A stretch of DNA of 64,000 nucleotides from positions 24,287,168 through 24,351,167 of the forward strand of contig NC_092569.1 in the NCBI RefSeq assembly GCF_037975245.1, given 5' to 3'. Below the pieces are notes generated by a model. It worked only from the letters and a program-made list of their open reading frames with translations, did not search any database and was not told the origin of the DNA. Below are positions 1 to 64,000 of the stretch, piece after piece (within the stretch, counting starts at the first letter, position 1; the number at the start of each line of letters is the position of its first letter). Source of the DNA: Apostichopus japonicus. Lineage: Eukaryota > Echinodermata > Holothuroidea > Aspidochirotida > Stichopodidae. The translations under genes and the position numbers were made by a program.

Positions 1-1213
1 AGCAGCTTTAAATTAAATACATGTATATATTTGTGGAGACAAAGTTACGTAGTCTATATTAAAGACATCACAGCGTTTAACTCGGTCAATCAAAGCCTAA
101 CGGAGAACATCAATGACAAGTAGAACGGTCAACTTAAACACACTGAAGAGAAATAATTTGTTTCAGCTTTTTAATTTGGCACTAATCATCGATACGACGG
201 AAGCCGGAAGTATCTATTTTGTCATGATCATAAGAATTATGTATGCCATTTTATCATCAACAAAAACATAATATGTTTAGACTTTTTAAGTCTCCCGTGA
301 AGTTGTCAGTCTGTATTGGTCGATAGGTTTGGGCCTACATACAAAGAGTTCATTCTGTTCTGTTCTAAGTTTGTTTCTGTTTGGTTAACTATTTAAAATT
401 CAACTTTTCTATATCACTTTATTCTCAGACAAGCTGCAGGAGTTTTGAAATTTGCTTATGGCTTAAATTGTCAACATTGTGAAATAAGAGCAGCGTGAGA
501 AAGGCAGCTTTCACCATATCTTGCATAGTTTATGTAAGGATTCTTCGAGATTAATTCACTTTTATTGTGCTTTGAGCTGCTTGAATAATTACATAATTAC
601 CCCTCCCTACATATATCGCGGTCTAGATAACAGTAAGTTGATTGGAAACTATAAACTATCGATGGGCCTATCTATATTATTTTACTAACATCTGTACGTC
701 TATTTGGAGTTGTTGTGATATTACAGTCTCACCGCGTGGTATATAGATATATGATGTGTTAACATTTCCTAGGGCTATTGAAATATGACAATTCTATGTT
801 ACTTAATGGTCGAGTTTGAGTGTTTCATCACCATTTTATCTATAAGATATATCATACAGGGTACACTGTAATTCCCGTACGATATTTGGGTTTGTTAAAG
901 CGTAAGGTTGACCTCCTCTAATCGTAGATTTAAGTTCAGACTCAAGGCAGAGTCTAACTTTTGGCTAACTGTTATCGCGTACCAAGTTAAGCAGACTATC
1001 CAATAAATCGATTCATCTGCGGTTAGTGGTCGGTGGTCATGTCGCTATGTACGGGAAAATGTAAACACCAGTCATCCAAAGATAATATCAACAAATGTTG
1101 TTAAAAAAACATCCGTGTGCTCTTTTTCAAATGTTTTAAAACTTTAAATATTCCCACAGTCAAAGACTAATTTCAATGATAAAATTCAAAGAATTTTTGT
1201 TTACGAATCTTAC
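1..1213. other. Left edge, no supported gene
   Basis: AT-rich sequence with no recognisable coding exon on either strand. Similarity to the other lectin copy begins at about 1158. Further exons of the minus-strand lectin copy would be expected to the left of the window or to have been lost. Confidence 0.4.
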
Positions 1214-1348
1214 TTTTGAGTTTTGTTGATCCATCTTCTTCCAGTGTCACTCCTCCAAATGTGATAATGTTGCAATTGTCTCCCTCTTTGATCCATTCAC
1301 TCTTCCCCTCCTTGTTGACATTTGTTCTGCAGTAGCAAGGCTTTTGTC
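1214..1348 (-). CDS. Lectin-family gene, copy 1, exon 2 (partial gene)
   Basis: A 135-nt exon (acceptor TTTGCAG, donor GTAAGA), entered and left in phase 1. It encodes a short segment beginning with KPCYCRTNVNKEGKSEW followed by EGDNC, with two or three cysteines and an acidic tail. It corresponds to 49639-49773 in copy 2, where CYC is CYY. I do not recognise the domain; it vaguely recalls the start of a von Willebrand C module. Later exons of this copy are not in the window. Confidence 0.7.
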
Positions 1349-2433
1349 CTGCAAAGTAAATATTGAAGTTTTTAATTTTGAACTAATTTTTATACATTAA
1401 TGTGACTAGGGAATGTATCAATAATAGAAGCAAAACGCTGTTACGTTTTGATTATAATATTAAGAAATGAAAAAATGCCTAAATGATTACTAACTAAGAA
1501 ATTTACATTGCGAAACATATTTATTCCTTACAAATTAGTATAACAAAAAGTCTGTTCTAACTATAATTCGGGTATCCCTACACATTTTAATGTAGTAATG
1601 GTTCATAAATTTGTATTACTTATTTTCAGGAGGCAGAACCAGGATTTGAAAAAGGAATGTCGTTGACTCCCTGACTGTCTCCCCTGAAAAATTATTTACA
1701 TGGAGGTAGTGGATTCTGAATCATGTATATATTGTAACGTTTACTCAGACTAATATTCTGGGGCGCCTCATTATTCCCTACTGAGGACTGGTGGTTGTAT
1801 GGAAACAAATGCAGCTTGGATGGTTTTGTTTTAGTAGCGAAGAGCCTTGAACCTCTCCATTACATACAGAGAATATAACACAAAAAAAAACAAGTAAAGA
1901 ACAAACGCTGAGATTTCTTTATCTATTACTACAATTAGACAATAAACATCCCAGATGGCCCTCAAAATTAAATAAAAACATTTGTACTTAAACGGAAATG
2001 GTTACAATCGAGATCTCATTACCAGAGTAGAGTCATATAACGATACGCACACACGTGTATAAAAGAATAATATGAAACAGATACAAATACGACCACAATG
2101 ATTGGAGCCAGGGCTACTATCGAACCGAACGATCTGATCGATCTGGGGGTTAAGTGATGTACACCAACACATACCTCTGTATTTGCATTTGTAGATTTTT
2201 ATGCCATGGTCAATGTCATTAAGCATATACAGCCTATATTTAATGCGAGTCTATATATGATCATTCATTGCTAAGAAATCGTGTTGAACCTTCTCTCTCA
2301 GCGATTCGATTTCATTACTTGTGTTATATATATTATGTATCGTGTTCAGACTTGCGTTAAGTTTATCAGTCTTAAGTCACTATAAGGTCTTTGAAGAGGA
2401 TATTTAAATGACTTCTACAGATATGAAACTCAC

Positions 2434-2500
2434 CCTCTGTCCATTCGATGAACAAACATGCTCCAAATATAATGATTGCATCTAACACGGAGAGCTTCAT
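2434..2500 (-). CDS. Lectin-family gene, copy 1, signal-peptide exon
   Basis: ATG at 2500. It encodes MKLSVLDAIIIFGACLFIEW then TEG, a typical secretory signal peptide, and ends at donor GTGAGT in phase 1. It is near identical to 50918-50984. The start codon lies only about 200 bp from the KDZ-class insertion at 2697-2705, so the upstream sequence normally found in copy 2 is displaced by 25.9 kb. Confidence 0.78.
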
Positions 2501-2697
2501 CTTTCCTACTTGATAAAAACTCTTGAATTTAACAAACTCCACGAGATAACAAAATAGTAAATCAAATGAGAAACATTGGCATTAGAAGAGTGTTTCCCTC
2601 TTCTGGGAATCTGTTTAGAAAGAGGCAACAGACACGCCAACCTAAATTTAATCCTTATAACGCAAAGTGTACATTTATGAATATTCATAATTCTTAT

Positions 2698-2705
2698 GAA
2701 TGATC
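2698..2705. repeat. Left target-site duplication of the KDZ-class element
   Basis: GAATGATC immediately left of the element, preceded by T. The same octamer (also preceded by T) lies at 28592-28599. The uninterrupted paralog near 51190 reads AAATGATC at this place. Confidence 0.8.
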
Positions 2706-2820
2706 CACCCAGCTCGTCCAATATTGTATCGCTATATTGCGTCCAAAAGGTACCGTCGACCGCGCAGTTTAGCGGACTAAAATACATTCTAGACCTTCTG
2801 AGAGACATGACGTCATTGCA
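2706..2820 (+). repeat. Left terminal/subterminal inverted repeat of the KDZ-class element
   Basis: Matches the reverse complement of 28480-28590 in ordered words: AGCTCGTCCAAT at 2711 against AGTTCGTCCATT; AAAAGGTA at 2745-2752 (39 bases from the end) against the same word 38 bases from the right end; ACCTTCTGAGA at 2793-2803 (87 bases from the end) against an identical 11-mer 87 bases from the right end. The first word recurs as a direct repeat at 2821. The sequence between words is diverged. Confidence 0.7.
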
Positions 2821-3829
2821 AGCTCGTCCAATCACAGAATGATCATGATGTTAGGCACGAAAACCAATAGCGTTGGTGCGTATGTGAAAACTTTCGGGCC
2901 GGTTTTGGTTGTCGTAGTACAGTAATTGTACCGTGAATGTTATTCTTTCCAGCTACGTATATTCCATAACAACTCCCTGATTAGGTATTGTTAAAAATTT
3001 CTGAAACACCAACCTACAGAAACACAGATAAAAGAAGTTTGCTTCAAAAGTAAGTGATTCAAACATGTTTTTGAGTAAAATTGTCACAGAATCTGCATTT
3101 ATTCTTTGGACAAAATACGTAGGCCTAACTTTTTTAATTGGTTCTCGCCAAGTTGTACAAGTTGTAGGCCTATATACTAGGCAATGTATAGTAGTAGTAC
3201 TATAGCCTGGCTTCATTTATGATTTAGTACTAGAAGTTCTGGCATAGGTAGGCCGAGCTAATTGAAAACACACATGTGACTAACTTATGGGACTGGGAAA
3301 CGTTATGACCCCTTGATTCAAACGGGCAACGTCTGTCAGTTGACCATATTATGCAATTTAATTATGAGGAGCATAATGTTCAAGAAAGACTACTTTCTGT
3401 TGAAAGTATAGGTTTCTGTTAGAAGTGCATGTGTGTTTATAATGGTTACATACCTTTATTGCCACTGCTACAATAGTACAAATGGTGAAACAATATATTG
3501 GACGGTATGGAAAGGTACCGAACCTGTTATTGACGAGTAAACAGGGCTATATGGGACCACAGTATATCTATTTTCTGTGAAAATCCTGCAGATTGAAAAA
3601 TCAACCTATACATATTCTAACATCGGATTCTTCTCACTAATGACAAACAACTTTTGCAGTATTAACAAGTGTTTACGGACTATATTTCTTAATTCTATAG
3701 TTCTGCTCAGATGCTCATTTTGGAAATAAAAATTAATTTTCTACTATGTGTGAAGAAACAGTGATTGAAGATTTACAGTGCTAAGTACTGTACTTGTATA
3801 ATTATCATCATGTCTTTTACAAATTTTAG
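2821..3829. other. Left non-coding arm of the KDZ-class element (5' region of the transposase gene)
   Basis: No convincing coding region. It presumably holds the transposase promoter and a 5' untranslated exon. The direct repeat AGCTCGTCCAAT lies at its start, with a further GAATGATC at 2837-2844. Small reading frames here show no recognisable domains. Confidence 0.4.
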
Positions 3830-3832
3830 GCA

Positions 3833-6800
3833 ATGGCATCAATGGGCCCACCCGTTGGTAAAAAAGCGAAACTGGGCAAGCCTCCGAAACGACGTGCTGT
3901 GTCAGTAAGTCTGACAAAGAAAGGACGTCTGACCTCAAAAACCGTTTGCTTTCGTCAGCGAAGAAGAAAACGAAAGGCAACTTTCAAAGAATTGTTCAGT
4001 AGAATTATTTGGGATGAAGATCTGCAGCTGCAACAACACCTGGATTCTGCAGATGGAAATTCTGATGAATTAACCCAGTCAGCATCCCTAGCCAGGCCTC
4101 AAACTACACAGTCTTCATCCAAGTCATACAAGGAGAAAGTGAAGGCAAGTGAAGAAGCTTGGACTAATATCCGGGGAGAGCTGATGAAGGCATATGTGGG
4201 GTCATTTATGCCACCAGATAACGGTCAGTGCTGTGTCACTGGCTGCATTGCTAAAGTATCGTACAAGTGTGACGACTGCCATCACCACGCATACTTCTGT
4301 GGGCCACATCTTGTTCAGACTCACCAGGGAAAATTGCATGTGCCGTGTTCATATGAGGTATAGTTATTTTATCTACAACCTGTGTAATTGGTTTTCATTT
4401 CAGATGGGAAATATAGTATGTTTAATTCATGGTTCAAACTTATGTTCTAGTCAGTTTTCAGTTTAGTCAAGTACTTGAACAGTAATTAATATGAAAGTTA
4501 AATTTCCAAACAAATTACACATTGCAGGTGGATAATAAATTTTTGTAAAACAGTTATTCACATCATTTTGCAAATTTGTTTGAAAAATTAGGTATAGGAA
4601 TTTGTCATTCACCTTCTGCTTTACAAGTTAATTGACATCTTATCTCCATTAAAGAAACATTTGTCATCAATTCAGACTAGCTGGACTACTTTTGTGCTCT
4701 TCACAACAAATGATCAATTGACATGCATGCATGAGTACAGCTACTCCTATATTGACTTTATTTGCCTGTATATCCACCAAATTGTCACTGTTCATAATGA
4801 TATGCAATGGATATGACTCACCAGTGCCATGTGAGCTTTATCAATCTTTATCAATTGCTTGTGTATATTTTAACTGTGGATCAATAGTGTTCATAAAGTT
4901 TATAAAAGCGAGAAAACAGGTGTTTTCCCTTGAGGTGCAGCTTCTGTGGATAACCACAGGATTTAGCCAGTACCTACTATTTTGCAACTTCTCATAGTTG
5001 ATCTAAAGTTTCTTTGTTTTCTACCTGTATTGAAGCTAGCTATACTTGTTCATGTTAACCACAGCCAGTTTATTTGTACTGCTTTATGGCAGTTTATCAG
5101 ACTTGATTGTGGTGTGTGCGCTCTAAAGAAACAATCCTTTCATTGATTTTTAGTTGATACTGTTGAATTTCACAGGACACTGTTGTTTATGAGAAACTTT
5201 AAGAAACATGTCTTGTTAAAACTAAAGAACAGGTTGACACTAAAGTGGCATTTTCAATTTACTATTCAAGTAATTAAGGTCGAAGGGGTTGTGCATGTTA
5301 TGCCTTGAATTCCAAGAAATAGATTAGAAACAGTTGATCAATATTTAATAACATTCAGATGAATCATATAAGTCTGTTGTAATTGTATATTATTTGATGT
5401 TTCTGTCTAACCCGGCCCACAAAGTTCATATTTCCAACAGCTATATTTTTCAGTTCTCTCAAACCAAGGAATCTATTTTTTTAACAGTCAGGGGCTTTCG
5501 CCCATGGCTTGCTACAGAGCCTTAAGCATGGAAACAGCTAAATACTAGAATGAATAGATAGTATAATATACAATATTCTTTCATTTTCTTCTTTTGGACA
5601 GGATGAAACATTGACAGAGGTCTTTGTAAAACAGGAACCATGGTATCCAAAGGGAGACCACGACTGTGAATCGGTCCAGACACACAATATTGTTGTTGTA
5701 GATTACAAAGGTAGGTACATATCATACATGTTATATTCACTGACAATATCCATGCAGTTAATTACATTATTAAGTTGTTACCAGTAGGCATGGGGTACTG
5801 TAAATGTAATCATCAATCACCTTGGCTCGGCTGAATTTTTATTTAATTGAAACAATTGTTTGTTTAAAGAAAAGACAGTTAATCATGGCTTTAGACAGTG
5901 GTTTTGCTTTTCAACAGGCCAAAAGCATGAAAATGTCTCCTTTGAAATATGACAAAACCCAATTTTTTAAAACAAATTCTCCAAAAAATATACAGTATTT
6001 CAAATGTTGCAGTAGTTTTATAGAGGTTTAGAAATTGTTCTACAATTTCAGTGCAACAGTCTAAGCATCAGTGAGTATTCAGAAAAGTTTTATAAAAATA
6101 CTAATAGAATGTCACAATATCAGTGCTGCTGTGTAAATATTAAGTTAACTTCACTGAAATGTAAACATTTAAATTAAGCAACACTCTGCATGGTTTCAGA
6201 CTGACGATGATATTCATTTTTACAGGCCGACAACATGATATTCCAGTGGCATTTTGCAACTGTGAGTCTGAAGCAACTCAACTTGTTCGTATGGGACTAT
6301 GGCCAGCATCTGCAGTCAAACCACAGGTTGCATTTTCTGTAGACCTGATGAGATGGTTGACAGTCATGTCACTGGAATGCCATGTTGCACTCAGAAACCT
6401 TTGTCAAGCACTGAGTTGGATGGTGCCTAAAACCCTACCAATCTTAGTGAGTTTTCATTTTTAGTGATTCATGTTATACTGTATAAGTTTTTACATACAA
6501 TTCTTTGGTTTGTGTCATGTAAATTATTGATTGATAGAATTTCACCACAAAAAGGTTGTAGCTGTATGTGATGCCTACATTATCAGATATATACATAAGC
6601 TTTCATGTATTACACATATCATTTCATCTACAATTTTTTTATTTTCAGGTCAAAAACCCTTATTCCCTGCTCTCGAAGAACTCCTTTGCAGAGTTCCGTT
6701 TTATGTGCAACCAATTGGACAGTTTTAAATTCCTTCAAAACCCACTGCTCCACAAACCCCTCAAACCAAGCTGTCTTGCTTGCCCGAAGGTAGGTACTGT

Positions 6801-9800
6801 ACTGCACTAGGGACCTTATTTGATGTGAATGTTGATCTTTATATGGAGATAATAATTAATTGTGGCATTAATTGTTTGTGGGGTTCCGTGTTCATCATGA
6901 GGACTGTCAGCTGCTTCTATCAATCTGAATCATTAGAATGCTGCTGTATAGAACCACCATGTCATCAGCAGTAATACATTCCTTATACAACTGAAGCAGA
7001 AATATGGGATTCAAATTGACAGTGCTACTTGAAACTGTCTTTACAATGTTCTGTAGTAATCACTGGCATGCAATAGCCTAAAACATTATACTGATATGAG
7101 CAATTGGGATTTCTCTCTTGCTCTCTTGAACAGACCGGTGGTAAAAGAATTTTAAGCTTGGATGCTATGTTTGGCTTGAAGCGTTGGAAGAAGTCTGGCT
7201 CGAGCGAGTTGCCCCCAAAGTATGTAGATTCTTTCTTTTTGGAGCAGAACGTAGTGGATGGCTTTGTCCAGAGCTACCATCATCAGGCCACTAGCAAACA
7301 GGTAACAATAAATTAATACATCTCTATATCCTTGCCGAAGGAATCTATCTGGTTGTGTGCGTGTGTGAGCATGTATGTTTCAATGTGGCATATACTGTAT
7401 ATGATGGTGAAGCCGTGTTTTTGTATCCATGTTTGTATGGGAAACCTCCACTTGTTAACATGATAAGCACCATTTTATGTTTTGGTTGTGTTAAATTCAT
7501 ACTTACTCAGTACATAGATGCACCATATTTATTGCTCAGTTGTTGATTGAAAACTGTACTTCTGGTATTGTGGCTAACTTAGTGATTTTTACTTGGGTTT
7601 CTATTAAAGTCTGAGTCTTGAATGTGTTAGTTATAACAACAGAAAATGATCCCAAATGCTCAAGGAAGCCAGATCTGGTTGTTTAAAGGTTGCTATTTCA
7701 AGACAATTTCCTGATTTTCTACGGCGGTGATTAATTTGTTTGAAGTTCCAGCTTTACCTTTACTATTTGAATCTGCCTATAGGGGCTTCACTCTGACCTC
7801 TGCGATGACTCACATAGCAGGGTGCACATTGGTAGACAAGCCAGGTGTTACCCTATAGACAACATCCTAAATGAGGTAGCTAAATTACTTATGTATGTCA
7901 GGCAAGGAATCACAAAAGACAAAACCTCATAGCTTTCTGGTTATCATGTCACTAAATCCTTTAAATAACTTTAAACATCGTGCCAACTGGTATCTGACAC
8001 ATATTGATGTTATATACACCTAGGGTATAATGATTAATGCTTCATTGCAATTGCAGAACTGTAGCACATTTCAAGCTGGTGATCTCATGCAGTCAAAGAA
8101 CAAATCAAAGAAAATAGATGAGACGGGAGTGTTCGGGAGCGTCTGCAGGCACGAGATGCCAATTTCATTCTTTAGTCTTCGCCAGGGGGAGCAGTAAGTA
8201 TATATGTAACCTAAAACATATCATCATCATCATTAATCAGTATTTATTAAGCGCTGTTATGGTGGAACACTGCAAGAAGTGCCTTGAAAGAGAAAGGTTT
8301 AGGCTGCTTCTTGAAGCTGTTTAGTGAGTGGCAATGTCTGAGTTCATGTGACTTTATAAACAAGGGCCAATTTTCTATAGAATGCAGAAATATCATATCC
8401 ATTGAATTTGAAGGGAGGCTCAATAAGGAGATTAGCATGTGGAAAGCTTTGAGAATGAGTTGGCTTGTGAGGGGAAATGAAATCCCACAAATATTAAGGT
8501 GTAATCCATGAAGGGCCTTCCATATAGTCAGAAGGGCCTTCCCTATAGTCAGAAGGGCCTTTCATATAGTTCCATACTTGAAGTATAGCCATTTGGATGC
8601 TAAATTCTATTTCACTCAAAAAACAGTATCCACTCCAAAGGCCTTATTGACAAAGTAGTTCTGGGGATGAGTGATGAGGTATACCCCTGGTGGAGTACCA
8701 AGCATGGGCATACTGTACAGAGTTTGATCACTCCTGTAGTTAGTTATATGAACACCAGAAAAGTAGTACCCAGGATTATCTTTATCAGTATGATTAAAGT
8801 GCTACTCACTCAACCTAATTTTCCCAATTACAATCCTGCATCATCGAAAATCATGAAGTTATGGTTATTTTTGTTTAAAGAAGACCCATTTTAATAAACA
8901 TGAAAAAAATATACCTAGAGTTAGTAATAAAATGAACTATTACACCCAGTTACATTTGATCCATCCATCATAGTAAAAAAAAAGACTTATTTGTGACTAT
9001 TACGTATCGTGTGTGTACAAGCCATCATCTTTATTAATTGCTTTATTTCAGACTTTCCAATGCAGTCTATATGGTACAGCATCTGTTGAAAGAATTGCCG
9101 AATACCCAGCATTACATTTTGTACGACATTGCCTGTATGTTAGAAGCTCACCTTAAGGTACGGTAATTGAAATACTTTATAATTATGTATAGCTTACATC
9201 AAATGAGACTACCAATCTCAATAGGTTAGGGTAAAATGGAAAATAGTGTCACATTTACAGGAAACTAAAGTCTAAACAGTGTGTGAAGAAAGAAACTGGT
9301 TGAGGGGTTGGACATTCACAATTGATAACCCTCCCTCATCCATGCTATTGGTAACCACATGGGTAAACAGTGATCATAATTGGTTTCTATTGGTTAGAAC
9401 ATTAACTTATTTTACCTGGCATCACATAGTATATCACAAAGCAATGGAGCTTTGTGATATCATAAGGAATATTCCCCATAGATGAAGCAATCATCCGCAG
9501 TGGCGTAGGAAGGTTCTTTTGAGTGGGGGGCTGAAGACTGATGGCCGGCCTGGGGGAGGGGTCTAAGGGATAGGGGGTGTCCCTCTCCCTTTGGAATTTT
9601 TTTGCATTTCCAGGTGGCCTTAGATGCAATTTGGCGCAATATAGCACACTTCAACACCCACTCCATTTTGTAAATAATTTTGTATTTTCACCTGGCCTTA
9701 GATGCAATTTGGTGCTCCAAATGAGATTTTTTTCTCATTTGGAAATGAAAGGGTTTTCTGACTTGCGAAGTGGGGGGGGGGGCGGAATGAAACTTCTGCC

Positions 9801-12800
9801 CCTCCATATTTTTCACTGGGGGCTGGCCCCCCAGCCCCCCGCCCCCGGTTCCTACGCCCTTGATCATCCGGACAATGACTTGCTAAAATAACAAGCTTAA
9901 TTTTAGTGGGTAATTGAAATTTACTTGCAACATTTACATACAAAGAAAGAAAACAAAACTTACTTTCTATCTCTCCCTATTTCTTTCCTTAAGCACATTC
10001 AGTATGTATACATTATTTCTATTACTTATGAATTTTGGGACTCATAAATAATTGCAAATAGAATAGTTTAGTGTGTACAAATTGCTATTGAATTTTGAAT
10101 TTGCTAAGTGATAGTGAATAAATTATTCCTTGACTTGGTCTGTTGTCTGTATTGTGATTTGATGAGAGCAGAGAAAGCCTCCACAAAAACATAGTTACAA
10201 GTATGTTTTTCTTTCAATAAGCCATCACATGCATAGACAGGAATTAAACATTTTCATTCCCCCAAAAAGATTCAATGCATAATGTTCTTTAAATTTTGTT
10301 TTCTCTGCAACAGAAATCAGGGCAACATGCACTGCTGTCCAAAATCAAACTAGCTGTTCCAGCTTTTCACATTTATGGGCACAAACCTTCATGCCAGGTA
10401 ACAGTCTTATTCTATCAATTTCAACTCAATATCTATAACTTAAACATGTATTCTGTAAGCTGGCAAGGAAAGCAATGTGCAATCATTGTGTACCAAAACA
10501 TCTTGTAACCAGTTATTGATGAAATGTACAGTTCTTGTACCTTTCATGTGTTATGTCCTTAGTTGGTATCAGCCATAGTGACATGTTTAGAATGACTCTT
10601 GGCCAGAATCAACAAGAGCATGTGCATCAGCAGTTAGTTTCACATATACTCTTTTAATCAAAAGAAGAAGTTCTAGCAAACTAGCTACCAACACATTCCC
10701 GTTGTGTCAAGCAATATTTGTTGAAGTGCTCTTTGTTGTTTATGTTTGCATATTCCTTAATGCTAATCCTAAGATGTAGTAGGATCAATTCTGCTCATTT
10801 TGTTGTATATTAGTTACAACATGTCCCTAATTTACAAGCTTGCAAGCACAGGACAGCATAAACCAACATAACATAACATAGTTATATATTTCCACAGATC
10901 ACATACAGTACAAGACGGGTTGATGGATTTGCCCTCAGTGATGGTGAGCAAGTAGAAAGGCTGTGGTCGTACATGCGGAATTTTGTGACGAGTACACGAG
11001 AGATGACTCCATCCCACAGGATTGATGCTCTATGTGATGCTCTGATACATTATGCCCACAAAACAACAAGACACCTTGGTAATGCAACTTAAAATGACGC
11101 AATGGTTTAAAATTTTAATAATTCCGGTCAGTTCATAGCAATATTAATTGTTGGAATCCTGTAGTATTCCTTATTGTGTATTTCATTGCTGTACAAAGTA
11201 AAATGCTAATTAGCTTGTACAGTATTTCTTATTTTCTTACATCGATTGTTAAGTGCAATACCAAATGGTTGCCATACTGTTTGATATCATATATACTTTT
11301 TGTGTGCCAGTTGGGTAATTAATCAGTAGTATATGAATTCTTCATTAATTACTTCAATTAGGTGAAATCCTCCTGCAAAGATATCATCGTGCAACCCAGG
11401 CTGTGAATACTGCAAAGGAAGAACTGGCAGAAGCCATGTCGTCTCATCAGCAAGGTTTGTGATCAGTAGTAGCTTTTAACACGCCAATAGATGGGGGGGG
11501 GGGGGGGGGAAAGGGGTAATGGTTGGCATGGGTCCTGCAGAGTAGAGGGGAGCAGTTCATTAACACAGTCACAGTAACTGCTTCCAATGTGCTATTTGCT
11601 GTAATATTAACTTATATCACATGACATGATGTGTTGGTAGATCCTATCTTGTATTATCTTGTGTTGAAAAGATCCATATGGTTCTCTGATTTGTCGGGTA
11701 AAGAATGAAATTGCCACCCCTTTGTTGTGGATGAATTTAACTGATGGATCAGAACTTACAATGCACAATGGAAATACCCACCACCCTAACCTCCCCTAAC
11801 CCCCTTCCCCCCAAAAAAATAATAATAATATATATATATATATATATGTCACATACCCAAATTAATTGTATGCATGTGTGTGAAAGGAAATAAGTTCATG
11901 TAATGGAAACTTTGGCTTACATATTCAATTGAAATTCAAAGTGTCTTTGGCATCAAAATTGCCCCAACGTATAGACAGAACTTTGCAACCTGCTGCAAAA
12001 GTTGTACAGCTGAGTATTTGTACATACTTTATTTCAAAGTGACGCTGGGAAACAAAAACAAAGGATAAAAAGTGTTGTGTTAAGTAGTGTTCAATGTAGT
12101 GACCACATCTGAGGAAACATTTAACAGTCTTTCAGCCAGAAATGTTCCTTCAAAGCAATGCCTTAATCATTCACTTATATTACACAACAGGTTCAGAACC
12201 AATCACTGAGACGATGATTCGAAGATGGAGAGTTGAGCTGACATCAACCCAAGTGTCTCCTTCTGTGTTGACTAGTAAGATTTAACTGTAATCCACTTTT
12301 TTAGGAAAGCTCATTCATGTTTCTTCTTATTATATAATAGCCAAAGATGGCCAGTGAATGTATGTTGTACTGATCAAATTCTCTTGTTGGGTAAGAATAT
12401 TTTTAGTTTTCATCAGCATTCTTGTAGAACTCAATTGATGCAACTTTCTCTTTTTGATGATGCTTCCTGCTTGTTTATCTCCACTTGCAGCATCTGGTGC
12501 AGACATGTCAACAAACGAGGCATATGCTATCCAGCTGTCAACATATTATGATATGTGGTGAGTTTATTGTACTCAACTTATGTGTATAACTTTGTATCAG
12601 CTATTATTACTTAATTCAACAATAGCAGTTTTATGAATGTCATATACGTACTCGTGTGCTGATCTTTCAGCATAAGTCGTGCAGGGTGCAAACAAACAAC
12701 AACAATATGTATGTCCTTCAACTACAATGCTCAAACAGACACATGCTTCTACATTTGGTTCATGCGAGCAATATTGCATTAAATTCATAATTGCAGATAT

Positions 12801-15311
12801 AACATGTATAGAGTGAAGGTATTTCCTTGCTACAAATCCGAATACCATATAGCACAAACTTGAAAAATTTGCATGTTTCTGTAGGACAGGTTTAAATAAT
12901 TGCCCACCATTTGGGTATGTAGCATTGGTATGTAGCACTGTTCTGGTGGCATGGTCACATAGCAACATGAAATAATGTTTTCTACATGTGTCTTAAAAAT
13001 AAGCAAATGGTAAACAAAAGAATAATGATGCACTGAAATTCTGTAGAAGGCAAGCAATTGATACAAAAATAAGTCAGACTGCTTTTAGAGGTTAAAGTAA
13101 TACAGGAACAAAAACAGTTCCTCCTAGATGGAGAGCCTAGACTCTAAACTGAATATTTGTTACTATTCATTTTTTAAGCAAGTAAAATAGTCATTATTTT
13201 GGCAGTCCCAATCGAGAGATGAAATGGGAAAGCTGTGTTCACAGTTTCAATAGGTGACATAATATGTATCAACAACACTTGGACTCCAAGTAAGTTAAAG
13301 TTTATTCCATCAGCATCAATGCTCATACCAAGTCAGTTTCTGTGCTTTTAACTTATCCAAGCAGAGGTTTTCATATGGAAATTGGAGAGCATAATGATTG
13401 ATGATTACTTTCAATTCTTGCAGTGATGAATTAACTGGACACACTGACACAGGGGATCACCTTCATAACCAACTCATTGCAAGAAAACTGAAAAGGTAAA
13501 TAGTGAATCATTATTTGTGAATTGCTGTTATTTGGGAGTGGGCGTGGGGATGTATTACCATGACTGTGATTGAATCTTGTTCTTTCTGTGGTGTTTGGAT
13601 TTGATGAAAAACAAACATTGTGTTTGAGCTGATAGACCAACCATTGCAGTATGAAGCCAATATATATTCAACCTACATTTTCAGTGATACTGGATATAGC
13701 AGTAACATTTCATTATACAAAATTATGCTTTCAATGTTTCTGGCTTCATTTTCAAACACAATCAAATCCATATTTTTTTTGTAATAGTAGTTTGCCAGCA
13801 CAGTATATGTGGCTTCTTTATTCTTTATCAAAATTTTTCATTGTAGCATTCATGAACAACTCCTTGGGGTGGAGAGTGGACCTCGATGGTCAAGGGATGG
13901 AGATGATCTAAAAAAATATCTTCAGATTAATGAAGACAGAGCAAGACTGGCTATCTTGCAAGAACTGCATTCACTGACAGTAGACAGGTGGTTTCTTCTT
14001 CACTTGAAGAGGAGATATGCTGGTGAGCATGATTTTCTTTTTTTGTTTGTTGTGGTGGTTACACCTGACTTATTGCTAAATAATTACCTTCAGTTACAAC
14101 TTTTAAATGTTCCTTACAATCATGTCCATCATCATTTCCTCTGGCACCAAACTTAAATTTTCTAAACTTGATCCAAAATGATCATTGCATCTTTGGGGTT
14201 TGAGTGCATTATAAAAACATAAATACACACAATGCTGTAGGTGCAACCTCTTGAGTAGGAGGTATGTGGTTTCCCTCTGAAGTTTTATGACTTAGATTGT
14301 AAATATGGCCATGCTGGACCACTTCTAGATGAAAGATGGGTTGGGTCACCCCACCCCACCTCCCCTCATTAAGTACATGAGGTAAAAAAAAAATAGCACT
14401 GTATCACACCAAACAGATATGAATGGTGCAAAAGGTTTTGCACATCATTGTACATGATTAAACTGTTTGGAATAATGTTAGTAAGAGTGCAATCAGTCAG
14501 TAATCAGTCAGTAAATATATATGAAGTCTATGATTTGTTCTGTTGTAGTTGAACGTCTTCTGTATTACATCTCTTTGCCACTGTATTGTCATATCCAAGT
14601 AACCACACTTTTAATTCCATGGGTATTATCAACTCTCTATGATGTTAACTCTCTTATTTCCCTTTTTTCTTTGTTGCTACCCCAGATGGACAAAAGATTG
14701 CTAAACGCCTCTGTTTAGAAATAAACAAAGTGTCAACTGCCATCAAGAAGTTGTTGCATAAATTTTGCAACAGGACTTTCAAGACATCCTCTGACCGTTA
14801 TCCCAATATATTAACTTTGGATGATATATTGGATGTTAAATCACCAATATGGGATTGCCTATGTCGAGATGTCACAAAAGAGAATGTGCCAAGGTATGGG
14901 AAGTGCCTCCTTGTAGATGCTCTACTGAAAGTTGACCACAGCTGCCAGGAAGTGTCTATGCTGGAGGCTGAGATGAAGCAAGTTACCTTCAGTATTGCCA
15001 ATGCTATTCGTGATATGAGATTCATGATTTTCTTTGGCACAGAGCATCCAGGAGAGTCAATTTTTCTAACTTACAAGCTGAGAGAAATGCAGCATTTCGC
15101 ATATTATATTTATACTTTATTTAGTCAAGTAGTGGAACTGGACCATGTAGAGGAACCATCTATTATCCGTGTCATTGATCTTCAAGACAGACAAATTGTT
15201 CATGAAGACATTGACCTGGAGGTGGTTCCCACAGAAGATGATGAAGGAGCATACTTGGATCAATTGATTGTTGATGCAGAGAATGCTTCCGAACACTCAG
15301 ACTCGGATTAA
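3833..15311 (+). CDS. KDZ-superfamily (Zisupton-like) transposase, 15 coding exons
   Basis: Exons: 3833-4357, 5602-5710, 6226-6446, 6649-6789, 7134-7301, 8057-8193, 9052-9157, 10314-10397, 10898-11078, 11362-11454, 12191-12274, 12491-12557, 13424-13495, 13847-14022, 14686-15311. All junctions are GT-AG and the 2790-nt frame is open (929 aa). Residues 10-48 are basic, nuclear-signal-like. Residues 133-172 form a Cys/His zinc cluster, followed by the CxC motif FCNC (221-224), the DNA-binding region usual before KDZ catalytic domains. KDZ core: SLDAMFGLKR (D342), VCRHEMP (about 417), LYDIACMLEAHL (D459), AVPAFHIYGHKPSCQ (483-497) and the block around DGEQVERLWSYMR (E514/E517). D342, D459 and the E pair fit an RNase-H-fold DDE triad. 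The tail is acidic. Exon 1 follows an AG acceptor at 3828-3829, so a 5' untranslated exon probably lies upstream. A domesticated host gene is the alternative, but the flanking target duplication and end repeats favour an active-type transposase. Confidence 0.9.
8511..8573 (+). repeat. 21-bp tandem repeat, three units, in transposase intron 6
   Basis: Three successive units beginning AAGGGCCTT at 8511, 8532 and 8553, each 21 bp, with one to three substitutions between them. No evident function. Confidence 0.75.
9498..9862. mobile_element. hAT-type MITE in transposase intron 7
   Basis: A 365-bp element with terminal inverted repeats CAGTGGCGTAGGAA at the left and, reading inward, CAAGGGCGTAGGAA at the right. 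It is flanked by the exact 8-bp duplication ATCATCCG (9490-9497 and 9863-9870). Eight-bp duplications and CA-G-GCG termini are typical of hAT non-autonomous elements. The interior is G-rich then C-rich near the ends and has no coding capacity. It lies in the intron between transposase exons 7 and 8. Confidence 0.88.
11826..11848. repeat. Short TA microsatellite in transposase intron 10
   Basis: An AT dinucleotide run following an ATA-rich stretch. A homopolymer G run of about 19 bases lies nearby at 11492-11510. Simple-sequence DNA only. Confidence 0.7.
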
Positions 15312-15609
15312 AGGAATAACCAAGGCAGGGATTAAAGACAACTTATATGATTTAGTAACTTCAAAACTCTTTAATACTCAAATTTTTAAGTTAACCGCTA
15401 CCCATTTGACTGAATATGCTGGCTTTGAAAATAAGCTCCCAAACCCTTGTCACAGAATACTGTGTGCCGCCATTGATTATGTAATACCCTTAAAATTGCA
15501 TATTGATGACGTCAGAGTTCAGTCAAATGGGAAGCGATTAACTTAAAATTTAGTATTTGAGATTACTGAATAATATAAGTTGTCTTCAATCCCTGCCTTT
15601 GTTATTCCA
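15312..15609. mobile_element. TTAA-flanked MITE with about 110-bp terminal inverted repeats
   Basis: A 298-bp element bounded by TTAA at 15308-15311 and 15610-15613. The left end (AGGAATAACCAAGGCAGGG at 15312) matches the reverse complement of the right end with few changes. The inverted similarity continues inward for about 110 bp through a shared CCCATTTGACTGAA block, so the whole copy can fold on itself. The TTAA duplication is the piggyBac-type signature. The left TTAA overlaps the transposase stop codon TAA (15309-15311), so the element starts at the first base of the 3' untranslated region and the stop is retained. Confidence 0.85.
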
Positions 15610-15613
15610 TTAA

Positions 15614-16754
15614 GGGAACTTTCAGTTCATTTTCCTTACATTTAGATTATGTTTGGAAGTAGTTTCAATCGGGTCAAGGTGGTTGAGGGGTGGGGGCGGC
15701 GGAGGGGAACAGTTTAGCTTTGTTAGTAATCATTGTACATTATTCCTCATTGGTATGAGATACATTTGTGTTTTGGTTTAATGAAAGTTAATGAGAAAGT
15801 TCTGTGTTAACATGATATCAAATGTCTATAGTTCTAGTCTAAAGTTCTTTGACATAATAACAACTTTGTAAGACAGAGAGATTGAAACAAGGTTTCTTCT
15901 TGGTATAAAAGCGTATGATTCTGAACTCTGAATATATTTTGACTATTATTGTTACTGTATCTTGCTAGGCTCTTAGGGATATAGAGAACGGAGGATTTAA
16001 TTCACCATGGGTTATTCTAATAGTGACTTTTCCGATTGATTTCTAAGAAGTTACTTTACATCACAGCTGGTACCTGATCATAAAGTTGTTCAATATTTTG
16101 TTTACTTTGTAGCTTGTTTTTTTTTATTTGCTATGTCCATACACTGTGTGTAGGGTCTCTTCAGTTATTTCCTATTAGTATTTTCTGCCCATATTTATAT
16201 TCCCTTGAGATTTAAATAGTGAAAGGGGTTACATCTTTGTTGTTTTAACCAGTAAAATGCAAGGCTGTGTACTAATGGTAATCTTTTAACTCTTTCTACA
16301 GTATAATTCATTGCTGTCCCATCAAACACAAAACGTTTTTAAACTATTTTGAGAAGGGCGCAGAAATGTATTTTAAAAAAATTATTGTAAATGGTATTAT
16401 AACATTTTTTAGATATCATATTGAAACATAAAAACGTTTTAATAACATTGTCCTAATATTTTTTATAACATATTTTCTACAAACGTAAAAATGTTTTGAA
16501 AACGTTTAGAGGAAGGCATGGAAGAAGGTTAAAAAATGGAAAATATATCTATACTGTGAATGCTAGAAACTTAAATCAGTATAATTGTGTTCTCCAATAC
16601 ATTGCAGTTGTTAAAGTGGGCTTATGGATTACAACTTACACGTCCGGTGGCTTCCAATTCAACATTTTAAATCAAGTTTGGAATCTTTTCAATTTAGAAA
16701 GTCATTTCAGATGGGAAAACTGTAGATTGCTCTTGGATGAAAAACCCACCTTAC
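15614..16754. other. Downstream region of the transposase gene, non-coding
   Basis: AT-rich sequence likely to include the rest of the transposase 3' untranslated region. No open frame with recognisable domains. The part from about 16480 to 16754 may be the body of the minus-strand tRNA-derived SINE whose head lies at 16755-16847. Confidence 0.35.
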
Positions 16755-16847
16755 TATGACCCGGCCGTGAATCGAACCCCGAATCTCCCGATTGCTAAGC
16801 CTCATTGCTTCAAATACCACCGCCTTTATCCACTCGGCCACAGCACC
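16755..16847 (-). mobile_element. tRNA-derived SINE head (tRNA-Ser/Leu-like)
   Basis: Read on the minus strand it has an A box TGGCCGAGTGGA (16840-16829) and a B box GGTTCGATTCA (16778-16768) with a long variable-arm-like segment between, as in type II tRNAs. Base pairing of the acceptor and anticodon regions is imperfect, so it is a SINE head or decayed tRNA copy rather than a working tRNA gene. The SINE body probably continues leftward. Confidence 0.6.
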
Positions 16848-17278
16848 TTTGCTTAAAGTAACATATACCATATATGATATTGTTATTCATGATATAGTTA
16901 TGCTTGATTATTGATATTAATTGTCATCCGAAGTTGATTGTTTCTATTCTTATTTTTTAATTTTCTTTCAAGAAATTTACCATTATTCCAAATTTCCCAC
17001 CTTTGAATAAATAGTTTACAAATAACAACCTAGCTGGTAATTTGTCACTTTCTTTCTGATGTCTTTGTGTCAATTTTTGAAGTTACAAAAACAAAGGGAA
17101 TAAACAGACAAAATACAACTCAAATTTGCATGGTGTTAAAATATACTTAAATATCACATTACTACCTTGTCCATTTTATAAATTTTAAACAGCAACCACC
17201 GATTCCTCCACTATATTCCAGAGCATCGAACACCCTCCAACCCTTCACGCATTGGCCATCTCATTCATGCAACCTGCA

Positions 17279-17950
17279 CAGGCGCGGCGGAACGGGAAAA
17301 TTATTGGGGGGGCTAATGTGTGGAGACTATCTAAGCGGAGCGCCACCATGAGTTGGCGCGGAGCGTACAAGAAAATTTAGGGTTTTTCAAACCCCCAGAT
17401 GGCCGGAAACGGCACTTCCCGAGTGTTTTATGCTGCGAATACCTAGCCCTAAAATATGGGTCTCAAGCCTGCAATTTTTCAGATTGCACGTAAAAATCTG
17501 TAAAAACATTGTAATTTGTATATTCAATGGTGTTTTAAGAGAGTAGCTATTACTCGTAGTGTACTCGCAAAGACGTTTTTGAGTGTAGTAAATTACTACT
17601 TGCAATTAAATGCAATAATTAAATAAAAGTCTTAAGAAATAACAGAAAGCATTTCTTAATGTCAACAAATGTCAACAAACAAAACCATGTGCAGTTGCCA
17701 ACAAATTTCTATGAACCAAGCACTGTGACGAATGCATGTACCCCCAGCATTTACTACAATTATTACACCTATATAGTATACGTGTGCATCGGGCAGATCG
17801 ACAAGTATGCATTGAAAAATGGGCAGATGCACGTTTCGGAGCCTTGGTAAATATTGGGGGGGGGGGCTTATCATGCATTTGCCCCCTCAACTTTTTCATT
17901 GGGGGGGGGGGGCTGAGCCCCCCCAAGCCCCCCCGGTTCCGCCGCCACTG
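17279..17950. mobile_element. hAT-type non-autonomous element, 672 bp
   Basis: Flanked by the exact 8-bp duplication AACCTGCA (17271-17278 and 17951-17958). Ends are CAGGCGCGGCGGAAC on the left and, read inward, CAGTGGCGGCGGAACC on the right. It contains a block around 17321-17365 (ACTATCTAAGCG followed by GCGCCACC) that recurs in the element at 59330-59567, so the two belong to one family. Long G runs sit near the right end. No intact transposase. Confidence 0.85.
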
Positions 17951-17958
17951 AACCTGCA

Positions 17959-19962
17959 TTCCCCTTAAATTAAAATCTCGTTCCAACCTGTGCCTGTCAC
18001 CTTCAATCTTTGTGAATTACTAAATAATGCATAAGTAAAATTTCCCCAATCAAACACAGATGCCTAAAACATTTGTTTGCAGTTTATCCAGAGATATCAA
18101 CTAAATGATGGTCACTCTGGAAGGCTGTTCTATCATAGTTTTTGTTATACACCAATTTCGTGTAATTATTAGACTGGGAAAGGCTATCCGTCTATATGAT
18201 TTTTATTTGCGCCAAAAATAGGTGTTTTTGTCTTGAAAAGTTAAAAAGTCACTCTTTTGGGTACCCCCATCCTTTCCACTGCGGGTATGTGACAGGGCTG
18301 AATTTTCATATGTGGGAGGAAAGAGTCGTAGCTAAGTGTAGACAACTCATACTGTAGCATTAATACTCGTGGAGGGGTTATAGTCTATACGTTTTGGATG
18401 CCCCCCCCCCAAAAAAAGGTGTTTTTCACGTGTAGTAGCTATAATAACCCTAAACAAGCACGCCTGCGCCGACGGCAACATTTGGAAAAGTTATAATCGA
18501 TAGATAGTCCCTTCTGTGTTCTTTCATTACCGGAAGTCCCGTTCCCATCAGGTTCCCGCTGTCGATATAGCGTGACGTCACATCTGACCCACTTTTGACA
18601 TATTTGTACCCATATCTCAGCAACAAAAAATCCGATCGTTTTCAAAATAGCACCAATGGTTTCAGCATGTCCGAAACTATCAAGAACAATATTTGCATGT
18701 AGTTTGCGCGATTTCGAATTTATTACGTCATTAGGTGGGGGCGCTATTTTTGACGGGAAAATAAAGTTCACCCGATTAGCTTTAAATACCAGATTTAGTT
18801 CAAACTAATATTTAGAGATTATATAAACGTCGTTTGATCTGCTTCCGGTCTTTGATTGTTTTTTAAAAATATTTTGTAATGTTTTCTTATGAATATTTAT
18901 TTAGACCGCCATTTTGTCTAATATTTATAAAAAATGTTGAAACTCACTGAATCAATATAAGATGTCTCGAAATATTTTTGCTGCTTTTTAGAATGCAATC
19001 GATGACCGAGTTTTGTAATAATCGATGATATTGCGTTTGGTAACGTCACTTCCGGTCAGAAGAAAATATCCACAAAAACGGAACTTATTTTGTACAACCT
19101 AAAGAGATGAGACTTCAGTGTAAGTTACAGGTTAATAGCTCATTCCTCCGGTCTCAGAAACGCACCCCTAGGTAAATCTTTAAAGCGCCCTCATTCCGGA
19201 AGTAAACAACTTGAAACAAGTTTAAGATAATCACGTGATAGTACGCATCGAGTTACATCACGACACCAATTTGTGTCCCGAAAAACCATATCGTGTACAC
19301 ACAGGAGTCGAATATGCTAACCCCAAGCTAATCCTAGCTAACCCTAGGGGTTGGGGTTAAGTTTGAGTGGAAGCCATCTTGGATTGGTATGACCTTAGGT
19401 AAAAAAAAAACTTTTTGACCATTTTCGGTGGTCCGAATTATCATATCCAATAAAAAAAATGAATTTTTGATGAATTAAATTTTTGACCTCTGATTGACCT
19501 TTGACCCGATGACCTCATTGTCGATTTTTTTCACGTGAGTGTTCCTTATGACGTCACACGTCATCGCTGCTAGTTTCGTGAAAATAGGTCACTCTCACGA
19601 TTTTTGACCTTTTTTGGAAGGAACGACATTTTAGACCTTTGACCCCCTATAACACATGAACCGGAAGTGATATATACTTGCCCTTTTCATATGTAAGTGC
19701 CCTATCAACCCTTAACATCCATAAGACATTTGGAGATCAAAGGTCAAAGATTACGATTTTCGACCGTAACCTAGGGGTAGTCATTTTCCAAAATAAAGTA
19801 GTCAAGTATTATCCAAAGTTACTTGCATTTTTTGGCTGCGATAAATAGTCATGTGACCAAAACTGACCGGAAGTGTTGGTGGGTGTACCGTGACATCAGT
19901 TCAGCCCTTTGACCAAATATCGCACCCATGGAACCCCCACTGTTGGAGATAGACAAAAAAAA
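17959..19962. other. Non-coding stretch rich in CCGGAAGT and CRE-like motifs
   Basis: No convincing gene. Exact CCGGAAGT/ACTTCCGG octamers occur at about 18530, 19048, 19196, 19661 and 19867, with one more at 20036. TGACGTCA-like sites lie at about 18571 and 19549. TGACCTTTGACC-type phrases are present from 19490 to 19760. It may be a decayed interspersed repeat or a regulatory cluster. Confidence 0.4.
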
Positions 19963-20262
19963 TGGACACTCGGGACCTGGAAATGGACATTCGGACTTAG
20001 GCACCTATTACATAACTTACAATATTATTTTGGTCACTTCCGGTCAACTTTTATATGATTTTTTTCAATTTGATACATTCCACGCGCCTAGCCCCCCCCC
20101 CCTTTATAATTTTTTCAAATTTGGGGGTAATTTTTTTTACCCCGTCCCGTGGGGGTCCCGTGAAGATCCCGTGGGGTCCGGTGGGGTTGGGACTGACGAA
20201 AAAAAAATAGTTGATGTTAGGACTTCAGGTCCCGACTGTCCACTTTTAGGTCCCGAGTGTGC
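19963..20262. mobile_element. Fold-back (inverted-repeat) element of about 300 bp
   Basis: The left arm contains CACTCGGGACCTGGAAATGG (from 19968). The right arm read on the minus strand gives CACTCGGGACCTAAAAGTGG followed by ACAGTCGGGACC. The arms are about 45 bp, imperfect, and enclose poly-T and GGGTCCCGTG-rich sequence. I could not define a clear target duplication, so the class is unknown. Confidence 0.55.
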
Positions 20263-21630
20263 GCAATATCTTAATTAGGGTTTGGCCCTTTGAGGAATGC
20301 GGGTCGTAACGTAATTCTTATTATTGTGCATTACCCCTTATACTGGGAAGGTATTTCTCGACGGCTAAGATACGATCAATTGAACATAACCATGAGGTAC
20401 CCTCGCCTTATATCATTGGGGACGGTAACACTAAGGGAACCCGCTGTTTTATTTCTGCGTTCATCTGACGCACCGAAACATTTAATGGATGAACCAGGAT
20501 TTTACTGATAGTTTTAAATTTAACGTCAATATGAGGGCGCCATTGGGGTCAGAAATTTAGAGTTTCTGTAGAGAAACTCGACTGTAATTCAGAGCCGTAA
20601 TTGTATACATGGACTTAATTAATGGTGTATCGAATGTCGCGCGCGACGAACAGGTAAACCAAATAACGAATCTGCGATCTTAATATCATTGAAGGGGTTG
20701 TTAGCGGCTAAGTAAAATAGGTCCCTGCTCTGAACTGGCGGACGAGAAATTGAAGAAAAGTTTCATCGCATTCATAAGTCGTGTGGATTCGAATATCCTG
20801 TTATCATGATATTGGCGTTGGGAACTGGGAGTCTTTCCATTAATGCAGTCTCATTCTTAGCATCATTACTATACGAGCAGATAATCATCATTACTATACT
20901 TTTGTAGAGCGCTTGATCAGCATGATCTGGTTACACCCCAAAATTCATTTTTAATGGTACACATGTGTTCCTTTCTATGATAAAAAGTATGGTCTTCTGG
21001 TTACCAAGGAAAAGTTGCCACAAGACCCACAAGACCACCTGAATGAATGTAGAGATTTCCAACATTGCTCTTCACCCTCGATCCTCACTCTTAGTTTTAA
21101 ACATGATTTTAGCATCTTCTTTGATAATTTCTGGTATGCCTCCATAACCCTTTTTTTGTATATTCTATGTAGGAAATTTCTAGCAATTCTGTTATATATC
21201 TGGATAATAAGGACACAGAGGTTAATTTATAGTTAATATGTGTATTTCCTATCCACATACTCTCATATCAATATAACTGTATATGATCATGCAAAGAAAG
21301 TTTGGTGCAAAGTATGATATAGCACTGATGAAGACAATAATGAATACGATTCTGTCATTTGATGATAACCTCATATAAAAGAGCCCAAGGGCACTATGGT
21401 TCCTTGCTCGTAAGGAATATTTACAAAGGAGCAAGCAGTACTGTCCTAAAATTGTTATGTGGTCCGATGTACACACACAATATTATTGCCAAAAATATCA
21501 CAAATCATCCGTTGGTCCTTTTGAGAACCTGTTGAGGACCAGGTGACTGATATGAGCAAGAGTTGGCCTATTTTTTACAGGAACACCCGAACCGAATTGT
21601 ACAGTTGCTTATAATAGCATTTTCGACTTG

Positions 21631-21933
21631 AATATATTGCGCATTTATATGCATCTGTGTTATAACATGATAACACGTGTTATGCTAGAGGCACCTTTTA
21701 TTGCGGCCTGTGTTAAAAAAATAAAAAATATATAAAATAATAAAAAAAATAAAAAATCAAGAAATATTTTATATTAGTCTATATAAAAATAAAAAAATAA
21801 AAAAAATAAAAATATATAATACCACTACGATTTACTGTATTGTATCTTTAACATATCTAGCTCTCGCATGCTCCCAAAACATAACACGTGTTAGTGTGTT
21901 ATAACACCCTGGCATATAAATGCATAATATGCT
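21631..21933. mobile_element. Possible MITE with about 52-bp inverted ends
   Basis: The left arm 21633-21684 (GCATTTATATGCATC then GTGTTATAACATGATAACACG) matches the reverse complement of 21880-21933. Both arms contain TAACACGTGTTA. The interior is A-rich (AAAATAAA runs). No target duplication was identified. Confidence 0.5.
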
Positions 21934-22139
21934 ACACGTTAAGAACAAATATAAGCTCACACCTTTTCGGCTTGGGTGCACAGAATCATCCTAACTGTAC
22001 TTATTAAGAATTCTAACAAAACCAAAAGAAACCTTGATGTCTAATAACTTCGCACACAAAGGTTGCAGATGAGTCAACTTATGGACAATTTAGATCGGAA
22101 TATGGCCAAGAACATTCCATTAATCAACTAGAAAGAAAC

Positions 22140-22420
22140 TAATACAGGTCACTGGAGGTCAACCTGAGGTCAAAGGTCACCCAAATGCAGGTCAACGTTT
22201 GGATTACAATAGCATAACTCCCAACCCTTGAGGGACATTTTGTTCTCAAATTATTGCAAAAATACTAGTTTGTGACCCCTAATTGACCTTTGATGACCTT
22301 GGATCACATAACCTTTATGTTTGGAAATGATCCCTTACCCTATTTACAACTAGTCCCAAAATATCAACTATGTATGGTTTTTGGCCTCTAACTGACCTTT
22401 GGTGACGTTCACAGGCACCA
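22140..22420. repeat. Interspersed-repeat relic with AGGTCA half-sites
   Basis: Several TGACCTTTGA-type phrases, including AGGTCAAAGGTCA at about 22173, which equals a consensus DR1 nuclear-receptor site. Related phrases occur at 19480-19760, so this is more likely repeat-borne than a unique enhancer. Confidence 0.35.
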
Positions 22421-23563
22421 AAAACAATAGGGCAAACCTTCTCACTATGGCGGATCTATATACCAAGTTTGAGTTAAGTCCAACTATCCCTTGTTGAGTT
22501 ACAGTGTACCCAAGCAAGTGTCACAGGTGCACACAGACAGACACACACATGCCAACCTGACTACAAAGGTTCCTTTGCTAAAAAATTACTTGGATAAAAT
22601 GTGTAAACCAACTAAAGTAATCACCACTGAATGTATCTTCACACATTAACTATCAAACCTCATTTAAGTGCAACAAAATGTTGAAAATGTGAACAATTTA
22701 CCTATGACATGGTCAGATGTCTCGTTGAATATAGAATACTCAAAATCATTCTTAAATAGCACATTAACTAGGTACAGCCAGAAATATAAATATATGGACG
22801 GAGTTCCAAACACGAAGAAAAAAATGAAAGAGATATGAATACGAAATGACTTTCTGGTGCTGTAGTATGCCTTATAAGTAATGAGATGACACTAGACAAG
22901 TGTCAGTATATTTGATATTGAACATGTATTCACCAACAAATCTAAAGGTTCACTTGCACTGAAAGCTTGTATCATCCAGAAAAGTGAATATACTATTTCC
23001 ACACAATTGGACACCTTCCATCCAACTTAAAATATCTCATGGGTACAACCATGTTTAGACTGTTATCAGTCAATTTTATCGATTTGCCTCCCATGGTTTA
23101 AGGGGATTTCCTCTAATCCATACAAGCATTTTATATGTTATCTGTGCTGAAAGTTCTGTTGAATGGTTTCAAACATCAAAATCAAGTTTGATCCCACCGT
23201 ACTCCTATAATTCCATTTCTGTAACTTTACTACAACTGTATATAGTACTATTGAAGGTAATGAAAGCAAAAACTTAAATGCTATGGTACCAATAGCCTTT
23301 CCTCTGGCTTATCATACTTTGTAAATATAGATATATATATATATAAAATAAATAATAATACAAATAATAATACCGTCTCTGAGGTTTCCTGTTTAGTAAA
23401 AAAACAAAATTCCTTCAGGCCAGTTAAAAAAAGAGGCGATTAAATCTCATATAACTTTGATTTTGGAGCTGTATCTACTCATATTTATGGCAAGAAGGCA
23501 ATGAGGCAACTTGAAGGCAATGAGGCAAGAAGAATAAAAACGATAAAATTACGATTAATAAAG

Positions 23564-26264
23564 TTACGATTTAACTATACATTTAATGCTCTCTCGGGCA
23601 TTCCAGATCCTACGTAGCTGGGCTGTCCCATAGCATTGTGGCTTCTTAAACACAATTCCTTCTGGAAGCCCATCCATTTGTAAATTAAAAAGTGTTTTGT
23701 ATGGCAGTTTCTTGCCAGGCTGCCCAACTGCTTCAGCTGCAAATGGAAGAGAGGTCACGATTAATATAACTTATGGAGTACAGTAGGGTTGAGCGATATT
23801 TTGTCATAAGAACTCATATCACAATATGATAAAAAGTGCTGGATATCCATTTATCACTACATCTAAAGGAAAAAAAATTGTCAGAAATAAATATTTTGCT
23901 CAATAAGACATAGGATGTTGCTACCATTTGTATTTGTTTGATTTGCATTCTTTACTGATATAGATAAACCATTCTAATATTTCATGTTCAACTGACAGAC
24001 TGGTAGTGAGTGTTTGCAAGTCAGCAGAACATGTGGTCAAGTTTAGTGTTAGTGCCACTGAATGTGTAGACAAAGGTGGTATATAATGGAGTATCTAATA
24101 ATTTAAGTATTATTTCAATGTGTGATTGAATTTGGAATTTTGATAAACTGAAGTGTCCCGTGCCCATAAATGAACTGTATATGGTCATACTTTTGCATAC
24201 AGTGTGGCCAATGCAGAAGTTTGGTGTCTCAGAGCTCCCCTGCCTTTCAATGGCACAATTGTGTCACCACTTACTCTGGCAAATAGTTTCAGTAAGTTCA
24301 ACTAACCATATTTGCTATTAAAGAGCTGCCGTATGTCATGGACAGTAATTGAAGTCTTTGCTGTTACCCGAGCATCCAATCCTGCCAAAACAATGATAGA
24401 AAGTAGGTGTCATTCATTGCTACAATAGGCGACACAAATAGAGAAAAGGTGGGGTGTTGCATGCATAAAAAATATGGTCAATTGGTTTGCTGCATCAACC
24501 ATACTTATGTTTTTATTATGCCTATAGTAATAGACAGAACATTTCATATTTTCTGTTACATCAGCTGTGTTAACCTATGAAGATTTCTTAAATCTGTATT
24601 CCTGAACCCTGTAATCCAAAGATTATTGAACGCAGATGTTTAATGAGTCGATTCGTGTATTTTGCTGTGATCTGTTAATTGATTTGTTCTTCCTGGGCAA
24701 TTGAAGGTACTAAGCTCACTGTTTATTGAATATACAGAAGTCAGACATTTACCTTTGCAGAACCCTTCGACGACAGCCTCATATTCATTTTCAATGAATA
24801 TGTTGCCACTCTGTGTGCCTCCATATCTAGGGTCTCCACCTTGTGGAACCACAACAAAATAACCTGAAGTAGGTTGCAAGGACCGCATCTCATCCATCTG
24901 TAAAAAGACATACCAAACATCATCATGAAACATGGTGGTACAGCATATCCTGGCATGGTTTGAAAAGAAAATGTATCGAACTAAGAAAGGTGTGTTGAGG
25001 CTTTTAAAAGGCTTTCATAAATTGGTACTTATAGATTTGACAGTGTGAATGTCATTTTAACATACACACACAATACGGACTTCCAATTTCATTTACATGT
25101 TCAAAAGCCTTAAAGAGATGACAAGATCAACAGTGCATTTTGGTAAACGGCTTTGACAGCTCAACTAACACCTTTATAATATTCATAACTTTGAGGTTCT
25201 TATAGCAAGTGATAAATAACAACTATAATATCTGTCTTGACTTCCTTTCTCTCCCTTTTTACTCTATCAACTATTCGTATTGAACACTGTGCGCTCATCC
25301 ATACCTCTGTCCATTATATACAATGTGCCACCATAGCTGCTTAATAAGTATTCTGCTTGTTAAGAAACTTTGCTACAGATCCTTCAGTGTTAGGACACCA
25401 TGTCTGAGCATTGTCTATAACTGAACAGAGAACAAATTGATCTTCCAGCAAGATTAACCAATTAATAAATGAGGTTTTCACTGAAAATAAGTCAACTGTC
25501 AGATACCTCCACAAGAGTGTCATGAAGGACTTTGTGGTTTTCATACTGCTGGGTAATTGTAACATTGCCTTGTGTGAGGAATTGTGTGTACATGTTGCAA
25601 GTTTGAAGTAATGTTGTGCTTCTATCCAACTTATTTTGGGGTGAATATCAACTGTCCCTGGCTAAATGAAATATATGTACATGCTTCAGACTTGTTGGTG
25701 TGATCTTTAAATTATTCAAACTATGCATTGTTATCTTCACAGACTTACAACTTTTAGCATCTTCTTCACACACTTGTTCCATTTCCCTTGTCTCTGTTTG
25801 TGTGACAAAGTGTTTTTCTGGGCTGCTCTCCTCCTAAATTCTCTTCTGCGTTCTGTTGTCAGTGCAGCCCAGCGACTGCCATACAAAACAAATTTCTGCT
25901 TGCTGGTTAGCAGCCTGACACCTTGATATGAGGAGATAAAAAGTTGAGAGCAATAATAACAACAATCATAGAAATACACAAACCCATCGCCTTTGTCACA
26001 TACCACCTCTATCAAGATTTCATTGAAATGTCACTTTAGTTATATAGAGTTCATTGTGCAATATTGACCATCATTGCCATCACACCGAATTGCACTAAGT
26101 GAAATCAAATTAACAGCAACAAACGATGGCTCAGAAGGAACATTCTTTATATTGGAATGCACTGCAGATGCACAATTGAAGTAGTAGACATGTACAATAC
26201 CTTCTTCAGAATTGAGTTCCTTGCAGAACAAGTTGTAACCGGTTGTTCTACTTGTTTGATTCAT
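23564..26264 (-). CDS. HMG-box-like plus GTF2I-like repeat protein, six coding exons
   Basis: Coding exons in reading order: 26264-26201, 25921-25749, 25548-25507, 24897-24753, 24381-24307, 23736-23564. They give a 223-aa open frame with GT-AG junctions. Residues 7-57 resemble an HMG box: GYNLFCKE, then SRWAAL and RRREFRRRA, split by a phase-1 intron. Residues 57-79 are basic. Residues 94-141 (MDEMRSLQPTSGY onward) are unrecognised. Residues 143-223 form one complete GTF2I-like repeat: HDIRQLFNSKYAEAVG, KKLPYKTLF, DGLPEGIVFKKPQCYG, then a C-terminal IKCIVKS ending at the stop codon. GTF2I repeats are DNA-binding modules of TFII-I proteins. An AG acceptor at about 26275 implies an upstream untranslated exon. 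The gene converges on the transposase gene inside the same element, suggesting an accessory (passenger) DNA-binding protein. The 14-codon third exon is the least certain. A trapped host gene is the alternative. Confidence 0.78.
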
Positions 26265-26387
26265 CTTGTTTTCCTGTGTGTTAATGCAAAAAAAAAAAAA
26301 AATTATTGACTTACACAGTAAAAGTATATTGAAAATATTACTAAACACGAAACCATCAAGTTGGCTGACAGATTTGAAAACTCAGTC

Positions 26388-26739
<352 letters not shown>

Positions 26740-26780
<41 letters not shown>

Positions 26781-26797
26781 TATATATATATATATAG
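26740..26797. repeat. TA microsatellite
   Basis: Nearly pure TA dinucleotides adjoining the 31-bp inverted repeat. Confidence 0.9.
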
Positions 26798-28479
26798 GGA
26801 TGTGCCCAGGATTTCCTGAGTGCCGAGTATACCGGGGAAGGGGTCTAAGAGAAGCGGTGACATTTTTACATACGTGGTGCCCTCCCGCCACAACTGCCAG
26901 CCAGACATTGACAAGGGCAAGTTGTATACAGAGCTAGTGTAGTGTGATACTGCATGCTGCAGATTAAAGCCGCACCTACTTCATATCCGCACCTGTGTCT
27001 ATGTGAATTTGACAAATGGGGGGAAACGAGGATACATGTGGCCCAATTAATTTTGAATATAATGTTAGGAATGTCTGGATTTTAGATGATAATAGTGCTG
27101 GGCGGGAGTCACAATTTTTTTGACAGTGCTGGGTGGTAAGTTTTAGTGCTAGGCCGCCTAGTGACGCTCAGTGTGGGCACATCCCTGTATCACAAAGTTC
27201 AATTGTTCACTTGCTGCTGCAAGAGTGCTCAATACATAAGAGTAGAGCAAATATAAAATAAGAAAATATACCTATACGTTAATTTACAGCATGTTGTCAA
27301 TTAACGTATAGGTATAGCCTTCAAACTGTCAAATTTATCAACAAAATGAATTCATTCCACAAATTATGACCTAGTATTTTTCTGGAATGCTTTGTCTCGC
27401 TATGAATGTATAGTTTTTTCCTAATTTGATGAAACTGTGAAGTTCTTTAATTTTTGGTCAGTCATTAACAAAGTCACTGCTGTACATTGAATTATATTGT
27501 GCAGTGTAGTATTGTACAAAATAATGTGAACAGAGGTTTTCCTAGAATTCACGGTTCTGCAGTAATTCTGCAAAAAGAGGAACTTATTATGAATTATTTT
27601 GGTCCAAATATTATTGAGAAATTCTAGGGACGCTCAAATTGTTCTTAGACTATTCGTTGCCACTTTAAAATCAGAAAATGTGGGTGTGTCGCATAATGTC
27701 CTACGCCATATAACATGCAATAAAGCAGGTAATTATTTATTACCAATGCACCCCATGAGGCTACACTATAGCCTATGCCAATAGCTTACAAGTAGTTTAA
27801 ATTGGTGACAGCAACCTAACCATTGTCTACACAGTTGGAAATAGGCTTAGTTTCAGCCACATGCAGGCCCTAGCTATGAGCCAGAAAATCAGTCAATTGG
27901 CAACTTACTGGATCTGGTGTTTACAAAATTCTGTATCCTACATTCATTTAATTTAGCGGAATTTTTATCAGTTGAGGCAAAATCAATCATTTAGCCACCC
28001 TAACACTCGGTAACACTAACACTAGGAAGCATACACTAAGTAAAGTGATGGGCCTAGGCTATATAGGCCCTAGTAGTAGTACTACTACTAGTGCTTAAAT
28101 ATTACCAAGAAGGCTATAGTGTACAGTAGAACCAATTTAGGCCTAGGCCTAGGGTCAATACAAAATGTTGCATTCTTTTATCAACAATTTTCAGTAGCCT
28201 GGCTTTGCATGTATGCCATGAAATTGTACGAATTTGGACCTAACTTAAGACAGTAAGTGTATAACTCAAACATACCCCTGGATTCTTCGGTGAAACTAAT
28301 TCGTTGAAATTAATTTGTTGTTTTTTTGCCAAATATTTCTCCTTTTTTATTCAATTATTCGGCTGAATCTCATTTAAATGTTCCCGCTGTTTACAATGCA
28401 TCGGCTATACCGTCGGCTGCATCGACTATGGTCGTTTCACAGTAGTTACAGCTTGTACGCATGACCACAGGTACGTCAT
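26798..28479. other. Upstream region of the HMG/GTF2I gene, non-coding
   Basis: No supported coding region. It likely includes the minus-strand promoter and a 5' untranslated exon. A perfect 16-bp hairpin lies at 27269-27314. GGCCTAGGCCTA- and TAGTAG-type short repeats occur at about 28060-28150. Confidence 0.35.
27269..27314. repeat. Perfect 16-bp hairpin
   Basis: TACCTATACGTTAATT at 27269-27284 is exactly complementary to 27299-27314, with a 14-nt loop. It lies upstream of the HMG/GTF2I gene. Confidence 0.8.
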
Positions 28480-28590
28480 ATATTTGGTCCCTTCTCAGAA
28501 GGTAAAACTATATTTTCAATGCGGTTCGTAGCGATGTTCCAGCATACCTTTTCTGTCGCACTACTGCGTTATTGTAATGGACGAACTTAG
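28480..28590 (-). repeat. Right terminal/subterminal inverted repeat of the KDZ-class element
   Basis: Inverted partner of 2706-2820. On the minus strand it shows AGTTCGTCCATT (28587-28576), AAAAGGTA (28552-28545) and ACCTTCTGAGA (28503-28493), in the same order and at nearly the same distances from the element end as on the left. A further shared ATGACGT follows on both sides. Confidence 0.7.
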
Positions 28591-28591
28591 T

Positions 28592-28599
28592 GAATGATC
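28592..28599. repeat. Right target-site duplication of the KDZ-class element
   Basis: GAATGATC directly followed by the sequence GTCGATTA, which in the paralog at 51198 follows the single-copy site. Together with 2698-2705 it brackets the insertion. Confidence 0.8.
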
Positions 28600-28699
28600 G
28601 TCGATTATTGGTGAACAAGCAATATTTAATTAAACTTTAAATTGTGTATTAAATAAATGCAACTCAGTCAATTGCTGATATCACAAGAGCTTACGTAAG

Positions 28700-28838
<139 letters not shown>

Positions 28839-31774
28839 GAAAAACAATTATCAGAGGTACTTAGTAACGCCTAGCACTGACATAACATTTGATTTATATC
28901 TAAACACCTGCGCGTTTCCCTGGAAACCAATTCGCTCCTCTTTCGAACAAAGATAGTTTAACAGTTTAGGAGTAGTATGCAGCTTAAACGTAGGGTCCTA
29001 ACATACTAAGGATCAAAATATTATATTCTTACAAAGTTATTGAACTAAAATTATAAATGTTATGAATCATTTTGCTATTGTGTAAACTGTAAAGTAATAT
29101 CATATATATATTTTTTTTTTCAAATTATCAGTAGAAACTGCTGAAATGAGTGTGTTTCTTAATATTTTGTCTCATAAAGGGTGTATTAACCTATGACTAA
29201 CCATGCTGCTGAAAAAAAATGTGTAATTTCATTCGAAATTTAAGAGCTAAGCGTATTAATAAAATATGTAAGAAATAATGTTTTTCGGATCTTTAAGTAC
29301 AAAACACAATGCAAAGTTGTATGTTATAAACTTTTGAAAGGATCGACTATATCATGTTAATAACAGATCTTCTTATGGTCAAAAAAAAAACAAACACCCT
29401 TCATAACGACATCGAGTTTTTGGTAAGGTCACACACTTCCAACTGTTTATTTTATTAACTTTTATTAAATTCAACTCTTTAATATCAGATACAGTGGTGG
29501 AAAAACAAATCTTGACAATCCTATTAAGGGAGAGCAATTAAATGACTGTTTTGTTACAATATCATAATTAGAGATGTCTGCTCAAGCCGGGAAGAGGCTT
29601 CACCCACCAAGAATCCTCTTCATGCCATAGTATGTTGCGTTTTTATATTTATCGATATATCATGCCTGACATGAAGCGGTATTTTCCTTTATGGAAACAG
29701 AAAACTTGGCACATATAATCCATTTCACAGAACATTGGAAATATCGCAATAGCCTATTTTGATTAATCTTGTCCAGCGAACAGTTTGTTTTCTAATCCAT
29801 GATATATTTATACACGCAAGTAATGTGCTAATGAATACCAGACACTATATCTCTACGATTATCGATTAGAGATACATGAATCAGTTGGGTTTTCTTTTGT
29901 TGTTTTTTTGGCAAAGACGTATCATCTTTCAATTGGTGTCATTATTGCACGTGTGCGTGTACGTAAATTTTATATCATTTTATATGACTATTTTTATGTG
30001 TGTGTCAGTACCTTGCATGGCGTTCTTAATATATTTAGATATTATAGATAGACAGATGTAGAAGGAATTGGTTGTGGTGTATTTTATAATAAATGGGTTG
30101 CTTCTCAAGCCGTTGTTAATTGGTCTTATCACATCTGCTTTACAAGTTATTATTATTTATCCATTTGTGTTGTGAAGTTATTTAGCTCACTAGAAGAATG
30201 TTAAGTTATGTCATGGTCTTGAATGGTATTCATTATCTTGGCAAAGATGGTAAGAAATGAAACAATTCCACTGCTACGATCATAAAGTTTATTCATTCTG
30301 TAGTTGTCGGTTTCACACTCAGGGTATGGGCAAGTCCATTTAAATCATACTATTGCATAGTCGTATTTGATTCATAACTATGACAGGCTTTACATTAGTT
30401 TCAATTAAGAAAATCAAGTAAATAGTATATATCGACCTGAAATAACATATTGTGTATCCAAACCTTTACTCCTTACCTTCAATAATAAATATTGACAATT
30501 AATCGTCCAAAATGAAAATAAGAAATTATGAATTGTTTATACAAACGCTTGCTTGTATTGTTTGTGTAAGCGATTTTCAATGATCGGATGTGATTGATGT
30601 TAACGTAGATTCATTGTAAACTCCATGTTATGTTTAAAGGACCTTGGACAAAACATGTCGGATCTATACACTATATGTTGTTAGTTATCGGAAATCTAGT
30701 TTCATATCTCTCATGTATAAAGAATATGGTTAAGTGCACTTCGCTCCATAACAACATCGACGTCCCAGTTACTACTCGTTCCATTCTTCTGCTATATTTG
30801 TATGTACTTCATTATAAATTTTTGTCATAAAAAGTAAGTTTTGGTTTCTGCAAAGAATCAAGTAATAGGCCTACCAATAATTACGGTAACCACCGTCAAT
30901 CTGTATAAATTACGAGTTACCTCACCCTACTAAACTGCTGTACTGCAATAATGTCATTGCATTAGTCAATGGTATTGGTCTCTGCCATCTTGAAACTACT
31001 TACTATTTCATATCACATTCTGCAAACCAGGTACCAAGTGAGGTTTCGATTCCATCATCATTACCAGAGCACGTGTTAAAACATTTCTCAGTCGTATGAT
31101 GGTTTTCAACTTTGTATGAGGTTTCTATGTGCTGCCTTGATCAGAGTTTCATAGGAAGTGATGTCTCCTCCTCTCTTGATTCACTTCTGTGAAAAGTAAG
31201 GCTGCTAACATGTGAAATTGTGTGATCTTTTGCAATTCACAAAGAACAATTATTAGAAAATCACGCTGGGGTGGGAGGGGCAGAAGGTGCTACTGATGAA
31301 TATATTGCCAGCTGTTAGGCAACTGGTAGATGAAGGGTACATTATGTTTGAACAAGGTTTTCATTAGTTAGGGTTCGCTTTCAGGGAGATTACGTTCACC
31401 AATTGAGAACCATTTTGATAGTTATGGTGTTACGAGGGCCCATTGTAGCCTAACGCTAGTCACTGCTAGTGAGGAACCTAATGTTATAATATAGATAGTA
31501 TTTGAAAAATGGCCTACGTGATAAATCAGTATTTGAGAAATTAGGTCGGGTTACCGTGTCACAATGTTATAATACACGATTGTTCTGGTATATTCCTTAT
31601 GATGACGCGCTGGTCTCGGGTTAGCGTCGGTTTACGTGAAGTCCCGTTGCGGTGTGCACACATTTTCGTGGATTCTCTGGAACGTACGCGAGATATGCAA
31701 AGGACTTCCAAGAATAGAGAAACTGGGTCAGGTGTATCGAGAAAGATCTAGATGATTCTTGACTTGGGGAATCG

Positions 31775-31782
31775 TATAAAAA
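31775..31782 (+). promoter_or_regulatory. TATA box of the LTR
   Basis: TATAAAAA about 350 bp inside the LTR start, followed by a GC-rich CCCGCCC stretch, is suitable as a core promoter for retroelement transcription. Confidence 0.5.
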
Positions 31783-32261
31783 CCCGCCCAGATCGGAGAG
31801 TTTCTCACTTTCTGAAAGAATACAAGCGACGACACTTATTATACCATTCTACTATATATCGTCAGTGCTCAACGACCAGTACTTTCTGAGGGATTGAGAT
31901 ATCGATACGAAGATTGATTCTACACTTCCATTCAGAAGTTTGAAGAGGACTTTGCTGTGAAAGTACAGTTTTCCAGTGTTTATTTCGGAGAAGGTGAAGA
32001 ATTTCTGTCTCCGTTGAGGAAGTTCGTTACGCCAGGAGTTGGTGGCTATAAAGCTGATTTTGGACTGACTCTGGTAATATTTAGTCGGCGAGAAGTTCGA
32101 CTTGTGCTTCACTCTATTGTGGCTGGAGGTCCGTCTTCTATTTTGAAGCATCGCCGGAAAGAAGGTGACTGCTGTTTCTGGGATCGCGAGAAACTTCGTC
32201 GAGGACCAGTGAATTTCGCGGTACAACGGACCGAGAATCGTCGTCATCAAGGTCGTGGCCG

Positions 32262-33857
32262 TATGGCAAGCCGTTTTAACATTTACCTCGCAATTCGACT
32301 TAAGTCGAATACACTCCACTTAAGTGGAACTCAATTTCACTTAAGCAGAATACTATTTAACTTAAGTGGAATTCTATTTCACTTAAGTGGAATACCATTC
32401 CACTTAAGCTTAATTGTATTTTACTTAAGCTGAATTCATCAACTTGTCACTGCATTTTACTTAAGCTAAATTCTATTTCACTTAAGTGGAATTGCATTCC
32501 ACTTAAGTGGAATTGTATTCCACTTAAGTGGAATTGCATTTCACTTAAGTGGAATTGTATTCTACTTAAGTGGAATACAATTCCACTTAAGTGGAATGTC
32601 CTGTCTATTTCACTTAAGTGGTATACAATTCCACTTAAGTGGAAATGCATTCCACTTAAGTGAAATGTGATTGGATAGTCTATTTCACTTAAGTGGAATG
32701 TGATTGGCTAGTCTATTCCACTTAAGTGGAATGTGATTGGCTAGTACATTTACCGCCAAACTTTGCCCATGCCTTTGCGCGCCATTATAAACAACTTGCC
32801 GCGATACGTGTACGTACGTACGTGGTGTCGATATGTGCACAATGAATATCGGCTGTCCATCGGGATCCAGCTAGCACTTAACATCCGTGCAAGGTGTGTA
32901 CTTACGTACCTGACCTGGTACCTGACGAATACCATTACCAAAATAAAGCCATGGCAAATACATGATAAGTGGTTGGAGCTACAGCCGAAAACGCATTGAC
33001 AAGGGCAAGAAAACGTTTTACTTTTTGTGGATTTTGGGTTTTGGATGGAATCTTTTATTTCGTCAAAAGTTTCACTATCTAAAAAGTTACGAATTCTGCC
33101 TATGTTACTTTAACAAGATGTAAGTCGCCTCTGTTGTGCATCATACTGATTGTTCCCCTGTGCAAGTGAGGAAACAACACTTCGAATTGTGTCTCTAACA
33201 ACAACAATTTTTTGATCGCATTCCAGCAAAGTTAGATGTGAATGATTAGCCGTAGCCATGATGTACACGTGCAACGACAATTGAATGCGTTACGACGAAC
33301 ATTACCCTAAATTGTATTTATATGTAAGCCACATATCAACATTTCCACTTAAGTGGCATTGTATTTTACTTAAGCAGAATAGAATTCCACTTAAGTGAAA
33401 TTGACGCCCAAAAGACGTTATTCCACTTAAGTGAAATTGTATTCTACTTAAGTGGAATACAATTCCACTTAAGTGGAAATGCATTCCACTTAAGTGGAAT
33501 TGTATTTCACTTAAGTGGAAATGCATTCCACTTAAGTGGAATTGTATTCCACTTAAGTGAAATAGATGGACTATTTAGCTTAAGTGGAATACAATTCCAC
33601 TTAAGTGGAAATGTATTCCACTTAAGTGAAATACAATTCCACTTAAGTGGAATGCATTACCACTTAAGTGAAATAGAAATGTCCATTTCTACTTAAGTGA
33701 AATTGAATTCCACCTAAGTGAAATTGAATTCCACTTAAGTGGAATACATTTCACTTAAGTGGAATTCAATTTCACTTAAGTAGATTGTATTCCACTTAAG
33801 TGAAATGTATTCGACTTAAGTCTAATTGCGAGGTAAATGTTAAAACGGCTTGCCATA
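32262..33857. mobile_element. Fold-back element made of CTTAAG palindrome arrays, nested in the LTR
   Basis: A 1596-bp element flanked by TGGCCG at 32256-32261 and 33858-33863. The ends are a 51-bp inverted repeat (TATGGCAAGCCGTTTTAAC start) with one mismatch. Inside each end lies an array of a palindromic motif CCACTTAAGTGG, often extended to GTATTCCACTTAAGTGGAAT. There are about forty CTTAAG cores in all (32298-32740 and 33340-33815), around a 600-bp unique core. No transposase is seen; the core frame of about 78 codons is unrecognised. Confidence 0.8.
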
Positions 33858-34121
33858 TGGCCGCTGAGGGATGTCGCCGTTGGAAGAGACCAGCGTGTTT
33901 TAAAGTGTATCCTATCTTGTTAAGTTTGTGAGTAATTTTCTATATATTTGTAATTACCACTTGTTGTTGTTGGTTCGAGATCCATTGTTCAATATAGTTT
34001 ACGTTCTCATTTAAAATCTCTAGACTCGTCAATTTTTCTGTGTTCCTTACGGAAACGAACCCAGGCTTGTGTCTCGTTAAAATTAATTATCGAGACCTCT
34101 CGCATTCCAACGTAACAAAAT

Positions 34122-34150
34122 TGGGGGCTTATCCGGGAATCGAACCCGGG
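34122..34150 (+). promoter_or_regulatory. tRNA primer-binding site
   Basis: Starts TGGGGGCTTATCCGGG four bases after the LTR end and continues into a sequence complementary to a tRNA T-arm (GGTTCGATTCC on the other strand). It is thus complementary to the 3' acceptor and T-arm of a tRNA, as expected for first-strand priming. Confidence 0.7.
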
Positions 34151-35304
34151 ACCTCTCGCATTCCAACGTAACAATGGGCACTGCGAAAAATTCGTTTTAT
34201 TACAAATAAAGAAATAAAAATATGATCAGTAGTCCTATAACAATTGTATTCATTTTTGGAATGTGATTTAGCAAACAGAGTTTCAGTTTTACACATTTTG
34301 TGATATTATTAAACTATAATGTTGATAATATTACCTGCTACCAAGTGTATAGTAAATTAATAGGCTTATGTTGAGGCAGAATTTAAGAAAGTTGTTCATC
34401 AATTCAGAACCAAAGTGGACTTAGGTTTTGAATTTTGTAGGTGGATTTCTGGTCCTAAATTTGCTGGCAGAGGAACTTTTTCTCCAGTTATACAACTTTT
34501 ACTAGTTGCGTTTTCGTTACCCTACGGCAGAGTATTTGCATTAATATATTGCAAATGTTTAACCGGTGAAATATGCGACGAAATTATTTATCGGCCGTCA
34601 AAGTAACATCAAAGATTTTAACCAAAGAACATTTAAAAGGATTTGACCAATCGAAATTCATAAATGTGGAAAATGGATGTTTTATGTTATTTTTTTACTG
34701 TTGTGTCAGCTTAGTATGCAAGTTAGAAAACATAATTAAGTGTTCACTAAGCTCAGTAAGTTTATAGTCACTGATACGCAGAAGTGATCTGGACTCGAGT
34801 TTTGGTATGGCACTTTAGTAATTATACCAATCTTCTCAGCTATTATCTGTTTGAAGGGGGTGGAATCAACATTAAATACGCGGTGTGATCTGAGCTGAAG
34901 GAAATAATGGTATATAAACAATAGGTATATTTGATACCGATATTTTACAAATAGAGTGATGCATTACTTACGTAGAACAAAGTTGATGCCCTGGATAAGT
35001 CACTTGCACCATAATCATGAAGAAGTTAATGAGGCCAATATTTAAGTACTAAAACCTCTTCAAGTTACTCATTTACGGTTTGGTTCTAAAAGAATAGCCA
35101 TGTGCTTTATTTAGATAATAGCTATGTTTCTTTCTTGAATTTTTAACACCAGCCATTTTAATGATTTTTGGATAACAGTCTTCACATTGTTGTTTCGAGA
35201 GGAATCTGCTGACTGGCTAAATCATTCAAGAGGATGGTCGAATTTTCATCTCAACATATCTGACGTTGTAGTTGTTATAGCATTCAGAGAATATGTTTTC
35301 TCCA

Positions 35305-35521
35305 TTACCTCCATGTTAAGTCGTCATTAAGGTTCTCATAAGTGCAATATGAGTGGCAGTTCCCGTTGTACTGGAAGCGATAGCAATAGCTGGAACTATA
35401 ATAGCAGCCGTTACAATAGTTACTATAGTCGATATGCCACCAGAAGCTTATGTGCTTCTCTGCGCAATGACAACGACCACATGCATCATTGTTTAGGTCA
35501 TACGTGCTGAATTGTTTGCCC
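35305..35521 (-). CDS. Cys/Tyr-rich terminal exon, copy 1
   Basis: Acceptor TTATAACAG, a 71-codon frame entered in phase 2, stop at 35305. It contains NDACGRCHCAEKH, YSNYCNGCYY, SSSYCY and NCHSYCTY, about ten cysteines with many tyrosines, as in small secreted disulfide-rich proteins. The paralogous exon is 55596-55800; the length difference is a multiple of three. I do not recognise the family, and the upstream exon is not identified. Confidence 0.55.
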
Positions 35522-35884
35522 CTGTTATAATAAAGAAGGAAACTCATTTGGTAAGTCATGGCCGTCAAAGTAAGGAGGTGGTGTGGGGGTGCAATCTTGG
35601 GAGCCAGACTTCGACTTCTTTAATTTAATGTTAATGCAGCTTGCTACAAAGATTGTCGAGAGAGTTTAGTAGATTGCATTGAGTAAACATCACAGCGGAA
35701 ACATCTCTTCAATGTCTCTCGATTATTTACTTATATTATGTCTTTCGTGCATTTGTTTGGCCTCACTCTGAGGGATTGAATATTATCCTGTGAAACAGGA
35801 GGATCTTATTACGAATTTGGCATATCGAATTGATGTAATTTGTAGTGCCATGGCGCCACTTGGTGCCAGGCTATATCTTACAAT

Positions 35885-36480
35885 ATGAGTACCGGATCCG
35901 CGAAAATGCCGCCAAATAGTTTCTCGTTTTGAAAACCAAGAGTGTGAAGCCTGTTGATCCTTATTTAAATCTTTGTCCAACGACATTGGAAAGAAAGATA
36001 TTCTCGGATGTGTTAAGACTCAAGGTCAGTGGATCTTAACGGTAAAAAAAAAACAAAGAAGATGCAGAAATTATTCAAGAAACTGGATTAAAAATAGGGA
36101 ATGAGGAATGTGACATCATGGCAGAGACCAAGACCATAATAACCGTTTGTGTTTTAGAGTCCCAATAAACATTACCGATGATGAAATTTCCGGAAAATTG
36201 GAAGAATACGGATGTAGATTAAGATCCCTATGGGTACATAAATATAACGAAGACTACCCCAACATAGAAAATGGCATCAGGTACGTTAGACTCGAATTAC
36301 CAAACAGTGTCAAGTCTCTACCGTACGCAATCACTATAGAGGACACTCACTTAAGATTAAAGCACAATGGACAATCACGGGTGTGTAATCTCTGCTTATC
36401 AGATGATCACATGTTTAGAGAGTGCGGTCAACAAGGGCATTCAACGAACCGCTGTCCTAAAATCCTTTGTTACAAATGCA
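35885..36480 (+). pseudogene. LINE ORF1 relic with zinc knuckle, copy 1
   Basis: Starts at ATGAGTACCGGATCC. A frameshift sits in an A run near 36045. The later frame reads VPINITDDEISGKLEEYG, then [21 protein letters not shown] and CYKC: gag-like ORF1 with CCHC knuckles as in CR1/L2-type LINEs. It is cut at about 36486 where CCAT repeats replace the remainder present in copy 2. Confidence 0.65.
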
Positions 36481-36504
36481 ACAAGCTATCTATATCTCTA
36501 CCCA

Positions 36505-36650
36505 TCTACCCATCTACACCCATCCATCCATCCATCCAATTATCCATCCAATTATCCATCCATCCATCCATTCATCCACCCACCCATCCACCCGCCCACC
36601 CACCCAACCACCCGTCCATCCATCCGTCCTTCCATCCATCTGTCGTTTTG
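36505..36650 (+). repeat. CCAT/CCAC microsatellite replacing LINE sequence
   Basis: Degenerate CCATCCATCCAC tandem repeats. On the left they abut LINE ORF1; on the right they abut sequence matching about 61340 of copy 2, so some 2.3 kb present in copy 2 is absent here. Confidence 0.8.
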
Positions 36651-36912
36651 CCTTAACGTTATATATGCGCAGTATGTGCGTTTTTTTTTTTAAATGTCCA
36701 CATCCCGTCCCTGCCTAACTATAGGACAAGGTTGTATTTAAAGTGGTTTGATATTGGAATATTATAGCAATACGTTTCCAATTGGTCCAAATTAATGTTA
36801 TATATTGCAATGAAATGTTTCCACAATGAAAGGTTTTGCTTATTTGTTCAAGAAATAAAATAATGAACACGTGTTAATACAACTTGTTATTAACATTTAT
36901 TAAGTAGTTTTA

Positions 36913-37035
36913 CTAGTGTATTGTAACAAATATAATGTATCCATTATTACCATAACCATTACAACCACCGTCACACGAAGGGCCTTTGTTATGTCGTCGA
37001 GTATACAGAGAGCATTCATCAGATGAGCTATCAAT
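36913..37035 (-). CDS. Cys/Gly-rich terminal exon, copy 1
   Basis: Acceptor GTTTCTAG, 40 codons in phase 0 then stop. It encodes IDSSSDECSLY and later CDGGCNGYGNNGYIIF. The paralog 61826-61945 keeps the frame through a 3-nt indel and shares the stop, which supports coding. Phase 0 entry does not fit the lectin linker exons (phase 1), so it belongs to another gene or splice form. Unrecognised family. Confidence 0.5.
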   Translation of the reverse strand: MDSSSDECSLYTRRHNKGPSCDGGCNGYGNNGYIIFVTIH

Positions 37036-37899
37036 CTAGAAACGATAAACATATTTAGCATGCAAGAGATCGATAATGGCTACCCTATGTTCCCGATTTT
37101 CCCCGATTTAGGTAATATCTTTTAAATGTTAGGGTTCTTTGGACAGCTCATGCAGGTAGTTTCCTATCGAAGACCCAAACGCAGTCACCTCTCACGTTTG
37201 AACAAAACGAATTTGTAAATAAATTTCCTTGGTTTTCTCAACAAATTTCGGGAACATCCTAAGCTGGTTTAAAGGTATATAGTTAAGACTATACAGTTGC
37301 ACCCTTCCCGCCTTTCTGTGCTTTTATTTGCGCCGTTCTCTTCAGAAAATGTTACAAGAAATATTTGTCATTACAAGATGCATTTAATCATAAATAATCA
37401 TTTCTTGCGATCTCATAATTGCATTTACGTTTTCACTGAGTGATGTCACATACATGCTTTAGTAATACGTTGTTTGGCAAAAATGTACTGCATAGCCAAA
37501 GTATATAACTTCGTAAGTAATAATTAGTGCCACCACGTAGCAAAAACCTTTTTAATTTTGTGGTAGCACACTTGCTTGCAAATTGTTCGATTAGTATAGC
37601 TCCCGAGGCATCATTGTTCTTTAACGAATATATCATTTACAAAACAAGAGCTACGGGGTTGGCGAGGATTTTTTTCGAACATATAGATTGGTCATTGCAT
37701 TTTCATGAAATCGTAAAAACTAATGATTTGCACACTTAGTACTATAACATTTTGACAAATCTAACGTAAAGCATATCTGTTAATATGAAAAACTGGGCAA
37801 ACCGAACAACAATACAACCAGTAGCTACTTCTGTGTATTTTAAGCAAATGAGAATATCAATGGTACATTGAAAAATAACATGAAAAGATTGAAGAACTT
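37036..37899. other. Non-coding, partly duplicated (blocks D and E)
   Basis: About 37036-37270 matches 61946-62190, and 37612-37899 matches 62700-63000. No supported gene. Confidence 0.5.
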
Positions 37900-38620
37900 T
37901 TCTATCCCTAATATATTAAATTCATAATAATCTAGCATTAATAAGAACAAAAAACGTCAGTTGTTGACTTTAAGGCAAACATCATAAAAAGCACACAACA
38001 AAGCAATATGTATAGGCATAATATCTTAACAAATAACATGAATATATTGAAGAGGTTGTCTATCTCTCTTATATAAAATTCATACAAACTCTAGCATTAA
38101 TAAGAAAAAACACGTCAGTTGTTGATTTTAAGGCAAACATCATAAAAAGCACACAACAAAGCAATATGTATAGGCATAATATCTTAACAAATAACATGAA
38201 TATATTGAAGAGGTTGTCTATCTCTCTTATATAAAATTCATACAAACTCTAGCATTAATAAGAACAAACACGTCAGTTGTTGATTTTAAGGCAAACATCA
38301 TAAAAAGCACACAACAAAGCAATATGTATAGGCATAATATCTTAACAAATAACATGAATATATTGAAGAGGTTGTCTATCTCTCTTATATAAAATTCATA
38401 CAAACTCTAGCATTAATAAGAAAAAACACGTCAGTTGTTGATTTTAAGGCAAACATCATAAAAAGCACACAACAAAGCAATATGTATAGGCATAATATCT
38501 TAACAAATAACATGAATATATTGAAGAGGTTGTCTATCTATCTTATATAAAATACATACAAACTCTAGCATTAATAAGAAAAAACACGTCAGTTTTTTTT
38601 ATTTTAAGGCAAACATCATA
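37900..38620. repeat. 158-bp minisatellite, about 4.5 units
   Basis: The unit boundary word AACATGAATATATTGAAGAG recurs at 38035, 38193, 38351 and 38509, a period of exactly 158 bp, with few changes. Related arrays lie at 47990-48560 and 62990-63400, each in the flank of a lectin copy. Confidence 0.9.
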
Positions 38621-38791
38621 TAACTTGATCAGTGATCGATTAGGGTGAATGAATACCCGCACTGCAGGCCAATTGTTCCTAAAGTTGAATTATAATTAAC
38701 ACACGAGGCTACATATTGGCGGTATATATAAAACCCGTTTCATTAGCTCGTTGACCATGATTGACTCTTACAGTACACTTAGTGAAAACAG

Positions 38792-38849
<58 letters not shown>

Positions 38850-39399
38850 ACATCTAACATAATATCTTCTGTGATTCAAGCTTGTTCATAAAACTAAAAG
38901 GTTAGAAGGTAAAGAGATTTTCAGAATTGACACGAATAGTAACACACTTTGGTCGCTTTAGGTCAATTGATATTAACAAACTGTAATGGAGAGATAGAAA
39001 AATCTTACCAGGTGCGGTTCCATGATGTCTCCCCTCCCCCCCCCCCCCCTTCGACCCTACCAACTACCCACCAAGTAGTTATTGGCACAAGTTAGCATTT
39101 AGACTACATTTTAAGCCTACCTTAGAGGCTTAATATGCTACAGCATTCACTTTTTGATGAATTATATTGTATTATTTTTTTTACGCGAAACAGTGCCCCT
39201 AGACCATACTACTTAAGAGTCGTCTGAAAAGACATCAGGATGAAACTATTCATTTCCTGGATCCTCCCCTTGCTTCAACTACCGATATTTTTTCTACAGC
39301 ATTCAGAGCGATACAAATGAGCATGTTTTATTTTCCTAATTTTGTTACACGGCTTAATCTTTCACAGTCGGTTTTGAGTTCTTGTCTGCTCATATGCAA
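38621..39399. other. 3' flank of the lectin gene
   Basis: Contains a TA microsatellite (38792-38847) and a C run near 39045. 38880-39330 matches 48770-49310. No coding region recognised. Confidence 0.5.
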
Positions 39400-39797
39400 C
39401 TAGTATTCGTATTCGCAGATATAACCATATAACATGGAGCAAGGATGGTCGCGCCATTTAATACCATCCGATTGCTTACTTATTCTATAACATCCGTTTT
39501 TGTCGTTAAAGCTATATTCCCCAAAATTGTAGAAGACTTCACGAGTTCCGTCATCCCAGTGTAAGTTCTGTTCTAATCCTTTTAATCCAATCCAATATTG
39601 GTGCTGATCTGAATGGATCAAGCTGTTTATGAAGTTGTTTTCTTCTTCACTCTCAATGAATACCAGATGAGACGAAGATCTTTCGCAGGTTTGTTGAGCG
39701 GTTGTGCGATTTAGGGTATGGATGTGTACAACCTTGTAGTAGGAACCTACAAACGACTCTCCAAACCCTGTTGGACGTTCTATAAGACAAGAAGACC
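39400..39797 (-). CDS. C-type lectin domain exon
   Basis: A 131-residue domain ending in a stop codon. Hallmarks: SSCLIERPTGFGESFVGSYY, a central TCERSSSHLVFIESEEE, the WIGLKG motif, LHWDDGT, NGCYRI, and the terminal WRDHPCSMLYGYICEYEY. Four canonical domain cysteines are present, plus an extra N-terminal one as in long-form domains. The Ca-binding EPN/QPD plus WND signature is absent (WRD at the WND position), so classical Ca-dependent sugar binding is uncertain. Confidence 0.9.
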
Positions 39798-42700
39798 CTA
39801 TTGAAAGTTACGGTGTTCCATTCTTACCCTTATTACACATTTCAGAATACATTGGTCGGATCTGATCACGCAACTACGATCAACTTCTTATTGTAAACGC
39901 TCGTGTACTAATACATTTCGGGGTGAGGATCTGAGCCCGGAACGGCGATCAAAATAACATTTTTTTCAAACGTGAACATGGCCAATAATAGTGACACTGT
40001 GGGAATCATCATGCATGATTTATAATACATTTTCATTTGTTTCATAGATTTATTTACATTTACATTAATTTGCATGATCTTATGAACATTAAGAATGAAC
40101 AAACAAAGACACATTTCACTTATTAAAGCAATGTGATCGAGAACATTTTAATTGGCCATTGTTGATTAGAATAGAATATCTTGCAGATGTGCCAGCTCTT
40201 CTTAACACAAACAATAATATTCTAACTTTTATGTAGGTAAGCTATAGATCATGGCAATAGGTAAAGAAACACGTACTAACACATGTTACCAATCAATATC
40301 GGTAACATGATCAACTACTTGTTCCTTTACCTATTGTCATTATCTAGATATTGACAAATGAGAAGAGAAAAGTTTAGCGAAAGATCTAATTAAAAGGAAA
40401 ACATTTTGAAGACACTTAACACATCTCACGGGTTTCGAAACAACTTTGTTCGAAGTTTACGCCATGACTTTCTTTAATGCTCGATTGTCGCTAAATATTT
40501 TGTTTTTCTTTTCACATTTTCATTGTAAAAATAAACACTGTTATTGCTGTTATTGATGTAGGTATAAGGTAATTTTAAAAGCTTGTTTAAAGAATCAACA
40601 ACCATCACCTACTCTGTCCGTATTAAATCAAATTTACCATGCTATTTTACCATCCTTTGTAGTGTAAATTTCTGGTACCTCCCTGCGGCAGCAGTGTTTG
40701 ACTTGTGGTCAACAATAAGTACCGTATTGAAACAGAATAAATTGAACCGAATTGCATTTGGTTTTGTGGATATTAATTAACATGAACTAACCAAAATGAA
40801 CAAATATCTTACCGTCCTTTGTAGAGGGTACTTCCGGTTCCTTCTCCTTTGTGGTGGCAGTCATTGACGTGGGGTCAACCGGACTGTTGTCACCCATCTT
40901 ACTTGAACCAGGTCCACTAGAAACTATAATGTGTGTTTCATGAAAGAAAGTAGAGTAATAGAAATAGTATTCCAGACATTCTTTGTCTTATCTAATGTCT
41001 TTACTAAGAATGTTCTATGGTAGGGTAACCCTGATTTAGGTTCCTTTTGTTTTTTGATTTGCTAAAAGAAAAATAATTCTAAGCTCTTTTTTGTCATAAA
41101 ATACGGACCGGAAACTAAAATGCAGGGATACCCTCTTTGTCCGACGTCGGCTTGACGTTTTGCCGGTCACTGATATAGTAATACAGAGCTCAGTCGGTGC
41201 TTTCGTCCCCCCCCCCCCAAACCTTCGTCCGTCTCGATATCAGAAACTTTTAGAATTTGATAACAAGTGTATGTGTGTCGTCATCTTAAACTTGCTCAAG
41301 AGTGTTGCATCTGTGAATATTTAACACATGGTATTTTCTAAACAGATTGAAACAATTATTATCCGGGAGTGAGGGGGGGGGGGGGGTGGTAGGGTGAAGG
41401 AAGGAATAACGTCTTGATCATTTAATATCCATGCATGTATATCAATATGCTTCTGATGGTCTGTAGGCTTATTTCTTTTTTAAGTGCTTTAACTTACCCA
41501 AATTGTATTTTGTTTTGTGGTGGTGGGAGATATTAATAGAAATGAAGTAAACAAATCAACAAACGAGCTTACCATCCTTTGTAGTGGATATTTCCAGTTC
41601 CTTCTCCTTTGTGGTGGCAGTGATTGACGTGGGGTCAACCGGACTGTTGACACCACCATTACTTGAACCAGGTCCACTGGAAACTAGAATGCGTTTTTCA
41701 TGGAAGAAAGCAGTGAAATAGAAATAGTATTCCAAATATTCTTTGTTTCATCTAATGTCTTTACTAAGAATGTTCTATGGTAGGATAACCCTGACTAAGG
41801 TTCTTTTTTTTTCTGATTTTCTTAAAGAAAAAAAATTCTAAGCTCTCTTTTGTCTTAAAATACGGACCGGAAGCTAAAATGCAGGGACACCCTCCTTGGT
41901 TCGAGGTCGGCTTGACGTTTTGCCCGTCACTGATATAGTAATATAGGGCTGAGTCGGTGCTTTTGCCTACCCCCCCCTCAATCTTCTTCCGTCTCGATAT
42001 AAGAACACATTTATAATTCGATAACAAGTGTATGTGTGTCGTCATCTTAAACTTGCTCAAGAGTGTTGCATCTGTGAATATTCAACACATGGTATTTTCC
42101 AAACAGATTGAAACAATTATTATCCGGGGGAGTGGGGGGGGGGTAGGGTGAAGGAAGGAATAACGTCTTGATCATTTAATATCCATGCATGTATATCAAT
42201 ATGCGTCTGATGGTCTGTAGGCTTATTTCTTCTTTAAGTGCTTTAACTTACCCAAATTGCATTTTGTTTTGTGGAGGTGGGAGATATTAATAGAAATGAA
42301 GTAAACAAATCAACAAACTAGCTTACCATCCTTTGTAGTGGACACTTCCGGTTCCTTCTCCTTTGTGGTGGCAATGATTGACGTGGGGTCAACTGCACTG
42401 TTGTCACCCCCATTACTTGAACCAGGTCCACTAGAAACTATCATGTGTGTTTCATGGAAGAAAGTAGAGTAATATAAATAGTATTCCAAACATTCTTCGT
42501 CTGATCTAATGTCTTTACTAAGAATGTTCTATGGTAGGATAACCCTGACTGAGCTTCCTTTTTTTTTGATTGCTAAAAGAAAAGCAATTCTAAGCTCTTT
42601 TTTGTCAAAAAATACGGACCGGAAACTAAAATGCAGGGATACCCTCTTTGGTCTGACGTCGGCTTGACGTTGTGCCGGTCACTGATATAACAATACATGG

Positions 42701-44755
42701 CTCAGTCGGTGCTTTCGCCCCCCCCCCAACCTCCTCCGTCCGTCTCGATATCAGAAAATATTAGTTTTTGATAACAAGTGTATGTGTGTCGTCATCTTAA
42801 ACTTGCTCAAGAGTGTTGCATCTGTGAATATTCAACACATGGTATTTTCTAAAGAGATGGAAACAATTATTATCCGGGGGAGTGGGGTGGGGGGGGGGGT
42901 GTGAGGGTGAATGAAGGAATAAAGTCTTGATTATTTAATAACCATGCATGTATACCAATATGCTTCTGATGGTCTCTAGGCTTATTTCTTCTTTAAGTGC
43001 TTTTAACTTACCCAAATTGCATTTTGTTTTGTTTTGTGGGGGTGGGAGATATGAATATAAATGAACTAAACAAATCAACAAACTAGCTTACCATCCTTTG
43101 TAGTGGACACTTCCGGTTCCTTCTCCTTTGTGGTGGCAGTCATTGACGTGGGGTCAACTGCACTATTGTCACCCCCATTACTTGATCCTGGTCCACTGGA
43201 AACTAGAATGTGTGTTTCATGGAAGAAAGCAGTGAAAACAGAATTAATATTCCAAACGTTATTTGTTTCATGTTAGGATACCATTGCTTTAAGTTACTAA
43301 TTATAGTGTAGCATCAGCTGTTTTATAGTATGATATATGAATATTTAACACATGACATTTTCTAAACAGATTGAAACAATTATTATCCGTGGGGGGGGGG
43401 GGGAATAACGTCTTTTATCATTTAAAAACCATGCATATACATCAATATGCTTCTGATGGTCTTTAAGCTTATTTCTTCTTGAAGTGCTTTAAATTACCCA
43501 AATTGCATTTTGTTTTGTAGGGGTTGGGGATATTAGTATAAATAAACTAACCAATCAATAAACTAGCTTACCATAATTATGGTATGTCCATAATCCTACT
43601 ACTTCTTATATCCAAACTAAGCTCGTATTAAACATTAATACCAACAATTATTTCGGCTTGGGCTATATGTCTTATGTAAGCGTTGCACAAAGTATGTAGT
43701 AACTCCTTGACAAATCAATAAAAGATAAATCTCTGTTCGATTTCTCGTTTTAATTTCAAATATTCAGTTTCTTATAGCCCTAGTAACTAAAGACAATACT
43801 AAGAATAGTCCTATGTATAATGCCTTAACGGAGAAGCAATACAAAGCAGAATCACCGGTCGATATGAAGAGGTACTTGATAAACAGCTTCCCAAACAGAC
43901 AGAGCAAATAATGATTCCATTCAGTTTAATCCCTTCTTACACAAGCAGGAAATGAGGGAGAGGATTGAATTGGCGGAGGGGTCTACAACATTCGTTGGAG
44001 CAGTATGATATATGATTTTGCTTTGAAGGGACAAACCAAAATGTTTTCTCAAAGCTTCCGAAAGAATTTATCCTTTGTGCTGTGCTTTTAGGCCTAAGCT
44101 TGATTTTTTTTATGGCCTATGCTTGATTTCATTATTATTATTTATACAATGTTTTTTTTTGTAAAAGAGATGGGTTTGAAAAATGCAGAAATTAAAATAT
44201 TGAAGGAGTTAGTAATGACCAGATGAAGCCTAACGAGAGATGGCGGGTCAACAGATCAGGGGTTCGGAATGAACCCGGAGTTGTTGTTTTGTTTTTTGGT
44301 CGAGAAAGACTGTTATTGAAGAACCTAGTATCACGCCAATTTGGTGATTGCTTGCCATGTGTTTCACAGCGCAAAATAGTTAAGAGAGCTAAAACAAGGA
44401 ATTGACAAACCTCAAGACTTCCTAACAAAGCCGGAAAAACACATTGATAACGCATCAAAGTATCTCTTTCGAGATCCATCATTATATGATTCACGAATGA
44501 TTTCGAGTTGGCTAGCATCATGATTGATCTCTAGAGTGAGGCAAAATATGTCACAAATACAGAACTAGCATTGTTCGATACAGGTGACAAACGCCCAAGG
44601 ATGAATGGCGACCTTCCTACTGATTTCGAACCTCTGGACATACAATCAGCGTCCATGGCCTAGTTGGTTAGGGTGTCCTTATATACAGCCGGGGGGCTTG
44701 GGTTCGAATCCCGCTGGAAGCTGGAGGTGTTTCACTGTTCTGGATTTTTCAACTC

Positions 44756-44808
<53 letters not shown>

Positions 44809-47800
44809 TTATTTATTTATTTATTTATTTCGCTTATTTACGCTTTTTCGCTTTTTATTTATCCAATCGAATATGCATGCTGCCAAACAATATTTTCAAG
44901 AAAGTCATAACTTGAGATAGGAATACACTAGAGAGCTTCCCATAGCTTGATTTTGTTCAGAAAACAGCATCCATCAATAACAACCTCTTTCTGAGGGGTT
45001 CATGTGGACATTTTGTTTTGTTCTAAAGATTGCATTCAAAAGATGATCGTTTTATTACCTTTCGACCCCTCTTTTCAAAAAATATCGTTAGACCAGCAAA
45101 AGCCTTCAAGCAACTAAACATATTAGTTCCAACTAGTTAAGACATGGAAAGACTCAAATCAGGAGCCTCAAGACATATGTAGATAAATGGATCTGTACGT
45201 GTGGGATATATCTCCAAAAAGCTGAATGCTTCGATTCCATAAAAGGAAACTGTCGTACTTTCTGGCATATTATAAAATATGTACGAGGTCCAAATAAAGA
45301 TGGCCACATTGTGCGTATTGATAGCGATTACGGGTATGAATAAACTAAACTCTAGTTTGACGTTTCAATGACTCTGTAAGTATATATCCCATTATGTTTA
45401 CCTAAAATGAACAGTGATTGTCCTAAATAAGCTGTTAATCTGGTAACTCGTCAATTACGAAAGGACAAAAGAGTTGCTGCTTGTGGATCGGACAATATCC
45501 CTTGTGCGTATTAAGAATTTTCCCCCATATACACATCAAATTTCCAGGAAAGCTTACAAAATAGTGATATCCCTAGCCTGTGGAAAACGGCATTGAAATT
45601 CCCTGTTCCAAATTTCAAGTGAATAATCCCAAACATGTAAATGATTTTAGACCAATTGATTTAGCCCTTATTGTATTTAACAGTATGAAAAAGCTTCTGC
45701 TGCCAGAGTTGATGGATAGGTATTGATCAGTATTGGGATAAACGTCAATTTGCTTACAGAAAGGTGTCTTGTCCCTGTGCTTGTACGTATCCATAAAGTT
45801 GTATCACAATTGAATAGTAAGCAAACCACTTTGCCAAAGGTGCTTTCACTGGATTTGTCAAATGCCTTCAATACGATCCTACTGAATCAGTTAATTAAAG
45901 ATTTATCTGGATTTATTACTGAGTCATGGCTATTACATTGGCTATAGCTTATTTCCTAACGGGATGGTCACGACAAGTTAAATTGGAGAAAGGGCTATCA
46001 GATATGCCTGAAATAAAAGTTGGTACGCCTCAGGGGGGGGGGGGGTCCATTGTCTGCTCTACTGTTTGCTTTATATACGGACGAAATTAAATCTAACGAT
46101 CATCTTAGTCACAAAATATGCTGATGACACTGCATGATCATACAAAAAAGTTTATTTTTATGAGCTTAAGTCAAGTGCTACCAAGGAGGCTTTTACGAAT
46201 ATGAAGTATATGAATATGAAGCGGAAATAAAATTGAACATATAATTTTGGAGTTATTTTTATTTATTTTCATAATCTTGAATTTGAGAGTTTCTTCTGTA
46301 AACCAAAAATATTCAAAGATAATCCTTCAAGTACACTCCTTACGTTTAAGACCGTTCAGAGAACTTTGTCTTTAATGACTCCAGTACATGACCCTTTTTT
46401 ACAAAATCTGCATTTGTCTCTGTTCATCCCCTGCCTAAATCAGAATGCACCGTTTAAACTGTTATTTTTGAGGGGGTGGGGAGGGGACCTGGGCGGGGAT
46501 TTGGAGTTTGCTCCTCCACCTATCGTTGAGTTCATGTGCCCACCAATGGTAAGTGTGTCATGATTGAACCCGAATCAACGCGACTAGTTTTATTCTTGGG
46601 GATTGGCTACCTGCTACATATGCATTCGCCCAAGCCTGCTGTCATTATTGTCGCATCTTTCGAGTTTTATGGAGACGCTTACGCACTCCATGTTACAGTG
46701 AGATGTATATATATTTAATGAGTCGGGTAGGAGACACATATAGGGAGAGAGGGCATAGGACGTAGCTACACATAGTCTGATATTTCTATCCGACCAATTA
46801 TAGTTATACTTCCACCGGTATCGTGTAGCTATTTCAATTCCGAATTTCGATTTCGGAAAAGGGTCGTTGCATTGTTGATGTCCGTTCGGTATTTTGTGCC
46901 GCATTGTCTTTCAGATGCCTGCCTCAGTAAAGCAGCACGTGTACAGACTATGTGAAGTAGTTCAACAAGAGCGTACCGATTTCTAAACTTAGTGGTTCAT
47001 AATAATGACATACTTATACGGAAGAACTGAAATTATCAAGAGTTGTAGAAAAGTCAGTGGCTGAACATAATTAAAATAATGGATTTCTTCCCAGCTAAAG
47101 CTTATTAGTTATAGGCCATAAGTTCCGAGCGGGTTCTATGAAAACTATTGCACAAAATATTGCCATGACATACTGTTATTTGCGTGCAAAAAAAAAAACA
47201 TAAACCAGCATGCATATTTACTCATAGACATTTTCGTGAGACATCACAAGTAGGTGTACATGAATGTTGTAAAGTTGAACAGTTATGTTAGTTGTAACAA
47301 GAGGCCATGATTTGACTGAATTTTGAACATCAACCCAGTCGATTCGACGTGAGCCCCCCATTGCTGCTTAACATGGATTATAAAAGTCAGTCTTTTTGTA
47401 TAGCAACTGGGCGAGATATGAATCGTTTGTTCTATTATCAAACCGAGATTCTGTTCATACAAAAGTTACTTTTACATACATTTCTTCGTTTATGTAGCTG
47501 ACATACATATTTTGCTGACATCGGCGAATGAAACTGTTGAGGTGAGGACAGGAATGGGAGGTGAGGAAGGGGTGAAACTTAGGATTAGACTCACTTCATT
47601 ACAGACTATGGATGAAATATGCACGTTGTTATTCGATTCAACGACACATGGCGCGTTATACCCCCCCCCCCCCACCTCACCCTCTCTAATTAACTCGCCC
47701 TCTTTCCTACCTTTCATCGGACAATAGCTTACATAACTAAAACAAAATGATCATTTTCGAAAGCGGTTAAAGGTTTACAGAGACCTATGAACACCATTGT

Positions 47801-50800
47801 CATAATCACTCTATTAGGCATTACAAGCATGAACATAGTTGCAACCCGCATCAAAATCCAACAAAGATTGACCATTTCACAAGTCTTTTCTCAATTCTAG
47901 GTTAATGTATGTGTAAACATTAGCTAATGATGCGCATTGATAATTTACAGGGAGTGACTGACTAATTTTATGTTAGTTATATCTTTGAGCTTGAGCTTGT
48001 CTATCTCTAAGTTATTAAATTCATAATAATCTAGCATTAATAAGAAGGGATAAAAAAACACGTCGGTGCTTGACTTCGGGGAAACATACAAATCACACAA
48101 CAAAGCTTTATGAATAGGCATAAGAACTTAACAAAAATATGAATAGATTGAAGAACTTGTCTATCTCTAAGTTATTAAATTCATAATAATCTAGCATTAA
48201 TAAGAAGGGATAAAAAACACGTCGGTTCTTGACTTCGGGGAAACATAATACCAATCACACAACAAAGCTTTATGAATAGGCCTATGAACTAATAAAACAA
48301 AAATATGAATAGATTGAAGAGCTTGTCTATCTCTAAGTTATTAAATTCATAATAATCTAGCATTAATAACAAGGGATAAAAACACGTCGGTTCTTGACGT
48401 CAGGCAAACATAATACAAATCACACAACAAAACTTTTGAATAGGCCTAAGAACTTAACAAAAACATGAATAGAATGGAGAGCTTGTCTATCTCTAATATA
48501 TTAATAGGTAAAAATAAAATAAAGCAATAATAAGAAAAAACACGTCAGTATAAGGCAAATATCATATATCTTAATCTGCGATCGATGAGGATGAATTAAT
48601 ACATGCACTGCATACGGGGAAAATAACGTTAACACACGAGGCTCCATAATGGTAGTATATACAACAGGTTTCATCATCTTGTATTCGCTTTATTAACTCT
48701 AACACTAAATTAAGTGAAAACAGTCATAGATATCTACAGCTGACATAATATATTATGTGATTCAAGCATGTTCATTAAACTAAAAGGTTAGAAGGTAAAG
48801 AGATTTGCAGAATTGCTACGATTAATAATACAGTTGCTTCGCTATAGATAAATTGATATTAATAAGCTATAAGGGAAAGATAGATAACTCTAACCAGGTG
48901 CGGATCCATGCTGGTTGTGTACGCCCTCCTCCTCCTACTCCTCCTCCCATCTCCTTCGCCTCTCTTCCCAACTTTCCATCAAAGCTCAAAAATTATTATC
49001 AGCAGTGTTTGCGAATATACCAAATTGTATGCTTAATATGCATTATAATTATGCCTCAGAATGTATCATTTGATATCTAACATTGTAGTGTTTCTTTTTT
49101 TCTGAGAGAGTAACCCTTGAACCTATTACTTGAAGCCCCCTACTACGAGTCATCTGAAAGACCCTATCCCAGACCCACTCTTTACGTAGTTCTGGATCCT
49201 CCCATGCTTTCAAATACCGTATTATTTCTGCAACATTTTGAGATTTTAAATTTTAAAGCGGTACAAATGAGGGGTAGCTGGGGCGAAGTGCCTGGTTTAT
49301 GCGTACCATTTCTTTACCCATATATAACGTAATACTGGGTATTTGGACCTAAGGGTGAGACAGTTTGGTCTTGAAAGAAATATTAAATACTTATCTTGAA
49401 ACGTCGTATTTTTTTCGAAAAGCCTTTAATTTACGTAAATAGAAAAAGAAGAGATTTGATTTAGTTATTGTTTTGCTGTTATTGTAGATTTGATATAGAA
49501 GTCAAAATTAAATGGAAAGAGAGAAACATTAAATGACTACTGTGGATTTCTGGATCTTTATTTGGCAAAAAATACTTAACTCAGTCAAAGACTAATTTCA
49601 ATGATAAAATTCAAAGAATTTTTGTTTACGAATCTTACTTTTGAGTGTTGTTGATTCATCTTCTTCCAGTTTCACTCCTCCAAATGTGATAATGTCGCAA
49701 TTGTCTCCCTCTTTGATCCATTCACTCTTCCCCTCCTTGTTGACAATTGTTTTGTAGTAGCAAGGCTTTTTTCCTGCAAAGTAAATATTCAAGTTTTAAT
49801 TTTGAACTAATTTTTTTACATGAATGTGACTAGGGAATGTATCAATAATAGAAGCAAAACGCTGTTACGTTTTGATTATAATATTTAGAAATGAAAAAAA
49901 AATATATCAAATTGTCCTAAATGATTACTAACTAAGAAATTTACATTGCGAAACATATTTTTTCCTTACAAATGAGTATAACAAAACGTCTGTTCTAACT
50001 ATAATTCGAGTATCCTTACACATTTGAATATAGTAATGGTTTATAAGTTTGTAATACTTATTTTCATGAGGCAGAACCAGGATTTGAAAAAGGAATGTCG
50101 TTGACTCCCTGACTGTCTCCCCCTGAAAAATTAGTTACATGAAGTTGTGGATTCTGAATCATGTATATATTGTAACGTTTACTCAGACTAAAATACCGGG
50201 GCGCCTAAATATTCCCTACTGAGGACTGGTGATTGTATGGAAACAAATGCGGCTTGGATGGTTTTGTGTTAGTAGCGACGAGCCTTGAACCTCGCCATCA
50301 CATACAGAGAATATAACACACTGATAAACGAGTAAAGAACAAACCCTGAGATTTCGTAATCTATTACTACAATCAGACAAAAAACATCGGCAGGAAGCCC
50401 TCAAATTTAAATAGAAAAACTTGTACTTAAACGGAAATGGTTACAATCGAGTTCTCATTACCGAAGTAGAGTCATAAAACGATACGCACACACGTGTATA
50501 AAAGACTAATATGAAACAGATACAAATACGACCACAGTGATTGGAGCCAGAGCTACTATCGAACCGAACGATACAGAATAGGGGCAAAGACTGACTTACC
50601 AGTCTCGAGATCTGATCCACCTGGGGGTTAAGGGTTGTACACCAACACATCCCTCTGTATTTGCATTTGTAGATGTTTATGCCATGGTTAATGTCATTAA
50701 GCATATACAGCCTATATTTAATGCGAGTCTATATATGATCATTCATTGCTAAGAAATCGTGTTGAACCTTCTGTCTCAGCGATACGATTTCATTACTTGT

Positions 50801-50984
50801 GTTAATTATATTAAGTATCGTGTCCAGACTTGCGTTAAGTTTATCAGTCTTAAGTCACTATAAGGTCGGTATCTTTGAAGAGGATATTGAAATGACTTCT
50901 ACAGATATGAAACTCACCCTCTGTCCATTCGATGAACAAACATGCTCCAAATATAATGATTCCATCTAACAAGGAGAGCTTCAT
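39400..50984 (-). CDS. Secreted C-type lectin with four duplicated linker exons (gene model)
   Basis: Exons in reading order: 50984-50918, 49773-49639, 43202-43092, 42437-42327, 41683-41573, 40923-40813, 39797-39400. Every junction is phase 1 and GT-AG, giving 347 aa: signal peptide (1-23), a short Cys-containing segment (24-67), four 37-residue linkers rich in Ser, Thr, Pro and Glu (68-215), and a C-type lectin domain to the C terminus. Predicted to be secreted, binding a glycan or other ligand. The 49639-43202 intron contains a copy of the lectin 3' flank (47990-49310), so the first two exons may have belonged to a different paralog that lost its lectin exon; joining them to the linkers is inference from phase compatibility. 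Confidence 0.6.
40248..40345. repeat. Long imperfect hairpin in the lectin intron
   Basis: Two arms of about 40 bp around a short loop. GCAATAGGTAAAG on the left pairs with CTTTACCTATTGTC on the right, and CATGTTACC with GGTAACATG near the loop. It lies between linker exon a and the lectin domain exon. Confidence 0.65.
40813..40923 (-). CDS. Linker exon a of the lectin gene
   Basis: 111 nt, phase 1 in and out. Encodes VSSGPGSSKMGDNSPVD then PTSMTATTKEKEPEVPSTKD. Nearest of four copies to the lectin domain. Confidence 0.75.
41573..41683 (-). CDS. Linker exon b of the lectin gene
   Basis: 111 nt, phase 1 in and out. Encodes VSSGPGSSNGGVNSPVD then PTSITATTKEKELEISTTKD. Lies 760 bp from copy a, within a tandem unit that includes intron sequence. 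Confidence 0.75.
42327..42437 (-). CDS. Linker exon c of the lectin gene
   Basis: 111 nt, phase 1 in and out. Same 37-residue unit with SAVD in place of SPVD and TSIIATT. Lies 754 bp from copy b. Confidence 0.75.
43092..43202 (-). CDS. Linker exon d of the lectin gene
   Basis: 111 nt, phase 1 in and out. Encodes VSSGPGSSNGGDNSAVD then PTSMTATTKEKEPEVSTTKD. Lies 765 bp from copy c. A fifth, broken unit follows to about 43580 without an intact exon. Confidence 0.75.
43581..44200. other. No gene seen
   Basis: AT-rich sequence between the linker-exon array and a composite repeat. No coding region recognised. Confidence 0.4.
44212..44805 (+). mobile_element. Composite repeat with tRNA-derived SINE and TA tail
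   Basis: The body 44330-44640 recurs inverted at 52375-52670. At 44651-44760 is a SINE with A box TGGCCTAGTTGG (44656), B box GGTTCGAATCC (44701), the tail CACTGTTCTGGATTTTTCAA, then a TA array to about 44803. A shared open frame in the body has no recognised domain. Confidence 0.65.
45140..46150 (+). pseudogene. Decayed LINE reverse transcriptase
   Basis: Fragments in shifting frames keep RT landmarks: CGSDNIPC at 45484, SLWKTALKFPVP at about 45576, VLSLDLSNAFNTI (45840-45880), VGTPQG (46020) followed by LYTDEI, and KYADDTA (46113-46133). This order matches the finger-palm motifs of non-LTR reverse transcriptase (CR1/L2-like). Stops and frameshifts make it dead. Confidence 0.75.
46151..47989. 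other. No gene seen
   Basis: Beyond the LINE remnant I recognise no exon, RNA gene or clear repeat. Short G-rich and C-rich runs occur near 46475 and 47660. Confidence 0.4.
47990..49310. repeat. Duplicate of the lectin 3' flank (block E copy)
   Basis: Contains four units related to the 158-bp minisatellite (47990-48560) followed by sequence matching 38620-39330. Where the lectin exon would follow (as at 39400) the similarity ends and no lectin domain is found, so this is the remnant of a lost copy. Confidence 0.8.
49639..49773 (-). CDS. Lectin-family exon 2, copy 2
   Basis: 135 nt, acceptor TTTGCAG, donor GTAAGA, phase 1 in and out. Encodes GKKPCYYKTIVNKEGKSEW and EGDNCDIITFGGVKLEEDES. Paralog of 1214-1348. 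Two cysteines; domain unrecognised. Confidence 0.72.
50918..50984 (-). CDS. Lectin-family signal-peptide exon, copy 2
   Basis: ATG at 50984; MKLSLLDGIIIFGACLFIEW then TEG, a hydrophobic secretory leader, donor GTGAGT in phase 1. About 205 bp upstream is a TATA-like TTTATAAG (minus strand, near 51190), which is the site interrupted in copy 1 by the KDZ-class element. Confidence 0.8.
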
Positions 50985-51190
50985 CTTTCCTACTTGATAA
51001 AAACTCTTGAACTTAACAAACTCTACGAGATAAACAAATAGTAAATCAAATGAGAAACATTGGCATGGGATCTATAGTAGTGTGTATTCCTCCTCTGGGA
51101 ATCTATTTAGAAAGAAGCAACAGACACGCCAACCTAAAATTAATCGTGATAACGCAAAGTGTACATTAATGAATATTCATAATTCTTATA

Positions 51191-52244
51191 AATGATCGTC
51201 GATTACTGGTGAACAAGCCATATTTAATTAAACTTTAAATAGTATATTAACTAAATGGAACACAGTCATTTGCTGATATCACAAGAGCTTACGTGAGCAA
51301 CTATACGAAAAACGATTATCAAAGGTACTTAGTAACGCCTAGCAATGACATGACATTTGATATATACCTAAACACCTATGCGTTTCCCTGGAAACCAATT
51401 CACTCCTCTTTGGAGCAAAGATAGTTTAACAGTTTAAGAGTAGTATGCAGCTTAAACGTAAGATACTAATATACTAAGGATCAAAATATTCTACTCTTAC
51501 AAAGTTATTGAACTAAAATTATAAATGTTATGAATCATTTTGCTATTGTGTAAAGTAATATATTTTTTTTTTTAATTATCACAAAAAACTGTTGAAATGA
51601 GCGTTTTTCTTAATGTTTTGTCTCAGAAAAAGTGTATTAATGTATGACTTACTCTGCTGCTGAAAAAATGTGTAATTTAATTCGAGATTTGAGAGCTAAG
51701 CGTATAAGTAAAATATGTAAAAAGAAGGTTTTTCGGATCTTTAAGTACAAAACACATAAACTTTTGAAAGGATCGACTATATCATGTTAACAACAGATCT
51801 TCTTATGGTCGAAAAAACAATCACCCTTCATAACGATATCGATTTGTTGGTAAGTTCACACACTTCCAACTGTTCATTTTATTAAAGTTTATTAAATTTA
51901 ACTCTTTATTATCAGATACAGTGGTGGAAAAAAAAAACATTCTTGGCAATCCTGTTAAGGGAGAGCAATTAAATGACTGTTTATTACAATATCATAATTA
52001 GAGATGTCTTCTCAAGCTGGGAAGAAGTTCCACCCACCACGGATCCTCTTCATGCCATAGTATGTTGCGTTTTTATATTTATCGATATATCATGCCTGAC
52101 CTGAAGCGGTATTTTCCTTTATAGAAACAGAAAACTTGGCACATATAATCCATTTCAGAGAACATTGAAAATATCGCAATAGCCTATTTTGATTAATCTT
52201 GTCCAGCGAACAGTTTGTCTGCTAATCCGTAATATATGTGTGTT

Positions 52245-52280
<36 letters not shown>

Positions 52281-52666
52281 GAGTTGAAAAATCCAGAACA
52301 GTGAAACACCTCCAGCTTCCAGCGGGATTCGAACCCAAGCCCCCCGGCTGTAAATATGGTTGTCCAGAGGTTCGAAATCAGTAGGAAGGTCGCCATTCAT
52401 CCTTGGGCGTTTGTCACCTGTATCGAACAATGCTAGTTCTGTATTTGTGACATATTTTGCCTCACTCTAGAGATCAATCATGATGCTAGCCAACTCGAAA
52501 TCATTCGTGAATCATATAATGATGGATCTCGAAAGAGATACTTTGATGCGTTATCAATGTGTTTTTCCGGCTTTGTTAGGAAGTCTTGAGGTTTGTCAAT
52601 TTCTTGTTTTAGCTCTCTTAACTATTTTGCGCTGTGACACACATGGCAAGCATTCACCAAATTGGC

Positions 52667-52761
<95 letters not shown>

Positions 52762-52783
52762 GATATATATATATATATATGTG

Positions 52784-52814
<31 letters not shown>

Positions 52815-54430
52815 GTGTGTATATATATATCTCTACGATTATCGATTAGAGATACATGAATCAGTTGGGTTTTTCTTTTGTTTTTTGGCAAAGACGTATT
52901 ATCTTTCAATTGTAGTTATTATTGCACGTGTGCGTGTACGTAAATGTTATATTATTTTATATGACTATGTTTATGTGTGCGTCAGTACCTTGCATGGCGT
53001 TCTTAATATTATTTAGATATTATAGATAGACAGATGTAGGCCTAGAAGGAATTTGTTGTGGTGTATTTTTGATAATGAATGGGTTGCTTCTAAAGCCGGT
53101 GTTAAGTGGTCTTATCACATCTGCTTTACAAGTGGTTATTATTATTATTATTTTTCCATTAGTGTTGTGAATTTATTTAGCTTACTAGAAGAATGTTAAG
53201 TTATGTCATGTCCTTGAATGATATTCATTATCTTGGTAAGACATGGTAAGACATTTAACATTTCCACTGCTACGATCATCAAGTTTATTCATTCTGTAGT
53301 TGTCGGTTTCACATTCAGGGTATGCACAAGTCCATTTAAATCATACTATTGCATAAGTCGTATTTGATTCATAACTATGACAGGCTTTACATTGGTTTCA
53401 ATTAAAAAAATCAAGTTAATAGTATATATTGACCTGAAATAACATATTGGGTATCCAAACCCTTACTCCTTACCTTCAATAATAAATATTGACAATTAAT
53501 CGTTAAAAGTTAAAATGAGAAATTATGAAATGTTTATATAAACGCTTGCTTGCATTGTTTGTGTTAGCGATTTTCAATGAACGGATGTGATTGATGTTAA
53601 CGTAGATTCATTGTAAACTCCATGTAATGTTTAAAGGACTTTGGACAAAACAAGTCAGATCTATTCACTATATGTTTTAAGTTATCGGAAATTTAGTTTC
53701 ATATCTCTTATGTATAAAGATTATGGTTAAGTGCACTTCGCTCCATAACAACATCGACGTCCCAGTTACTACTCGTTCCATTCTTCTGTTATATTTTTAT
53801 GTACTTCATTATAAACTTTTGCCATAAAAAAGTTAGTTTTGGTTTCTGCAAAGAATCAAGTAATAGGCCTACCAATATTTACGGTAATCACGGTCAATCT
53901 GTATAAATTACATGTTACCTCACCCTACTAAACTGCTGTGCTGCAATAATGTCATTGCATTAGTCAATGGTATTGGTCCCTGCCATATCTTGAAACTACT
54001 TACTATTTCATATCACATTCTGCAAACCATGTACCAAGTGAGGTTTCGATTCCATCATCATTACCAGAGCACGTGTTAAAACATTTCTTAGTCGTATGCT
54101 GGTTTTCAACTTTGTATGTGGTCTCTATGCGCTGTCTTTATCAGGGTTTTCAAGGGACGTGATGTCTTCTCCTCTTTTGATTCACTTCTGTGAAAAGTAA
54201 GGGTGCTAACATGTGAAATTGTGTGATCTTTTGCAATTCACAAAGAACAGTTATTATAAATCACGCTGGGGGGGGGGGGAGGGGGAGGAGTTGCTACTGA
54301 TAAATATATTGCCAGCTGTTAGGCACATGGTAGATGAAGGGTACATTTTGTTCGAACAAGGTCTTCCTTAGTTGGGGTTCGCTTTCAGGGAGTTTCCATT
54401 CCCCAATTGAGAACCATATTGATAGTTATG
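51191..54430. repeat. Segmental duplication block B (copy 2)
   Basis: Partner of 28592-31427. No supported gene. A composite repeat insertion with TA arrays occupies about 52248-52830. The right end runs directly into block C with no LTR element. Confidence 0.88.
52248..52830 (-). mobile_element. Composite repeat insertion with SINE and TA arrays
   Basis: Absent at the matching point of copy 1 (about 29800). Minus-strand copy of the 44212-44805 element: SINE tail 52276-52320, B box at 52335-52325, body to about 52668, TA array 52668-52755. About 36 bp including the A box are deleted relative to 44.6 kb. Confidence 0.7.
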
Positions 54431-55595
54431 GGCACTGCGAAAAATTCGGTCTATTACAAATATAAAAAACATATCACCAGTAGTCATATAAACAATTATA
54501 TGTATGTTTTTGAATGTGATCAAGCGAACAGAGATCCAGTTTTACACATTTCATTATATTATTAAACTATTATGTTGAAAATATCACCTGTTACCAAGTG
54601 TATGGTAAACTAATTATACATATGTTGAGGCAGAAGTTAAGAAAGTTGTTCATCAATTCCGAACCAAGGTGGACTAAGGGTTTTTGAATTTTGTAGCTGG
54701 CTTTGCAGGCCTAAGTTCGCTGACAGAGGAACCTTTTCTCCAGTTATACAACTTTTACTAGCTGCGTTCTTGTTAGTGTACCCTACGGCATAGTAGTTGC
54801 GTTAAGTTATAGCAAATGTTTTACCGGTTAAATATTGGACGAAATTATTTATCGGCCGTCAAAGTAACATCGAAAGTTTTAACCGAAGAACATTTAAAGG
54901 GATTTGACCGATCAAAATTCATAAATGTGGAAATTGGATGTCTTTTGTTCTTTGAGTTTACTGTTGTGTCAGCTTAGTATGTAGTTAGAAACCATAATTA
55001 AGTGTTCACTAAGCTCAGTAAGTTTATAGTCACTGATACGCAGAAGTGATCTGGACTCTAGTTTTGGTATGGCACTTCAGTAATTATACTAATCTTCTCA
55101 GCTATTGTCTGTTTGGAGGGGGTGGAATCAACATTACATACGCGTTGTGATCTGAACTGAAGTAAATAATGATGTACATCGTATATAGATATCTCGTTCA
55201 ATAGATATATTTGATACCGATATTTTACAAATCGAATGACTTATTACTTACGTAGAACAAAATTGATGCCCTGGATAAGTCACTTGCACCATAATCATGA
55301 AGAAGTTGGTGAGGTCAATATTTAAGTACTAAAACCTCTTCAAATTACTAAGTTACGGTTTGGTTCTAAAAGAATAGTCATGTGCTTTATTTAGATAATA
55401 ACTATGCTTCTTTCTTGAATTTTTAACACCAGCCATGTCAATGATTTTTGGTTAACAGTCTTCACATTGTTGTTTCGAGAGGAATCTGCTGACTGGCTTA
55501 ATCATTCAAAAAGGATGGTCGAATTTTCATCTCAACATATATGACGTTGCAGTATTATACCATTCAGAGAAGATGTTTCCTCCATTGCCTTCATG

Positions 55596-55800
55596 TTAGT
55601 CGTCATTAAGGTTATAATAAGTACAATATGAGTGGCACTTCCCGTTGTATTGGAAGCAATAGCAATGGCTGGAACTATAATAGCAGCCGTTACCATAATT
55701 ACTATAGCCGATATGCCACCAGACGCTTCTGTGCTTCTCTGCGCAGTGACAGCGACCACATGCATCATTGTCTCGGTCATACGTGCTGAATTGGTTGTCC
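55596..55800 (-). CDS. Cys/Tyr-rich terminal exon, copy 2
   Basis: Acceptor TTAAAACAG, 67 codons, stop at 55596. Encodes NDACGRCHCAEKH, YSNYGNGCYYSSSHCYCF and KCHSYCTYYN. Frame and cysteine pattern are conserved with 35305-35521 despite substitutions; the stop is four codons earlier. Confidence 0.55.
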
Positions 55801-55919
55801 CTGTTTTAATAAAGAAGGAAACTCATTTGGTAAGACATGGCCGTCAAAGTAAGGGGTGGGGTGTAATCTTGGGAGCCAGACTACGACTTCAAATTAATGT
55901 TAATGCAGCTTGCTACAAA

Positions 55920-55966
55920 GATTGTCGAATTAATTGTCGAATTAATTGTCGTATTAATTGTCGAGA
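55920..55966. repeat. 15-bp tandem repeat, three units
   Basis: GATTGTCGAATTAATTGTCG-type units repeated next to the LINE insertion. Copy 1 has a single GATTGTCGAGAG here. Confidence 0.7.
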
Positions 55967-55992
55967 GAGTTTAGTAAATTGCATTGCGTAAA

Positions 55993-58213
55993 TTGCGTAG
56001 ATTGCATATCCGCGCATCCGTTTTGATCTAGAAAAGCTAAAGGAACCTGATATCGCCCAGGTATTCCAGGCCCAAGTCGAAGGGAAGTTTGCAGCACTGA
56101 ACCTGCTTGACAGTGACGTAGACTCGCTTGCTAACAACATCAAGGACGTTCTACTAACCACTGCCGACTCTGTACTGGGTAAACACCGGAAGAAAATCCA
56201 GCCATGGGTTACAGATGACATCCTCGAACTGTGCGATAAGGGACGAGAGCTGAAGGGGAAAAAGAACGTGGGCGAGGGGCACGGATGCAGTACCAACAGA
56301 TGAACAAGGCGATAAGGAATAGAATGAAATCAGCAAAGGAAGGGTGGATCGAGAAACGATGCAATGCTATTGAGCGCGAAATGAAGACAGGGAACAGCAA
56401 ACATGCCTATAACTCCCTCAAAGCCCCCACCAAGCCTACACAACCACGAGCAGCCATCATCGAGGACAGATACGACAACCTCCTCACTGACAACAATGAT
56501 GTTCTGAAGAGATGGACTGAGTACTGCAACGACCTCTACAATTACGAGCTTAATCCTGACATTGCCATACTGCAGAACCACCAACAACAACCCCGAACGG
56601 AGGACCAAGGCCAGACCGGAACGGATGTTAATAGCTCTGCGGGAGGGGAGAACAGTCTGAATGTATTGAAAGCCGAGGTTGAAGCAGCTATACACAGCCT
56701 AAAACCAGGTAAATCTCCTGGAGTGGACAACATACCAGCCGAGTTGCTGAAGAGCGGTGGCAAGGAGTTAGCCAAGGCCCTAACTGCCCTCTGTCAGAAG
56801 ATCTGGGAGGAGAAGGAATGGCCAAATGAGTGGATGAAATCACTGGTGATACCACTACCGAAGAAGGGAAACCTCAGGCGTTGTCAAAACTACAGGACCA
56901 TAAGCCTGATAAGCCACCCCAGCAAGATAATGCTCCGTGTCATTCTAAACCGACTAAACTCAAAGGCCGAGGACTTACTATCTGAAGAACAGGCAGGTTT
57001 CAGAGCAGGTCGGAGTAACACCGAGCAAATTTTCAACTGCAGGGTACTTACTGAGAAACATCTCAAGCATCAGCACGACCTCTGTCACAACTTCATCGAT
57101 TTCAAGAAGGCCTTCGACAGAGTCTGGCATGATGGCCTTTTCGCATGTCCTCAGAGATTTCAACATCGAGGAAGGACTTGTTCAAGCCAAGTCATCCATT
57201 CACTGTACAGTCACTCTAGCAGTGCAGTTCCTCTGAACAACTAGCTAGGAGAGTTCTTCCAGACAACTGTGGGTGTTGGACAGGGTTGTCTACTTTCTCC
57301 AGTTCTTTTCAACTTATTCCTCAAAAGAATCATGCAGGAAATTCTCCAAGACCACACCTCTATCTCCATTGGTGGACGGCCAATCTGCAATCTTCGGTTT
57401 GCTGATGATATAGACCTGATGGGAGGCAACATTAACGAGCTCCAAGACTTTACCAACAAACTTGCTACAACAGCCGGCAAATTTGGCATAGAAATCAGCA
57501 CAGAGAAATCGAAGATCCCAGTGAACAGCAGGGACAACATCAATGCTCATATCACTATAAACAACGAGGCTTTAGAGGAAGTATCTAGCTTCAAATACCT
57601 GGGAGTGACTCTGACCAAGGATGGCACCTCTGCAAAAGAGATCCAGATTCGGATTGCCTCACCTATAGCAGCAATGACCAGGCTAAATGTGATCTGGAAG
57701 AGTAACATCAACTTATCCACCAAATTCAGGCTCTACCAGTCACTGGTCATTTCCATCTTACTCTACGATTGCGAGAGGTGGACACTTCTGGCTGAAAGCG
57801 AGAGGCGAATCCAGGATTTCGAGACCAAATGCCTGAGAAAACTGCTCCGGATCTTATACACCGACCGTAAGACCAACGACTATGTTCGACATACGGTCGG
57901 AGACCTGGTGGGCCTATACGAACCACTCCTGTCAACAGTCAATTGCCGGAAACTGGCGTGGTTTGGTCACGTAACAAGGCATGACAGCCTCTCCAAGGTA
58001 ATACTCCAGGCCACTGTGGAGGGCTGTCGCAGACGAGGACGTCAGAGGAGAAACTGGTCCGACAACGTGAAGGACTGGACCGGCTTGGACATGCCAGACC
58101 TGCTCGCCACTGCTTCTAACAGATCTGCGTGGAGAACGATGTCAGCAGCAACCGTTATGTCTCCCCGACGACTTCACAGTCATGGAGTCATGGGACTGAG
58201 TGAGTGAGTGATT
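55993..58213 (+). mobile_element. 5'-truncated non-LTR retrotransposon (LINE), degenerate
   Basis: Flanked by ATTGCGTAAA at 55983-55992 and 58211-58220; absent from copy 1. Translation from about 56016 starts in the region before RT (QPWVTDDILELCDKG), shifts frame near 56270, then gives PGKSPGVDNIPAELL, NYRTISLISHPSK, EEQAGFRAGRS, FIDFKKAFDRVWHDGL, GVGQGCLLSPVLFNLF, FADDIDLMGG and a C-terminal CLRKLLRI block. Two compensating shifts at about 57140-57190 and an in-frame stop at 57242-57244 disable it. TGAG tail repeats at 58198-58213. RTE-like or related clade, not certain. Confidence 0.88.
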
Positions 58214-58418
58214 GCGTAAACATCTCAGCGGAAACATATCTTCAACGACTCTCTAAATTATTTTCTTATATTCTGTCTTTCGTGCATTTGTTTGGCCCAC
58301 TCTGAGGCATTGAACATTATCATGTGAAACAGGAGGATCTTATAACGAATTTGGCATATCAAATTGATGTAATTTGTAGTGCCAAGGCGCCACTTGGCGC
58401 CAGGCTATATATAACAAT

Positions 58419-60450
58419 ATGAGTACCGGATCCGCGAAAATACCGCCGAATAGTTTCGTGTTGAATACCAAGAATGTGAAGCTTGTTGATGCTTATTTTA
58501 GTCTTCGGCCAACGACATTGGAAAGAAAAAAAATTCTCGGATGTGTTAAGACTCAAGGTAAGTGGATATTAACGGTAAAAAACAAAGAAGATACAGAACT
58601 TATTCGAGAAACTGGATTAAAAATAGGGAATGAGGTATGTGACATCATGGGAGTGACCAAGACCATAATAACCGTTAGTGTTTTTAGAGTCCCAATGTAC
58701 ATTACCGATGATGAAATTTCCGGAAATTGGAAGAATACGGATGTAGGTTAAGATCCCTATGGGTACTTAAATATTACGAAGACTATCCCAACATAGAAAA
58801 TAGCATCAGATACGTTAGACACGGATTACAAAAAAAGTGTCAAGTCTCTACCGTACGCAATCAATATAGAGGGAACTCACTTAAGATTAAAGCACAATGG
58901 ACAATCACGGGTGTGTAATCTCTGCTTATCAAATGATCACATAATGCCCACAATACACGTGTAGAGAGTGCGATCAACACGGGCATTCAACGAACCGCTG
59001 CCCTGAAATCCTTTGTTACAAATGCAACAACCTGGGTCATAGGAGTTATCCCTGCGATGTAAAGGACGACACGGAAACAATGGATGAAGACACAGAAATC
59101 GAGAACCCAATTGACAAGCCAACGACTAATGACGACACAGAGAAGCCAACGACTTATGAAGCTCAGGAAAGTGAATCGAGACCGTAGAATACTGGGGTAT
59201 TAGCAAAAGATAAAGACGAGAAACGTATCAGTGACCTGAAAGGGAGTAGTCAGCAGCCTCCTGTAAACCAAGCTCGTAGCGAGGAATTTGCCAAGGGAGA
59301 GTCGAAACTGTAGGTAAACAAGCAGAGCCGTAGATACGGCATTGCAAACTATCTAAGCGTAGCGCCACCGTGGGTAGGTGCGAAGCGTACAATTTTGGCT
59401 GAAAATGCCTCCCAGATTGCTGGAAATGGCACTTCCCAGGCCTTGCATCTTAGCATTTTCTCTTTTGAAATTACTAGCGATATCATAAAAACATACCAAA
59501 AATATGTTCGCGGGGGGAGGCTGGCCCTTCACCCCCTCCCCCCCCCCGTGGCTACGCGCCTGCTGTTAACAAAACGGACCTGAAAGAGAGAAGTCAGAAC
59601 TCTTCTGTAAAGAAAACAGACCAATACCGTGATATGAACAAATCTAGGACCGAGTCAACAGTTATGGAAGGTGATGCTAACCTGACTAAAGTTCAGCCGA
59701 GAAAGGAGAGCGAAGGTAATAACAAGTCGACGCAAAGATAAAACGAACACTGTCATCGAATGACGGAGCAGACTGGACAGTCGTAAAGAAGAATAATACA
59801 AGTCAGCAACGGAGGAAGAACATCCCCAGGCCCAACGTCACAACCACCATGCGATATCATCCAAGGGAAAGGGAACGATCAGAACTAAAATAACATTTAT
59901 ATTATCTTACCAATATTATTGTTATCACTGATCGCGTCACCTTTACTCGACGATAATAACGGCCTCAGGGAAAATAATGTCTCGTGTAAGTACCATAACA
60001 TATACTCATATAACAATCTGCCCCCTCATTACGGTATATCACTGTACCACTACAACAGTCGTAGCCTAAACAATAAGTTTGACGATATTAACACCTTCAT
60101 ATCTGTATTAAATAATGAATTTACGGCAATTGGATTCACAGAAACCTGGTTCAATGATAATTAGAAGACCTGGAATGGATTACTACCAGCTGCATTTGAC
60201 TATTGTTTAACCAGTAACAGAGATGTACATAATCATAACACGAGCCATGCTAATCATGCCCAGTATAATCTCTGCAATACCACCACTGGAACTTTAAGCC
60301 TACAAAAACGTGCAACAAAAACATGGAATCTTCTAACGAACGAATTAAAAAGTAAAAAGTCACGCACATCCTTTAAGAAGTAGTTATGTATGGAAATAAT
60401 AGCTAGTTACTGACTACTACCAAATTATACCTGTATGTAATTACTATATA
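58419..60450 (+). pseudogene. Internally deleted older LINE, copy 2 (ORF1, endonuclease start, ORF2 end)
   Basis: ORF1 opens at 58419 (MSTGSAKIPPNSFVL), with frameshifts near 58720 and a stop near 58965. Zinc knuckles follow: [12 protein letters not shown] and CYKCNNLGHRSYPC (about 58970-59060). At 60030-60164 is the start of an APE-type endonuclease (YHYNSRSLNNKFDDINTF, then GFTETW). It is followed directly by an ORF2 C-terminal block (TKTWNLLTNELKSKKSRTSF, about 60330). Most of the endonuclease and all of RT are missing. Also present in copy 1, so older than the duplication. Confidence 0.72.
59330..59567. mobile_element. hAT-like MITE inside LINE ORF1
   Basis: Ends resemble GCAGAGCCGTAG and, inward from the right, GCAGGCGCGTAGCC. 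Flanks GTAAACAA and GTTAACAA may be an 8-bp duplication with one change. The interior (ACTATCTAAGCG then AGCGCCACC) matches the hAT-type element at 17279-17950. Confidence 0.6.
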
Positions 60451-61455
60451 TAATGAACAATAAACTTGTATTTATATTTATGTTTATGTGTTTATATTTG
60501 TTTTCCCTTTTATTTTATTTCTTCGGGGAGTCTTCCACATTGTTAAGCTTTTCAGCTTTATGGAAAGCTTCCTTTCTCTTTATACTTTTGTGGAAAACAA
60601 ATAAATATTTTTTGTTTATATTCTTCATTTTTGAGTTCCAAGGTTGGTGTTTTTAGAGGAGAAAATCCAATCAAGCCAACCTGGCCATTATTAAACTTGA
60701 ATTTCATTCACACACGAAAATTTCAATAATGATATTTCGAAAATTGCGATCATAATCTTTGGAATATTGTTTTCCTACTGTTTTTTTTTTTCATTTATTT
60801 ACGTACCATTATAGGTATATGTATATGATATTTCCTGAACAACTCCATAGATATCTGTATTCAATTCTTTGTATCAAAGGTGATCATTGTTTTAGGAGTA
60901 ACTTGATGACTGGTGTCTTTGCAAATTCAGGACATATTAGTTTCACTTGTTTTCACAGTCTCTATTCTATGAATGTACATTAAAAAAAAAAAACTATTTC
61001 TTTGTATTTAAAAAAAAAAAAATCATTGTTTTAATTCCTTCAACTCGTTCCTGCTTTAGGTCTTAATATTTTTTGGGTATTACCACGCAATAATGAGCAT
61101 TTAGGGTATGCGATGGTTGATATGTTTACAGTGTGTAAAGTAGTGCAAACACTGTATATGAAAAGCATGCCTCTCTGTGAATATTTGAGGAGAAACGTTA
61201 TCTTGGATTAAACTGACTTGATATTCACAGTCAATTTTAGACATATATTTAATTTGTTATTAGATAAAGGACGGTTTCAAACGATGTGAAATAGAAAATA
61301 GTACTACCCATCCATCAATCCATCCATCCATCCATCCATCCATCTATCGTTCAGCCTTACCGTTTTGGACAATGTTATTACCGGAGAAACCGATGCCAAC
61401 CGCATCATGTGACGTCGTTTTTCTAGATAACAGGAGTCTACATTTGTCTACTGTA

Positions 61456-61459
<4 letters not shown>
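60451..61459. other. LINE 3' region and AT-rich DNA, no gene
   Basis: Possible LINE 3' untranslated sequence, A runs at about 60985 and 61010, and a CCAT run at 61310-61345. No coding region recognised. Confidence 0.4.
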
Positions 61460-61493
<34 letters not shown>

Positions 61494-61500
61494 TATGTAC

Positions 61501-61570
<70 letters not shown>
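61460..61570. repeat. TA/CA microsatellite
   Basis: TA dinucleotides interrupted by an ACACAC run. Confidence 0.9.
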
Positions 61571-61573
<3 letters not shown>

Positions 61574-61825
61574 GTTATAGCTGTCGTTTTTTTTGTAAAG
61601 AATTGTATGTCCCCACCCCGTCCTCGCCTAACCATAGGACAATGTTGTATTTAAAGTGGTTCGATATTGGAATATTATAGTTTTACGTTTTCAATTGGTC
61701 TGAATTGATGTTATATATTGCAATGACATTTTTCCACAATGAAAGGGCTGGCTTATTTCTTCAAGAAATTAAATAATGAACACGTGTTAATACAACTTGT
61801 TATTAACATTTATTAAGTAGTTTCA

Positions 61826-61945
61826 CTAGTGTATTGTTACAAATATAATGTATCCATTTTTACCATTACCATTACAACCATCGTCACACGAAGAGACTTT
61901 GTTATGTTGTCTATCCAGAGAGCATTGATCAGATGAGCTATCAAT
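61826..61945 (-). CDS. Cys/Gly-rich terminal exon, copy 2
   Basis: 39 codons, stop at 61826. IDSSSDQCSL then CDDGCNGNGKNGYIIFVTIH. Paralog of 36913-37035, with a frame-preserving 3-nt indel and the same acceptor and stop. Unrecognised family. Confidence 0.5.
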   Translation of the reverse strand: MDSSSDQCSLDRQHNKVSSCDDGCNGNGKNGYIIFVTIH

Positions 61946-62309
61946 CTAGAAACGATAAATATATTTAACATGCAAGACATCGATAATGACTACCCTATGT
62001 TCCCGATTTTCCCGATTTAGGTATAGTCTTTTAAATATTAGGGTTCTTTTGACAGCTCATGCAGGTAGTTTCCTATCGAAGACCCAAACGCAATCACTTC
62101 TCACGTTTGAACAGAACGCATTTGTAGATAAATTTCCTTGGTTTTCTTAACAAATTTCGGGAAACCTAAGCTGGTTTAAAGGTATATAATTAATACTATA
62201 CAGTAGCAATTATATTTCAATTTTGGTTTATTTTAAAGGTTGATGCCATTAATGAAGGGCCCCCCTAAAAACTTAAAAGATAATATAATAAATACACATA
62301 AACTATACA

Positions 62310-62660
62310 TATGCCCATCCTTTCATTTATTTACCCACCCAGTCACATTCAGACCCGCCCAAACATCCATCCATCCACCCACCCACACATCCATCCATCC
62401 TACCATCTACCTACCCATCAATCCATCCGCACATCCGTCCACCCATCCACCCAACCGCCCACCTCACCCACTTATCGATTAACTCTCTAGTCTTCCATCC
62501 ACCTACCCACCCATTGATGTATTGACTCGCCTGCACGTCTGCCCACCAACTCATCCATTTATCTAACCTAACTAGTAATCCATGTTACGACACTACCAAT
62601 CCATTTATTCATTCACCAATCCATCCAACCGTCCATCAATCTATTAAACCATTCATCTGT
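62310..62660. repeat. Degenerate CCAT/CCAC microsatellite
   Basis: Long stretch of imperfect CCATCCATCCACCCACC repeats lying between blocks D and E of copy 2. It is not at the same place as the CCAT array at 36505. Confidence 0.8.
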
Positions 62661-62699
62661 GTATTTGTCTTTCTACGTATCTATGATGAGGTATTATAG

Positions 62700-63578
62700 G
62701 GCATTATTGTTCTTTAAAGAATATATCATTTACAAAACAAGAGCTACGGGGCGAGTTTGTTTTCTCGAGCATATAGATTGGTCATTACATTTTCATAAAA
62801 TCACCAAAACTAATGATTTGCACACTTAGTACTATACGATTTTGACAAATCTAACGAAAGCAAATATGTTAATATAAAAAAAACTGGGCAAACCAATCAA
62901 CAATACAACCAGTAGCTACTTCTGTGTGAACTCGTGATATTAAAAACAATTTAAAGCAAATGAGAATATGAATGGTACATTGAAAAATAACATGAAAAGA
63001 TTGAAGAACTTTTTTATCCCTAATATATTAAACTCATAATAATCTAGCATTATTAAGAAAAAACACGTTAGCTGTTGACTTCAAAATCATAAAAGCACAC
63101 AACAAAGCAATATGTATAGGCATTATACCTTAACAAATAACATGAATATATTGAAGAGGTTGTCTATCTCTCATATATAAAATTCATACAAAATCTAGCA
63201 TTAATAAGAAAAAACGCGTCAGTTGTTGACTTAAAGGCATCCATGATAAAATCACACAACAAAGCAATATGTATAGGCATTATACCTTAACAAATAACAT
63301 GAATATATTGAAGAGGTTGTCTATCTCTCATATATAAAATTCATACAAAATCTAGCATTAATAAGAAAAAACACGTCAGTTGTTGATTCTAAGGCAAACA
63401 TCATTTAACTTGATCAGTGATCGATAAGGGTGAAATAATACCCGCACTGCAGGCCCATTGTTCCTAAAATTAGATTGTAACGTTAACACACGAGGCTTCA
63501 TAATGGCAGTATATGTAAAACAGATTTCATTACAATGTTAACCATGATTGACTCTAACACTACACTTGGTTAAAACAG

Positions 63579-63580
<2 letters not shown>
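62700..63580. repeat. Segmental duplication block E, third copy, with minisatellite
   Basis: Matches 37612-38790, including about 2.5 units related to the 158-bp repeat (62990-63400). Followed by a TA array (63580-63660). Confidence 0.85.
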
Positions 63581-63665
<85 letters not shown>

Positions 63666-63715
63666 GGTTATATATACATATATATATGTATATATATATA
63701 TATATAGCCAAAAAC

Positions 63716-64000
63716 TGTTTAGCCAAAAACTGTGTTCACAAGATTAAATGCAATCTTTGCTCGTCTACATACATCGGCGAAACGGGATGCACCATTGGAA
63801 CGAGAATAAAAGAACATCTACGTATGACTAAACAGACCATATACACTCATTTACAAACTCACAATATAAATCCGAAATCTGGAGAAAATATCAATTGGCA
63901 AATCCTACATCACAACCTACCCAATACCAGCGAAAGAAAAATAATCGAAGCCCTTACCATTAAAGCCAGTAATAACTTAATGAATGGCTGTGCTGGACGT
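63716..64000 (+). mobile_element. Penelope-like element fragment, GIY-YIG endonuclease domain (runs off the edge)
   Basis: An open frame in step with 63734 reads VHKIKCNLCSSTYIGETG, then TRIKEHLR, YTHLQTHN, INWQILHHN and SERKIIEALTIK. YIGET plus the downstream R, H and E residues match the GIY-YIG endonuclease at the C terminus of Penelope-like retroelements, with the Cys pair typical of that linker. The RT part is not present to the left, where a TA array adjoins, so the copy is 5'-truncated. Confidence 0.8.

Follow-up and report, generated by a model that had tools for sequence, protein, structure and literature searches.

Boundaries, copies and insertion site of the element

The window analyzed here is a stretch of 64,000 nucleotides from the sea cucumber Apostichopus japonicus (C9:24287168-24351167 of a 671.6-Mb, 35-contig assembly). 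Positions 2706-28592 are occupied by a recently inserted DNA transposon of the KDZ superfamily, which carries two genes: a KDZ transposase on the plus strand and, on the minus strand, a small gene with an HMG-like box and a GTF2I (TFII-I) repeat. Read on the plus strand, the element is 25,887 bp long, in agreement with the size of about 25.9 kb given in the initial annotation, and has the ends CACCCAG...CTTAGTG, as defined by the junction reading, four copies and the empty sites.

The left junction, read directly, passes from CTTATGAATGATC into CACCCAGCTCGTCC, and the right one from GGACGAACTTAGTG into AATGATCGTCGATT. Both are flanked by the 7-bp target-site duplication AATGATC, at 2699-2705 and 28593-28599. 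The left flank has three matches in the genome: the occupied site itself, a paralogue within the window, near 51180, and another 8.8 kb upstream of the occupied copy; the insert is absent from both of the other paralogues. The window paralogue runs through 51169-51204 without interruption (TATAAATGATCGTCGATT), with a palindrome at 51169-51180 and the unoccupied target AATGATC at 51191-51197. The empty site claimed in the initial annotation at 51180-51200 is therefore real, and the upstream paralogue is empty too.

Regarding the duplication, a length of 8 bp had been claimed, and this did not hold. Both sides share an additional G, which on the right is the last base of the element; on the left, a G stands where both empty paralogues have an A. 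With the G counted as part of the element, CACCCAGCTCGTCCA... at one end shares 15 of 22 bases with CACTAAGTTCGTCCA..., the other end read as its reverse complement; random pairs drawn from the element reach this value in 5 of 20,000 trials. With the G outside, as an 8-bp duplication requires, the match falls to 1 of 22. As the G belongs to the element and the inverted ends align in the 7-bp register alone, the duplication has a length of 7 bp, and the other copies point in the same direction: the C17 copy is bounded on both sides by AAAGATC, the same 7-bp pattern; the C22 copy has CTTATTG, which fits if 7 bp have been lost from its left end; and the C11 copy has lost bases at its right end, where the apparent last two bases of CAAGACA remain.

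Besides the outermost bases, further terminal blocks lie nearly in register. The left terminal region (2706-2836, plus strand) consists of CACCCAGCTCGTCCAATATTG, AAAAGGTA at +40, ACCTTCTGAGA at +88 and a second AGCTCGTCCAAT at +116. Its counterpart is a degenerate terminal inverted repeat (28492-28592, minus strand) in which, counting inward from the end, TCGTCCA stands at 9, AAAAGGTA at 41 and ACCTTCTGAGA at 90, so that the paired blocks stand at 40/41 and 88/90. Terminal inverted repeats together with a long target duplication, as known from the KDZ superfamily, are thus present (15/22; 7 bp).

The initial annotation had made the element depend on other genomic copies sharing both ends; the search was run and returned three further long copies, on C17, C11 and C22, with unlike flanks. 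The closest is that of C17, with 0.64% substitutions over 25,756 positions (matches of 25.8 kb), followed by C11 with 1.2% over 24,273 positions (24.3 kb) and C22 with 2.0% over the 21,448 positions of the stretch compared; the C22 copy also matches 2712-6850, a further 4.1 kb on the left, at about 97% with gaps included (BLAST). In addition, the first 285 bp have seven further matching pieces (77-95%), of which C4 has two and C1 has one, while the remaining four make two places on C16; the right ends of these C4, C16 and C1 relatives were looked for in the DNA examined and not found. Judged by these comparisons, the family is low-copy and recently moving.

Several paralogous blocks lie in the surrounding region, as they would if the insert had come about without transposition, through segmental duplication or through a join made in assembly. 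The probability of this explanation is practically negligible, given the flush ends, the target duplication, the inverted repeats and the presence of the element on four contigs, each time between different flanks. A HiFi assembly of matching size has been published for the species (671.60 Mb in 23 chromosomes and 34 scaffolds; PMC10344927), and this also speaks against the explanation.

The transposase and the second gene

The transposase gene (3833-15308, plus strand), recognized by the domains PF18758, PF18803 and PF18802 and by exon mapping of annotated A. japonicus proteins, has two candidate start codons, at 3833 and 3842. It is made of 15 exon pieces with approximate edges: 3836-4357, 5632-5715, 6219-6449, 6649-6792, 7134-7301, 8054-8194, 9053-9157, 10335-10403, 10898-11080, 11361-11456, 12190-12276, 12490-12555, 13422-13490, 13845-14021 and 14685-15308. 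The intron-rich KDZ transposase of the initial annotation is confirmed by this structure and by the KDZ and CxC domains. PF18758 was detected in the window frame (E 1.5e-18) and in full, with E 1.8e-47, in the annotated protein P0002 that matches the C17 copy, while a CxC2/CxC1 cysteine cluster at 6204-6419 (plus strand; CxC2 E 2.7e-10, CxC1 E 1.5e-8 in the window) lies upstream of it, as in the KDZ superfamily. The transposase also contains the motifs DETG, YDIAC and DGEQVERLW, which are candidate catalytic acid motifs.

When P0002 and P0003 were mapped on the copies, all 15 exon pieces of the window copy were free of stops, the last one being a codon shorter than in P0002. The C17 copy has a stop in the first mapped exon, and the C22 copy keeps the N-terminal exons, the first one split between two frames. 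Changes relative to the window copy, pooled over three comparisons, amount to 38 nonsynonymous (one a stop) and 33 synonymous against an expected ratio of about 3:1 (p = 9e-5), although the comparisons share the window copy, so that they are not independent and changes on its branch are counted more than once. This excess of synonymous changes suggests selection acting on the transposase during the spread of the family. Of the 33 proteins found, 25 were placed in a tree, in which the A. japonicus KDZ proteins group with one further protein, fish group with amphioxus, two octocoral proteins stand apart and fungi are separate; the order of the three animal groups (sea cucumber, fish plus amphioxus, octocoral) is not resolved in it.

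The second gene, claimed in the initial annotation without a name, is now recognized as a complete reading frame of 209 aa at 23564-26264 on the minus strand. Its five exons (26264-26201, 25921-25749, 24897-24753, 24381-24307 and 23736-23564, the last including the stop) are separated by four introns, all with GT-AG borders, and the stitched protein is 99% identical over its whole length to the annotated P0001, with two differences. The GTF2I repeat occupies residues 144-209 (Pfam, whole protein, E 2.3e-14), most of it being encoded by the exon at 23564-23736 on the minus strand, where the unspliced frame already matches (E 1.2e-8). It also matches solved GTF2IRD1 and GTF2I repeats in the PDB (best E 8e-10), with about 30 of 66 residues identical, counted from the alignment.

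The N-terminal part is HMG-like. A profile of four sequences, P0001 and three relatives, matches the UBF HMG box (E 2.2e-6), and HMG_box_2 is found in the relative P0035 just under the curated cut-off (E 4.6e-4). P0001 alone gave no HMG match in Pfam and a weak single-sequence match to an HMG box in the PDB (E 0.079), and its AlphaFold model has a mean pLDDT of 40.7. Weak PDB matches to an envelope glycoprotein (E about 0.02) were taken as chance. HMG boxes and TFII-I repeats are DNA-contacting modules in other proteins, the latter most familiar from TFII-I, a transcription factor of vertebrates whose binding site is RGATTR. This site does not occur within 600 bp of either element end, and binding of the repeat to the ends is therefore without support.

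Further domains were sought along the element. Pfam found none in six single long ORFs, in the plus frames of 15.0-24.9 kb or in the minus frames of 2.7-12.0 kb; the minus frames of 15.3-23.9 kb gave the GTF2I repeat directly and nothing else, and those of 23.9-26.4 kb, a range that ends before the repeat exon, gave sub-threshold matches only. A further small gene may lie in the ranges outside the scans, which are 12.0-15.3 and 26.4-28.6 kb on the minus strand and, on the plus strand, 2.7-3.5 kb together with 12.6-15.0 kb.

Pairing of KDZ and GTF2I across the genome

Genome-wide, 41 KDZ matches were merged into 26 loci (matches less than 12 kb apart), and 30 GTF2I matches were found. A GTF2I match lies within 35 kb of 18 of the 26 KDZ loci, where 0.08 would be expected; the corresponding p-value of 8e-39 overstates the pairing, because loci within one family are not independent. 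Seen from the other side, 18 of the 30 GTF2I matches have a KDZ locus at this distance. The unpaired remainder, eight KDZ loci and 12 GTF2I matches, may be fragments, diverged or independent. In every one of the 18 pairs, which span divergent families, the GTF2I exon is 3' of the transposase, 10-29 kb away.

The pairs differ in relative orientation, being on the same strand in 11 and on opposite strands in seven: the four of the window family, C17:16.29, C17:23.87 and C16:10.97. A tree of a transposase exon, which placed 19 of the 21 loci given, separates a window type, with the motif DGEQVERLW (branch support 0.995), from the rest, with DGEGME or DGECME. All five opposite-strand loci placed in it are of the window type, and all ten same-strand loci placed are of the other. 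P0009 and P0006, which match C17:23.87 and C16:10.97, respectively, also carry DGEQVERLW; the P0008 family (C7, C8:30.19) has this motif, yet no GTF2I match nearby.

For the partner itself, six GTF2I exons were taken; L073 was left out of alignment A1 due to an internal stop, and of L068 the part beyond a stop close to its edge was taken. The five exons used are 31-45% identical to P0001. A protein search with gene 2 alone returned only itself, whereas the profile with the five further exons returned 16 more proteins, 13 with a precomputed GTF2I domain and 13 named as A. japonicus; within the length limits of that search, no other named species appeared. P0035 (containing the exon of C17:16.3) and P0036 (that of C16:10.97) have N-terminal, middle and GTF2I parts in common. 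In P0042, P0043, P0046 and P0047 the repeat is joined to a chromodomain, P0042 containing the GTF2I exon of the C14 family, while Pfam gave no chromodomain in P0044 and P0045 (C19 type); the Pfam searches covered 8 of the 33 proteins from the KDZ search, P0001 and 10 of the 16 from the profile search. From these predicted proteins, the partner in part of the second (sister) KDZ clade of the same genome is a chromodomain protein. None of the 30 GTF2I matches is spaced as in a vertebrate-type multi-repeat gene, a count in which diverged repeats could be missed.

A pairing of this kind could also arise if unrelated repeats piled up in regions rich in transposable elements, and several loci do cluster (C12 31-34 Mb, C17), besides the 12 of 30 GTF2I matches that are unpaired. 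Such accumulation is very improbable, however, in view of the constant 3' side and the 10-29 kb spacing, and of gene 2 lying within a bounded element in the window family. It is only for this family that the partner is placed inside the element, because element ends are established only there; for the other families, the association consists of proximity and order.

Another question is whether the GTF2I gene contributes to transposition or is a passenger, taken up from the host in an ancestor and travelling along without such a role. Exons of gene 2 match in all four copies, except that exons 1-2 have no match in C11, and the changes between copies (seven nonsynonymous, four synonymous) are too few to measure selection, both of which would suit a passenger. 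Giant transposons are also known to carry extra genes, as giant algal KDZ families often do according to parts of PMC12477816. Against this stand the 18 of 18 pairs in the same order, the repeat still being recognizable in five exons of such low identity to that of gene 2, and the strand and partner domain of GTF2I, which track the transposase clade where this was placed. Mere carriage is therefore possible but on the unlikely side, and a role as accessory factor is the preferred reading of gene 2.

Target motif, proposed mechanism and known systems

At 2677-2688, 10 bp from the target duplication, lies the palindrome ATGAATATTCAT, which is also present in both empty paralogues. All four insertion sites have this motif, exact in three, or CTGAATATGAAG at C22 (8/12), 10 bp from the 7-bp duplication, to the left of the element in the window copy and to the right in the C17, C11 and C22 copies; the C11 site fits this spacing only with an inferred 8-bp deletion. 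In about 286 kb examined, the exact palindrome occurs six times, namely in the three C9 paralogues, at the C17 and C11 sites and at one unrelated place, while 1.2% of positions match it at 8/12 or better, the level seen at C22. That the element has no target preference, the palindrome being a coincidence or a common host element, is improbable, as three of four sites are exact at a fixed spacing compared to a single other exact occurrence, even though the sites number only four and the presence of the motif before insertion is shown for the C9 site alone. Within the element, CAATATTG is found at position 14 of the left end. In Dada transposons, subterminal repeats recur in the targets at the same distance, as described in parts of PMC3706591, and the CAATATTG at the left end is a resemblance only.

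With the ends, the duplication, the empty sites, the copies, both reading frames, the recurrent KDZ-GTF2I pairing and the motif at four sites observed directly, the locus is very probably a two-gene, recently active cut-and-paste KDZ transposon, whose second gene would encode an accessory factor. The biochemical steps, and the action of the gene 2 protein among them, we infer from sequence. After recognizing the short inverted ends, the KDZ transposase would cut the element out and insert it at a staggered break of 7 bp. The gene 2 protein might help to assemble the ends of such a long element, or steer integration beside ATGAATATTCAT; the chromodomain on partners in the sister KDZ clade would fit a role in choosing chromatin targets.

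The second gene with its TFII-I repeat is the most interesting and the new part of this locus. The locus provides a giant KDZ element from an animal, its ends known exactly and its recent insertion matched by an empty site, as well as a recurrent partner gene for the superfamily, and makes both KDZ site choice and the origin of vertebrate TFII-I repeats testable. It is conceivable, though doubtful, that in this echinoderm the TFII-I repeat belongs mainly to transposons, as an old DNA-binding partner of the KDZ transposases that is joined to an HMG-like box or a chromodomain for the choice of insertion sites, and that vertebrate GTF2I, GTF2IRD1 and GTF2IRD2 derive from a domesticated KDZ accessory gene; if true, this would be the origin of the vertebrate TFII-I family. 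No literature report of a GTF2I repeat with KDZ was found, in a search whose scope did not include the founding Zisupton/KDZ papers, where a report is possible. There was likewise no literature match for a TFII-I repeat in a sea cucumber and, by title among the matches listed, none on the origin of the repeat. For holothurian Zisupton/KDZ, the sole mention of 'Zisupton' among the matches listed concerns another superfamily, and the word was not found in the A. japonicus genome paper (PMC10344927).

Among known systems, the element shares with the KDZ superfamily the KDZ domain, the CxC cluster, many introns, a long target duplication and a large size, and differs in its TFII-I repeat gene, in the combination of a 7-bp duplication with inverted ends and in the motif beside its insertions. 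Its 25.9 kb are no size record for the superfamily, because KDZ elements of the algae Ectocarpus and Chlamydomonas measure 30.3 kb and 31.7 kb, respectively, according to parts of PMC12477816. Duplications vary within the group: Cryptococcus KDZ elements of about 9-11 kb have 4-8 bp (parts of PMC12810828), nematode Zisupton genes are described with inverted repeats and no duplications in the text available of PMC9297572, and Zisupton and a fungal Dileera have 8 bp (parts of PMC12730594).

Of the class assignment 'KDZ/Zisupton' in the initial annotation, the KDZ-superfamily part stands, while Zisupton in the narrow sense is unsupported because the 8-bp duplication is: the window and C17 copies have 7 bp, with which C22 and C11 are consistent when small losses are allowed. 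Fish Zisupton resembles the present element in being an animal KDZ element with a multi-exon transposase, and differs in the 8-bp duplication reported for it (passages of PMC12730594). Fungal Kyakuja has the same 7-bp duplications and CA..TG ends; however, passages of PMC12730594 describe it without terminal inverted repeats, compared to the degenerate inverted repeat present here, and the families treated there carry TET/JBP dioxygenases. Dada shares 6-7 bp duplications, specific targets and target motifs at a fixed distance from the cut, but is described in parts of PMC3706591 with another transposase (MuDR, hAT, P, Kolobok-like) and with small RNA genes as targets.

In the literature, hAT elements have been reported as mistaken for GTF2IRD2. 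Gene 2 shares with the TFII-I family (GTF2I, GTF2IRD1) the repeat itself, at the identity given above, and differs from it in having one repeat in 209 aa instead of several, in being a small, transposon-borne protein and in the HMG-like box, or the chromodomain in its relatives, that accompanies the repeat.

Right-end-like repeats on C7

Regarding the right end of the element, the genome search placed 30 of the 40 scored matches on contig C7, where these repeats extend over about 1.9-12.5 Mb; they also lie in the genomic stretches L061-L067. Seven places were inspected among the matches (five of them on C7), and all of them align with at least the region at about 28243-28545 of the window. Since the last 45 bp of the element have no similarity to any of the seven places in the alignment, and the places can be aligned to each other past their window-like part, they seem to constitute a distinct repeat family, concentrated on C7.

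Related left ends on C4

Two related left ends are located on C4, at positions 20431756 (L055) and 20456167 (L054), 24.4 kb apart. Both are alike across the stretch compared, 80 bp of flanking DNA included, which suggests that a segment containing an 84% relative of the element has been duplicated.

Tandem repeats in and near the window

A 21-bp near-palindromic unit around ACTTAAGT forms two arrays at 32293-33828 of the window. The paralogous region bears mutually related tandem repeats with a unit of 157-160 bp in three places (37873-38620, 47993-48504 and 62985-63401). Downstream, in L048 (C9:24351168-24361167), a tandem duplication of recent origin, repeating every 3.2 kb or so, occupies about 1224-6454; it is about 99.5% identical to the last 1.9 kb of the window.

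KDZ loci and GTF2I proteins

The KDZ family of the annotated protein P0008 (C7:2.01 Mb and C8:30.19 Mb) belongs to the clade of the window's element, and no GTF2I hit was present within 35 kb of either locus. The protein P0046, annotated as 'chromatin modulator polycomb protein', combines GTF2I with a chromodomain, the type paired with KDZ loci, and is possibly a misnamed transposon gene.
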